From Favolaschia claudopus (taxonomy: Eukaryota > Basidiomycota > Agaricomycetes > Agaricales > Mycenaceae): 64,000 nucleotides of DNA. A model generated the notes under the pieces. That model did no database searches. It saw only the letters and a program-made list of their open reading frames with translations, and had not been told where the DNA came from. Of this stretch, positions 1 through 64,000 are shown piece by piece (position 1 is the first letter of the stretch; the number at the start of each line of letters is the position of its first letter). A program made the translations under genes and the position numbers. The stretch covers positions 124,001 through 188,000 of the forward strand of contig JAWWNJ010000134.1 in NCBI GenBank assembly GCA_037176885.1. The letters run 5' to 3'.

Positions 1-2316
1 AACGATTCCGCCTCTAACCCATTCCAGACGGCCACCGAGTCGCCGACATGCGTCCCCGCTGTCTCGGTGGTGCATTCTCCTCCGCGCGAACTCAGCGGGG
101 TTTCGTCTCAGAAACTCCTCTGTCTTTTCACATCCGCTCACGCCTCTCCCTCCCTCCGCCCGTCCTCGTCGCCCTTGATGTACCCGTGCTGCCGCCACCG
201 CATTGGCCCTCTTCGGCGTACATTCTGACGTGTTTCGTCGGAATGTATATCCAGCGACCAGTATCGGATGAGGCTACTCCCCTCCCCCTCGCTGCCTGCC
301 CCGCCGTTCCCGCCGGATCTAGGTGTCACTTCACCACTCGCCTCTGCACGCCCGCTCGACGCCGCCTCCCACCGCCGTAAACCCGTTCTTCGACCATCGC
401 CTGTCTTTTCGTTGCCTTGTCCTCCTCATCGTCGGCGTAGACGTAGACGCGAACCCCTTCCTACACCCACACCACATCCACTTCTTCACTCCGACGCATC
501 GTTTTGCAGCGCGTGTCTTCGTCGCTTAACACATCATCGCCCATGGTTACCTGCCGCCTCGATGCACGCCGGCTCGTCTCTCTGCGCTCTGCAGCGACGG
601 GCGAATAGCGCACGTCGTTCCTTCCTGACGGTGCTGAGAGGTGGCGCGCGCGGTGCTCGCTAGCTCGGATATCCGAGGGGGATGCTGTGTGCCTATGGAG
701 ATTCGGTCCCGCCACCAAGGCGCGCGTACGTCGTTCCTCCTTGTTGCGGGTGTTAACGAGGGCGGCGTGCCCATATGCCGCTGTGACTGTGTGGTACATT
801 CAGTCACGTCGCGTTCGTCGTCGGATCCGTCAAACAGCGCGGATTTCCTCAGTAGTATCTCAGCATCTTCACTCGCCACCACTGCCGCCCTCGGTCCACG
901 TACCCTCCGCATTGCCCACATTCTCTCGTCGAGCCGTGGATGCGTACGCCCGCGCATATTCGTTCTTCAAGTCGGGCGAGTCGTCGGCTCGGCAGCTCTC
1001 AGATCTCGCACTCCGGCCCGACTCGCTTCACTACCTGCCTCATCCCTGGCGGTGTGAATGTTCGCGCCCCATACACCGCTCATTCTCCCGCACTAACTTC
1101 TGGGATGCGTCCACTCGCGCGCCTTTCGCCCCGTCAGTCGACCAAAATCGGCTCAGCAGCACTCCGGACTGCGGCTCAATTCCGTCTAGACTCACATCAC
1201 TCTCCTCGTCGTCGAGGGTGCGGATGCGTGTAATGCTTATGCTCCTCCTACCCCGCTCTGAAGGTCATGAATGCGCTTGGTCGCCGTTCGTTAAGTCTCG
1301 ACACCGGCTCAGCGCTAGCTCCCACCCAATTTCCTTCGGTCTTCCTCAGCACAATGTCTCCTCGCTTGCGGTGGGGGTACCCACACTCTTTGCGCTGCTC
1401 ATACACTGTCATACTCTCAGATTAACCTCTGGGCTGCAGAGATTCACTAGCTCGAGACGAGTCGTCCGTCAAGTCCTAACGCCAACCCCTCCCGACTCGT
1501 CTACTCGCTGCTTTTCCAAGCAATATCCCTCTCATTCGTCCGTGTGATTACGCGTAGCGCTCATACTGCTCGCCCTCCGCCTTCGACGTCGGAGCTGCCA
1601 CCATTCGCATACACGTCGACGCCTCCGCCTAGCTGTACGACCAACTCCCGACCCATTTCCTCGATATCCGCTCGATGATGTCTCTCTCGGGGTGCGGTAG
1701 GGGTACATGTACCCTCCCCGCTGCTCATACTCCGGCCGCAGCGCCGTGAACTTGCTCGTGCGCTTACTCCTCGTCCGTCAAGCCACCGAGATCTGCTCAG
1801 CACCAGCTACCCCTCCCGCACGATTTCCTGCCGACTCGCCCAGTGAGATGTCTCCTCGCTCGCGGTGTGGATGCATGCAGTGCTCCTGCTGCTCGTACTC
1901 CGATGTCGATGCCGTGCATGCAGTCGTGCCCCGCCTTCGTCGTGCTCGTCCGCGCCGCCTTTATTGCCCAAATGGGGATATTTCCCGATGCGGCCTTTAT
2001 GACGCGAAACAATTTCTGTTTTTTCCCTGCGACGGTTGTGGCGGGATGGGAGACAGGTGACGCTGCAGAGAGTGTCCATGGTCGCGGCGTCACGGTTGAG
2101 GCGCCAGGTAGCCTTGGTGGTGGTGGCAGGGTAGAGTCTTCCGTTGGGTGTAGGCGGAGAGGCCGTTTGGGGGAGTCGGTGGGTATTTTCGAGCAGCTAG
2201 GCTGTATTTCGAAGGGAGAATCAAATGGGGACCTATCATAGAAACACGTAGGTACGATTACTAAGAATCAAAGGAACGAAAATCCTTCATCTCTACTCCC
2301 CAGACGTGCACCAAAC
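1..2316. other. Gene-free, degenerate repeat region
   Basis: No convincing gene. Open frames exist on both strands because the sequence is C/T-rich on the plus strand and poor in stop codons, but none has an intron structure or a recognisable domain. A loosely conserved block recurs near 1200, 1350, 1680 and 1850, made of a GGTG-GGATGC part followed by a CTGCTCATACTCC-like part. This suggests decayed tandem repeats with a unit of about 150-330 bp. Confidence 0.5.
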
Positions 2317-3013
2317 TCAAGTTGTGACAATGATAGGCGTGCTCCATCCTCCCTGGTCCAACGCAGAGAAACGCGAGTTCAGAAGCCCGTTGGCATCCGT
2401 GTACTGAACGATTGCAACTTGCTATGTATCAAACAATTCAAGTGAGCACTCGTCGATTGATTCGACCATCATCGACACTTACCTGACGAGTACTCTGCTG
2501 CACCGCAATCACCGCCGTAATCGGCGAACCGAGCGGAATCCCTGTCGCGATCGTCGTATCGACAACCCACGCCGCAGCCCCGGTCAACCCCGAATGATAT
2601 GCCGACATGATATTGCCGTTTGTCGTCTGGTAGAACAAGCGCTGGGCAAGCGCGCTGAGGGAGCTCTGGACGGTGAGGTATCCGTATCCCGCGAGCTTGG
2701 TGGACGGGGTGACGTTGACGATGCCGAGGCTGGCCATGGCGGCGGAGTCGCGGTTGACGGACCATGTGTTGGCGCCGCTGGCGTTGGCGGTGGTGGCGGG
2801 CGAGCGGAGCTCGACGAGGCTTCCGTTGTCGAAGGCGTAGGCGTAGATGCCGTTGGGGAGGCCGTTCATGATTAGCATGTTTTCAGGCTGGAGCGGGGTG
2901 AGAGCGTTAGCGATGAGGAATTGTTCGAACTGAATGTATACCGCATACGTCGCCGCTTTCGCAGCGCCAATGAGAAGAGCGATGAAGCTGAGTGCGTACT
3001 GGAAGGCAACCAT
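2317..3013 (-). CDS. Secreted protein, fucose-lectin-like beta-propeller fold suspected
   Basis: Two exons (3013-2483 and 2421-2317) are joined across a 61-nt intron with a GTAAGT donor and TAG acceptor, giving 211 aa. The first ~20 residues are a hydrophobic signal peptide ending in a small-residue cleavage site, so the product is probably secreted. The mature part has repeating short strands of the type 'YQ..NGNI' and 'YTDANG', each followed by Trp and a Gly-Ser-Pro-Ile turn, as in fungal fucose-specific lectins (six-bladed propellers). It is shorter than a full propeller (~310 aa), so it could be a truncated or divergent member or an unrelated secreted protein. The splice model is firm because the frame continues naturally to a stop. 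The family call is a recollection only. Confidence 0.6.
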
Positions 3014-4531
3014 TCTCGAGGTGAGTTGATTTGAAGTTTGTCTACCAGAACGAGGCTTTTTATATGTTGAAGACGCACAATATTTATAGCTCAACTTGCG
3101 AAACTACAATTGTCATCGCTTTGTGAACTCTGCTCTGATGCGAAGTTCAAGGAGGATTTGTCAGGTTCAAAGGAAGTAAAACGACCATCATGCTAGTCAT
3201 ATGCTTTGCTACTGCTTTGCGGCCGCACAGTATCTCGTTATCTTCCTGGACGTCGACGGCCGCAAAGAATTAGTGGAATGGAAGGCATCCCAGCCATATG
3301 CTTGCGGCCGTACAGTATTGATGTTGCGAATGTAGGGCTAGGAAAGCTATGGACTCACTTTCGATTATCAAAGGTTCCATCCAACGTTGCGGCCGTCCGC
3401 AAGTGTACGTGACACGCTACCTTCTCCCGAATTTGCGGAACTGCAAGCGATTATAATAGAAACCAGTGAAATTGCGGGATTTGCATTCGGATTGAGCGAA
3501 CGCAAACATGAACCAGGGCCAGACTTTGAGCTCACTCACTGTAACTGCTCGCCCTGTACACGAGGCTGGAAAAGTGCCACGACAAAAACCTCAGTGGTTC
3601 TTGCGAAATGTCAGAGATTTCCTAACGGTAGGACGCTGCTAAAACCTGGAAGGATCACTATTTTCCGATTTCACCTCAATCTGGACAAAGTGCGAAACAG
3701 ACGCAGCATTGAAACTTCGAAATTCATTGCGGCAGTTCTGTCCGAGTCCGGCGTGTCGGCAGAGGTCCAATTTGAAGTCTTCTCCCCCCTGTATTCTTTG
3801 CGGAGAAGGCACCCAATTCGCTGACTTCCCGCTGCAACAAAACCGGAGTTTCTATCACTATGATCGTTGGATAATGGATATGGGAATCAAACCCGGTGTT
3901 CTTTAATCCTGAAGAAATCATGATACCCTTTTCTGCTTTTTACAAACTACATATATAGTATATTTAAACCTCATCGCCGGCAGGGTAACAATAAATTGTT
4001 CAGGATTTAGCGTGTTCTTCTTGCAATCCGAGTTCGATTGCGCAGAAATGTCGAACGGGATATATTCTGAGGCTTCGTTCGGGAAGAAAATCAAACACTA
4101 ACGGATTGAGTGAAGCTTTCGACAATATTAATCAGCGGTGAGTTCAGGAGGAGTAGTTCATTGGTTTATGATGGTTTGACGGAGTTGGCGAGGGATTTGT
4201 TAGAAGAAAGGACTGATGAGGATGAACATAATCGGAGGTTGGATGTGTTGGTGGAGGAGGCTGAGGAGGGGCTATTGGAGATAATTGTACCTAACCTCGA
4301 ATTCGAAACGCTACGAGGACACTCGCGCTACGACTAAAGAAGCAATCGGAATTGGGATGGATTAAAATGTGTCTAAAGCATATAAGACTGTCAGATATCG
4401 AACATTGCTTGTTGATGCGCCTAAAGTGCCTCTCGCTGCGGCGCGGACACGTGGGAACCAAACTACGCCCGTGTAACATCACTGTAACATCACACCATCA
4501 GTCACGCTCACGCACTCAAACTTGCACCACG
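3014..4531. other. Intergenic, no supported gene
   Basis: Nothing here can be supported as a gene. Short frames at 3387-3824 and 4110-4337 lack homology, signal peptide or splice context. The frame at 4110-4337 is acidic and helix-prone (Glu/Asp/Leu-rich) and may be a gene relic. Three GCGGCCG-containing stretches lie at about 3220-3400. Confidence 0.4.
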
Positions 4532-5965
4532 ATGAGCTTGGACGAACACCTGCCCTTCGAGCTGATTTCGAAGATTTTCATTCACTGTATACCACGCCAT
4601 GGACGAGTCAGTCCAGACCCACAACTCGCCCCCCTTCTTCTGCTTCAAATCTGCCGCCGATGGCGTACGATAGCGCTGGCTACACCTTGGCTATGGAATT
4701 CCATATTTCTCGAGTTTTTCCGAGGATCGGGATCCACAGCGCTCCCTATTTTGTTTGGCGACGAGCCAGCGCCCTCAATTCACCCTATCGCCTCTCTCGT
4801 CGAGCTCTGGTTCAGCCGTTGCGAGGGATTCCCTCTATCCATCACTTTGCTGGCGCAAGAAGTCGGACTGGACCTTCCCTACGGTCTCATAGAAGTCATA
4901 CAGAGCAGGTACTCTCGGTGGAAGCGACTGGAACTCAGCTTGGCAAGAAAATTCCTAGGCGATCTTCTCAGCGTCGAAGGTCGTTTCCCTTTCCTCCAAA
5001 GTCTTGCCATTGGGGACAGCAATGGCGAAACCTTGGATTTCGAAATCAAGCGGGACGTGTATCGCAAGTCACCCGCACTCGAGGTTCTCCGCATGCGAAA
5101 TTCGTACATCGACCCGCTGTTTAGATCGGTTATGGCGGGCGGCCCAAAACCACACACGGTGGAACTTTCCCGAATCAGCTTCGGTGTCGATCATGTCACC
5201 GACCTCTTCACCCTGCTCCCTGACCTGCGCCATCTCACTCTGCGCGTTAATCACCCACCCAGCGCCGTCTCTGGTGAGCGGACGCTATCGAATACTCGTC
5301 TCGAGACTTTGGTTGTAGAAGGGACCGTCGATTTTCTGTCATACATCTCCGCACCTGCGCTTAAAAACCTCGGCGTGACGGTGTGGAACGAGATTGAAGC
5401 GAGGACAGTTGTTTCCTTTGTTTCACGTTCGGGATGCGCGCTCCAAGGCCTTTCTATGAGAAACGCCACCATGTCGCACAAAACATGGTCCATGTTACTC
5501 CCCGTAGCTCAAACAGTCTTCACGCTGGACCTACACAACACTTCATTCGGAAAACACATCCTCTTCCCTCGGCATCAAACGCCTACCCACCTCCGGAATC
5601 TCTCGATCGTCACTCGCGCTTCATTCGTTGGTTATGACGAGGTCTTTCGGATTTTGGACGCGCATGAAACGGCGTCATTGGCGCGAGTGTACATCCGAAT
5701 CCTCAAGCACCTGAACTGGGGCGGGAACACCATTGACGTCCCCGCGCCGACGCCCGAGGTTCTTGGACGCTTTCGACAATTTCGTACTCGCGGGCTCGCT
5801 ATTACTCTCGAAACACCTGACTTTCGGTGGCCCGTGGATGCAACGAACGAGGTCGAACCAGGTGAGATCTTCCACCCGTTAACGCAGCACTGTTTGAACC
5901 ATTTCTCCTTCGCAGATTTCAACATCTTCCAACCCGAGGAGCCGATGCCGTTTTCAGTTTGGTGA
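4532..5965 (+). CDS. F-box protein with LRR-like C-terminal region
   Basis: Single-exon gene of 477 aa. The start chosen is the ATG immediately before the F-box; the frame is open further upstream but without a domain. Residues ~4-60 match the Agaricomycete F-box pattern: LPFELISKIF, then a variable loop, then LLLQICRRWR and TPWLW. The rest is leucine-rich with irregular 'L..L.L' repeats, as expected for the substrate-binding half. By family knowledge such proteins join SKP1-cullin ubiquitin ligases, with the F-box binding Skp1; the substrate is unknown. The family is strongly expanded in mushrooms. A gene inside the giant element (34755-36284) belongs to the same family. Confidence 0.85.
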   Translation: MSLDEHLPFELISKIFIHCIPRHGRVSPDPQLAPLLLLQICRRWRTIALATPWLWNSIFLEFFRGSGSTALPILFGDEPAPSIHPIASLVELWFSRCEGFPLSITLLAQEVGLDLPYGLIEVIQSRYSRWKRLELSLARKFLGDLLSVEGRFPFLQSLAIGDSNGETLDFEIKRDVYRKSPALEVLRMRNSYIDPLFRSVMAGGPKPHTVELSRISFGVDHVTDLFTLLPDLRHLTLRVNHPPSAVSGERTLSNTRLETLVVEGTVDFLSYISAPALKNLGVTVWNEIEARTVVSFVSRSGCALQGLSMRNATMSHKTWSMLLPVAQTVFTLDLHNTSFGKHILFPRHQTPTHLRNLSIVTRASFVGYDEVFRILDAHETASLARVYIRILKHLNWGGNTIDVPAPTPEVLGRFRQFRTRGLAITLETPDFRWPVDATNEVEPGEIFHPLTQHCLNHFSFADFNIFQPEEPMPFSVW

Positions 5966-6353
5966 ACGTGAGTTCTCCGATTGCCTTGTTTATCACACAG
6001 AACCTAATTTCTGAAGTCTTTCTTTGTAAACCTTCTATGGAGTACTACGACCACGATATTTGCAGGTGTATATTACTGAACTCAGCGCGGAGACGGTAGC
6101 GTGGTCGAGGGAGGTGATGAGGTGCAGAATGTTGGTGATTAGGGCGATAGGGAGGGGGTGAGCGGAGTGCGAGGAGTGTAACATCTGGGTGGTGGGGAGG
6201 AAGAATTACGGGAGGTGTCGATTTAGGAGAGGTTACGTTCAAAGCGAGTGCTTTCTTCTTCGTTGGACGTGAAATAAAAAGAAAGAGGGTTTCATTACGA
6301 CTCGCTCAATCTACACAACTAACACGCCATCCCCACTCCCTCCCAAACGCGAA

Positions 6354-6992
6354 TCAAAGGATATCCGCAAGAGGACCAAGGATGCTCTTGAGCTTATCCT
6401 GGAACTCCTTCTTAATCTCGTCGATCAACTGCTGGGTTACATTCGACGTCTGACGACGAGCGAGCGAACCAAGAAGGCTATGGAGCTTCTCTTCCAGCTC
6501 CTTCTTGATCTCGTCGACGAGCTGTTGCGTAACATTGGAAGTTTGTCGGCGGCCGAGGCTGAGGGGCGCGAAGAGTGCATGGAGCTTCTCTTCCAGCTCT
6601 TTTTTGATTTCGTCCACGAGCTGTTGAGCGATATTGGAAGTTTGGCGCGATTCGATGGAGGTGCTGGAAGGGTAAAATCAGAGGGTATAGATGACGTATA
6701 GAGGAAGAATCACGCACTCGTCGACAGCCCGTCCACTCATGGCACCATCTTTCCAGAACCCGGTAGCAGCGCGGGCGACGACGACGTCGGAGTCGACAAC
6801 GCTCCGGCCGCTCATGGAGCCATCTTTCCAATAGCCGGTGGATGCGCGAGCAGCGAGGGCAGAGTCTTCGTTATGCTATCATCCAAACGTTAGCTCGTGT
6901 GACTGAACACATCCGGGATTACGCACGAGGGGAGCCGCAGCCACCAGCGTCGCAGACACAGCCAAAGTAAGCAGGGAGAGATTGAAGCGCAT
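6354..6992 (-). CDS. Secreted Kex2-processed repeat-peptide precursor (KEP-like)
   Basis: Three exons (6992-6927, 6875-6718, 6663-6354) with 51- and 54-nt introns encode 177 aa. Residues 1-20 form a signal peptide. Two kinds of internal repeat follow. Type A (near 33-46 and 58-71) is a short peptide with the core WKDG-MSGR, each copy preceded by Ala-Arg. Type B (82-112, 115-143, 146-177) starts QTSN after Arg or Arg-Arg and continues into an amphipathic Lys/Glu/Leu helix ending in a Leu-rich segment. Basic sites between repeats are where a Kex2-type protease would cut, giving two type-A and three type-B peptides. NxT glycosylation sequons occur in B copies 2 and 3 only. This is the architecture of fungal KEP proteins, which include repellents and pheromone-like peptides. 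The actual function is unknown. Confidence 0.8.
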
Positions 6993-8427
6993 TGTAGACT
7001 GAAAAACCGAAGAAACGAATGGGAAGGGAAGGAAGCAGAGGAGAGGAGAGGAAAGCAAAGAAAGAGCGATCTCAGATCGTGGAGGAAGACAGACGGACAG
7101 CAGAGAGACATCGAGTCGGTTTATAAGGTGTTTCCTGGGCGACGCGGAAGCGTGCCGCCATCATGTTTTGATTCCAACTTTGTTTCCCCGGGTACTTGTT
7201 CTTCAATTCAACTCAGTCAGACTCAGTCAATACGTGCAAGAGAAGCTAAAAAGTCAGCGAGGAAAAGACTGGAAAAGAACCCAAATCGAACTGGACACGA
7301 CTACCTTGAGGATCCCGTGCTGCGGTATTTGATTTACGTTTCGGAGCCGTGTTCGGCTCCTCGTGATGTGACTGTCACGCGTTCGTGACACGCTGTCTCT
7401 TGTCCTTCTCTCCCATCTTCGATGCTTGACGCCTCGGAGCACATGAGTATACAGCTGGATCCCTCCCTAGTTCGATCTTAAACGCTGTCTGTGGTCTAAC
7501 TCTCCCTCTCCTCGTCGAATGTCTTGTTCCTGCGCAGCGCTCAGCGTTTCGGTTGCCGTACGACTTGTGGCGAACTTTGACTCTTGAACTGGTGGTCTTC
7601 CCGTCCAGAGTTCATCCGATGTCTCTCTTGAAACTCCATCGCTTCGCTAGGGCCACCTCCCGTTCCTTTCCCAGCATTCATCGGTTCTTCATCCCCTAAA
7701 TTGATTGGTTTGCTTGAGGACACTATGTTCTACTTCGTCAGTCGACCCCAACTTGTGCTGTAACTCTCGTATGTATGTCCTGAACTCCGCGATTCAAGAT
7801 ACCGTGATACCATCTCACTCTATAACTTATCTCTGTTTCGAACTCCGGTTTGTCGGCATCCACTTCCTCGTCCACAGGACGGTAAGCTTCCGTTGTATAT
7901 GGTTTATAGTACCTCCAAAGTTGAAAGAAATTTTCCCGCTCTCTCTCTGCGAGAATGCTCGTTTCAGAATTAACTCGCTTTTTCCTTGAATTCTCTTGAA
8001 CCTGAGTCTTTGTTGAGGACCGTTTGTTCAATCGAAGATCGCGCCGATCTGCGCAAACTGTCAGCGCCATACGACATTCACCTGCCAAGAGATGGACGCT
8101 CATGCTGCAGCTGTATCCCCGCGGGGACGACACAAATTTGCAGAGCAAATATGCAGCGCTGAGGTCTGTCTTACATAGAATCCTGAGAGCTTTCGCGGAG
8201 TGCCCTCAGCTCTGAATCGTTATCAGATCCAGGATTTCAGAATTTTTTGTTTTGTCTTCAAGTATCACAGTTGCGATGTGAAATTTCCTGAGCCATCCGG
8301 AGATGTTGTGTTTCAGCATTGCAACGTTCCATCAGCCGTCGCGTGCCAGCGTGTGTCATGACATTCGGCAGCTTTTCCGAGTCGTCACCGAGACTCTCGC
8401 TTCACCCTTGTCCTCCACCTCCGCGCC
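6993..8427. other. Intergenic; possible decayed coding sequence on minus strand
   Basis: No intact gene. A TATA-like TTATAA near 7112-7118 fits the minus-strand repeat-peptide gene. Two adjacent minus-strand frames (7541-7723 and 7738-8148) have protein-like composition (acidic, Tyr/Trp-containing) but are broken from each other. They may be remains of a retroelement gag or another gene. I could not assign them. Confidence 0.35.
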
Positions 8428-10283
8428 ATGGCCTCACCCCCGGGTCCCGTCCCCCTCCCGCCTCACATTGAAACCATGTTCGCGTCCTTTCTTCGCCATA
8501 TACATCGACATCTAATTGCCCCTGATCCCATCCGACAGAACGAGCTCGCAGCTGATCGGCACGCTGCTCAATTTCTTTCTCTTTGGGACGCTTTTCATTC
8601 AAGTCTGTGCGTCGCCTCGGCTCCTCCACCTGCCTACCCCTCTCACTCACTTTCATCGCTACCTGAACAGATGTCTATAATCTGTGTTTCCCGAAGGATA
8701 TGCTCGCAATAAAGTTGCTCGGTGTGTCCCGCCCCATCGACCTTCCAATGATAATGATACTGATAAGGCGCCTATCCCACCCATTTCATTCGCAGTGTAC
8801 TTCGTCTTCCTAACGATGCTCGTCTGCACCTGCCTCAACGCAGCAGACGCCTACTACTGGTTCGCCGCCGGCTTCGGCGACATCGTCAAATTCGGCCAAG
8901 CCCGCTTTTCGCCGTTCTACACCCCGCTCATGGGAAGCATCATCGCGCTGGTGGTTCAGCTGTTTTTTTGTTACAGGATTAGCGTGTTTCGCGCGGGCGC
9001 TAGTTGGTGGAGTGGGGTTATTGCTGCGGTGCGTTTTCAGTCTTTTTTCTTTGGTGAGTGAGAGTGAAACTTACGCGAAAGGAAGGTGTCGTTTTTGCAA
9101 GCTGCGGGAGGGATCGGTGGGGGTGTGAAGGCTTTTATTGCGTCCAATGAGCAGCATGATGAAGTGCGGACGGTGCTTGTATATGTGCGTCAATGTGTCC
9201 ATCTGCTTTCCGTGCGTGTGAGGGACTCATTCACGGACATCTAGTTGTGGCTCGTGGGCGACGCTGTCGCTGACATTATGATTGCGGTGACGATGACCTA
9301 TTTGGTACGCACAATGTCTCTCCGCCGAACTCGTTGTAATCATTTTTGCAGTTGACGAAAGCGTCGGAACCTGAAACTCGGGATATCGTTCGCGGGGTGG
9401 TTCGCTTGATCATAGAGACGAATTCTTTCTCTGGTGCGTCCCCGTTTCCTTCTGATATCATCCTCCACTAATTGCGATTCGCATAGCATCTGTGGCAATC
9501 ATTGGGCTCGCTCTTTTCGCTGGGATGCCGGTGAGTTGTATCGATGTCTGCTGCCCGCATGGCTCTCATCATCGAGTCTCAGACATCCGACTACTTTATC
9601 TGCCCGTGCGTTGCTTCCTCCTCCCCTCGCTTTCTCCTCATTCAACGTCACCCTCCGTTTTGTAATTCTAGTACCATGATCTTACCTGGTCTCTACGCCA
9701 ACACCCTCCTAGTCCTGCTCAACAACCGCGCCGCGCCCTCCCGCCAACGCCTCCCCTCCGACAACGTCCACTCCTCCGAGAATCACATCTTCAACAGCGG
9801 GGGTACCAGCACCATCAACGGCACCTCGAGTCTCCCATGGAAAGTGTCCTCTCCGCCGCCCATGACGCCGCAGATAGGCAAGTTCGACTCGTTCCCGCGC
9901 CCTAGGTACTCGGATGATATTCCTATTGGGCCGTTCGTCGCTGCGCCGAATCCGCTGGAGGATAGGAGGCCCGGGCGGTCGCCTGTACTGCTTTCACCAC
10001 TGGATAGTAATAGTACTAGGAGGAATCAGCAGCATCTGGTGAGTGGATGGGACGACGCGAGTTATAGTGTGAGTATGAGGGATGGTTCGGCGAGGTGGGA
10101 GGACGGGGATGATACGAAGAGTTTTGATTTGGCTGATGTGGAGGTGCGTTTTTCCTTTCGTTTCGTTTTGGAAGCCTTGGTGGTTTTCGTTCGTGGCTTT
10201 CTTTGAGTCTGACTTTGTTGTTTGTTTGTTTTTAGAATCACCCGTATGGGAGCCAAGGGACGTACGTTTCGTGGGCACGATAG
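8428..10283 (+). CDS. DUF6534-type seven-helix membrane protein
   Basis: Eleven exons: 8428-8477, 8539-8606, 8671-8721, 8796-9028, 9086-9184, 9245-9304, 9352-9433, 9487-9530, 9583-9605, 9672-10143 and 10236-10283. They splice in frame to 409 aa. Seven hydrophobic segments lie in the first ~250 residues, beginning with a helix of type LIGTLLNFFLFGTLF and ending with a helix followed by YANTLLVLLNNR. That last motif is a hallmark I recognise from the DUF6534 family of Agaricomycetes. The C-terminal ~150 residues are polar, Ser/Pro-rich and probably cytosolic. The plasma membrane is the likely location. Family members are very numerous in mushrooms and uncharacterised; a receptor-like role is only speculation. 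Confidence 0.85.
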
Positions 10284-10991
10284 CGATAGCCCCTCGCGTG
10301 CGTCTTCTGTAACTGTATCAACCCCACATACCGCTGTAATGCCAGATTTAATCGTGTCGAGCTCGCTGATCTCGCAATGTCAGTTGTTTCATTAATATTG
10401 ACCTTTCGGTGACTGCTTGGGCCTCTTGAATTCTTCGTGCCTCTTTGACTCTCGCGTCCAATTCCGATATGTGTCCCTCAAATGAGTCTTCAACAAAACG
10501 ACTCGGGCGATGTCCGTCCGGCCGCTCTTCTCCCGTCCCCCTCGAGACTCTCGACTAAACGAAATTTGAAATTTCTGCTCATCTCATGGACCTTCTCAAA
10601 TACGCTCCGGTATGCATATGCAAGTTTTTGACTAGAACTTCTTACGAATATGCCCTTCCGCCTCCATCCTTCCTAAATACATTAACAGCGTCTGCTATAC
10701 GTGATCCAAGAAAGATTCTCAAACCTCCCCCAAAGCTGATTCAACAACGTCAATTCCTAATTGTCCTATTGTCCTACTTATTTGATGTGGGTACTTAATT
10801 TTTGTATGTACAACATGGGGAGAAAGGTATGAACATTCAACAATACATATCGAATTCGAGGAGACATAAACGTGTGTCGATTATAAGAACGAATATAACA
10901 TACTAACAGCTGTCCAGACCGCAGAAAATGTCATTGACACGAGGAGACGAAAGATCGAAAAAAGGAAAACAAAAATCCACCGTCCTATTCT
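10284..10991. other. Intergenic between convergent genes
   Basis: This gap lies between the 3' ends of the DUF6534-type gene and the GATA factor gene, so it should hold both 3' untranslated regions. No coding or repeat structure was seen. Confidence 0.5.
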
Positions 10992-12069
10992 CTACCGTTT
11001 ACCAGAAGGAGGCTGAGGGTGCTTGCACCTCGGCTTGATTTTGTTGCGCTTCAAAGACAGCGGCCGATCGCGTCCCCTCAATCGCACGTACACGCCACAC
11101 GCGTTACACAACTTCGCACCGGTCTTGCTCCTCCGCCACACACTCGTCTTGCGAGTATGACAATGCGAGCATTCCGGCCCGCTCCCTTCGCCCTCGCCCC
11201 CATCCTCCTCCGCATCGGCGTCGGCTTCGATGAGCGCGAGTGGCCGGAGTTTGCCGCGCTGCTGGAGGTAGAGGCCGCAGGCGTTGCAGAGGGGCAGACG
11301 GGTGGCGGGGTTGCGCCGCCAGAGGGGGGTGGTGGTTGCGCTGCAGTGGGAGCAGCGTTTGGTCAGGGGGATGGGAGCGGGAGCGGAGGGACGGCGTTTG
11401 AGTGGGGGGAGCGGGAGGGTGGCGGGGGTGGCGGGGGTGGAGTCGATGCTGCTGCGGCGAGATGAGACGCTGCTGGATGTGAAAATGGATGTGACGGGGG
11501 AGAGGCGGCCCGAGGAGGAGGATGAGGAGGGGGAGGAGTCGCGGGCGAAGTGGGGGTAGGCTGAGGGTGGGAAGTTGTATGAGGATTCGTCGAATGGGAT
11601 AGATGATGAGCTAGGTATGGTGGTGTCGCCGAAATATTCGGGCCATTGTTGAAAAGTCTCATCCGCGATTTGACCCATCCAATACGCATTCTCGCCGTCG
11701 GATATAGCGGAAGCCGACTGAAAGTGCGTTGGGTCGAGGTGGAGCGGGAGGGGCGAATACGACGGAGAGAACGGGATCAAATCGGGTTTACAGTGGAACT
11801 GGTGGTGAGATAGGGGAGGGTATTGGGCGGAATTGCGGAGAGAAAAGTTGAAGTCGAGGGCGTGAGCCAACGAGGCGCCGCCACCCATGGACGCAAATTG
11901 CACGGAACATTCTGACGTGCTGCTATGAATATCTGCGAATCCCAGAAAATGAGAACGTTAACGATGTCCTGGGGAAGGAAGGGGAAGAAAATGTTAACGT
12001 ACCTTCACACTGGAGGTCCCACTGCCATTGGTATCCTTCGTTGTATGACATCGCTGAGTGAGGGTCCAT
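10992..12069 (-). CDS. GATA-type transcription factor with two zinc fingers
   Basis: Two exons (12069-12003, 11932-10992) with a 70-nt intron give 335 aa. The first exon supplies an ATG and continues in frame; without it the main frame has no upstream ATG start. Two GATA fingers lie at the C-terminus: residues ~216-241 as C-x2-C-x18-C-x2-C and ~277-301 as C-x2-C-x17-C-x2-C, each with the LWRR or VWRR core and a CNACG end. A basic tail follows. The N-terminal 200 residues are Ser/Pro-rich. By family knowledge it is a nuclear, sequence-specific DNA-binding regulator. Siderophore repressors of the SreA/Urbs1 type also have two fingers but carry a Cys-rich linker; here the linker is acidic and lacks Cys, so iron regulation is not supported. 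Confidence 0.9.
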
Positions 12070-12150
12070 TCGTATATTGCTGCTTCGCGTGGGGAAGAAA
12101 AACTGTATGAGCGATTATGGGGAGAGTCAGGCAGCACGCGAAATAGCCTA

Positions 12151-12158
12151 CTTTTATA
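12151..12158 (-). promoter_or_regulatory. TATA box of the GATA factor gene
   Basis: On the minus strand the sequence reads TATAAAAG about 82 nt upstream of the ATG at 12069. The position and the perfect match make it a likely core promoter. Confidence 0.55.
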
Positions 12159-12159
12159 A

Positions 12160-14421
12160 CAGCCCTCGTCGACGGATCCAATCTCGCCTCGATTTAGTCG
12201 GACCGCATGGAGCCGCCGGTGCCTTGGCTTGCTGTGCCCGCAAGCGCAAATTATGGACAGCTGTCAAGCGATGGTATTGATGCATCGCGAGGATCCATTT
12301 CGAGGCAGGCCAGTTTCGTGATTTATTTGCGATTAATTGATTGATGATGCTGGGTTGTAGCAACGGTTTTACTTCGGGAGAGTTGGGTACAGTGGTCTGT
12401 CTCAGAAGCGTTACGGGGATTTTGTAGGCAGTACTTTGAGCAAACGACGCACACATTTGGAACAAAGGCTGTTGGTGAGTGCTGGCATTCCGATCGATCA
12501 TGTCTCATACCCTTGTACTTTGCCGATTCCAGCATATACCAACCGAGGAATCGTTGGAATGATATTATTACGAACAACCCCAATTCCTTTGAAGAGGAAT
12601 GACGTTCAGCGGTGGAAAACGATTCTGGCGCCGACGTGTCGCATCGATGGTTTCTTGGCGACGATTTTGAGAGGTGGACGGGCGCATACGTTTTCTTTTG
12701 TAAATGATGAATTAAGGTTGGGGCAGTAAGTCGCCGACTCGCCGGTGCATGGTGACCGCCACCTGATCGGCGACGATGACAGGAATTGCCAAATTGGGCT
12801 TGCGAAACAATAGAGACAAACAACGAGTCATGACTCAGATTCGAGAGAGCCGCCTCCACTGCATTTACTGGAATCGTTCTGGAAAATACTTAGGTCTTTT
12901 TCTTGATGTTGGCTTTCATGGAGCCCGAACCGCGTCGTTATCCTGAAAATTCACCAGGGATTATTTTCAGGATGGAAATTGAATGAACGTTTGAACATTG
13001 AATATGCACCGGGAGTGCGGTACCACAGTCCCGGGTCCATAACGCCGTCGCTGTCACCTGCGTGATGGATTGTTGGGCAGAAATCGCTGTGGGAAAACCT
13101 TCAATCACTGTGTGAAAAACCGATCAAAAATCTACCCCGCACACCACGGAAGCTAAGGCGGACTTGTATTCAAGGTAATTATAAGGAGAGTTGAGACGCG
13201 ACGCGGACCTGAGAGGTTATTAAGCGCGGTTTGAAGTCTGCATTGGTTGCGTGGAAGGCTGATTAATTGTCAGTGTCAGTGTACGGTTGAAACGCGTTGG
13301 TTGGTTATACTTATCGATCTTGAGGTTGAGGAGGCGCTCGAGCGCTCCCCGTGCAAGCTAGTCGTTTTTTGGGTGAGGTGGAGTGTGCCTGGCGCTGCGA
13401 GTGGGAGTCATCCCCTCAGTATGTATTCGACCCCTCGATGAACGGGTTATTGTAGCATGTAATCGACCCCAAGCACGATGATGGCTTCGTTCAACTTTGA
13501 ACGGCACCAAGGTTCTACTCGGCATTCACGAATTCACCGCCGTCTGCGCAGAAGAAGCTAGCGGAGCGCAGCATAGTTATCAAATCTGCTTTTTTGTGTT
13601 GGAGACGCTGGGAGTCCGAGACGCGTTTTTTGAGAAATCACGTACCCCTTACATTCCCGTGTATGCGCACAAACGAGAGCCTGCCGCGGCCGTCGCCTCG
13701 CTTTGTAATTTTAACAATGGAGCTATCGAGCAAGATGAATTTTTGTCCTTGAATGTCGGGGAACTACATAGAACTTGAAGAGAAAAAAAGCCAGCAAGAA
13801 TTGTATTCGTGTGAATGCTGTTTTGCTTTCCGTTTCACCGTGTGATCTTGTTGGAGATGGATGTAGGGGGATGTAAGTTACAGTAGTGGAATGACTGAAC
13901 TGGAGGGACAGCACTTAAAAGGTTTCTTGCCGAAGATAGGTTAGGTAGCCAACGAACTGGTTTGGGTACGGAGGATGGGATGAGTGTATACTTGATCATG
14001 AGGCGCGATATCGGACCTAGAGCTCAGATTCAGAGCCATTAACGGAGCACTGGCAAATCCAGAATGCACTGGAGGTAAAATTCCTCCGGATAAGGCATTA
14101 GAGATCATGAGCAATGCGGCTGAACATAAAGTCAGCAAAAGCAAAGGGCGATCGTGCTTACCTCTCCCTTTCATTCCCACAGTTCAATACGAGTCTCCAC
14201 ACCACAAGGTAAATCGAATCAAGAAACATAAAATGCGAAAAACTGGAAGAAAAATAAGTACGAGTTACACTGATCCATGCAGTCGTCCGTCCATCGAAAT
14301 AGTATCATACATAATCATCGCCTACGCTCCGCGCCATCTCAAGGTCCATGTCTCATTGGGGGTTCTGAGGCGAGTCGACATAACGCTCGCTGACTCGCGG
14401 CGATGCAGCTTTCGCCCTCGC
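12160..14421. other. Long intergenic region, one doubtful small ORF
   Basis: No well-supported gene in about 2.2 kb. The longest minus frame (12323-12859) has no domain, signal peptide or splice support. A minus frame at 13941-14180 contains a hydrophobic stretch and a possible 47-nt intron (GTAAGC donor, CTGAC branch site, CAG acceptor), so a short spliced transcript is possible. Its product is not recognised. Confidence 0.35.
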
Positions 14422-15292
14422 TTACCACTTCCCGCCTTTATGATTCGAGCTCGGGCTCGGCAAACAGCAGCCACAGCAACGTCCGATGAGGAATAAGATG
14501 GGTGTGACAAAGAGAAGGAGCCACGCAATAAGGGTGAGGTAGAGCGCGTTGCCCATTATTGCGGCGCCGTTGTTGCCTTCTTGCTAGAAACAGAACACGC
14601 GGAGTCAGTATAGATGATTAGGCAACAAGAGAGTCGTAAATTTAAACGGATGTTCGAACGAGAACGCTCACCTGCACCCTCTTCTTAATCAGCTCGAAGA
14701 AAGCGATATCGAATATGAACACCGCAAACGCCGCCGAGCCAGCGAACCCGCAGAAACACGACGAGCAGCAATCCGCTAGGGGGGCGCCGAGGAAGGCGAG
14801 GAGCGCAAGGGCGAAGGAGATGAGGGCGATGCCGAATGCGACGATGTGGAGGACGAGGACTTTGGTTAGGTTCGAGGCGACGGCGTTGACGGAGGCGGAG
14901 AGTTGTGGGGGGAGGGAGCCGTTGATGAATTTGCCGGCCTCTGTTGAGTGAGTTCCATCAGTAAGTTGCAAAAGACGATGCCAGAAAGAAAGAAAGAACG
15001 AAATCAAGAGGAAGGGGAGGAGCAAGGACGCACCGCTCAAATTATACCCGACATGCGCCTGCGAACACTGCAGCCCCTTCCCGTCTTTCAAATCCGTGCA
15101 GAATCCCAGAGCGCCGAGGTCGACGAAGGGGTTTGTTTGATTTGCGAGAGCAGTAGAGGCGGTACCGTTGCCGAGGTCGATGCGGAGGAAGTAGACGGAT
15201 TTGAAGTAGGGGACGTCAAAAGCGACCATACCGAGGAGGGCGGTGGCGGCGGCAACGGAGGCGAGACCGAGGACTTTGTTCCAGGAGACCAT
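14422..15292 (-). CDS. Four-helix SUR7/PalI-type membrane protein
   Basis: Three exons (15292-15034, 14940-14672, 14583-14422) splice in phase to 229 aa. Helix 1 is at residues ~7-27. An extracellular loop follows, with NGT/NQT-type sequons and paired Cys around FCTDLKDGKGLQC. Two adjacent helices come next, the second ending in a Cys-rich turn (DCCSSC). A last helix precedes a Cys cluster (RCCGCC) that could be palmitoylated. This topology matches the SUR7/PalI (Rim9-like) family, found in plasma membrane and eisosome domains or in ambient-pH sensing. Which of the two roles applies cannot be told. Confidence 0.75.
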
Positions 15293-15650
15293 CTTGGAAG
15301 GCGGAGAAACTGCATGAAATGCTAACTGAGCTTTTCTGACGAGGTGGATTGAAGGGAAAAAGACGCACTAAGTGGCTCGTACGACAAGAACGAATGAAGT
15401 TAACGAAAATCGATCTTCTTGAGAATCGTTTTAGTGCGGTGCAACCAGTGCGAATGAAACTGGGCAAGCTGGAAGAAACGAAGAGAACGAAGAAACGAAG
15501 AGGCAAAGGTCCGCTGGGGGAGAAGGGAGAAAGGAAGTGAAGGAAGAACGAAGAGGGCGTCGTTGCCGCTGAAGATAGTCTCCAGGTAAACCCATGGCGA
15601 TGACTGATAGATCGTTGTCATGGAAAACATATGACGCCGTGATCGGCTCA
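15293..15650. other. Promoter side of the SUR7/PalI-type gene
   Basis: A purine-rich plus strand (GAA/AGAA runs) is the only notable trait. No gene seen. Confidence 0.4.
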
Positions 15651-15658
15651 GGCAGGGC

Positions 15659-16078
15659 AGGCCCCCGGCCACTACCTATTAGGTCGGTCCGCCGATTTGG
15701 GCAGATTTACTCTACGAAAATCGGCCGTTTGACCTCAAATTTACTCTATCATGGACCGAAAAATCACAAAATATTCGATTTTTCGGCTATTTTTGCTGAT
15801 TTTGTCCCCATTTCGCTCTAGAGGCTTGTTTTCGTTGGTTTCTGGCCATCTAGGCCTGATTTTATGCTCGAATTGGGTCAACAACAACTTTGAAAAAATT
15901 CTCGTCACCCTTCCCCGAGCCAGGTGAGGCGGGATTTGGCCCTCAGATTTACTCTATCTCGGACGGAATTTCGTCGTTCGGACCCAGATTTACTCTAACT
16001 TTGAGACCGAAAATTGCGATTTTCGAGCTCAGATTTACTCTAAATCGGACCGACATAGTCGGTAGTGACCGGGGGCCT
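15659..16078. mobile_element. hAT-type MITE, copy A (420 bp)
   Basis: The ends are imperfect 32-bp inverted repeats beginning AGGCCCCCGG and continuing YCACTACC. The element is flanked by a perfect 8-bp duplication GGCAGGGC (15651-15658 and 16079-16086). An 8-bp target duplication is the hAT superfamily signature. No transposase frame is present, so it is non-autonomous. Internally the motif [AC]A[AG]ATTTACTCTA recurs at least four times, which may be transposase-binding or simply tandem decay. Confidence 0.85.
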
Positions 16079-16356
16079 GGCAGGGCGCTGTGCGCTGACG
16101 CCCAAGAAGCGCCCGAAATGCCGAACAGCCGCGGCAAAGAACTGGCAAGCACGCGGGAGAAAAAGAATATGTTCAAGCAGAAACATTGCAGATGGAACAT
16201 CGAGAAGAGATTTGCCCTCGTTTAGCCCTTCCACTGTGAGTGGACGAAAATGAATCTGAATCTAAATATTCTCGCTTCATTGGAACTTCATTGGAACTTC
16301 CTTGGCAACTTCTCCGTGGGGAGTCGGTGACTCGGTCTGAATCATACAGGCCCCAT

Positions 16357-16629
16357 AGGCCCCCGGTCACTGACATATAGGTCTGTAACATTGAAAACCC
16401 GAATTTCGGCCTGATTTACTCTATTTTTCGGCACTGATGGCGCTCTGGCGGCTTCAAAAACCACGATTTTTTTCTGAAAATGCGCGCAAACGCTTAGTTT
16501 AGAGGAGCTGCATCGCCCTATCTAGTCAAAACCTCCGTCAGATGGCTGGTTCGCGAAATAGACCTCTCAGATTGGACGTTGTTTTACTCTATGGAGGTTA
16601 CAGACCTATATGTCAGTGACCGGGGGCCT
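16357..16629. mobile_element. hAT-type MITE, copy B (273 bp)
   Basis: Perfect 33-bp terminal inverted repeats start AGGCCCCCGGTCACTGACAT. The flanking 8-bp duplication is GGCCCCAT at 16349-16356 and 16630-16637. It shares the terminal motif and the TTTACTCTA motif with copy A 278 bp away but differs in length and interior, so the two are related subfamilies, not a simple duplication. The perfect ends suggest a recent insertion. Confidence 0.9.
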
Positions 16630-16637
16630 GGCCCCAT

Positions 16638-17495
16638 GCTGGAAAAACGATTCAGAGGAAAGGGCTGGAAAGGGCCGATGTGAACCGTCGATCATTCTGT
16701 CATCGATGGGCGTTGACGAGAGCTCGTGGATTTGTAGACGTGGGCTGCTCTCAGATTGGTCGAGCCAGCGAAAATCTCTTTGGCGACATAGATGCATTAT
16801 GTGGTTGACGTTCGTTTCTTAGTTCCCATACCCATTCAGGAGCAAAAAGTATGGACAAAATGTTTGCCTAGTTAATTGGTGTTAGCGACGGGGAATCAAC
16901 GTTCGAACAATGTTTTACAGTCAGTTCTGGTTTGGCATGGCTACGAGTCTCCGGCGTGGAGGAATCAAGGGGGCGAACCGGTTGCTGTCAATGGAGTTCG
17001 ATTGAGCCTTCTGTAGGCATTGGTTGTCGGTTTCTACGTCTACTATCTTGTCGCATGTTGAACATGACTTTTCATATCCGTTCATCATCTCACCTTGATC
17101 TCACCTATGGCATCCGCAGATAGCGAATATGACGTTGGAAACTTCCAGCATTTTTCCTGGCGCGATTTCTTTTCCATAATCTTGCAATCAACGAAGGGGT
17201 TCATCTCGGTTGAACCGGTTCAACGTTCAACGTTGTTCGATCAACGATTTCTGCTTCGAATTTCTATCTGATAAGGCAGAGCAAAATTGAAGCAGCCCCA
17301 ACATATTATACTGACTACATCTACTGGTGGCTCAAGTGAGTGTTGCGATTCCATTTATCGCCCAGAGTGTCGCCAAAGATTCATAAGATTCCGAAAACAG
17401 CTTGCATGCACGTGTTCGTGGGAGGCAGTCAACGCGCCACTGTCACGCTGGTCACGGCTCGTTCTTCTCTCTCCCATCCTCGCAATTGCCGCTGA
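16638..17495. other. Intergenic, nothing recognised
   Basis: No gene or repeat structure was recognised between MITE copy B and the F-box-like gene. A short GGTTCAACGTTCAACG tandem lies near 17215-17230. Confidence 0.4.
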
Positions 17496-19209
17496 ATGGC
17501 TGGATCACTGTTCCTTCAACTCCCGTCGGAACTCATACTCGCTTGCCTAGAGACACTCCCTCTCGCGGATCTGGACTCCTGTGCTGACTGTAACCGCCTT
17601 CTCCACGAAATCATCACCAAATCCGTCCTTCTCCATTATCGGCGCGAACAGGCCCGCGCAGGGGTCGAAGAAAATCCATCTGTCGCTTCAAACCTGGTTA
17701 TATCTGATCGCCTTGGCAAACTACATCGACGTGAATCCAACTGGCTCAACTTCGAGCCTTTCTCTACTCATACAATCGCTATCGATTTCGCAACGACTGG
17801 GCTTTACGATTTGACGAGCGACGCATATTTCGTGGGGGATACGGCAGATCCGAATACTCGGATGTGTACTGCCATCAAGTATATACATACTGCGCCAGGG
17901 GAGACACAGTGGAGAACAGTCGATGGCGGGAAATCTATCATTGATTTCGGCACGTCGTTGGAAGAACACGATCTCATCGCGCTAGTTACATAGTAGGTTT
18001 CACGCTTCGTTTGCAATTCTTCGCGATACTTAACTCTCACATCTTCTTCAGTACAATTTATGACCGGAATCCTCTCATGTCTTCGGTGGATATCTCGCTT
18101 TTGAAGTTTTCGACTGGGGCACCGCATCCTCTCGCTGCTCAGCCGGTGCTTCACGTTCATGATGTAGACGTCTGGCGACACCGACCTGGTATCTCGATCG
18201 AAATTGTCGGTGACACACTGGCTTTATCCATGGTCTACTGGAGCCACGAGCTTCGAGATATGGACGTTCTATACCTGTTCAATTGGAAGTTGGGGAGGCG
18301 GCGTATGGTATGGTATTCATCTCTTCGGCTGGGTCGTAGCCCGGGTTTCCTCACTCCTCCCATTCAGGATCCCATTCCCGTGTACAACACCGGCATGATA
18401 TTCCTCACCGAAGGGATGCTAGTCCTACCAAACTCCTATGACGAAAGCCTCGACGTCCTCTACATCCCCTCCGATCCCGCCGAAGAGCCACAACTCCTCC
18501 ACTCCTTCCATCTCCCCGAACTCATGCAAGACACCTCCATCCGCTCCTTCCAATGCCGCAGCTCGCCCAACCCACGCACTACAACCACTTGTCCGAGCAG
18601 CGCATCGTTCGTCCCCAGAACATGGGACGCGCTATTGATGTTCTCCTTGCAAGTCGGCAACCACACCACATTCTCAGACCACGTGCTCATCGTCGATCGG
18701 CCCCGCTTTTTCGGCGCCATCCAAAACGCGCGGGAGGAGAATCCCGAGGGCGTAGAATGGGACGATTGGGGACCAGACTGTTGCCGGTGGCTCAATGCGC
18801 AGGAACTCTCAACGCACTATATCACCACCACCTCCGGCAGACGCATGGTCACCATCGCACACGATGCGTTCGAGCGTCCTGCGCCGATAACAATCATGGA
18901 CTTCAACCCCTCTGCGGTTCAAGCACATTGGCATCTGGGGGTGGTGGAGAGGGAGAAGGCTACGAGTAGGGTGGTGGAGGCGTCGAGGCAGCACTTAGAG
19001 CTATTTGCGCGGCCGATTGCGTCCGGGTTACCGTACTTGGAGATTGTGTCGAAGGAAAGGTTTGATTATGGTGCGGTGTCGATTAATGATGAGAACGTTA
19101 TAGGCGCACGGGTGAGTCGTTATTGTTCATCGTCGCGTTAAATTGCGGTCACTGAAATTGGGAGCAGTTTGGGGATGTGGCGTCGCTGGATGTGATACAT
19201 TTTGGTTGA
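17496..19209 (+). CDS. F-box-like protein
   Basis: Three exons (17496-17992, 18052-19111, 19168-19209) give 532 aa. Residues ~5-45 resemble an F-box (LFLQLPSELILACLETLP, then a Cys-containing helix and HEIITKSVLLHY). The remainder is a beta-rich region with regularly placed Trp, Tyr and Asp, compatible with a WD- or kelch-like propeller, but no canonical repeat is readable. The family is common in Agaricomycetes as F-box domain-containing proteins. The role as an SCF adaptor is inferred from the N-terminus only. Confidence 0.8.
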
Positions 19210-19313
19210 ATCTCTTCTCCATGTATGCATCGCCATTTTCAAAATTCAAAACACTTGCCTCTACCAACTATCGGTATGGTGTACCTCTACAGCCGTAGAT
19301 CAATAGACTCGAT

Positions 19314-20539
19314 CTAGGTGGTACGACTCTGCATATATTCCCCCACAACCTCCTTCGTCTCACTTACTGCACCAACAATCCCCATCGCAAGCGTAAGGAA
19401 ATCAGAGCAACAGACAATCAGCCTGAAGCCCTCGTCAATCCTTTGCTGCAGCATCTCCTTACTGACGATGCCGACGAGCGGAACTCCTCTCTTCTTGGCT
19501 GACATTGTCGCTCCTTCTATGACTTGCACGAATTCTGGTTCGTCGCCCGACATGGCGAGAGAGAGGTTCATGTCGAGGCGGAGGTCGCCGACTAAGAGAG
19601 TATACATAAGAGATGAGTGCGAATCCGATGGAGGCGTGAAACTCACAGCCGATCATAAGCGCTGAATTCTCTTTTTCGCAGACATCCAGGATGGACTCGA
19701 GATTCTCGAAGCCGAGCCTTGATTCGACTTGCGGGATGATTGCGACGTGTTTATTCGCGATGGTGAAGATCGTTTCGCCGGGAGGAGTTTTGTCGGTGAT
19801 TCCAGGAATCTAGCCCACGGTTAACTCGATATCTGAGCTGAAAACCAAGGGATATATACGAATGTGAATGGCGGGAACGATCTGTGGCCTGATGGGCTTG
19901 TATTTGGATTCGAAGGTTAGTCAGTATTCGCACTACTGGATTTGATAACCATTGGTATAATGCTCACGGGAATCGACAGGCAGCGACAGCCGCTTTCAGT
20001 TCCTCTGCTGACTCGATGTGCGGAAGAATGATGCCCCCTGCGCCGGCGTCCAGGCAGCTCGTCTTTCACCCATCAATCAGTAATGCTCAACATTGGCAGA
20101 GGAAAGCTAAGGACGAATGAATGAATGACCGACCCACCATAAAGGCAAACGAGGTCTTCGTAGGGACTCTAACCACTGGAATCATCCTTCCAGCGCTTTC
20201 ATGGATGATGACTTGGATACATTCGACGAGCACGGCGGGAGACCATGCTACGTGTTCCGCGTCCTTCGAGTTTGATCATCAACTTGGGTGCCAATCGAGG
20301 AGGGAGAGAAAAGCGAAGCGTCAAACGGGGGCACGACGTACGATCCAGCACCAATCGGCATTCGTAGCGGCGATGACCTTGGCGACGTGGCGACTCGGAA
20401 AGCTCAGTGTCGTTCCGATAACGATTTTTCCGGATTTGATGAGAGCTTGGAGGTTGCTTGGTTGTTGGAGCGTTGTGGGCAAGAATTCGTGCTGCTGTGT
20501 AGGACTAAGGGTGCATTGCGAGGTGTGGTCCAAGGTCAT
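19314..20539 (-). CDS. HpcH/HpaI aldolase family protein
   Basis: Six exons (20539-20342, 20263-20138, 20062-19968, 19896-19860, 19809-19647, 19591-19314) splice in phase to 298 aa. The family core is clear: DAEH at residues 67-70, a PVVRVPT segment, DAGAGGIILP, a PQVESR strand and a GDLRLDM segment. By family knowledge these class II aldolases bind a divalent metal through Glu and Asp and cleave 2-keto-3-deoxy acids to pyruvate (or oxaloacetate-type products) plus an aldehyde. The substrate cannot be read from sequence. An upstream in-frame ATG at 20620 would add 27 hydrophobic residues; the ATG at 20539 fits a cytosolic enzyme better. Confidence 0.85.
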
Positions 20540-20790
20540 TTGGTGTGGTGTGGTGAACAGAGAGGAGAAGAGGGCAAGGAGCGGTGTTAATATTAGTGGC
20601 AGGGTTTCTATGTAGCCCAATCGTACGATAATTTGGGGGTCGAAGAGCGGCGCAAGTCGCCAGCCAGTCTGTTCGGTTCAGAGGATCCGGATCTGACTTG
20701 CTTCGAACGATACCTAATCCTTCGAATATTCCTCGAAAATCATGGCATTGAAACGGGGTATAAATACGAGAATAAAGAACCCCAATGATA

Positions 20791-22734
20791 TCAAAGCCCA
20801 ATCGGTCCCTCCGTGTGCAAAACGTTGAACCTATTGAACTGCAATCAACCAAAGAATGAATCAAGAGAGCTAGACAGACAGACAGACCTGAGCGGATCGT
20901 ACTTCGCGTACGTAGCCTGTAACTTGGCGTAATTCGGATACGTCGCAAACGAATTCTGGCTTGCGTCTGCTTCGTTGACGTAGAGGGGGACTCCGGGTGT
21001 CGAGGGTGCTCTGCGACGACACATTATATCAAAAAGAAATCAGCAAAATAAAGGAAACGCGGCTTACTGCTGGAACAGCAACTCGAAGCCCTCCTGTACT
21101 GCTTGCGGTTTTGACTTCACCGTCGGCTGATAGATCAACCAATAGTTGATCGCGCCGTAGCTCACCCCGGGGCTCCCCATCGCGTTCTCCCCACTCGCAC
21201 TCGCGCTCCATTGGAAGCTCGGTATCGGCGACAAAATGAAGAACGCGCTCGCTAAGCTCGTCGGCGTAAACGCATTAGAGAAGTTGAGAAAGTGGGTGTA
21301 GGCGTCCCAATAAAGCGCTTCGTCGCCCACGATGGAGGAGGCGCCGAATTGCTGCCCGGAGCCGCGCGCGTCGCCGGGGATGAGGTGGGAGATGTCGTGG
21401 TAGGAGAGGGGGGAGAGGGTTTGGGAGGTGCTCGGGATGGTTAGGAAGGAGCTGAAGATGGCTTGGGGGAGGGTGGCGGTGGTGGTTTTGTAGAAGAGGT
21501 AGACGGAGTGCGAGGTGGGGGAGGTGATGTTTGAGTTGAGGAGGAGGATGAAGCCTGGGGTTGTTTTGGTTTAGTTGGAGTAGGGATGATATCTGAATAC
21601 ACTCTACGCGCCTGCTTTGGGATCGGTTGTCTCGCGGATGTATTTGGCAGAAGCGTCGCTCAGAGCCTGTGCCGCGGAGCCAGGGTACTAATAGTAATAG
21701 ACACTCGGAAATCAGCAAAAAGGATTCATTATTCTGAATCGAAACAAACCAACTCACATTAATCACCCCACCAAACCACTCCTTATCGTCCTTCGTCCCC
21801 GTATGCGCCGCATGCAGCTCATATCGCGTAACGATCCCGAATCGATTCGCCCCGCCTTTGAGCGCTTGGAAGAGGTCCGCGTATTGGTTGGTGGCGGAGA
21901 CGGTTACGAGGTCGCCTGTTACCAGAACGACGTCCATCTCTTTTATGCGGTCGGCAGACCAGCCGTAGAGAGGTGACATGAAGCTGATTCCGCCGCCGAG
22001 GAGGAGGCCGGTGCCGACGTCGCTGGAAGGAAGGAAGGTGGGTTTATAAATGTAGCAGGAGAAGAGAAGAATGAAGTAGGATTAACACACCTCGCTCGTC
22101 CACCAATTGCAGAAACACCAAACTCCTGCACGGCATCCGCTGCCTCTCCCCAATGAACGCCAGGAAGGACGGTGATCGTGTCGGTGGTGGGATTGTACGT
22201 TGTGGTATCCATACGCGCGAAAGAAATCAACACCCCATCCGTAATACTTTCGCGACGCGGAGATTAGCCTGGGCATAAGCGCTCGCATAAAAAAATTCTT
22301 ACATACCTATTCCATCCGACCATCGCACTGTGCGCCCCGGCCTGGACTGCGTACCTCGCGCCCATACGATATATGTTCTTCATCGCGCTCTGCACATGCG
22401 CGGAAGACTCGGGGTAGACGATGCAGCTGGGACTGTCGAAGGAGTTGAACAGGTTCCATGTGTTCTCGACGGTCGACTCGTATTCGGAGCCGGAGAATTC
22501 GACGTAGGCGGAGCCGATGTCGAGAGACGTGAGGGCGCATGCGACGGCTGCGGCAGAGGCGAGGGGGATGGAGGCGAGGGCGGCGGAGTCTGCGGTGGAG
22601 GATGGGGGGACGGAGATGGTGGTTCCGTCGATGGTGATGGGGACGCCGGCGACGGTGATTGTGGTTGGCGTCGAGTCGGCGTAGGCTGTGAGTGCCAGAG
22701 AGAGAAGGAGGGCAAACGAATGTAAGAAGCTCAT
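20791..22734 (-). CDS. Secreted FAD-linked oxidoreductase (berberine-bridge type)
   Basis: Seven exons (22734-22307, 22246-22091, 22022-21758, 21687-21612, 21554-21068, 21010-20888, 20830-20791) give 524 aa. Residues 1-20 are a signal peptide. The FAD_binding_4 (PCMH) domain follows, with AGAHSAM in place of the usual GGHS; His135 is the expected covalent FAD ligand. The downstream IGGRASDVGTGLLLGGGISF segment is typical of the family. The C-terminus contains the NY..IYQPTV-like substrate region and a short berberine-type tail. Such enzymes oxidise sugars, alcohols or secondary metabolites with O2. The intron 21555-21611 must be GC-AG (donor AG|GCGCGT) because the nearby GT site breaks the frame. 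Confidence 0.88.
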
Positions 22735-23538
22735 CGCGGGGACGGCGATACTCGTTGGCTAGTCCGATGAGGGCTTATATGCGGGTGCGGGTGCAAAATT
22801 TACGGAATATCGCTTGTTTTGCCGGACCAATCACAGCGATGTGTACCAGGTACTACCTGTTCATGAGCGTGGATTGAGCGAGGAGCTCAATTGACACTCA
22901 TGGACCCCTTCACGCGCCGCGAACAGCTGCGCAGCCTCTTCTCCAACAACGGGAATATGATCAGTGTGCCGAATTTTCATAGTTTTTGGGGGCGGACGAC
23001 TGGGAGTGGGAGTGGTGGGGTGCATATTCCGGGGGATAGCATTATGATGGATAGTACGAGTGCACCTCCGGATGGTGAGATTGATAGTGCTAAGAGTTCA
23101 GAGTTGAGGCCAGGGCGGAGTTGGTGTGTTTGAATAGATTGTTGTTACTGTATTAGATTTGAACATAATATTTAAGAAAGATTGCGGTTTGAAAATTGTA
23201 GTTTTGCCAGTAACTGAACAGCAGCATACCTATCACAGCCTGAGGTACCAACGGCGGTAGCAGTCTTCGTCATGTATGTACCGGGACAGCCGGCTGTTTT
23301 CTGACCGATTGTTGGATCGTCAAAGCCCATAGCTCGTAAACAGTCTGAAGTGGTGGGAGGAAGGAACCCTCGGAAGCCCGGGCCGAAAGAACAAAATCGT
23401 GGCAAAACACGTGCGTGTTGATAAGCATTTTTACCCGGTGGCCAGCATCTCCGGCTCTTCTTTCACCTTCCTCAGCCACATCGTGGCTCTCCCGCTCCCT
23501 CCTTCCCTCCTTATCTGAGCTAGACGAGGATAGGCGCG
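22735..23538. other. Divergent intergenic region with a possible gene relic
   Basis: It separates the FAD oxidase gene from the Q-rich gene. A plus-strand frame at 22891-23133 (80 aa) has natural composition and resembles the polar tail of a membrane protein. It has no start context, splice partner or second domain, so it is probably a fragment. Confidence 0.3.
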
Positions 23539-24608
23539 ATGGAAGGCTCTTCGTCGTCGTCGAGATCGCGGTACCACCAGCAGCAGTATCAGCAGCAACA
23601 GCAGGTCCAGCAGATGCAGATGCAGCAATTGCAAATGCAGCATCAGCAGCAGATGCAGACGCAGATGCAGCAGGGGGCGCCGAAGTGCGTCCTTTCGTCG
23701 ATTCGTCGATTCGATTCGATTGAATGAAAGCTGAATTGGGTGGGTGCACAGGTATATGGCGGATTTCTCGAAGGCGCTGGCGTTTGAGGTGAAGATTCTG
23801 TTGGAGGAGGTGGGGAAGCTGAGGGATGAGAAGAGGGCGCTGCAGTTTGAGATTGAGGAGTTGAGGGGGATTAGGGCGAGGCATAGTGCTGGGATTGAAG
23901 GGGGTGGTGGGGGGTATGGGATTGGGATGGGAGGGGCGGCGGAGTTGGGGTGGGTGCGTGCTGATTTTTGCTTTCTCTCAATCTTATCTTTCTTTCCCTC
24001 CCTTTGTTTCCCTCCTTCTCTCACATGCTGATGCGTACATCGATCTGTAGGCAGCACTCCAAGCCCTGGAAGGCGGACCTCCCGCACCGGACGAGCGACC
24101 CCCTTCGCCCCCTGCACCGGCTCCCGGTGGCTGGCGCGTCGTCCACCCGCCTCCTGCGCCACGTCGCAAAGCGACTCCTGCTGCGAAACAGATCGTCGCT
24201 CCCACACCGGCACCCGCTCCTCCGCCGCCGCCTCCAGCGGATACGGGCCCCGCGTGGTCGCATTGGCGACCGAATCCGCTGCTTTCGCCGACGGGGGCAG
24301 GTGCGGGTGCGGGGGAGGTGGTGGTGGCGAGTCCGGTGGATAGGGAGGGGATATTTGGGGCGAGGACGCCCCCGCCTGGAGGTGAGTCTGGCGGGAAGAA
24401 AGGGAAGGGTGCTGCTGCGCCGCCTGCACCTGCGTCTGCGCCTGCTCCAGCTGCGCCGCCGGCGACGATGAGGATCGCGCCACCAGTTGTGCAGCCGAGT
24501 GCGCCGCCGCCGCCGCCGGTGGTACCGCCACCCATGATGACGGCGAGTAAGCCGCAGAATCAAGGGAATGCGAATAGAGGAGGTGGGAAGGGGAAGAAGA
24601 AGCGGTGA
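23539..24608 (+). CDS. Q-rich/coiled-coil/proline-rich protein, unknown function
   Basis: Three exons (23539-23684, 23752-23953, 24051-24608) give 301 aa. Residues ~12-46 are almost pure Gln/Met (QQQYQQQQ, MQMQQ). Residues ~50-90 form a charged coiled coil (LLEEVGKLRDEKRALQFEIEEL). Residues ~115-300 are Pro/Ala/Gly-rich and end in a Lys/Gly tail. The layout suggests a scaffold or nuclear condensate-type protein; no catalytic domain is visible. The opposite strand carries long GC-driven frames that are shadows. Confidence 0.7.
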
Positions 24609-25423
24609 TTGATTTTCTTTCGACTGTGAAAAAAGTTTGGAGGTGTACGGTGCGTTTTGCTCGCTTACTCGCCGCTCGTTCCTTCTTTGATAAAGTTAAC
24701 AGTCAAAGTGGTATGATGTATCTTGTGTAGTACGAATAAGGCTGAGTTATTGTATTGTGCGTGTATCCTTCTGCTTTCGTTTTACTGCGATTATGAATTT
24801 CTTGTATGATTTCCTGGTGGTCACTCCGCGAGGATGGCGTCTCGACGGTGATGTCTGAGCAAAGGTTCATGGCAGGTACAGTTCATCATTGTCGTGCTGG
24901 TACGCATGACATCGAAGAGAGTTCAGACGATTGCATCGTGTAGGTACCGCCGCAGAGTCTTCGCTCACTGTTGCACGTCTGCTCGGTGGAATTCTGGTTC
25001 GGTGAAGGACTGCCAGCAAGGGGATGAGTTTCTCGCGTTCTCTTGATCTCCTCCGAATTTCCTCACGGCTGATGTTCATTCAATGCAGAGCGCTAACTAC
25101 ATAGAACGATGAGATGTTTGGGACGCCGGACATTGAGATCATATTGATGGTCTGATTTTATACTCGATGAGCAGCCTGCGCAGCTGGTTGGAACAGCGAC
25201 CGGCTCTGCAGTCATGAGTGCCCTTGCGATGCCAAGGTTATCGCTTCGTTTCACCCAGTCGCTGTGAGCAAACACAAAAAATCGGGTCAGCCGAAGTGGT
25301 GCCGATCAGCGGTGATCTCCGGTCACATCACATCACATCACGGAAGTCGAGCGACTGAGACAATCTCTGCGACGACGACGACGATCCTCTCATCTCTTCC
25401 CCGCACTCCGCGCCAAACCGCCG
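24609..25423. other. Intergenic, no gene seen
   Basis: This probably holds the 3' untranslated region of the Q-rich gene and the promoter of the next gene. The minus frames here have no support. Confidence 0.4.
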
Positions 25424-28400
25424 ATGGACCGCGCCCCGGCGCCCGCCCACCCGCCTTCAACGCCACTCACCGACGCGGAGGCTCAAGCTCGTATCCAAGC
25501 GCTTCAGGGGCGGCTCAGGACTCAGGTACGTGCCTCGCCGGCGTGTGGTATCAGTGTGCTGAGAGCGGGGTGTACTATGAACAGGCGAAGGAAGCGTTGG
25601 ATGCGTACAATGTGTGTCTTTCTTTTGCTTCCTTTTCCGGGATTCGCGGGCTGATGAGTTGTAGGAATTGCGAGCGAGGTATAAGGAGGAGAAGGAGAAT
25701 GCGAGGAGGCTGCATGAGGTGGGTGCGCTTCTCTTTTTCTTGTTCTATCCTTTCGCCTTTTATCGTTGCACCTCGACGCTCGTTCTCACGAATATATACT
25801 AGACGCTAGCGGATCAATATCGCGGGATTCGGGAGAGGGAAGCTGAGCTTGGACGGAGAGAGACTGAGGTGGCCGCGGGGACGGATGAACTACGCACGGA
25901 GAATGAGGTACGTCTATGAACATTCTCCCGTTCTTCTACTCGACACTCCTCAACTTTCACAGACCCTCCGGCGGGAATATGCCGACCTCCGAGCGACCGA
26001 AGCAGAACTCGATGCCCGCGCGCAGAAGCTGAAGACCAAAATCGATGATTTCGAAGAACAAGCCACGGTGCGCTCGCCCTCCTCCTCCCCCCTTTCCCTC
26101 CTCCTCTTCCCTCCCTTCCGTCCATACATCTCATCCGTCTCATAGCGCTTCACGCTCGGCATGCACAACCACAACACCCAAATCGAGAACGAATACAGCC
26201 AGATCACTGCCAGGGAGGAAGCACTTGAGCAGGGGAGGGCGCTGTTGGAGGAGAGGATGCTGGGGTTCAGGGTGGAGACGGAGGTGAGTTCTCGTTCGGC
26301 GGTCCTTATCTCTACTAGAGTCTAGAGGCTCGATCATTGATTTCTGGGTAATCCGTAATGCAGCGACTCGTGAAAGACGCGGAGACGAAAGCGGAGAAGC
26401 TGCGAGAGGGCTTTCGCGGTGCGGTGGAGGAGAAGAAGGCTTTGAAGGCGGTGAGTTTGGTGCCTTGCCGTCGATTTCTCGTGAATTGACCAGAGGACGG
26501 ATGCATTTTCAGGCGCTTGATGAGGCGAAGGAGGCTTTGGATGAGAAGGATAAGGTACGAATCAATGTATTCTCATCATACGCACGACCTGAGCAATTCT
26601 TCTTTTCACTTTGACGCAGGCTATCGCATCGCTGGAGTTGGAAGTTGAGGTGTGTTCATTCTCTTTTGACTCGCACATTTTTCATATTCATTGCGTTTTG
26701 GTTTTCTTTCAGAATCTCACCACCGACGTCGACGCCGCAGCCGAAATCGATACCGACGAGGTCTCGAGGCTGACGAGCGCGTTGGAGGCGGCAAAACTGA
26801 CGATTGCGACGCAGGAGAATGTACGTGTTGTTTCACTTCGCCTTCCATTGTTCACGCATGTCTATTCCTGCTCACAATGGTGGTGGTGTAGACCTTGAAG
26901 GAGGTTCGCACGGAAGTCCAGGTGTGTCTGTTGTCCATTGATGTCCTCTTTTTGATGAGCGTCGCGATTCTAGGAGAGCCGAGATTCTGCTGAGGTGGAG
27001 GTTTCGAGGCTGGGGAGCGCGTTGGAGGCGGCGAGGTTGACGATTGCGACGCAGGAGAGTGTGAGTATGGGTTTGTCAGAGTTGTATTCGACGTGGGCTG
27101 ATGGAGGACCGGATGAATATGGATAGGCGTTGGAAGGGGTTCAGCGGGAGTTGCAGGTGTGTTTGGTTTCCCTTTTGTATATTGCGCGCGTTGCTGAGGG
27201 GTGGGCAGAATTTGCGTTTGGAATCTGATGCAGAACGGGCGCGGAGTAAGGAGGAGGTGCGTTCGAAGGAGGCATTGAGAGCCGAGGTGAGGATGTCCTT
27301 TTCCTTTGTCCTGTGGCATCAATCGAGATGGATACTGAAACTCGACCAGATTTCTCAGCTCAAAGAAGCAGCTTCTGGGGATGAGGATCGGTATAAGGAG
27401 TTGGAGGGGAAGTATGATGAGGTGATTGTGGTGCGTCTCGTCTCGAATGTGATTTCGTCTTGCGCTGAGAGATTTTTCGTCCTGAAGGAACGGGATGGGT
27501 TGCGGGGGTCGAAGGTGCGCTATATGTCTCGCTGTATCGCGTGGATTGACTGGTTGTTTCTGATTTGGCAATTCATAGGCGGACATGGAGCAAGAAAAAC
27601 AGAAATTGAAGGAGTTCATACGGAAGCTGCAGGGGGATGTGAAGCATTTGGAGGGGAAGATTTCGGAGAGTGTGGGGAGGGTGACGAATGTATGTCTCGA
27701 AATTCCATTCTTTCCCTTCCCTCCGGAGATGCCAACCAGCTCTCGTTTTCGATCTATTTCCGCCTTCCTCCTTCTGCCACTATATTAATTCTAACTGACG
27801 AAATTCAAGCAGGATTCACAACGGATGTCGACAATCGAGCGGTTGACGTCCAAGGCTGAGATTGAGGCGTTAAAGAATGAGGTGCAGACGATGAAGGACA
27901 AGGTTCAGGAGCGGGATGAGATTATCCAGAATTTGAAGACGGTGGGTCCTTTCTTCCTTTCCCTCCCTACATCGCGCATTGATGTCATGACCAAAGCAAT
28001 GGCAACAGCGTGCAATGCTGCAAGCTAGACCGCATCAGCCGACGCAAGATCCTCGACAAGTTCGTTTCCCAATTTTCATTGGTGTTGCGTGCTGAGATTG
28101 ATTCAATTAGAGACCTCCGCAGCAAGTGGGTGGTATGCGACCGCTTCCTCGATCTATCTGAGAGTTTGTTTGGTTCATTTCAGTCGTCGTCGTCGGCCGT
28201 CGTCCCCGTTGACGAACCCGTGGATGCTCTTCATCAACCAGATCTCCACCCACCAGACAACGCTGCCCCGCCTCCTTTGGTGGTCAGTCGCATCTGTCTA
28301 TCGTTATATAACAAAATATCAATCAACTTTCCAATATTCTTAAGGCGACCGTCAGAATGACGCATAATGAAGAACGCTCGCTTTATAATGAGTTCATGAA

Positions 28401-29193
28401 GCAGTTTCCGGTTCCGGAGGGGCGGCCGCCTTTGAAGGAGATGGAGCCGATAGGGACGGGTGCGCTTGAGTCGTTTGTGAATGCAAGTTTCCATTTTTCT
28501 CTTACGTTTCGGGTGAGGGCATTCATTTGCTGATTGTCTGAATTTGGTTCCTTTCGTATAGCCGCATACTACCTCAAGGTAACGCTTCTCATCAGCGCTC
28601 TGATATTTCGCGACACGCTCATCTCATCGTACTCCAGGAAAAGCCTACACTACCCGAAACGTACCCTGTGGCCCCATCCTGTGCACGCTCTCGTCTTCGT
28701 GCCGACACACAGATACGACAACAAAGCGAGTTGTTGGGTCGCTGCTACGGCGTTGCTATCGCATGTCGGGACCGAGGTCGATTTTTTCATGAATCGGGGC
28801 AAGAGTGTTTATTATGCGGGGGTCTATAGGATTCATAGTTTGAGGGGCGTGCATCCGCCAGGGTCGGTGGTGCCTTCTGATGTGGTGAGTCAATTCGATT
28901 CGATTGATTTGCTGCACGGCTGAATTACGCTGTGAACAAAAAATCCGCAGTCTTCGATCGCGATGAAGAAGGCAACGAAATATACCGGCGAGCTGGATGA
29001 TTTTTTCCCGGAGGGGAAGATTACGACTGAGTGTTTTGGCATGCAATGTGTTGGATTTGATTGGGAATTGTATGAGGCACTGCGGAAGGATTATCTGGCT
29101 GCGAGTGGCGGTGGTGGGGGAGATGGGAAGAAGAGGAAGGCGGGTGGGAAGGAGTTGAGAGATGGTGAGAAGAGTAAGGTGCAGAAAGTATAG
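25424..29193 (+). CDS. Long coiled-coil protein with DUF6697-like C-terminal domain
   Basis: About 25 exons, several coding for only 5-20 residues, nearly all phase 0. Exon ends fall on coiled-coil heptads (for example exons ending RLRTQ, LDAYN, RRLHE). The N-terminal two thirds is continuous Glu/Lys/Leu/Ala coiled coil, with a near-duplicated segment (SRLTSALEAAKLTIATQEN and SRLGSALEAARLTIATQES). A Pro-rich linker leads to a C-terminal domain containing WPHPVHALVFVPTHRYD, VGTEVDFFMNRGK and a VHPPGSVVPSD-type segment, which I recognise as DUF6697 of Agaricomycetes. A basic Gly/Lys tail ends the protein. One intron (28483-28561) is GC-AG with a perfect GCAAGT donor. The start at 25424 is the first ATG giving an uninterrupted frame. 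Function unknown. Confidence 0.8.
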
Positions 29194-29758
29194 TCGGAAT
29201 CAGGTCGGAATGGAGGGACTGTTTATGACGAGGAAATAAATTAAATTTCTCTTGTATGTAATTTATTTTGTAGCTAGTCTATGGACTCGCTACGCTACGG
29301 GAGCTCCATTGCTTCTGGAATTTGTAAGTCCCGAACTTGGCGGATTTTCTTAACGGGATCGACAGACCGTTTGAGTCAGAGTGACGGTGAAAATCGGCAC
29401 GCGACGCGATGCAAAGATGGCGACTTTGCACGATAGCACTGGAAGATCCATCATTGATTCCTTTCTACAATTTGATTTCTTTTGAGTATGACTATGGCAC
29501 ACGTTACAGACTAAAGAGTCGTAGTATTACTATTACTGTAAATCTTCCTATGTAAGGCAGAGCAAGAAAATGACATGAAAAGAAGGAGAGCGATAGATAC
29601 AAAACAAAAGGGGGGCCGCCGGCCAAGAAGGTATAAAAGTGGCAAGGTATAAGTATGAATGTGAATGTGAATGTGAATATAAAGGTCGTCGTGATTTTTG
29701 GAGTATCGTGGTAAGGTGTTTGATTCCCAAAGGAAGAAATGAACGAAGAGCGAGCGGA
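29194..29758. other. Convergent intergenic region with a GAATGT microsatellite
   Basis: It lies between two convergent genes. A short (GAATGT)n run sits at about 29655-29680. Nothing else seen. Confidence 0.5.
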
Positions 29759-30777
29759 TCACCAGTGAGATCCATCCTCGGGATACGCAGGCGGGGGAGT
29801 ACCGCCGTACATAGCCCACGAAGCCGCCTCTTCCTCGGTCTTGAGGATGAAGCTGTTCTGCGCGTCATACGGGTGGGCGGGGGTGGGAGAGACGATGACG
29901 GGGTCTACAGGGGAAACGTATTCGTGCTCAAGATCGAGCTTCGACATGTGGTGCAGCGTAGCAGGAGCAGCAGGGGCGTAGAATTCGGCGGAGGAGGGTG
30001 GGGTCGTATAGGGTGAGAGGTAGTCGGAGGAAGAGGAAGAGGATGGGGAGGAGACGCTGTACGCGAAAGGGGAGGGGAGTGCGGTGTGCCGGGGAAGAGG
30101 GGGATAGGATGGGCGGCGATAGATTGCGGGGGCGATAGATTGAGCGTACGCCTCCTCCGCATCCTCTTCCTCGTAGGGCTCCACCATGTCATCGAGTAGC
30201 TCCACCTCAGACCCGCTGGCGACGATCATGAAAGCTTCAGTGCGGCGCGGCTCCAGGACGCTAGCGACGCCGGCCCTGCGGCGCCATTCGTTTACTTCCC
30301 TTCGTAGGGCTTCAGCTTCGGTATGTAAGGAGTGGAGCTGCTGGGCCGCGACGATACGATGGCGGCGGGCGGATTGGATGTAGGCGATGGATGATCTTGT
30401 GATGGCTAGGCGCGATGGGCGGCGGACACCGGCGAGATTGGGGAGCATGGCGGCGAGATCCTGCGTGAGATGGGTTGTTAAGGCTGGAGCAAAGCTTGAG
30501 CGGGGTGAGGACTCACCAAAATCCGGGCGTTGAGCTTATCGCGGCGCTGGCGCTCGACGAGATTGTGGGATGCGCGTCGAGCAGCGCTTTCGGCTTGTTG
30601 CTTTTCGTCATCTACGGGGGAGACATAGAATGCAGCATCGGCAGAGATTCTTCGTCCAAAATGACCGACGAGTATCTCGCTTTCTGGGGATGACAAGGGA
30701 GAAAAGGGGTGCGTGAAAGAAGGACGAGCGGAGTTGACCGGGGAGAGGGAAGAAGGGGAACACCCGGGCGACGACAT
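29759..30777 (-). CDS. bHLH transcription factor
   Basis: Two exons (30777-30517, 30460-29759) with a 56-nt intron give 320 aa. The basic region and helix 1 end exon 1 (residues ~67-87: RRASHNLVERQRRDKLNARIL). Helix 2 opens exon 2, followed by a leucine-spaced coil to residue ~135. His71, Glu75 and Arg79 are the residues that in class B bHLH proteins read CACGTG, so an E-box binder is predicted. The C-terminal 180 residues are Ser/Pro/Tyr-rich and likely the activation region. The start ATG at 30777 is chosen over 30891 because the upstream stretch is hydrophobic and unlike the family. Confidence 0.85.
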
Positions 30778-32318
30778 GATGCTGAAGGACCAAAAGACAG
30801 CGCAGAAGGAGAAATGCAAGGTGAGCTGGGGAGCTAGCAAGTCGTCGTTAGCATAAGCAGAATTGTTTGGAGGAGAAGAGAGCACGCACATTGAGGTTCA
30901 AACTAACAAAAAAAGAGGCAGACTCCAAGAATACGAATGATAAAAAAAGGTAGTGGAGGCGCAGAGAAAGTCGAAGGGAAGAGGAAAGGCGGAACAGCGA
31001 CGAGACGCATCTGTTGCCGTTATAAACACTACGGTCCCTGCCGATATCAGGGATGTTGCTTCTCTTACTGATGCCTGTCCCCCACAATGATGGGAGATCG
31101 ACAGAACCTGGGAAGATGTTCTCTTGGCAAGCAGGCGGCGGAGATCTGGACAGAAACGATGATTCGGGCGATTGGGGAGGCTCATGATGCATGCGTAAGA
31201 TTTTCGCCCTGGCAAACTCTTGATTACCTGCGGAATACATCGGCAAGGATAACAACCTGGATTGAGTCAGGTAATCTAACGTATGGTTAAGCGACGGAAA
31301 AATGGAGGAAAACGACTGATGACACGTGTCGAACGCGTATCGTGTTTGACAAATCCGTGATGCGTCGTCTAGGATCCTGAGCTTCAGACACCATGACATG
31401 GTTTCAGCCTTCAGGTCGGGGAAAGAGCGAGGAAAACGACAACGCTGAATGGACCGTGAGGTAAATTGGAGAGATACAGAACTAGGCCGAATGCGCAAAC
31501 TGGTTGAAGACACAAGTGCTGGCGAGTTTGAAATTTCGGAATGAATTTCATTGATGGCAGCTGAAACTGTCTGTGACGGAAGCTTCCTCGGGTATCGGAC
31601 CGACGGTTCAATTCCAATGACACTCAGTCTGAAGGCAAGTCTGCAGCGTTCGATTTCGCGAAAGCCTCCTCAGCGGTGGGCGCGGGGGCACCAACGACCG
31701 ATAGGATGGGGATCCTGACTCGTAGAACACGGGCCTTTCTCGTAGGGTCCATGCGCTTAGTTCAAAGGTCAAAGGAGAGGTCCAGGGACGAAGATGTGCT
31801 TTGAACATTGGAATAATCCCTAGGCCCCAGCGTTCGTGAATCGGACCGGCCGAGTAATGTTACCTTACCTGACTTACCTTACCCGACGATCTAACATAGG
31901 GGATCTGTGGGTTCGTATAAGTATGAGTATCGTAAGCGATCCGGAAATCCTCGAGAGTCGAAGTCCAGGGCGAAGCTCTCCAGGAGACTGGATCCCAATG
32001 AGTCGAAGGTCAAAGTGCAAGTAGCAGGGGTACCCGGAATGATCCGTTTGATGAACAGAAATCGGTGCACGTGCATCAACGTCACCTCCCTCTCCTCTCT
32101 CGCTGGCACCAAGCTGGCACGTCCGAGTCGAACGAGTCTCCGATTCTTTTGAAGCTCTGGCGCATGCTATCTGCTTTATCCTTCAAGACTGAACCTCATG
32201 CTTCGCTATGCCCAAACCTCCGTCAATATATGCAGTGGAGGCTGGTGAATATCCGACTCGCTGTAAACGTCGATTGGCACGGGCATAGGCATATGATACT
32301 CATTGCTGGTTTTCGTGG
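30778..32318. other. Long intergenic region left of the giant element
   Basis: No supported gene in 1.5 kb. TTACC-type short repeats occur near 31861-31885. The short frames on both strands lack any family signal. This is the left flank of the transposon insertion. Confidence 0.4.
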
Positions 32319-32324
32319 CAAAGC

Positions 32325-32348
32325 TTTGGGGGCCCTTATCGGACAAAA
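32325..32348 (+). repeat. Left terminal inverted repeat of the giant element
   Basis: The outer six bases are TTTGGG, then GGCCCTTATCGGACAAAA. It pairs with 57003-57026 with four mismatches. CAAAGC directly precedes it. Confidence 0.75.
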
Positions 32349-32372
32349 CCAGTGTTTTTGCACCTGAATGGT

Positions 32373-32585
32373 CGGGATCCTTAAGGATCCCGAGGGATCG
32401 GTCGGGAATGGTCAGGATCCCGATGATTCCTGATGATTCCCGATGATTCCCTAGGGATCCCGAAGGATTTTGAGTTTTTGTTCACAGACCGTTTATGTCT
32501 CCCGATATGGGATCCCTCGGGATCCCTGCTCCTGGGGCAAAAAATACTCTTCAATAATATATAAGACTCTGTCGGGATCCCGACG
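32373..32585. repeat. Left subterminal GGATCC array
   Basis: About six GGATCC palindromes lie in 210 bp, mostly inside larger GGGATCCC/TAGGGATCC palindromes. They are mixed with TGATTCC repeats at 32424-32450. The same motifs recur inverted at the right end, so they are part of the element and probably bind the transposase. Confidence 0.7.
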
Positions 32586-32840
32586 ACTCCCTACCTTTTT
32601 TCAAGCTGTCCCTGTCACGCTCCCGAGCGGTCCTCAAACCATCCAAGCTCTTTCCCTCGCGACCATGAGGCTCCCATCACCAGTCCAAGTCCTTGGCGCG
32701 ATAAGAAGCACTATTTTTAGCAAGCCAAGTCCCTGCTCCACAAGTCCGCAGCAGCCGTGCGACCGGGCCAAGTAAACCAAGTCAACCCAACCGCGGCCAC
32801 GTGAGTTTCATTGATTTTACCCTCCTTGCCTTCCTCCTCC

Positions 32841-34624
32841 ATGTCTGACGCACTGGAGAACCTTCGTGCTGCCTATCAGATCCTCAAGCGCAATGTTATA
32901 CGCACCCTCCGTACTCAGCGCGGGGCAGAGACCCAACTGACCTTCCAAGTCAACGAGGCGTTACAATTTTTCGAGGCTGCTGAGCTTGTACGCTACGGTT
33001 ACCTTGCTGATACATTCTCACTAGTCAACTAACGCTGCCTCTTAGCATCGCAACATCATTCCTGCTGCAGAGTACGCCACAGTTGAGCAGAGCATCACGG
33101 ACATGATCTCCGACCTCAACGACGCTCGACACCAGTCATCTGACCCCCCGACTGGCTCCCGTATCACTGTAACGACTCGCACCAATACTGGTGGGCGCCC
33201 TCGTATCGACATTGACCCCGCCTTCCTTTCCCATGCCCTGACTCTTCGTGGGCCGACCCATCTCGCGGAAGTCTTTGGCGTCGCTCCTCGCACGGTGCGC
33301 CGACGAGCGCTCGAATATGGGCTGGCTCAGCCTGGAGCCCCTGTCTATGTCGACTCACCGCAGGCCGACGGCTCAGTCTCTCGTGTTTACACTTCGACCT
33401 CAGCCCCTATGTCCACCCTCACTGATGAAGAGCTTGACGGCCTTCTTGCGGACATCTTGCGCACATTCCCCAACTTCGGCAGACGTATGATAAAGGGACG
33501 CCTCCGTGCTGCCGGCTATCGTGTCCCCCGCGAGCGTATTGCCGCCTCTTATTTGCGGGTCCATGGCTCGCCAGGTCAATTTGGTGCTCGTTTTATTCAC
33601 CGTACTCCCTACAATGTAGCGGGTGCCAACTCTCTCTGGCATCACGACGGTCAACATGGTGAGCTTTTCTTTCTCCTTCCTTCACTATCTCAAGATCTCA
33701 CTTTGCTTTTCTAGGCCTCATCCGATATAAGATTGTCATCCACGCTTTCGTCGACGGCAAATCTCGGTTTGTCACCGGGATCCGCGCAAGCAGTAACAAC
33801 CGTGCTGAGACAGTTCTCGAACTGTTTCTAGCTGCCGTCGAGCTATATGGGCTCCCCAGCCGAGTACGGGGTGATCATGGCACAGAGAACATCCTTGTCG
33901 CTATTCTGATGGAGAGTGAGCGCGGTGTGGAGCGTGGATCGTATATTTGGGGCAGGTCAGCGGAACTTGCACACCGAGTCTCTTCATGTTACTCACCGTG
34001 ATCTGCAGAAGCGTCAACAACACTCGCATAGAGCGGCTGTGGTACGACGTCACCCACGGCTTTGGCCATAAATGGAAGTCTTTCTTCCTCGATCTCGAGG
34101 TTAACCATGGGCTCAACCCGACCATCGATGTCCACATTTGGCTCCTGCACCATCTCTTCCTCCCATCCATTAACGCAGATGCGCAGGAGTGGGCTGATTC
34201 GTGGAACGCACATGACCTCCAGATTCGCGGAGAGCGCACACGTTCCCCTCGCGATATTTTTCTGTTCAGCATGCTGCAGGACGGACCTCGTGGGCTTGAG
34301 CGCATTGTCGACGCCCCAGATGATGATGTGGCAAATCCCTCGACGTACGGAGTCGACTGGGACGTCATGGACGACCCCGCTCTCATGCGCCACCATCTCA
34401 TGCAAAATCCGCAGGCATGGGCGGACCACAATCCATTTGCGCCAGGGGTGGAGGATCTCTCAGACGTCCCGTGTGAGCCCCCCTCTTGCCCATTCACTGC
34501 AGAGCAGCTCCAATTCCTGGACGACAATCTGCGAGCCGTAGTGGATGTCACTTCGCGTAGTATGGAGATTCGGAAGATTGTTTGGAAGGAGGCGTTTAGA
34601 ATATGTAATGAGTTTTATCAATGA
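32841..34624 (+). CDS. DDE integrase/transposase, IS3/retroviral (rve) type
   Basis: Four exons (32841-32987, 33046-33658, 33715-33955, 34009-34624) give 538 aa. Residues ~130-150 form a helix-turn-helix of the type LAEVFGVAPRTVRRRALEYG, followed by a region like the IS3 'HTH_21' linker. The rve core has Asp250 (in WHHDGQH), Asp307 (in RGDHGTEN) and Glu342 (in NNTRIERLW), a D-x-D-x34-E set. The segment FVDGKSR and the NNRAETVL stretch after it match an animal and fungal family of integrase-core proteins that I link to IS3EU transposons. The C-terminal 190 residues are lineage-specific. It should cut and join the element's ends. It is the leftmost gene, read inward, and a TATATAAG lies near 32558-32565. 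Confidence 0.9.
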
Positions 34625-34754
34625 ATGGACATTATATCAATACGTGATGCGAATGAAGGAATTAATATCTGCCGCTAAATAGCACCCGCGTCCTATCCAT
34701 CAATTCCCTAAGCGCTTTCCTCCCCCTCTACTTTTGCCTCCGTCTCTTCATCCC

Positions 34755-36284
34755 ATGCCACACATTCTGTCTTTTCCCACCGAGGTCCTAGATGAAATCT
34801 TCTACGATTGCCTCCCCTCCCCAGAGCTTACGGCGATTTCCACCTTTGATTCTGCTCTATTCATACATCCCTCATGCACTTCTGCTCCTCTTCTCCTGTG
34901 CCAGATCTGCAGACGATGGCGTCTTATTGCAATTTCTACTCCGCGACTATGGGCTTCTCTCAACGCGGAATTTACAAAGCGCTCAGAGCTTGTCGAGATT
35001 TGGCTTAATCGAGCGCGCTCACATCCGTTGTCGCTTAGGCTTGGTGAGTCTCAGTGATCATTCATACTATTTCCTACCTTATGTGCTGAGTTAGGCCGTC
35101 CAATATTACATCCTCACCAGCCTTGGTACTCCATCGAAGCTCACCCGCATCTGCCGGATAATGTCTACGCCGGCTGGAATCCACGTCATCTCCCCCTTCT
35201 TCTCCCAAAATTCCCCCAATGCGAACGGCTTCACATCACGGATATGTGTTTCCCACCTGGCTTCCAGCCTCTCGCGCTTCCCCTCCTCGAGAGCATCTCA
35301 TTCACTGAGAACTCTGAACGACGCTCAAACGCAGCTACAGTCATGTCTCAGCTGCTACTCAATGCACCTAAACTGCGGCAAATGCATTGGCATGGGCCCC
35401 GCTTCTCTGCGCACTGGCCTAACCTGTCACACTTCAGTTTGAAGACACTTTGGTTTGCTGCTGACAGCCATCCAATCTCCTTGCTCACCCATGTCACACA
35501 CCTTCGCTTGGATTTTCACCCACATTGGCAAACTGCGATCAACCCCGAAATCTACCTCCTTCCCAATGTCACAACGCTCTTTCTCAGTGGCTATGATTCC
35601 AATCTTGCCAGCTTTCGTCTGCCGGCTCTCCGCCACCTCATTATCGGAGACCCCTCGTGTGTTTGTGAGGACCATGATACAGGGTCTATCGTTCACCTCC
35701 TCGAGCACTCCCACTGCACGCTCAACATCTTTGAGCTTTCCGAGCGGGCACATACAGCAGACTTTCTGACATTGCTCACGCATCGAGCCGTCGCCCCTTC
35801 CATAACGGCGCTTGTTATCTCGTCGTACCACCTCAACGAACTCTTTGAACGGCTGGAACGGGATATTCCCGGAACCTTGCCAGACGTTGTGAAACATCTA
35901 CGTCCCGTCGACCGGTGCTTTCACATTGACTGGACGTATTTGGAGGCGACAGCGGGAATCTTGGCTTCCCTTCTATGCGCCCAGTTTCCTCTGCTCTGTC
36001 GCCTCACGCTTGACGACATATTTGAAGGTCAATTTATCACAGAATCCCGCACCCTTAATGTTCCCGGCAGCAGCGCTCTCACCGTCAGACGGAATTCCAA
36101 CCTACGTCAGGCGTATGATGCATGGTGGGTGGCGTTTAAAGCAGAGACTCCGGAAAGTACCTTGAAAGAGGTTGGGAACATGGAGATACCGTTGGGTATT
36201 CTTAGCGATCACATATATAAACGCTCGCAGGGTAGCCAATACAGCTCTGGATACTTCAAGCTGAAGCTGCGATGGATACCCTGA
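34755..36284 (+). CDS. F-box protein carried by the giant element
   Basis: Two exons (34755-35043, 35095-36284) encode 492 aa; an ATG 21 nt upstream is an alternative. Residues ~4-65 are an F-box of the mushroom type (LSFPTEVLDEIFYDCLP, later LLLCQICRRWR and STPRLW), closely like the host gene at 4532-5965. The C-terminal part has irregular leucine-rich repeats. It starts 130 bp after the integrase stop in the same direction and is convergent with the dioxygenase gene, 88 bp away. It is either captured cargo or an element gene using host SCF ligase. Confidence 0.85.
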
Positions 36285-36372
36285 CACGGTGCGATGTAAC
36301 GATTCATTCAACACATTTTCTGGTTCACAATTACCGCAAACACTCTGAAATATATATACGAATGTATCTAAA

Positions 36373-39300
36373 CTACAACTCAAATTTATTTCGACTTATG
36401 GCACGACTCAACTTGCACAAGGTGTGCTCCACCATGAAGACGTCAAAGCAAATCTCGTCACGAACAACGGGAGGGAGATGTGCTTCCAGGGTCTCAAACA
36501 CCGTCTGAAATCCTCGTGTACAGTCCGCTGCAGTTGACCGCTTTGGTTTCCCCTTCGCATTCAAAGGGCGCGGAGGAATCAGACCAAGTTTTTCCAGTCC
36601 AGCAACTGCGCCCTTGTTCATCCACCAAATTGCCTCGCCCATCTCCTCGATGGTCGGCGGTGAGACGAGTTGGGGGCTGGTGTACGTGTAGTCGACGGCG
36701 AGGAGATATGAACCAAGCGGACCAAGATCCATGAAGCGGGGTGCGTTACCAACCCTGCCCCTCAGCCACTTCCAGAAGGTGGTGAAAGGCACAGCGGATC
36801 GGCCCTGATCACGCTCCCTCCGCAGCAAACCCTCAAGGTTTTCTGTTCGCACTGCAGCGCTGTAGTTGACCGCAAGACCGACCGTTCGTCCGTTGTTGTG
36901 AGGCCCGTAAGCAGCGGGATTGCAGAAGAAACCCGGGGCTGGATCCTGGCCATGCACACCACGATAGACCTCCGCCGCGTCGTCCATAGCCCTCTGGAAG
37001 TCGGCGTCGTCAGAATAGCGCAAGCGGGAAAGACGGAAGAATTCTGTTCCAAACGTGATGCCTCGGAAGATCAGGGCGCTGAGAAATCCAGAGTTCGTAG
37101 CAGCAAAGTCTCTTGCGAAGGGTCCCAATGGGCCGGCAGCGCGGCGTCTCGACGGCGCGAGCTCTCGGAAAGGACAAAAGTAGTCCATATCCCGCTGCAT
37201 CGTCTCCTGCCAAAGGGTCGGTGCGGGCAGCGTAGTACATCGCGTGGCTGCCAACGCCTCGTCAATGAAGTTGGTAAGCCGTATGAGTCGGCGATTCGGA
37301 GGGGGAGCGAGCTGAGACGTAGACGGTTCCGATGACGTAGCCTGTGAGATAAGACGGCCGACTGAAGAGGGAGCGTTGGTGGTAGAAGAATTGGTGAGTC
37401 GTGCGAGCCGGTGATTTGGAGACGGTTCTGATGGTGCGGTGCGGGAGATGAGACGACCGACTGACAAGGTAGCGTTGTTGGAAGGCAGCTCCTCGATCGG
37501 CATTTGCTGGCCAGGCGAGGCAACAATGTGCTCAGGGGCCGATGCCTGAGGTCTGCGAATCTGGCTAATGATCCCCCCCACCCGCACCAGCATCTGAGAC
37601 TCTTCGCTGAAGCGGCTGGCCAGAGGATGGGCCTGGAGCTGAGCACGAAGGGACGTGAACTCGCTCTCACAGTGCTCCCGCGCCGTAGAGTCCCCAAGGA
37701 TGTATTTACGCACTTGTGTATGTGCGCGCCACACCTCCTCCAACAGCAGTGCTTGTGGGCCAAGCGTGTCCGCAATAGCCTGAACCAGCCACGCTTGATA
37801 CCGAGCCATACCATCCACAGGAAACTTCAGCCATGAGGCAATAATGCGGGTGCAGGTCTGAACGACGGCACGGAGCAGTTCATCGGCAGAAGGGAAAATG
37901 CGGTTGCGCCTAAATCAAACCGAAATTTAATGGGATTTCACAGCCGCAAAGCATGACTCACCGATTCGTATAATCAAATGTTGACGGCGCAATCGGGAGC
38001 CCATAGTTTGAAGACACAAAGGCATACGACACGGCGCGACGCTCAAGCGCCGAGGCAACATCAAACGCCAGTCTTTGTATCCACCCGGTCGGCGTACCCC
38101 CCCTCTGACGCGCAGACAGCGCCTCCGAGATCTGCCGAGGGCAATATGCGTCAAGCCATCGCCACGCAAAGAAGTTCGTCAGCATGATGCACTCCCGATC
38201 CAAACGAGTCTGCAAGGACGTGAGCGCCTGAGCACTTTGCAGCTGTTCCAGCCCCGACCATACGGCCGCAAAGTGGACGGCCGTCGTATCGGCAGCCGGG
38301 GACCAGATCAAGGCTGAATATGCTGCGTCCAGTGACGGGCACTCCTGCTGGGCGCCTGACTGGATGAACAACGTCCACGCCGCCTCAACATCTTCACAAT
38401 TTCTTGCAATAGCCTCCCGCGTGAGAGCGGCAACCAACGCATTGGATCCTAACAAGCAAAATAAATTGAATATAGTTATCGAACATCATCAGCTCAGTGT
38501 CTAACCTGGATTCCGACTCGCCCTCAGCACACGCACACGTCCCTCCTCCATCGCCCCCAAACCAGCCCTATTCCATTCCGCGCTTTGCTGGTGTTGTGAA
38601 CGGCGTGTTGTCCGGTTCATGGACGGCTCAACCACGGCCTCCGTAGCCGCGCGGGTGTACGTTTGAGAAGCCCAAGCGCGGCGTGGAGGAGGGGCAGGTA
38701 CCGGTGATGCTATGTCTAGAACTGATCAGAAAGGTGCAAGGTATACAGAGAAAACTCATACCTCCAGCCGTCTGCGCTGTTTGTCGTGTACGTTTGCGTT
38801 GGGGCTCCTCTCCAGCATCTGATGAATGCAAGTCAGAGAGAGTGAAAGAGAATCGTAAGATGACTGACCAAGGCGCCCCTCGTCTACCTCCCGCCTCTTC
38901 CCGAGACTGGATCGCAACCTACGCGGCGACGAGTCATCCCTCTCGCTCTCCTCATCCCCTAAAAACACAGTCAATGCACAGCGTGATGTCGAAGACGTCA
39001 CACTCACCTCCCTCCTCTCCAGAACCTTGCCCTGCCTCCCCTGCCGTGCTTGTGCTGTCTCCTGAAAACCAAGTTAGAGAGAAGGCATGGATGTGTACCA
39101 TTCGACATACCTGCGTTGTTCATCTTGCGCCGACGGCGGCCGGCTACCGGAAGCTTAGCAGCAGAGGGCTGCTTGGCTCGGACACTGGAACGTGTGGCAC
39201 GAGGGGCCTTGGGTGCCGCCGAAGCGTCTGGAAGTATCTCTGCATCCGTCTCGTCTTCCCCCTCCTCCGTGTCCTCCTCCACCACCACCTTCTTCTTCTT

Positions 39301-41603
39301 GCGAGTTGCCTTCGGTTTAGCGGGATCCTTTGACTTCGCCGGCGCACTTCTCTTGCCACCCTTTGGAGCACTGGGGGGATTGGTGGGAGCTGGCTGCTCA
39401 TCGCCCCCGTCGTACTCCTCAACAAGACCGTCTGCAAGAAAGAAAAAGTGTCGTTAGCTTGGGAGCAGACGCAAAGCAAGACACACAAACCATACACCGC
39501 TGCCGAGGGTTTCGGGATGTGGTGCGGCAGCGGACCCTTGCTCCCAACCGACGGAATATGCATCGCGGCCCTAGCAGCCCAGGCGTCCCACGTCTCCCAC
39601 GCCTCGGAGCGCACAACATCTTGGTCAACCATCTCATCGTCGGCACACTCAACTCCATCCACCCACGGCCGCCGTTGACTCTCGGGCAAGCGATGGCCCG
39701 GCGCAAACTCCCATGAACCGGTATTCACCCGCTTGCCATCTAGCTCGGTGGTGATGGACTGGAGGAAGAGGTCGGGATCAATCCGGACCTTGTAGTGCGA
39801 GGGGAGTTGGAGAAGGAAGTAGTAGACCATAAGGAGAAGGGAGCGAGCGATGAAAGTGACGAGCGACTCTTGGTCCATCATGAGCACGCCCTCACGCACA
39901 AACGATGCCCGTGTCGTCGTCGCAGGACCCGGCCAGCCCTTCTCGACGCGGTTCGTTACACTAGAAAGAAGACTCAGAAGAATTCCAGCGGCAGAAAAAA
40001 ACAGCACGAACCCCGCGTGAAGCATCTCTGGCGGGAAGATGAAAGCTTGGTTGTTGGGAAGGGCACCAAGGGTCCAGCGTGCCGTGCCGTTCATCATGCG
40101 AGAGGGCGGGTAGAAGATGAGGACGAAACGGTAAGCAAACTTGTAAAGTTTAGCGGGCTCGCCGTTGACAAGGTTTGGGCTGCAAAGAGGTGGTGTGCCG
40201 CCGTGACGCCGCAAGCCGGAGAAGTTGATGGATGTGTGGCGATCGAGAACAATGAAAACACCGAGTTCGAGGATGTGAAAGAACCCGGGGGTGTATTGCT
40301 CACCCTCCGGCAAATCCTCTGGAAGATCGCTGTTGGCGCTCATGTGGGAGAAGTGGGCCGGGTCGTCTTTGTTATCGGTGTGGGCCCCGCCAAAAAAACC
40401 CATGTCAGACGCGAGCGTCGGCGCTGGAATCCCATGTTTAGCGGCATCCCGAAAACAGACAAATGGTGACGAGACTCACCGCCTTCCTCAGCGTCACTCT
40501 GCGGAACATCCTCCTCCTCCTCCTCCTCCCCCTCTGCTTGTCGCGTCTTCGGTCGTTTCGCCGATGCAACGTTCGCCTGACAAGTACCGTAGGGGTGGTT
40601 GGCTGCAACGCCTACCCGTGGTGTGTTGCTCAAGGAGGACAGCTGCTGTATACGCTCCCGCACTTCGCGCGGAGCCTCACTGAATGCTGCAGCTGAGATA
40701 GCTGCACCGGCCTAGCCAATCAATCAGCTGGGTCAAGCTGGATATGAGACGAAGAACGCACCATCAACAGCCGCCGACGAATCCGAGCATCATTCTCGAC
40801 CTCTTCGCTCGTCATTTTGGCGGCAGCGTTTGGAGCCACAATAGAGGTCGGGGACTCCCCTGACGGGCCCAACGTGTAGCATCGGGCCGGCGGCTGGACT
40901 GACTTGCAAATCTTGCTCCGCTCGTACGCAATGCCGCCGGTCGGGGGGTCGTGAGTGCGATTGCCCTTCTCGTTGACCTTGTACTTCGGTCGAGTGCGTG
41001 TCCGCAGATGACGCGGTCCAAGGAACTCGTCACGGGCGGCATCGAACTCGTCCAGCATCTCGCGGGTAACGACACGCCTATGAAATTCATATGAACACGA
41101 ATATCCAGCCGTATAGACTGAACCTCACGCACCCGCCAGTGACCCAACATTGAATCATGTCTTCCTCCGCCTGCTGAGACCCTTGGATGCTTCGCGCGAA
41201 GACCGCATCACCCTCGCGCAACTGCAAGAGTCCTAGAGAACTATTACACTGTGTACACAGATTGTGATTGACAATACGCACCTCTTGCCTTCAGTTCAGC
41301 CAATGTGCCGGCCGGGATTTGCCTCTGCTTCTCCCGAGCCCAAGTTTCCTTCAAGCCGGCAACGCTAGTGTCTTGGAAATAAACGTAGGTGGTGCCCGGT
41401 ATTCCCGCGCGCTGGGGGTGATTCTTCACAATGAAAAGGCGCGCGAGAGTCGGATCCCGACCGGGGAGTCTCAAGAACGGTGGGTGGTGTGAGTGGGTGC
41501 CGAGACGATGTCCCAACGGAGACGGTTTGGGTTTCGTGGGTGAAGAGTTTTGACGCGATGAACCGGCAGCAGCAGGAACTTGCCCTCGAAGAACGGGAGC
41601 CAT
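36373..41603 (-). CDS. 2-oxoglutarate/Fe(II) dioxygenase, TET/JBP-like, 1,537 aa
   Basis: Thirteen exons splice in phase: 41603-41282, 41232-41133, 41077-40762, 40711-40480, 40423-40012, 39960-39491, 39431-39111, 39061-39008, 38958-38869, 38818-38762, 38721-38506, 38448-37962 and 37909-36373. The dioxygenase core covers residues ~330-430: His338-x-Asp340 in GAHTDNKDD, the distal His397 in LRRHGGTPP, and Arg422 in YRFVLIFYPP, which would hold Fe(II) and 2-oxoglutarate. An acidic patch (GEEEEEED) precedes it. A long basic, disordered linker (KKKK, RRRRK) follows, suited to DNA or chromatin. The C-terminal ~700 residues are lineage-specific. TET/JBP enzymes oxidise 5-methylpyrimidines in DNA, and basidiomycete copies have been reported next to transposons. 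The DNA substrate here is inferred, not shown. Confidence 0.75.
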
Positions 41604-41678
41604 AACGAAGGTGGTAGGGAGAAAGAGAGAGAGGGATGGCGGATTCAGAGCACCAGTGCGGCGTATCGTCGCCGCACA

Positions 41679-41729
41679 ATGACGCAGTTGGATTGGGAGC
41701 TTGCGCTCGGTTAAATCCAACTGCGTCAT
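41679..41729. promoter_or_regulatory. Inverted repeat upstream of the dioxygenase gene
   Basis: A perfect 16-bp inverted repeat (ATGACGCAGTTGGATT at 41679-41694; its complement at 41714-41729) is separated by 19 nt and flanked by further imperfect pairing to about 41659-41749. It sits 76-126 nt upstream of the ATG. A related pair with ATGACGNAGTT occurs upstream of the 197-aa gene, so it is probably an operator or transcription factor site. Confidence 0.5.
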
Positions 41730-42300
41730 CGTTCCGCGAAGATACGGCGTCGGATTCCCGCTCAATGATGCCGCGCTCCCCGCCATTGGCTGGACGACGC
41801 CTCGGAACGCCGCTCCGCAGCATTGATTTCCGCCAAGACATTCTCGTCTTGAATTTCTCCCTAATGCCTCCCCCTGCCCTACGCACAATCTCGTACGAAG
41901 ATGCGCGACGTCTACCTTGCGAATTTCACGCGGCTGGTATTGTTCAGCAGCACAGAGGGCAGTGGTTTCTCGACCTGTGCTTGTTGGGTCAGTACTACTT
42001 GCCAATGTATTGCCTTACGCCTTCTTACCGCACCTATTTCAGAGCACCTGTTGATCAAATACGGTATAGAATTGTGTTGCGCACGATAAACATTGTTGAA
42101 CTTAACCTCCAACCCTAGTTCGGACGACCGGAGTGCCCGCCGAAGCAGACGTTGAAGCGACAGACGGAACGGCGCACATGTGCGGAATGGAGAGAAAATG
42201 AATACGGATAGATGTACATTGTCGACGACTTTAAGAACATTTTATTGAAAGACAGAAACCCTCGGGGAAGACAGATGTTCGGTGACCCCGACTGACAGTC
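41730..42300. other. Spacer between dioxygenase promoter and non-coding core
   Basis: A plus-strand frame (41636-42118) runs through the inverted repeat and has no domain; I do not regard it as a gene. No other structure seen. Confidence 0.4.
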
Positions 42301-45300
42301 CTCAAAGAGCATTGTGTGAGTTTGCAGAAGACGAAGAAGAATCGACTAAGTTACTTACATTCTGATTTCGGATAGACGTCTATTGACAGTGCGATGGGCG
42401 GCGGCGCAGAAGGTCAAATCGAGACGCGGGGGCGGTGGGCGGCATTGAGCAGGGTCGGGTCGTGCCTTGGTTTGGGCTGTGAGACCTACAAACAAATTAG
42501 CTCTCTATTTTCTTTTGGATTTCAAGGATTTGTGAGGATTGACGTCGGACAGCGCGGGAGCGGCGGTGCCGAGACCGAAATCGAGACACGGAGGCGATGG
42601 GCGGGTTTGAGTACTGTCTAGGCGTGCGTGAGTTTGCAGTGCGGGAGCCCGAGACAAAGTACAAATCTACCTTTTTGTATTTCGAAGAATTGTCTGCATG
42701 GATGTCGACGGCGCGATGGCGGCGGCGCTGGGGGCAATAGCGGATGCGGGAGAGGTAGGGGTGTTGTTACAAGCTACCGTATGCGCGTTAGCCTACGGCA
42801 AACGAAGAAGGATTGAGTGAATTACTCACATTTTGATTTCAGCTCTGATTTTGAGGCGGTGGGTGATGGGGGCGGCGCGGGCGGGCGATCGGCGGCGCCG
42901 AAGGCGATAGCGAGCACAGGGGACGTTAGAATGTAGTCATACGCTACCGTAAGCACGTTAGTTCACGGGAAACGAAGAAGAGATGAGTGAATTACTCACA
43001 TTTTGACTTCAGATCTGATTTTAAGGCCGTGGGTGATTGGGGCGGCGCGGGCGGGCGATCGGCGACGCCTACGGCAATAGCGAGCACAGGGGACGTTAGA
43101 GGGTAGTCGAACGCTGAAATGGGTGCGTTAGTTCACGGAAATCGAAGAAGAAATGAGTGAATTACTCACATCTTGATTTCAAGTCTGATTTTGAGGTGAT
43201 GGGTGATTGGGGCGGCGCGGGCGGGCGATCGGCGGCGCCGAAAAGCAAATGTAGGCGCGGGGGCGATGGGACGCATCCGGAGTCTGGGCGTGCGTTGGGT
43301 TGGGCGGTGGAATGTACAAACAAATTATGAATCTGACTTTTTTATATTTCGAGGATTTTGGACGATCGACGTCGACGGCGCAGCAACGGCGGCGAGGAGG
43401 ACCGAATAGAGACTCGGGGGCAATAGACAGCATCGGATGGGGTCTGGGCATGCGTTGATCTGGGTTGTGAGAGCTCGAAACAAGCTAGATATTTACCTTT
43501 ATAGATTTCGGAGATTTTTGAGAATCGGCGTCAACAACCCGGCGGCGGCGGTGACGGCGGTGATAGCGGAAACAAGAGAAGTTGGAAGGAGAGACGAACG
43601 CTACCGTGTGGTGTTATTTCACAAGAAAGAACGAAGTATTGAGTGAACCACTAACATTTTTCACCTAGATGTGATTTTGAGGTGAAGACGGCCGGGGGTG
43701 ACGCGCGCGGGTGATTGACGCCTTATTTTGGTGCTTGGGAATCGGGGATTTAGAGGAATACAGTGCGAGAATGCCTGAGGGCGTAAAACGCTCGTCAGGC
43801 AACGCGTCGAGGACGAGATGGATGAGAGTTGTTGGTGAGAGCTGTCACTAGTAGGTCACACTGTGATCTTGGTTCTGAGTATGCCGAGCCCCGCGCCGAG
43901 CCCACGACCGGGCGGCGGGCCGCGTTCGTTCGTTTTGACTTGCCGTTTAACTCAAATTTGGAGTTGTCGAGCTTGAAATTGACCCGGACGGTGAGCCGAC
44001 TTTTTGTTTTCCGTGGTTTCTCTTGAGATGAAGTCAGCTGCGAGCCGTTGAGTGCTACAGTTCGTTGAGTTCAACTTGATCATGTGTGGAATATCAGTAT
44101 CAGGTACTCCTAGATATTTCTGCCTATCCCCAGATCTATAGCTACTGTAGTACTTGTCAATGGATTGACTTTAGGATCTGTGAGGATAAGCAAGATTACA
44201 TTTATTTCAACTTTGGATCGGCGGACCGTCCGAGAAGACGAAACAAGTCAGGTCGAGGTGAAATGCAGAGAATTGAGTGGAACACATACCTTGGTTCAAG
44301 CGGAGTTGGGTGGGGTGTCGAGTTAGAGTCGGGGCGGCGAATGGAAACAAATTAGCTGTAAATGTAATTGAATTATCAGATGGAATCAACGGAAACGAAA
44401 CAAATACTACTCACCTCCCGAATTCAGATTCAACTCGCAAATTTGATTCAAGACGGCGTTGTATCGTACTTGTGGAATTGAACTACATTGAATTGAAGTC
44501 TTCATTCCTTTGAACTCGGCGTCGAAATAAGGTGGATGAGGCACCTATAAGACTTCTATGAGCGAAAGAATGAACGAGAAGAAACCGAACTCGACTCACC
44601 AACATAGTACTTGAATTGAACAAGTTGAACTTGAATGAATAAAGATTGAACAGTTGGATACCACAAGATGTGACGACTCTTCCAAAGGATTAAGGTCAGC
44701 CTCGAGTCGAGGCAATATGTAGTTGGTTAGTTAAGTAGTTGAATAGACTACTTACGAGCAAGGTTTCAAACATACCTTGCCAATTGAAACACGCGCGCGA
44801 TTGTCTCCTCTCGTACGTCTGGGCATTCTATAGCTACTGTAATTTGAACTCAGTCAGTATTACTATTAGTCAACCAGCATTTGAAATTGAATTCACACCC
44901 CAGCAAGCCTACCTTGCATAGTCTCGGCGGCGTTCAAACGGGAGTTGACCTTGCAATCAAACAGGTGTAAGTAGTTTCGGCCTCTAGAGAAAGAGAATGA
45001 ATGGTGAAGTCAGTATCAGTACTTTGCCTTCGCGGCAAATGCTTGAAGTTGAATCGGAGTAACAATATGAACGCACCTGAGGGTGTACGAGCATAGTGGG
45101 GCATTGACTTGGTAAGGGTGAGTTGAGTTGAGGTTGAACCGGCATGGTTTCGGCCTGTACAGAGTCGGAGCTGAGTTGAGGTCTAGTAGTGAAGGAAGGA
45201 GTAAAGAAATTCAAGGTTTGAGTGCGCACCGGTAGAGTTTTCGGTATTGAATCGAAGTATAATGAACCAATAGAGCTAGGATTGTATAGTTAGCGTAATA

Positions 45301-46470
45301 GGATGTATAGCTAACGAGTTGCGCAACTAAGCGAAGCGTAACGCACTAATTCAATCGCAATCAACCCGTTTGACCAAAATTTACTCCGACCTAACCCCGC
45401 CCTCTGCTGCCGTTTTGAGTCTACAAACCGTCAAGTCAGCGTGAATTCCGACCCAAACGAATAAATACAACGCACTACAATGTCCGTATTTACCCGAATA
45501 AATCGATTTTTATACAAAAGCCTGCGCGAATTCGTGAAATTCAATTCAAATATGCTGAAAATCACTTACCTGAGTGGAGAACGAGACGAATCTGAGCGAA
45601 TTTGTATCAACTCGAAAGAAGGTAAACGAAGACAAACTGAAAACTCACCAAGTCAAAGTTCAACAAATGAAGCCGACTGAGCTGATAGAGTCAGTTAGCG
45701 CGTTGAGCGCGGAAAACAAGTTCCCGACGCCGCCGACATGCCACCACCTGCACGACACCTCAAACTCGCCGCCGCCGCCATTCGCTCGCCTCCCAAGACA
45801 CCTGCAAAACACTGAATCCACTCCGCCAACTCACCCGCGGTCACCAACACGGACCTCGTGCCCGACACCTCGTTCCAATCCCGCCCTCACATCTCGCACT
45901 CCCAGCTCCAAACACGTCGGGGACGCAAGATCCCTGCACAAGCGCCGCGGGCGCCTAACTGGTCAAATCAGCGCGCGCGTACGATGGAAATCGACACGAC
46001 GCACCTCCACTTGCGCCGAATGTCAAGTCCCCCACGCGCCGTATCCGCTCCGATCCCGCCGTTCCGACTCTACAAACAGTCAAGTCACTGGTCGGCGTCA
46101 AATTAAGGAAAGCGAATCAAAATAGTGTACCGCGTCCGTGATTGCCAAAATGAACTGATTTCCATACAAACTCTGCTCGATTTCGTCAAAATTAATTCAA
46201 ATACACTGAAATCACTTGCCTGAGTGGAGTACAAAATGAAACGAGACGAGTCCGAGCGAATTGGAATTGGAACGAAGCAAAGTAAACGAAACAAGCGGAA
46301 ACTCACCAAGGCAACACGGCGGCAGAGGTTTTCAAGCAGAACGAGCTGTTGAATTGAGTCAGCGCATTGAAACCAAGAAAGAAGAGAAAATTTGATTTAT
46401 ACCTAAGGTAGCGAGAAAGTTGTTCGAGCGGACGTAGCGGCTCGAACGTAAGTATACAATCTGTGGAGAG
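42300..46470 (-). ncRNA. Putative intron-rich non-coding transcription unit, left arm
   Basis: On the minus strand there are many consensus donors: near 42357 (GTAAGT), 44286 (GTATGT), 44412 (GTGAGT), 44601 (GTGAGT), 44755 (GTAAGT), 44775 (GTATGT), 45078 (GTGCGT), 45232 (GTGCGC), 45567 (GTAAGT) and 46303 (GTGAGT). Matching acceptors carry CTAAC/CTGAC branch sites 15-25 nt before AG. The intervening exons are short, full of stops and resemble no protein. It reads as a spliced RNA without coding capacity. A long-dead gene or coincidental splice motifs are the alternatives. It contains the tandem repeat at 42815-43330. Confidence 0.4.
42815..43330. repeat. Tandem repeat of about 170 bp, three copies
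   Basis: Three imperfect units start with GAGTGAATTACTCACAT near 42816, 42985 and 43155. Each continues into a GGCGGCGCGGGCGGGCGATC block and a GAGCACAGGGGACGTTAG block (the last block is absent in copy 3). A more distant copy begins near 43640. The unit's first motif contains a minus-strand splice donor. Confidence 0.75.
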
Positions 46471-46599
46471 CTAACTAGTACAAGGTCAAACAAAGCAAAC
46501 TGAAATCAAATCAACCGGAACGAAGAAAGTAAACAAAAGAAATTGCGTAATAGGATGTATAGGTAACGAGTTAGTCACTGAATGATTTACAGTAGTGTT

Positions 46600-49500
46600 T
46601 TGTTTGATTTCACCCTCTTCCTCGCTCCCGAACGCAGTTTGCCAACATCAACTTCAATCTCGATCAACATCGATTCAACGGTTTGAATGGGTTAGATACG
46701 GATTCTCTAGACTCACAGGTACGTTTCTTGAACCTTTTTCTTCAGTCCTTTTCAACGTTTGATTGACCCGCTTTCATTTCTTCAGTTCGCCAACTTTTCC
46801 TACTAATTCAAACCAAACGTGCTAATTTGCTTCAACCGTAACAACAGGCTGAGGCGAGTTTTCTTTTAGTCTATTGCTTCGATCGATTCCAACTTCGTTG
46901 ACTCTCTTCTAGCCTTCAACTTTGACTTGACGAACACATTAACACCCAGATTCTGACTCTTTGAGGTGAAGATTTCAAGTCGTTGTGTTGTGTTCAAACG
47001 GTGCGTCGTTCTGCTCTTCTCGTTAATTCAGCTATCGAACTGACTTGTTCCTTTTCTACGTTTGCAGATCTAACGAATCCGGTGTTGTTTCAAGTCGAAA
47101 CCAGGGATTCAACTCGGGAGGTACGTCTTGCTGTTCAAATTTGCATAACAAGTCAACTGACTCCCCGCTCCTCTAGAACTTGAACTCTTACTATATTCTC
47201 ATAGGTATGTAAACCTCTATTTCTATGGTCGATTCAATCCGCTAACATACTCGCTTCTTGTCTTACAGATCCGAGCCCGTTTGACTGTTATGACCTGTTA
47301 TGACCTCGGATTGGGGGGGTCTTGGTTGGATTGAACCCGAGTCTTAGGTTCGGTTTAATTGGTGCGTCGCTTCAATTCTTTGAATTCTATTCGATTCAAC
47401 CTACTTCGCATGTCCTCGCTGATTAGTCGTGGTTCCGGTTCAAGCGTATTGAAACGAAATCAGTGCGTTGTTTTTCACGCCTACTTTCTCTTCAACATTG
47501 CTGACTTCGTTCTAATTGATAGCTATACGCGACAAGTTTTCTCTTGGTGCGAATCCTTGATTCTTACTCTATGCCCGTTCACTAACTTGGTTGCTTTCAG
47601 ATTTTAGACTCCATTTTCAAGCTCGATGGATTACTGACTGGGATATTGACTTGTACGAAGGTTGCGGCGGTTGAAGGTATGTTTGACTTGAATGTATCGT
47701 CTCTGATCCTCACTGACTTGGTTCAACTCTATAGCAGATGACGACGGCGCATCACAATGGTGAGTTTCTTGATACTCTGACTCGTAATAGCGCGATGAGA
47801 CTGACTACAACTTTTCACAGTGTCTTGTTGAATAGGCCGAAGGCATTGGGGTTAGATTGAGGGTCGTCGGTGTTGGCGGATGAAAGGTTGCTCTAGGTGC
47901 GTTGTCTTCAGTCTCTTTGATATTTCTTTCAACTTGCTGACCCTTTGATTGCCTTCACAGAGCGGGTGTTGTCAATTACGGGACGGACTTGACTTCCATT
48001 CAACTGAAAGGTGTGTGTTCGAGCTAACATTTCATTCAACTTTTTCTGAAACCAGGTCTTCCTTTGTGCTATAGCCTTCAAATGCGAAACTACACAGTGG
48101 TATGCAATAATTTAATTCATCATTGCTTCAATTGCTTCAAATCTGACCTTGCTTGCTATCGGACTGTAGGTATCGTTCGATACTCGGCTTGTTTCGGCGC
48201 CTCGGTAATAACCAAATCGACCTTGTTTTCTTACTCCACTGACTTCATTCCTTCAGGATACACTTGAATTCAATCCCTCGGCGTCTTCTATGAAGGATTG
48301 GGCTGTGGATATGAGAGGGAAATGAGTTTACTATTAAACAAGGTGCGCAATCGATTACTTCGCATATCTCACCTGATCTGACTTTCTCTTCATCCCAAGC
48401 CCTTGCTCGTTCGAGACCATGCTACCGTATACTGAGACTATGGTGGTGCGCACAGATTTCTCTTCACTTTCCACTTCACGCTTGAACGCTCGCTAACTTG
48501 AATTTTAAATCCCTCAAGGCCGAAACTACGACTCTTTGAATTCAAATCCAAAATCACCGATCTCTTTCACCTCAACGCTAACCCTATACAACTACGTGAA
48601 CCGATTCTGTTATCGTCTCGGGAAATTCTAACTGACTTCGTCTTTGAGAGCTAATCCTAGTTTCTGGTAGTTCAAGGAATTCTCGCTATACTGAAACTAT
48701 GACGGTGCGTTCGACGTGAAGTTATACTTCACGCCTTGCTCCACATTGACCGAACCCTCGCAGTCAGGTAGATCAAAACTATCGCGGTTTGAGTTGTAAT
48801 TCAACTCCGCCCGGTCCTTTCTCTTACGCCGAGACTACGCTCGCATTGTGAGTTGATTGTTGAATTGCGCGTGTGTTTTCAACTGCGATAGGTACGCGAG
48901 TATTGACTCGAGTCGGTACTGACCTTAACCTTTGAAGGCCTGCTTGTTGTTCAGGTAAGCTTTCATTCGTTCGTTCGGCTTCCTGTTGATAACCTAGTTT
49001 CGACTTCAATTCAAGTATCATTCCAATTCAACTTCAGGCAAGCTAGTTCAAATTTTTGTTTCGTCTTAATCTTATACTCGCCCTTCACAGGTTTCATCCA
49101 CATTATATTCAGAGCCTCACTTGAGTGGCTTCAAGTAATTGAGTTGAGATACACTCCGGAAAGCAATGCGCATTGACTCGGAAGTTGCACATTTCGACTG
49201 GTAAGCTTTATCGAATCCATTTTCAACATATTCTTTCATTCAATTTCGTTTCGATCTTTTCGATTCGCGTCGCGTTCGTCTCCCTTCAATTCAAATCACT
49301 CAATCATTCTTGCTTCCTTCCATTCACCGTTTCGACTGAATTGAATTGAGCGGTAGATTTGGAGGAGTCGAGCATGTTGAGGATTTCGGTGAGCCTCGCG
49401 TTCGGTTGGTTATGTACATTTCGAGTTGATACTGGAAATGGTTTCCAGTTACAATCAAACAACATAAATAGGACCTATTTCGCGTTCGAGCTTTACGCGC

Positions 49501-49700
49501 GGTTCATTGAATCTAATCGGGTTGACTGCGGGCGATTCAATTCAACACCGTTCGCCTGATTCACGCGAGTCGGATTTTCAGCTATGGATGGACTCAAATG
49601 TATTCCGTCCTGATTCCAATACAACAACACGAACACGCTTGTACAAAGGTAAAGAATGTCATCACAACTCCAATAACAACTTGGCTACAACTTTGCCTTG
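46600..49700 (+). ncRNA. Putative intron-rich non-coding transcription unit, right arm
   Basis: On the plus strand at least ten introns can be read with GT donor, CTRAC-like branch site and AG acceptor: 46719-46795, 47001-47067, 47121-47176, 47205-47268, 47362-47426, 47677-47737, 47760-47820, 47897-47960, 48011-48055 and 48100-48169, with more up to ~48.5 kb. Intron sizes match real introns elsewhere in the window. Exons are 20-100 nt. The exon 47821-47896 has stops in all three frames, so no protein can run through. It diverges from the left arm around 46.5 kb, suggesting a shared bidirectional promoter. Confidence 0.45.
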
Positions 49701-49741
49701 ACAAAAACTTGATTGACAGGTGGCTCGCTTTGACAAAGGCA

Positions 49742-50389
49742 TCAGCGGTGTGTAAACGAGCAGACGTGGAGAGCGTACGGTTCTTTGTCCTCGATCACCC
49801 AGGCCACGAGCGAAGGAATATCATTCCGGTCAACATGTGCTGCGCCAAAGTGGGAAAGAATATCGCAGCTGTCGACCTGCCCTCCCGCGGGCGGATAGCA
49901 AATGGTTACCATTCGTCTCGCCGTGCCGGTGGGTCCTAGGGTATATGCCCGAACGGGCGTCGGCTTGTGCGCGATGGGGACGATGTGGAAGATTGGCGGG
50001 GGGGCACTGTTAACGCCATCGACATCCGAGGAGGCGTAAACCGCCTGTCCTGCCCTCAAGATTTGAAAGCGCGAGTCGATATATTCACCTAAGTTGGAGG
50101 GAGATCAGCGAGTGACTGTCCGATAACGAATGCCGCACGCACCGGAGCTCGGGTGAACAAGCCGGTTGTTCATCCGCGACTCAACAGGCAGGGAGACATA
50201 CACGTCCAGAATGGCGTTGACTTCGGCCAAGTCAAGGGATGATGTGCTATCGGAGCTAGCGGCGGAGAGAGTGCCGTTTGGTGTGCCGGGCAGGGAAGGA
50301 GAGACAGATTCAAGGGCCGGGGGAGAGGAACAATCCGAATCAGACGAGTCTGAGGTGGGAGGGTTGCGTAAAGAAGGTGGGGAATCCAT
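49742..50389 (-). CDS. Element orphan protein, 197 aa
   Basis: Two exons (50389-50143, 50088-49742) with a 54-nt intron. The N-terminal 60 residues are Ser/Asp/Pro-rich and disordered. The C-terminal ~110 residues form a compact alpha/beta-looking domain containing FHIVPIAHKP, YTLGPTG and WVIEDKEPY. No family recognised. The YTLGP motif also occurs near residue ~220 of the dioxygenase protein (as YTLGPSG), which may be chance. A TTATAA lies ~30 nt upstream of the start. Confidence 0.65.
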
Positions 50390-50521
50390 CAAAGGTCGGG
50401 CGGGGAGCGGATACTAGTTATAAGCCCCGGGAAACATTTCCCGAGTTGATCGGAGATTGTCGATCGTGTTCCGGGCAAGTTCCGGGTAAGTTCCGGTCGA
50501 TGTGATTAAGGTCCGACCCTC

Positions 50522-50572
50522 ATGACGTAGTTGGGCTGAGAGCTAGCGTACCCAAAAATAGAACTCCGTCAT
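50522..50572. promoter_or_regulatory. Inverted repeat upstream of the 197-aa gene
   Basis: ATGACGTAGTT (50522-50532) pairs with the complement of ATGACGGAGTT (50562-50572) across a 29-nt spacer. It is related to the inverted repeat before the dioxygenase gene and placed 133-183 nt upstream of this ATG. Confidence 0.4.
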
Positions 50573-50634
50573 CGCCCGCGGTTCTCGGAAACGCCAAGAA
50601 AATCCCAACCGCTCTATTCGACGTCGATACTCTA

Positions 50635-52774
50635 CTAGAAGGTGAAGGCGTCAAGAACGGCCTTCACCTCTGCTTTGAACGCCTCCAATGAGATTGTGAG
50701 AGCCTCTTTCTCTGCACTCCCTGAGTTGTCCTCTAAATATCCATCGTCGATGTCGGATTCCTTGAGCATCAGCTTCAAAATTTGGTCGAAGCGCTGGAAC
50801 CGAGTGTTAGTGCCAAGGGGGGGCAGCACATAAGGGTTGCTGGGGCTAAAAAAGAGGGCAAGACGGCGACGAGCCACTCTCGCTTGGCCAACGTGGGTGC
50901 GCCCGTTATTAAACGTCTTCTTGATTAACCCTCCCGCAAGTACCACATCCAGGAAACCGATCTGAAAACCGTCGGCGACGACGGAGGCAGCGGGCGTCAC
51001 CCCAAGCGTGCCGCAAATTGCCTGAATGTGTTTCTCTTGCATGCAAATACGGTATCCGGTGCCGTACGATGCGGTGGAGGCGTGTGCGATGCGCTCATAG
51101 CGAGAGGCAAACCGCCGCTGGAGGTAGGTCCGAACACCATTATCTGCAGCAGCAGATCCTGGAGGAGGCGGTGGTGCCATGACAGGGGGGGCGGGAGCTT
51201 CTTGCGGTGCTGCAGCAGTGAGAGGCGCAACCGTGGGGGTAGGATGATTGACCGTTGGAAGGACGGGCGGCGGAAGTGAGCCGTGTATGCGAGGGTTTTG
51301 TTCGCTAGTGACATCCTAAAAAACTATGTGAGTCTTCCAATCAAGGGCGGAGTTTGTTTAAGAGCACTTACGCCATGAAAGATGTACACAGTATATACCG
51401 GCGTATGAAGCGCTCGTCCTAGCTGACTCAACAGCGCGGCGCATTCCTGAGAGTCAACCGGGATAAGATTGCTGAGTTCTGAATCAGCAGTGGCCTCCAG
51501 CTCTGCCCAAGTCCCGCCAAGTTCACGCCATCCGGTGCTCCAGTGCATATAATCCTGGCGAATGTCAGCGGGGCTTCGAAAGGCAGTACCGACATAAAAT
51601 TGTGAGCGATCAAGGCGACTGAGTCGGCGGCCAAGGGCTCCAGCAGAAAGGCGAGTAATGAGGGTTGCGTCTGGCGCGTCAGTCGCAGGAAGCGTTTGTG
51701 TGAAGGTCCTCCCCGACTCGCAGGTCTCCTGGACGGTAACAAGGTATACAGCTGAAAATACAGGTCAGCGCTGTGGATGTACGAGTTCATGAACGTTACC
51801 TTCCATCGGTGTTGGCGGGCGAATCACGTTGGGCACAGTGCCTTGAGAGGAACGGTCGGTCTAATCGTTATTGGGAGAACTGCAGCTTGGCTTACCACTG
51901 TCAACAGCTAGGGGGACGGGATGGGAACCTCCCTCAACGACAAACGGGTTTTCAGGGATGTCGTGTATGACGGCGCCAGCAGTACTTGCCCGATGCGAGG
52001 GATCGAGGTGCTCGATTTTTGAGATCAAGAGCTCGATGTGTTCGCGATATGTGAGTGCAGACACTGTATCAGGGGGTCATTGTGGAGATCCCCTGCCCGC
52101 ACGGATGGTACGCACCGTGCATCTCATTGAAAAACTGAATCTCACTCGTAACGTTTGCGTACGTCGCGTCATCATTGCCTGAGCCGAGTCAGTCAATACA
52201 TCTGCATAGGGGAGTTGTGTACTGACCGTCAGAGTCCACTTCCATGCGCGCGTTGCCTACAAAAGGTTTTGTATTGCAGCTTTCGAGCTCGGCACAACAC
52301 TCACGCGGAGGGAGTAGGCGAGAAGGAAGGTGTTCGTCGGGGACGCTGTTGCTTTCATCTGCGTGGGCATCAGCATCAGTCCCGGGCGGAGAGAGCCTGT
52401 GTTTATGCGTACGTCCAATATCAAAAACATCCGCATCTTTTCAACGTTAACGAGCAGGATGCAGCTGTGGAAGCGTTACGCACCTGTTCCGCCTTGATCG
52501 AGGTCCAGGTTATAGTCTGAAAGGATAAAGCAGCGGTGGTGAGTGAAGGGAAATGTGTGGAGATGGAAAAGAAAAGACTACCGTCTCCGAGGATCGGGCT
52601 GGGTGGATCGGAAAGCTCGATAGAGGGTTCTCGGACAAGCGGGATGCTTTGCCCCAACTCTTCATCGTCAGAGGAGTCTGAGACCGTTGTGGCTGAAGCA
52701 ACAGCATAGCTGTGGGTGACGTCTGCTGGGCGGGGAGCAGTTCGTGCTCTGGGAGGGTTGCGTCGGGGGGGCAT
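50635..52774 (-). CDS. Element orphan protein, 547 aa
   Basis: Nine exons (52774-52582, 52516-52484, 52358-52305, 52256-52227, 52178-52116, 52063-51896, 51841-51800, 51751-51372, 51315-50635) all splice in phase. The N-terminal ~110 residues are disordered (Ser/Asp/Pro). A folded region follows (TYREHIELLISKIEHL; VYLVTVQETCESGRTF; DYMHWSTGWRELGG), then a Pro/Ala linker (MAPPPPPGS), then a C-terminal helical domain with QRRFASRYERIAHA and ARVARRRLALFFSP. No domain recognised. It follows the 961-aa gene by 190 bp in the same direction. Confidence 0.7.
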
Positions 52775-52813
52775 GGTGAGACGCACGGAAAGGGGAGCGG
52801 ATTTGCGGTCGCC

Positions 52814-52821
52814 TTTTATAC
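52814..52821 (-). promoter_or_regulatory. TATA box of the 547-aa gene
   Basis: TATAAAAG on the minus strand, 40 nt upstream of the ATG at 52774. Confidence 0.55.
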
Positions 52822-52964
52822 ATCGGTCGCCAAGCCAATACTTCCGCAATCTTTGAAATTTTGTCGGCACGCGGTACATATCTTTGAAATTGTTTTGTGT
52901 CTCATGATATTTCAAACACAGCGATCATCGTGCTATTTGGTGAACAAGAATATTTTCTGTCTTT

Positions 52965-55900
52965 CTAACTCGTATTGTGCTCGCGATTCAAGAACTGAGA
53001 GTGAACCCATGCATCAAACTTGCTGGCGCAACGAACGTCAGTGCTCGGTCTCTCCAAAAGTATCTCCTTGAGATGGCGATCCAGAATAACATCTATGCTG
53101 AGGAAACACGTATGAAATCCAAGAGGTGTTCCCACGTTGGAGTCCTGTATATGCATTGAGTGCAAAAGCTAATGCGTGGCTGCAGTCAGAACATACCCCC
53201 ACATTACGCCCTTGGAATTTAAACTAGGACAACGACTGAGCTGCAAGCGAGAAAGAAAGTTCAAGGCAACATACGGAGATCTTCCATTGATCGTTGATGG
53301 GCAGGAGATCAGAGTCAGAGCCGCTGCGAAGAACAAGGTTAGCGCGCAGGATAGGATCATCGCAGTCGGCAATGAAATCGTCCTCAGTGACCTCAACGTC
53401 ACGCAGCTGCGGCGGGTGACCGTGGCCCTCGAGGTAGTGGTGGAGGCGTAACTCAAATAGCTTGACGAAGTAAGGCATTGTGAAATCAGCGCGGGCCCGG
53501 GTGACAGTATCGAAGCGGAGGTGGTCCCCGACATCGCTGATGGTTTTGACGCGCCGATCATAGAGAGCCACCAAGAAAGGCAGGGCTCCGAGATTACGAA
53601 TGGTCTAGACAGCGTTGAGAAGGGTTTGGAGAGGGAGAGATGGTATCACCTGTGCAAGTCGCATTCTCCCGATGGTGATATTGAAACCGTCTTGCAGAGC
53701 GAGGAATTCTGGGTGATTCCAGGGTGATGGGTGCCCCAACAGAATGACGGCGAAAGCAGAGACGATCCAGGCTTTGTGTTCTGCTGGGCTCCGGCCATTA
53801 CGAATGAGGTTGGGCTTGGTGAGGCCGCAACGTTAGTAAGCAGATAACATAATACGAGAAAGTGTCGCACCTGCATTCCCGGCATATGTTTAAGGATCCA
53901 TTTCCGCAAGGGATGGTTGGCGTCCATAGCTTGTGGCACCGGGGTGTCCCTGTGGAAGTCGTACCACATATACATCAGATCGTATGCGTCAGGATCGAGG
54001 TGAAGGAGGAAATTGGCAGGAATCTCCATGCCGTCTCGCCCGTTGATGAGAGCAAGAATAAGCCAGATGCTGATGGGCAGGGGAGCCTGTTGGAGGAGGA
54101 AGATGTGGAGAGCGAGGAAAGCACCGTGAGCTCTGAAGGTATTGATGCGCTCCGGAATCGCCTCATCAAGAGGGGTAAGCACGGGGTGATACATTCTTGA
54201 GCCTGCTGCCTGCTGCCAGAAGTGGTGGCTAGATGTGAGGACCGTGCAGGCTTCGCGCATCGCCGCACGCTCAGGTCCAGCGCCGTGGGTCTGATGCGAG
54301 TCACGTAGTCCGCTATGAGGCCCGTCAGTAGTGAGACAAAAGGAGGATCACGCGGTGAGACGTACACGCGGTAGAGGCGGAAGGGATGGAAGAACGAGGC
54401 CAGCGAGATGTTGTCCTCACATGCTATGACATCGCTGCGGCTAGTAAACTCCACGTCTGGGTCGACAGCACGTCGCTGAATATGCTCTAGGAGGTCGAGG
54501 AGACAGCCGGCAGCAGCGGAAACGGTGTTAGCGTTGATGGAGAGATGAGGGGCAGAAGCCACGTTGCTGTTGACACGAACTTGTGCATACACGTCGTTGG
54601 CCCATTCGAGAATATCGGAGGGAGGCAAAGCGTCTGCACCTATTTGAAGCGGGATGAGAGACGGCCGAGGGGGAGGTGGAGTCGGAGGAGGTGAAGGTAT
54701 GAATAGTGGTGCAGCGGGAATATCGATTCGAATCTGAAGGTGCGATCAGAGAAGATATATGCTTTGTCGGAGAAGAAAGCCTTACCGCGGTGGGAGATGA
54801 ATCAGATGCACATCGCGGGCGAACTCGACGTTCAAGAGCTGTCTGAAAGCCTGATAAGATGGACTGGACAACGTAATCAAATGAGAGTCGAGACGTACGG
54901 GGGTCTGAGGCGACCGTTGGCGGACGAGAGAAGGAGGAGGGGTCCGGTTGGTGCGAGGCGGCGCTGACGGTGCTGAGAGAGATCGCAGCAGGGAGTTAAT
55001 CTGAAATGCGACGAATCAGTTGTGCGTAATCAAGATGCAAGGAGGAATACCGCTGTCGCCGGCTCTACGGGGCAGTCGCCAGGATAACACTCAGCTGGGT
55101 CCTGTGGTTTGTTGGACTCCGCTGATGGAAGCGTACAGAGGACGCGCTCCCCAAAGCAGGGATGACTGCCGGTGAGAGGCTCAGCCGGGGTCGAAAAGCC
55201 TTCGATTGGACCTAGAAGGTGGCCGAAGCGCGGAGCTGCAAAAACGTGAGGCAAAGATATTGGGGATGAGCGAGAGAGCGCACCAATGAATATCATGACA
55301 CGGCCGTTGGCACCAGCAAGTACGTTTGCGAACTGGCCGGAAAGACGTTTGAACTCTGCGTATCCAAAGCGACCGTCGTTGATGTTGGGGTGAATGGAGA
55401 GCGTGTATTTGTCTTGCCTCCTGTTCATGCCGCACAGTACCCAGAGCTGACCGTCAAGCTGATCAGCATCGCCAGGCGGGTAATCGGATGGGAATGGAGG
55501 AAACATGAGCGAATGCTCCTCCATGTGGTAGAAAATTTGGCGATTGAAATCAGCGGGAGAGGCCTGCCCGGAGCCTGGGACGCTGATAGAAAGGACGAGG
55601 TGGTGTTGATTGAGCTGGGTTAGATATTTTTGGGCATGCTGGTTTTTGATTTTGGCGGGCGGCGGTGGCAGAGAAGGGTAGTATTCGGAATCAAGCTGCG
55701 ACGGAGTCAGCGGAGTGTTACAAAACATGAATGAAAGGAAAATGCACCGTATGAGGCCAGCAGACGACATGTATGTCAGTTTGTGGCAGAGAAGAGCCTG
55801 GATAGCCGCGCCGCGAAACGTGATGATTGACGAGGGTATTGAAAGGTCCGCCGCTCAAGGTCCGCAGAGCGCTGGACATTCGCCTCGTGCCGGCGCTACC

Positions 55901-56551
55901 TTGGACTGGAGCTGGCAAGCCCCGATAGGCGTCCATGAGTGGTTGACTGAGAGGAAGAGCGGGGGCAGCACGATGAGCAGCAGTGAGAGGCGCATTGGTG
56001 GTGGGGCCGGCAGCAGGCTGGGACAAGAGGGGAGCGGGGGCAGGGGCAGGGGCTTGTGTGAAAGGGGGAGGAGGAAGTGGCGCGCTGTATAGTAATCATG
56101 AGTCTTGGGCTGTCGAGGATAAAGCCAAGACACACTTACTGTTGGTCGTGAGATGGCCATGCGGAGGCACATACACATACTGAGGTCAGTTCCCAGCGAG
56201 CGTTGAGCTTGACGTAGGGAGGTGAGAGCAGTATAATGAGACGCAAAGGAAATCATACGGAGAAGAAGCCCCCGCAACGGGAGGCGGGGTTGCCCCCAAT
56301 TGCGAGTGCAGCGCGGCTGTCATTGGGATCCATCGCGTAGGCTTGATGACAAAACCATAGGTGTGCGCATCCACCGCATGGTTCATGAGGGGACGTTGGG
56401 ATCTTGGGCGTTGTAAGCAGCGTGCAGGAGCTCGAGGCTCAAGTCGACAGACCTTGCGAGTGATGTTCCTCTGAGCGCGTTCGTCCCAGGACAAAGTGAC
56501 CCAGCCTGTGCACTCGCACAACGTGCATCGTCCGCGCATGGTGAGAGCCAT
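52965..56551 (-). CDS. Element orphan protein, 961 aa, N-terminal zinc-binding motif
   Basis: Thirteen exons (56551-56453, 56402-56259, 56179-56136, 56084-55748, 55695-55284, 55235-55051, 55000-54899, 54863-54786, 54733-54366, 54312-53871, 53814-53650, 53604-53275, 53144-52965) keep frame throughout. Residues 9-52 hold Cys9, Cys12, Cys14 and then Cys42, Cys45, His47, His52 (CTLCECTGW ... CGGCAHLWFCH), a probable zinc site of a kind common in mushroom mobile genes. Pro-rich disorder lies at ~100-170 and ~400-480. The rest is folded. The last ~170 residues contain FELRLHHYLEGHGHP, DSDLLPIND and FHTCFLSIDVIL, reminiscent of segments annotated as HECT-like in agaric genomes, but this is unverified. 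It is the outermost gene on the right, read inward. Confidence 0.75.
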
Positions 56552-56764
56552 GAAAAGGAAGAGGGAGAGGAGGGGTGAAAGAAAGGAGTGAAGTCAGAGA
56601 GAATCCAAGACCATTACATTAAGATGTGCCGATTGTGGCGCCAAACGCAAGAAAAGATTAGGAACTTGCATGAGGCGATCGACAGCACGGGGCGCACAAC
56701 GCACCACTAATCACGCGGCGGACTTTGATCGTTACTGTTTGCCAAGCCGCAAATCCCGACCGTT

Positions 56765-56985
56765 ACGCAGGAATCATCGGGAGCGTCACATTAGAGTGAG
56801 AGTGGGAATCATCGGGAATCATCGGGCTCTTGAGCCGTTTTTTGGCAAATGAGGATCCCTGGGGATCCTCATCGGGATCGGGATCCCTAGGGATCCTGAA
56901 TAAACAGTGTGCATTCCCTAGGGATCCCTCAGGATCCTGACCATTCCTTAAGGATCCCCAGGGATCCCTAGGGATCCTGACAAAA
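56765..56985. repeat. Right subterminal GGATCC array
   Basis: About nine GGATCC palindromes, plus GGAATCATCGG repeats (inverse of the left TGATTCC repeats), lie just inside the right terminus. Arrays at both ends are diverged copies of one pattern. Confidence 0.7.
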
Positions 56986-57002
56986 CGGTGGGTCAAACTT
57001 AC

Positions 57003-57026
57003 TTTTGTCCAATAAGGGCCTTCATA
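57003..57026 (-). repeat. Right terminal inverted repeat of the giant element
   Basis: Read on the minus strand it begins TATGAA and then GGCCCTTATTGGACAAAA. CAAAGC directly follows on the plus strand. Confidence 0.75.
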
Positions 57027-57032
57027 CAAAGC

Positions 57033-57336
57033 GCCTGCCGTTCAAGGTCTTGACATACGTCCTCTCGTGCCTGAATCTGCTGCCCTTAGCTCTCGATCTG
57101 CTCGCTCGTCCAGATCTTTTTTCTCGACCCGCCCAGTCCTACTGAGGTACCTATACGGGCAAACCGCCAAATCCTCAGTCTATCAGCGACTGACCCTGGT
57201 GTGCTACGTGTGCTCAGGTGGATTCATTCCGTCAGGTTTCGCGTTCCATAATGCCCGAACTTCAGTCGATTCAAGTTCATTCAAAAAAGTACCTTCCAAG
57301 CTTTCTTCTCATCCCCGTAAAGAGATCATCAGCCCA
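57033..57336. other. Right flank of the giant element
   Basis: Short spacer between the insertion and the 3' end of the VOC gene. No structure seen. Confidence 0.4.
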
Positions 57337-57856
57337 TCAATTGGAAAGCCATTTCTCGTCTGGAGGAGGGATCAACATCCAGTGCGTTGTATGGCAAGCG
57401 CTCACCTTTATCAATATTGACGTCCCACTCATGCGTTTCCAAGCAATACCACCGCACAAACGCGCCATCCGGATCTTCCGTTACAAGCACCCACCCCTTG
57501 TATCCTCTTAACACCCGACTACACTCCACACCCTCCTCTACCAGCTTCTCCCGCCACCTCTCCAAATCCGCGCGCGTCTGTACGCTCCAAGTGATCGCAT
57601 CCCACCCGCGTTGGGACTGCGCTTGCGCTTCGTTGATGCGTAGCTCGACGAGTAGACGTGTGGGGGTGTGTTGGACGATGACGGCGATGAGCTCGTTTGT
57701 GTCTGCCCGGCGATGGTCGAAGTCGGGGAGGTGGGTGAATGAGAGGAGGGTGGTGTAGAATGTGAGTTTGGCAGTGAGGTTGGAGGTGGGGATCTTGAGG
57801 TGGTGGATGCCGAGGATGGAGGGAGGAGAGGATTCGGACGATTTAAGGTCAGACAT
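57337..57856 (-). CDS. Glyoxalase/VOC superfamily protein
   Basis: Two exons (57856-57406, 57359-57337) give 157 aa. The start is the ATG before MSDLKSSESS; the open frame upstream is not needed. The fold signature begins at IHHLKIPTSNLTAKLTFYTTLL, typical of the first VOC beta-alpha-beta-beta-beta unit. A WDAITWSVQTRADLERW segment follows, and a VTEDPDGAFVRWY segment closes the second unit. The His in IHHL and the acidic residue in the DPDG region are candidate metal ligands. Members include glyoxalase I, dioxygenases and resistance proteins; this small single-domain form has no assigned substrate. It is the first host gene right of the transposon. Confidence 0.85.
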
Positions 57857-58821
57857 GGCGTGAGAGGTAAGGATGGGAGGCTTCTCATTCTGAGGTAGGC
57901 TCTTATATACGAGGCGCGTCGCAGGAACGGAATGAGTAATTCCTCTGGCATAAACCATTCATTGGAAACCTAGCTCGCGTGCGATGGAATCGGACGGGGT
58001 ATGAACGAGGTGCATATTGCCAAAGAATAACAAAAATGGCTGACTACATCCGTGCTGGAGCGGGTGGAGGTCGAATTTGCGAACTTCGAGTCCATCCCAC
58101 CGATGGATCACCCGTGATTGTGATTTTGCCGTCGTCAACAAAACCACACAACGCGTTCTGCGGGGATCTCGGTCATTTACTGGATCACTTGATTCATGCG
58201 AGACTCTTGCACAATAGATCTGGTTCCTGAGATGTTGAGCAGGCCGTACGCGGAGCTCCAACCGCCGGGTCATGAAAGGGATGCCAACTTCACGGTAAGT
58301 CTGTCAAGGATTGACTTTAACGCGGTAGCACTCGAAGAATAGTCAAGGGCCGAAATGTCCCTTGCCGGCGGCTTGATTTTGCAACCTGGTCAAGTTTGAC
58401 CCATTGTTCGTTACCCAGTTGCCACCGGCTGGGAATGAACGTTTCTGAGACGTGAAACGTGCCTTCGCCAAATTTTAATCTTCATTGAACCTCAAGGAAT
58501 GGCTCTGGAAAAATCAGTTTCTTCGACAACTGATTCATCTCGTTCGAAACCTAGCTTCCCGGCGTCCGAGCGAAATTCAGCAACTCAGCGTTCAAAGAAA
58601 ATGGCGTCCGTGCCGCCTTTCAACACGTACGCATACGGCAATAAGAACATCCATCTCACAAAGCATCTGTCCAACAAAGCACTTGCGCATGGTACCCTTT
58701 CCGCATCATAGCACATGAGCCGTATTTTTACCCTACAGGAGCAAGATATAAAGCCGCAGGAGTTTTCCTAAGAAATTCACGCACGTACCCAGTCGTCCAC
58801 CAAGTAAATAACTTACCAACC
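57857..58821. other. Intergenic, no supported gene
   Basis: A plus frame at 58499-58711 (70 aa) is Ser/Lys-rich with no domain and is not convincing. A TATAAAG near 58747 suits the downstream small secreted peptide gene. Confidence 0.4.
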
Positions 58822-59136
58822 ATGCGCTTCACCTCCATCCTCCTCACCCTCCCTCTCCTCCTCACCACGAGCCCCACGCTCGGCCTCACCCTCCCCGCGA
58901 CGTCGAGAAACGCCAGTGCATCGGCACTAACGGCAACTGCTTCCTCACCAACCCAGGCGCCTGCTGCTCCTGTGGCTTTGATTCAGCGTTTGGCTCGGGA
59001 TGCACCAATACACCGTGCTCGATTCAGCAGGAGGAAGGCATCCTTCCAGGCGTGAGTGTCATTGATTTACTGGGCGTATAGTCGGAAAACGAGCGACTTA
59101 CCGCTCCAATTACAGCATTGCTCTCATATCAGTTAG
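58822..59136 (+). pseudogene. Cys-rich small secreted peptide gene, frame-broken
   Basis: The ATG at 58822 opens a clear signal peptide (hydrophobic Leu/Thr core, residues 1-21). In that frame the downstream part has no Cys. In another frame, starting near 58898, the same DNA encodes a Lys-Arg processing site followed by a short domain with seven Cys, including a CC pair and a CxC, knottin- or defensin-like. An intron 59052-59115 (GTGAGT/CAG) and a short last exon with one more Cys and a stop fit this second frame. No intron lies between the signal and the Cys domain, so an indel separates them: a disabled gene, a sequencing error, or a frameshifting locus. Role unknown. Confidence 0.55.
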
Positions 59137-59325
59137 TTGGATGGAGGAGAATTGTGTATCATGTACGAGTAAACGTGTGCCTGTCATGTCGAGTTTCGTT
59201 GATAGTTCGGCGTACGTGAAACTCAGTCGCCAACGAAGTAACTTGAAGGGAAGGATCGGTGACATCGCATTACTAAGTAGATTGAACAGTGATCAAGTCA
59301 TTGAGCGGGTATGTATTGAGATTCT

Positions 59326-60425
59326 CTAAAACGCAACGCAATTAGCTACTTGCAACTTCTATCAAGAAGGTTAGCTCGCCTCCGTCAAAAGACACATAGA
59401 TAGGAACTCACAATGGCCCGAGAAGTAGCTTTCGGAGGCTGAGTTTTACCGCTGAAAGATAGCTTCGCCGAATCTGCGAAAAACGGATAAATAAACATGA
59501 ACATCTTGTCCAATGATAGAGGAACACTTACCCGTAGGATCGTAAAACAGATTCGGAATCACACTCGTCCTCACCCCCCCGTTCTCATGATTCTTCCAAA
59601 CTATGCTCAACTCCATTGACACTGGATCGAAGGACCAAACGTCCGTTTCGCTATATGTTGCAGTTGTGCGCCTTTGAGTTGAAGGAGAGCTGGATGAGGT
59701 TCCTATGAAGGATCCCGCCCTGATGGTAAGTTAGATATGTGTGTTTTATCGTCAACCTAGAGGAGGAGGAGGATGGATCACGCACACATTGGTCGCTGGG
59801 CTGATTTCCTGATAGCCCGGTTGACTGGACACCCCTGCGTACGAGAACCAATGAGAAAATGCCGCACGAGCATTTATAAGAATGAAGGCACGCACGGGCG
59901 GTGATGTAGGGGTAACCTGCCGGCCCGTTGAGTGCTACAAGCGTCGATCCCGTACTCGACGACGTCGAGGCTGCCAGGCGGACAGAGAGAGCCAGCGGCC
60001 GACGGCTGGAGAGTGCCGTAGTACTGGTTCCCTGAAGTCGGTGGGCTGAGGTATCCGAGCAGCTCGGTTGTGGAGGCGTCGGTGACGCCGACGTTGCAGC
60101 TGTACCTATACAAGAGTGCGAAATCATGAGAGGAAAGGAGAGGAGAGTCGCATGAAATCGGGAGACGTACGTTCCCGGTGGGAGTGGAGACGCCATACTG
60201 CGAGCCGCGGACCTCACGCGGGTTGCTTCAAGACGGGTGAGCGGCGAGAGCGACTGGATGAAAGGAGACGGCAGACATACCACGGCGAGGAGGCAAAGGT
60301 GGGAGTCCCAAGGCCAACCGCTTCGCATTCGTCGGTCGTTCAACATTGTTCACGAAGCCGAGCGGGAGTGCGCTCGCCGCGCAGAGGACGAAGAATGAAG
60401 CCACGGCGAGGAGCGAGTGAAGCAT
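59326..60425 (-). pseudogene. Secreted protein gene with one frameshift
   Basis: The ATG at 60425 starts a signal peptide (MLHSLLAVASFFVLCAASA). Successive exons splice naturally and carry a domain with YSCNVGVTDASTTELLGYLS, later ALNGPAGYPYIT, then a DVWSFDPVSMELSIVWKN segment, and end near 59326. This pattern resembles a secreted beta-rich family seen in Agaricomycetes and not functionally known. Within exon 3 the frame must shift by one base near 59981-59993, in a CT-repeat (GGCTCTCTCTG): upstream and downstream of it each frame is clearly protein-like. This may be an assembly error in the repeat or real inactivation. Confidence 0.6.
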
Positions 60426-61381
60426 GGTGGGGGGGAAGGAAAGAGCGTACTGTTCGAGTTGATAATGAATTTTCCGGAGGTGATCATCGATATTTAGGGT
60501 TAACAAGCCGCGCAACCGCGCAATATTTCATGATCAGGAATGCCACGCCACAGGGAGCCCACAAATTCAATCGACACGGTGTCACGGACGACTCTACGTT
60601 AAGAGCTTGTAGAACGACAGATTGCACAGATATACTCTGGAGATAGAGAGACGTTTGAGAGGCCTCCACTTGCAACGCAGTCTATAGGATGACACAAGGA
60701 CCTGAAGAACATGGCGGGAAAAGCCAAGAGGCCAAGCGTGATTCAGTCACAGATCAATCAATGTAACATCACACGGCAAAAGCCGGTCTGTGCTTGCCAG
60801 CAACATCGATGAGGAGCTTCTTTTCGCCAATGGTCCGACCATTTCTACCTCTATGACCGCGTTGAATGTGCTCCCGGTTACCATCACCATCTAGCCGTGG
60901 ACTGATAGTCGCGCTACGCGCTTCTTGTCGCTCTGCACCCGTTCGTTGGTGAATTGAAAATTCTATCGTATGCTCCAGTGTCCGCTGGCGGGAAGGATCC
61001 CGAGCAACAGTTCGCGAATACCATATTCTCCTCTTGCATCTGACTAGCAACTCGACAATCCAAGCCACCGCGCATTAATCTCGCTTCTTCGGGTTGTATC
61101 GAGCCTGCCTCAGCCGCAGCACCAGTGACTGCGCTAATGTGCTCTAATCAGGATGGACCGACCTCGATAATTAATCAACCTATAGCTATGTGTCATCCTT
61201 TCTGGGCACGAAGGCTTCTATCGTTGGGTGGGTACCGAATTGCGCTGGCAGCGTAGAATATAAAGAGCTCTTTCCCGCAGACAATCCTTCCCGCTTGCTT
61301 TCCCTGCATCTATTGTGCGTATCTACACCTGATGTTTTGTTTGCTCTCATCAAGCCTTTCCGCAGGCTTCACCCGCAAATT
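60426..61381. other. Divergent promoter region, no gene seen
   Basis: It lies between the secreted protein gene (minus) and the cupin gene (plus). No coding sequence supported. It holds the TATA box for the cupin gene. Confidence 0.45.
61259..61265 (+). promoter_or_regulatory. TATA box of the cupin gene
   Basis: TATAAAG about 117 nt upstream of the ATG at 61382. Confidence 0.5.
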
Positions 61382-62290
61382 ATGATAGCTTTCCGTCTCA
61401 CCATCCTCGCCGCGCTCCTTGCACCCCTCCTCGTCGCAGCCGCGCCGACGAACACTATTCCGCAGCCCGGCCACGTCCCCATTGTTAGCAATGCCCCCGC
61501 CATTGCCGCCGGTCTCAAATTGCAGCCCAGCACAAACGACCGCCTGAAGAAACTCCTCACCGATAAAAACGGTAAACTCCTCACCGGCGACGCCCTCCGC
61601 CAGCTCACCGTCTTCGATTATAACAATCAAAAGCCGGCGGCTGGTGCCAAGGGCGGCTCGATCCTTCTCGCTACGGGTATGTCCATTCTCATTTCCCAAT
61701 CACAAACAAATTACTGAATATTCTGCAGTCGAAAACTTCCCATTCCTCACAGAAATGGGCATATCCGGTGCCGTCTCCTTCGTCGAACCCTGCGGACTCA
61801 ACATACCGCACACCCACCCGCGCGCAAACGAGCTCTTCACCGTCATCGACGGCATCCTCGATTCCGGATTCGTCCAAGAAAACGGGTTTAACACTGAAGT
61901 TCAGACGCGTTTGGGGAAGTACCAGGCGACAGTGTTCCCTATGGGTAGTATCCATTATCAGCAGAACCCGACTTGCGAGCCTGCAGGTGCGTTTTCTTGC
62001 ATTTGATTCCTCCGTCAACATGGTTCCTGCTTATTCTGATGCGCGATATACCGAACGGCCTGCATGCAGTATTCGTCGCAGCGCTGAACAACGAGGACCC
62101 AGGCCGCAGCGACATCGCCACAAACTTCTTCATGCTCGCTCCAGACGTCGTTGATGCGTCGCTCGGTTACCCGCATACCATCGGTGGCTCGAACATCGAT
62201 ATGTACAGATCACGTCTGCCGGTAAACTTGGCGGCGGGTGTAGAGAGGTGTTTGAAGGCGTGTGGGTTGAAGGTTGGGAATTCGTTGTGA
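61382..62290 (+). CDS. Secreted germin-like cupin (spherulin-type)
   Basis: Three exons (61382-61676, 61729-61986, 62070-62290) give 257 aa. Residues 1-20 are a signal peptide (MIAFRLTILAALLAPLLVAA). The cupin motif 1 is IPHTHPRANELFTVIDG: its two His and Glu are the metal ligands of germins. Motif 2 follows as VFPMGSIHYQQNPTCEPA, supplying the fourth His. The length and layout are those of the germin/spherulin-1 family, extracellular Mn-binding proteins that include oxalate oxidases and superoxide dismutases. Enzymatic activity cannot be inferred. The start is chosen for the signal peptide; an upstream open frame lacks one. Confidence 0.92.
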
Positions 62291-62484
62291 TGGGATGGGT
62301 GTTTGCTGTCTCTACCTTCTTGGTCATAATTGGAAACCTCGGCGTTTTGCAGTTGCGCTGTATTGGCATCTCCGCTTATAAATATTTCCGATTTCACCCG
62401 ACACAATAACCAACGATGTTACATCCCTCCGCTGCAATCAATATACAGAATCATACACGTACAGTACAGGTCAACACAATGATA

Positions 62485-63810
62485 CTACAATGCTACAGCC
62501 GGCTTGTCGGATTGACTCATCCGAGTAGTAAATTGCGTTTCCTTATCCAGCCGGGAAAGGGTATACAACTCGTCCTCGCCATCTCCAGCAGCAATAGTAT
62601 TCGTATTAACAGTCCTCTGCTGAATCCGCAACGGAACCGAACCAGTAGTCGTCTCATGCCTCAGTCGACTCGCCACTTGATGCGACCTCAGGATTATGAG
62701 GTTGAACATGATTCCGACGCTGTGTATTTCCTGGAGGGAAAATTCAGATATCTATTCTACGAATCGTTGATTGGCACTGACCATCGCTGAAGCGGGGTAT
62801 GTGAGGTTGCTTTGAATGACCGTTGTGACGAGCGTGAATATGCTGACGATCGTGTAGATCATCCCGGACTCGATGATATTGCGCATCGCGTAGGAGAGCG
62901 CACTGCGCGGCATGTGGTCGCGGATTCCTAGCTTTCTGTTCTGCCTATCGACCAACCAAATCCGCAAAACAATCAGCGCTATCACAGTGTCAGAATATTT
63001 ATCCTATAAAATTCAACTTTCGAGTGCGTACTTGTAGTTGTCACGTTTATGGTGATCGTCAAAGCCCAAAAGGCCTATCAAGTGTTAGCTCTCGTCGTTG
63101 ATCCTCGCAAAATACGTGGACAACGCTCACCTGAACCCATGGCTTGACGGCGGTCGAGATAATCAGTCCCTGAGTAGCTTTTGCGAGGAGATCCAGAAAT
63201 CGAATTGCGCAGGCGATATTAGCGAGCCAAATGAGCGATGGTACGAAGATTATGAGCCACGAGCGATCCCAGAGAAACCAGCATCGATAAATCTGTCGAT
63301 GTTCTTAGCCCCCATAACCATACTGACGCGTTGCATATCTTACCAACACTGCGTCTCCGAGCAGAGACTGGAACGGTACGCAGAATGACTGTCCAAACAA
63401 TGATGATTGAGCGCGCGCTAAACCACGGAGTGAAGAAGGATAGAAGTTTTCTCCACAGAACGCGGTCCAAACAGTAGCCATGAAATAATTCGCACCTTTA
63501 TCATCGTCTGATACCCACTCGAATGCGTGAATACATGCTCTGCACCCCCCACCCCAGTATACGTAACGAACGCCTCCATAACTTGTATGACTTGAATGAC
63601 AAAGTCCAGCGTCCCATTCACGAAGAGCATTCCAGAGACGAGCGTGATCACCCAGCGAATCTCAGACCGCCGTCTCAATGCACCGGACTCCGAGGTGAGG
63701 AGGAGCCGCAGACATACGCCCAGAGTGACGAGGTAGATCCCATAGAGAACCGCAGCAATGACCAGCGATATCAACTGGGCCTCCGGCAGAGAGAGCTGGG
63801 ACATGGCCAT
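62485..63810 (-). CDS. Seven-helix membrane protein, Agaricomycete family
   Basis: Six exons (63810-63496, 63388-63344, 63292-63131, 63074-63032, 62978-62782, 62730-62485) splice in phase to 335 aa. Seven hydrophobic segments can be read: ~12-35, 50-75, ~105-120, IYRCWFLWDRSWLIIFVPSL onward, a helix in TAVKPWVQAFWALTITI, one at ALIVLRIW and one at MIYTIVSIFTLVTTVI. The IYRCWFLWDRSW segment after GDAVL is a hallmark of a large uncharacterised mushroom family. A polar C-terminal tail of ~60 residues follows. The likely location is the plasma membrane. ATG 63804 is a possible alternative start. Confidence 0.85.
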
Positions 63811-64000
63811 GGAGGGAGACGAGTCGTGGGGTGAGTGGCAGTGGCATTACCTCGCTTTCTTTGATAACCAGTCCGATGGATGATCAGTGCTCGATATACC
63901 TGCGACAGATGACTGAAATGGAAGTAGACGCACACGATGAAGGTCGGAGTTTGACAGGCTTGCTGTCGGTGGGAACGATTCATGCGGATGAATGATCCAA

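Follow-up and report, generated by a model that had tools for sequence, protein, structure and literature searches.

The complete IS3EU families have, as published, termini that are always TA..TA. The Starship elements of Pezizomycotina are moved by a tyrosine recombinase and carry a variable cargo. In rusts and in Tuber indicum, TET+ IS3EU elements are described in which a TET/JBP gene lies between the transposase gene and an alpha-kinase gene (Kojima, 2025; PMC12730594). Those of the rusts have terminal inverted repeats (TIRs) of more than 30 bp and end in TAYGG..CCRTA; none is reported there from Agaricomycetes, and Mycena and Favolaschia are absent from the main text (PMC12730594). Styx of Zymoseptoria is presented as mostly 7,927 bp long, with a 36-bp TIR, four ORFs (transposase, GATA, CCHC and DUF3577), an IS3EU-related integrase and a 6-bp target duplication, CATAAG; it has been shown to be mobile, and the same account found no Styx-like elements outside Zymoseptoria (PMC10853768). 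As weak negatives, the open-licence literature yielded nothing combining IS3EU, fungi and cargo, and nothing on Favolaschia claudopus transposable elements and genome.

The DNA analysed here, the window, is a stretch of 64,000 nucleotides from F. claudopus (GCA_037176885.1, contig JAWWNJ010000134.1, positions 124,001–188,000, forward strand). We consider it very probable that window positions 32325–57026, the copy named C134, are a complete 24.7-kb transposon with a fixed accessory gene set, probably moved by cut and paste by its own DDE integrase. The case for movement is drawn from its copies, their target-site duplications (TSDs) and paralogous unoccupied sites.

Ends of the element

The element proper measures 24,702 bp, and the interval 32319–57032 takes in both 6-bp duplications as well. 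A first-pass annotation had proposed 24-bp inverted ends, matching at 20 of 24 positions and flanked on both sides by CAAAGC, and this is borne out at exact coordinates. The left end begins at 32325 with TTTGGGGGCCCTTATCGGACAAAA, and the inverse of TATGAAGGCCCTTATTGGACAAAA ends at 57026, the match being 20/24; the left TIR thus occupies 32325–32348 (plus strand) and the right TIR 57003–57026 (minus strand), with CAAAGC at 32319–32324 and 57027–57032 (unstranded). Among pairs 1–40 kb apart in the 64-kb window with an identical 6-mer outside, this pair alone reached at least 20/24, and the next best were two pairs at 18/24, both of them GGATCC-motif pairs within the element's own ends.

Just inside the TIRs lie the inverted subterminal arrays that had also been noticed, at 32349–32644 and 56707–57002 (unstranded), composed of GGATCC-type palindromes. 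GGATCC occurs seven times in the left outer 320 bp and nine times in the right outer 320 bp, compared with seven times in the intervening 24,062 bp. We infer that these arrays are likely to be binding sites of the integrase.

Genes and core

The gene adjoining the left end, on the plus strand, encodes a DDE integrase of 538 aa in four exons (32841–34624; 32841–32987, 33046–33658, 33715–33955 and 34009–34624). The expectation of an rve-type integrase at this position held: the model is intact, its catalytic residues D250-D307-E342 make a DD34E triad, and it matches Pfam PF24764 with an E-value of 2.6e-62 and Pfam rve with 1.1e-7 (32.5 bits, cut-off 32.6). There is no cysteine before D250 in the model, and hence no N-terminal HHCC zinc finger. 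Next to it on the same strand is a two-exon gene (34755–36284; 34755–35043 and 35095–36284) that had been called an F-box gene. The gene is present, but the label is weak, since one exon scores 19.3 bits where the profile's cut-off is 24.3, and the whole protein has an E-value of 0.099; we call it F-box-like.

On the minus strand, 36373–41600 encodes a predicted 2OG-Fe(II)/TET-like dioxygenase and a conserved protein, X. The exons of the dioxygenase part lie between 41600 and 39001, with the HxD motif at GAHTD and a histidine at RRHGGTPP, and the X part occupies 36373–37909 and 37962–38452. Judging from gene models, the two parts are likely one gene, because the models of Mycenaceae relatives join both in a protein of 1,062–1,598 aa; the six genes counted at first pass are on this account five units. 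The TET-like assignment is a prediction from motifs. H338, D340 and H397 are invariant in seven sequences, unlike another histidine considered for the distal position (MLHAG). Pfam scans and PDB sequence and profile searches with the dioxygenase-like part gave nothing meaningful, the PDB matches looking like effects of chance or composition, and two AlphaFold models of the domain had a mean pLDDT of 39 and no usable fold.

Towards the right end, also on the minus strand, are two conserved proteins without a family match: Y2 (50638–52760), whose model is settled for the 3' exons (50638–51315 and 51372–51764), and the multi-exon Y1 (52968–56399), whose splice model is partial. Pieces of X, Y1 and Y2 had no match in Pfam or NCBIfam.

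Between the two groups of genes, an array of repeats of about 160–170 bp (42399–43556) is followed by an ORF-poor core (44049–49400), within which 45386–46545 is common to the small derivatives C136 and C93 (all unstranded). The large non-coding core described earlier (about 42.3–49.5 kb) is confirmed, as a single ORF of at least 120 aa, at 45574–46125, lies wholly between 42119 and 49525. The window gave no Rfam match at gathering thresholds, and a tRNA search of the core found none. Intron-like motifs on the plus strand numbered seven in 47–48 kb, compared with a maximum of four in 200 base shuffles. This control did not bear out an intron-dense character for each half of the core, the counts of three (minus strand, 45–46 kb), two (plus strand, 48–49 kb) and zero (minus strand, 46–47 kb) falling within the shuffles.

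Copies, unoccupied sites and rival readings

The first-pass annotation suggested looking for further copies with the same ends, for a copy with the same gene set and for an unoccupied site, and all three are present in this genome. Four more copies, C100, C136, C29 and C153, have both ends and are each flanked by a perfect duplication of 6 bp, and the terminal four bases are the same in all five copies (left TTTG; right, inverted, TATG). Each of the five insertion events for which both ends were read has its own TSD: CAAAGC in C134, GAATGC in C100, ATAATA in the C136 group, GATACA in C29 and TCTCAC in C153. At C169, where the element is absent, the flanks joined with one CAAAGC align across the junction in 2,095 columns at 83% identity, and the join itself shows a gap of one column; the 6-mer at this site has diverged. 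The joined flanks also align across the junction at C10, with 69% identity. Both sites are diverged paralogs rather than the same locus in another strain. The features generally looked for in a cut-and-paste DNA transposon, namely TIRs, a TSD of constant length, multiple copies and an unoccupied site, are therefore all found here. The copies and the unoccupied site agree with the earlier proposal of a giant multi-gene DDE transposon that inserts as a single unit with a 6-bp duplication, and neither host-like synteny of the block nor integrase copies with ends elsewhere, either of which had been held to speak against such a unit, was seen in this genome.

The C29 element, of 20,407 bp, carries the same gene set. 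Its integrase DNA is 68% identical to that of the window copy (32% divergent), and its order of integrase, F-box-like gene, TET-X, repeat array, Y2 and Y1 is that of the window, with ends rich in AGATCT in place of the GGATCC arrays. At the protein level the identity is 33% over 460 columns for the F-box-like gene, 36–40% for Y2 and 37–60%, depending on the exon, for Y1. Because the same set is found at this divergence, we take the accessory genes to be the element's own; the notion of a swappable, Starship-like cargo is not supported, the gene set being fixed. C29 gave no match to the core at about 44.0–49.5 kb, and the conserved unit is accordingly the ends and genes rather than the whole 24.7 kb. 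The core has relatives in tandem arrays at other places; it is likely a passenger in the window copy, and it is the only part that looks like one. C153 is 38,690 bp long, including a nested insertion recognisable from direct repeats that are at least 1,264 bp long and lie about 16.3 kb from each other. It has the F-box-like gene in the same position, as does C29, and a longer relative of the 160–170-bp array is inverted in both.

The C100 copy is an internally deleted form of 8.8 kb that lacks 38081–53968 (15.9 kb). Its break falls inside X, which is uninterrupted in C153, and for this reason we regard C100 as the deleted form and reject the alternative that the 15.9 kb were inserted into C134. 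Three bp are common to both sides at the deletion join, and inspection by eye showed no inverted repeat at the two break-point sequences in the window. C134 and C100 differ by 352 substitutions in about 5.76 kb of the left block (6.1%) and by 98 in about 3.06 kb of the common right block (3.2%). Between them, dN/dS is well below 1 and stops are absent for the integrase (0.014), for the F-box-like gene (0.20), which is intact in C100, and for X exon 2 (0.24), in a comparison that sequence exchange between these two mosaic copies may disturb. Small derivatives on seven contigs have one left flank in common. Small copies such as C136, and C100 as well, were likely either mobilised in trans or shortened by deletion once inserted. 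A search of short integrase loci, whose flanks are short, gave no convincing small complete relative with TIR and TSD; two perfect-palindrome pairs were seen in L033 and one 17/24 pair in L040.

Could the locus instead be a small integrase element that picked up several unrelated genes, or was invaded by them, only here? C100, with the same ends and integrase in 8.8 kb, is what such a history might leave; the core, which was not found in C29 and which has relatives in arrays elsewhere, would fit as well, and C153 truly contains a nested insertion. For the genes, however, this reading is refuted by C29, in which the same order is found within its own TIRs and TSD at 32% divergence, and the C100 break, lying within X and leaving 3 bp in common at the join, is what a deletion predicts. 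Moreover, X exon 2 has four full-length matches in the genome, all within elements, besides one fragment on C75, and a 274-aa piece of Y1 occurs in five places, none of them more than about 4.1 kb from the right end of an element; apart from that one X fragment, parts of X and Y1 are found in this genome at element copies only. We therefore regard a nested composite as improbable. A host segmental duplication with borders that resemble TIRs by chance would account for flanks that belong to a duplicated segment (C169 and C10) and for the left flank common to seven contigs. It is refuted by flanks that run on uninterrupted at C169, where the block is missing, and across the join at C10, by five different TSDs and by ends that are constant to the base, and it deserves next to no credence.

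Two known classes of large element share some of these properties. Polinton/Maverick elements, of 15–25 kb (PMC6431247) and with an rve-type integrase fold and 6-bp TSD (PMC10045372), agree in size range, integrase fold and duplication; however, a scan of 20 ORF segments from the 56 listed ORFs gave no Pfam match to a polymerase, such as the protein-primed PolB of Polintons, or to a protease, ATPase or capsid protein, the TIR here is 24 bp and the integrase falls in PF24764, making this assignment very unlikely. A Starship, that is, a tyrosine-recombinase cargo element, would likewise be large and hold several genes, the one nearest to an end encoding the recombinase. The recombinase here is a DD34E integrase, however, with no tyrosine recombinase or DUF3435 captain in the 20 ORF segments scanned, and the inverted ends, 6-bp TSDs and same gene set in the diverged C29 make a Starship highly implausible. 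Our preferred reading remains a transposon probably moved by its own DDE integrase.

Possible mechanism and relation to known systems

In the mechanism that we envisage, the integrase would bind the palindrome arrays inside the ends, cut at the TIRs and join them to the two target strands at positions 6 bp from each other. The TET-like enzyme might strip DNA methylation from the element and so keep it expressed, and the F-box-like protein, X, Y1 and Y2 could assist transposition or counter host control. Somewhat short of even confidence, we tentatively suggest a new Mycenaceae lineage of giant DDE transposons. Its fixed kit (a TET-type demethylase fused to an X domain, an F-box-like ubiquitin adaptor, Y1 and Y2) would have been retained over deep divergence by defeating methylation and silencing, enabling cut and paste of 20–25 kb, a DDE-driven basidiomycete route independent of Starships. 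What matters here is that 20–25 kb are mobilised together, and that the gene set stays the same in copies whose integrase DNA has diverged by one third. Mushrooms thereby offer a giant-transposon system with defined ends, a TSD, an intact integrase gene, diverged relatives and internal-deletion derivatives, and questions raised by Starships, such as the size limit, the retention of accessory genes and the protection of transposons by demethylases, become testable in another enzyme class.

By its features, rather than by a tree, the element is placed near IS3EU and GingerRoot: an rve-type DDE transposase without an N-terminal HHCC, the first D within residues 100–300 (here D250), TIRs and a 6-bp TSD (five of five insertion events). 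It differs in its termini, left TT and right TA, and, from IS3EU, in that about five genes, the integrase among them, share 20–25 kb. The first-pass label 'IS3-like' is upheld for the integrase type and the duplication and fails for the published TA..TA termini; as TT..TA breaks that rule, we say only 'IS3EU-like'. The multi-gene relatives that we found described have few genes: four ORFs in 7.9 kb in Styx as presented, and transposase, TET/JBP and alpha-kinase in the rust TET+ elements. With the latter, as described, the window element shares the 6-bp TSD and a TET/JBP-type gene, here predicted from motifs, beside the transposase. No alpha-kinase match was obtained in the 20 ORF segments scanned (Y1 and Y2 exon by exon), and the F-box-like gene, X, Y1 and Y2 stand in its place. 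It resembles Styx in its published description in having several ORFs beyond an IS3EU-related integrase and in duplicating 6 bp of its target, but it is about three times as long and has a different gene set. The comparison with Starships is by analogy only: both are giant fungal elements with a recombinase near one end and many genes, whereas the present element has a DDE integrase and a 6-bp TSD and keeps its gene set in a diverged copy.

The inserted unit and its copies

The transposon on contig C134 of Favolaschia claudopus (window C134:124001-188000, in a searched genome of 264.6 Mb and 460 contigs) is 24,702 bp long, with its first base at 32325 and its last at 57026. Its terminal inverted repeats (TIRs) match at 20 of 24 positions, the 6-mer CAAAGC stands on either side, and in a whole-window scan for inverted 24-mers 1-40 kb apart with identical 6-mers outside, this pair alone reached at least 20/24. 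GGATCC palindromes number 7 and 9 in the outer 320 bp of the two ends, as against 7 across the 24 kb between. The element inserted at this site, and two paralogous sites elsewhere in the genome are unoccupied. When the flanks were fused with one CAAAGC as a 2,000-base query, contig C169 aligned through the junction at 83% over 2,095 columns, with a single gap column at the join and neither TIR nor element present; with an 800-base query the same site aligned at 76% identity. As the target 6-mer has diverged in C169, the single-copy target is recognised there by position, not by identical letters. On contig C10, a second paralog crosses the join at 69%, its right flank resuming at 88% beyond a non-aligning stretch.

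The genome was searched with each end on its own, left and right, and the best candidates were scored, so the list of copies is a lower bound. In all five insertion events with both ends read, the 6-bp repeat was identical on both sides (C134, CAAAGC; C100, GAATGC; C136, ATAATA; C29, GATACA; C153, TCTCAC). The C136 group of small derivatives was counted as a single event because its flanks are shared, one left flank being common to C136, C120, C54, C245, C181, C93 and C279 and one right flank to C136 and C120, and this insertion was probably amplified within a larger repeat. The count leaves out single ends on C5, C38, C280, C127 and at two places on C74, as well as related left ends on C40, C21 and at a few other integrase loci.

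The C100 copy (8,793 bp) corresponds to window 32325-38080 and 53969-57026; window 38081-53968 is absent from it, and the join shares three bases. Because the break interrupts gene X, whose homology to the C153 element runs unbroken across that point, it follows that C100 was shortened by an internal deletion and that the ancestral state is the long form. C134 and C100 diverge by 3.2% in the right block (53972-57026), about half the 6.1% seen over the left 5.8 kb, and this mosaic pattern suggests exchange between copies. We take the gene just ahead of which the C100 copy appears to lie (right flank, L067) to have a cytochrome P450-like start.

The C29 element is complete, at 20,407 bp with TIRs matching at 20/24, and has the gene order of the window: integrase, F-box-like gene, TET-X (a dioxygenase-like part plus protein X), repeat array, Y2 and Y1. 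Between C29 and C134 the integrase gene has 68% nucleotide identity (71-79% at the amino acid level by exon) and the F-box-like gene 33% amino acid identity. In stretches that align as single copy in both, C153 and C29 share 88-94% identity. The sequence of the C153 element analysed lay outside 441001-447999, and Y2 was compared between the window and C29. The C153 element spans 38,690 bp end to end because of a nested insertion (~449-465 kb), possibly a long LTR element, marked by two direct repeats that are identical, each 1,264 bp or longer, and lie 16.3 kb apart.

Genes, selection and a proposed mechanism

The integrase matches profile PF24764 at 2.6e-62 and rve at 1.1e-7, the latter slightly under the cut-off. 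Its catalytic residues are D250, D307 and E342, the last two separated by 34 residues, and the 538-aa model has no cysteine ahead of D250. The closest PDB sequences are retroviral-type integrase cores (E 0.11-0.12), one of them HTLV-2 by name. Among 7,998 candidates scored, 570 are homologs at E <=1e-20, and we take every named organism among the 120 listed to belong to the Agaricomycetes. Within the genome, 80 scored of 717 candidates gave 125 matching stretches, those outside the close copies at 43-78% amino acid identity; this integrase type is therefore common here, the giant form representing one of its branches.

Judged from genome-wide searches with X exon 2 and a Y1 piece, the genes belong to the element. 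The second exon of X (513 aa; 8/8 candidates scored) has four full-length matches, on C134, C100, C29 and C153, the remaining match being a 102-residue fragment on C75 that contains a stop. The Y1 piece (274 aa; 20/20 candidates scored) has six matches at five places, on C134, C100, C5, C153 and C29, the two pieces on C5 lying within ~4.1 kb of a right end.

About 8,000 candidates were scored in each search with the dioxygenase-like protein, and relatives at E <=1e-3 numbered nine by one query and thirteen by profile, fifteen different ones combined (by genus where named, Mycena 11, Favolaschia 1, Roridomyces 1 and Trametopsis 1). In 9/15 a single protein of 1,062-1,598 aa combines the dioxygenase-like portion with X, whole or in part (the F. 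claudopus record P0011 by tblastn, four visible in the alignment and four by eye), these being gene models made by others that could be fused in error. UniRef labels P0011 a JmjC domain-containing protein, JmjC being another 2OG oxygenase class. Across seven aligned sequences, H338, D340 and H397 show no variation (residues numbered on the spliced protein of the window). Because of this triad, and because TET-type genes ride on fungal transposons (PMC12730594), we call the protein TET-like, a motif-based label with support from neither profile nor structure.

Selection was estimated between C134 and C100 by the Nei-Gojobori method with our own script, and dN/dS is below 1 in every region compared: 0.014 for the integrase (538 codons; dS 0.233, dN 0.0033), 0.20 for the F-box-like gene (492 codons), 0.24 for the second exon of X (511 codons) and 0.10 for one Y1 exon (191 codons), the last resting on eight changes. 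Neither copy has a stop in these coding regions.

The sequences show the unit, its ends and target duplications, the unoccupied sites, the common gene order and dN/dS below 1. In the proposed mechanism the integrase would perform cut-and-paste with 6-bp staggered joining and would bind the subterminal palindrome arrays, and the TET-like protein would counter silencing. The palindromes differ, being GGATCC in C134 and AGATCT in C29, with the outer 24-bp TIR largely kept, which suggests that binding specificity may have shifted along with the enzyme.

The core of the element

The core (44049-49400) is nearly without long open reading frames, and window 44.0-49.5 kb has no match in C29. On the + strand, 7 intron-like motifs fall in the 47-48 kb bin, and none of 200 base shuffles gave more than 4; the three other core bins tested stay within their shuffle maxima. 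The part at ~44.05-45.1 kb has 88-89% matches at ten places, and elsewhere core relatives are mostly at 66-76%, on many contigs. Core-related sequences often form tandem arrays, for example with periods mostly near 10 kb on C7, C13, C19, C34, C36, C61, C161 and C5, near 5.6 kb on C42, and five copies near 10.3 kb on C109 (C109:435400-445399, L053), where an open reading frame inside one unit has a GH16-like appearance. The middle of the core, 45386-46545, is also present within the small derivatives. A 28-bp direct repeat (96% identical) at 45293-45320 and 46545-46572 brackets the 1.2-kb segment common to these derivatives, as though insertion of that segment had produced a long duplication. 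We treat the core as a likely passenger.

Relation to known elements

Searches of open-licence papers found no 20-25-kb element with this gene set. Styx is a 7.9-kb IS3EU relative with four ORFs (PMC10853768), so multi-gene elements of such kind are already known. The TET-bearing IS3EU elements of rusts have an alpha-kinase gene (PMC12730594), whereas none was found among the 20 ORF segments scanned in the F. claudopus element. Our element resembles IS3EU/GingerRoot in its 6-bp target duplications, its integrase type and the lack of an HHCC finger. It differs in its termini: PMC10045372 gives TA..TA ends for complete IS3EU elements, a rule that does not hold here because the left end is TT in all five events. 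We do not file the F. claudopus element as IS3EU, and consider that it works like one.
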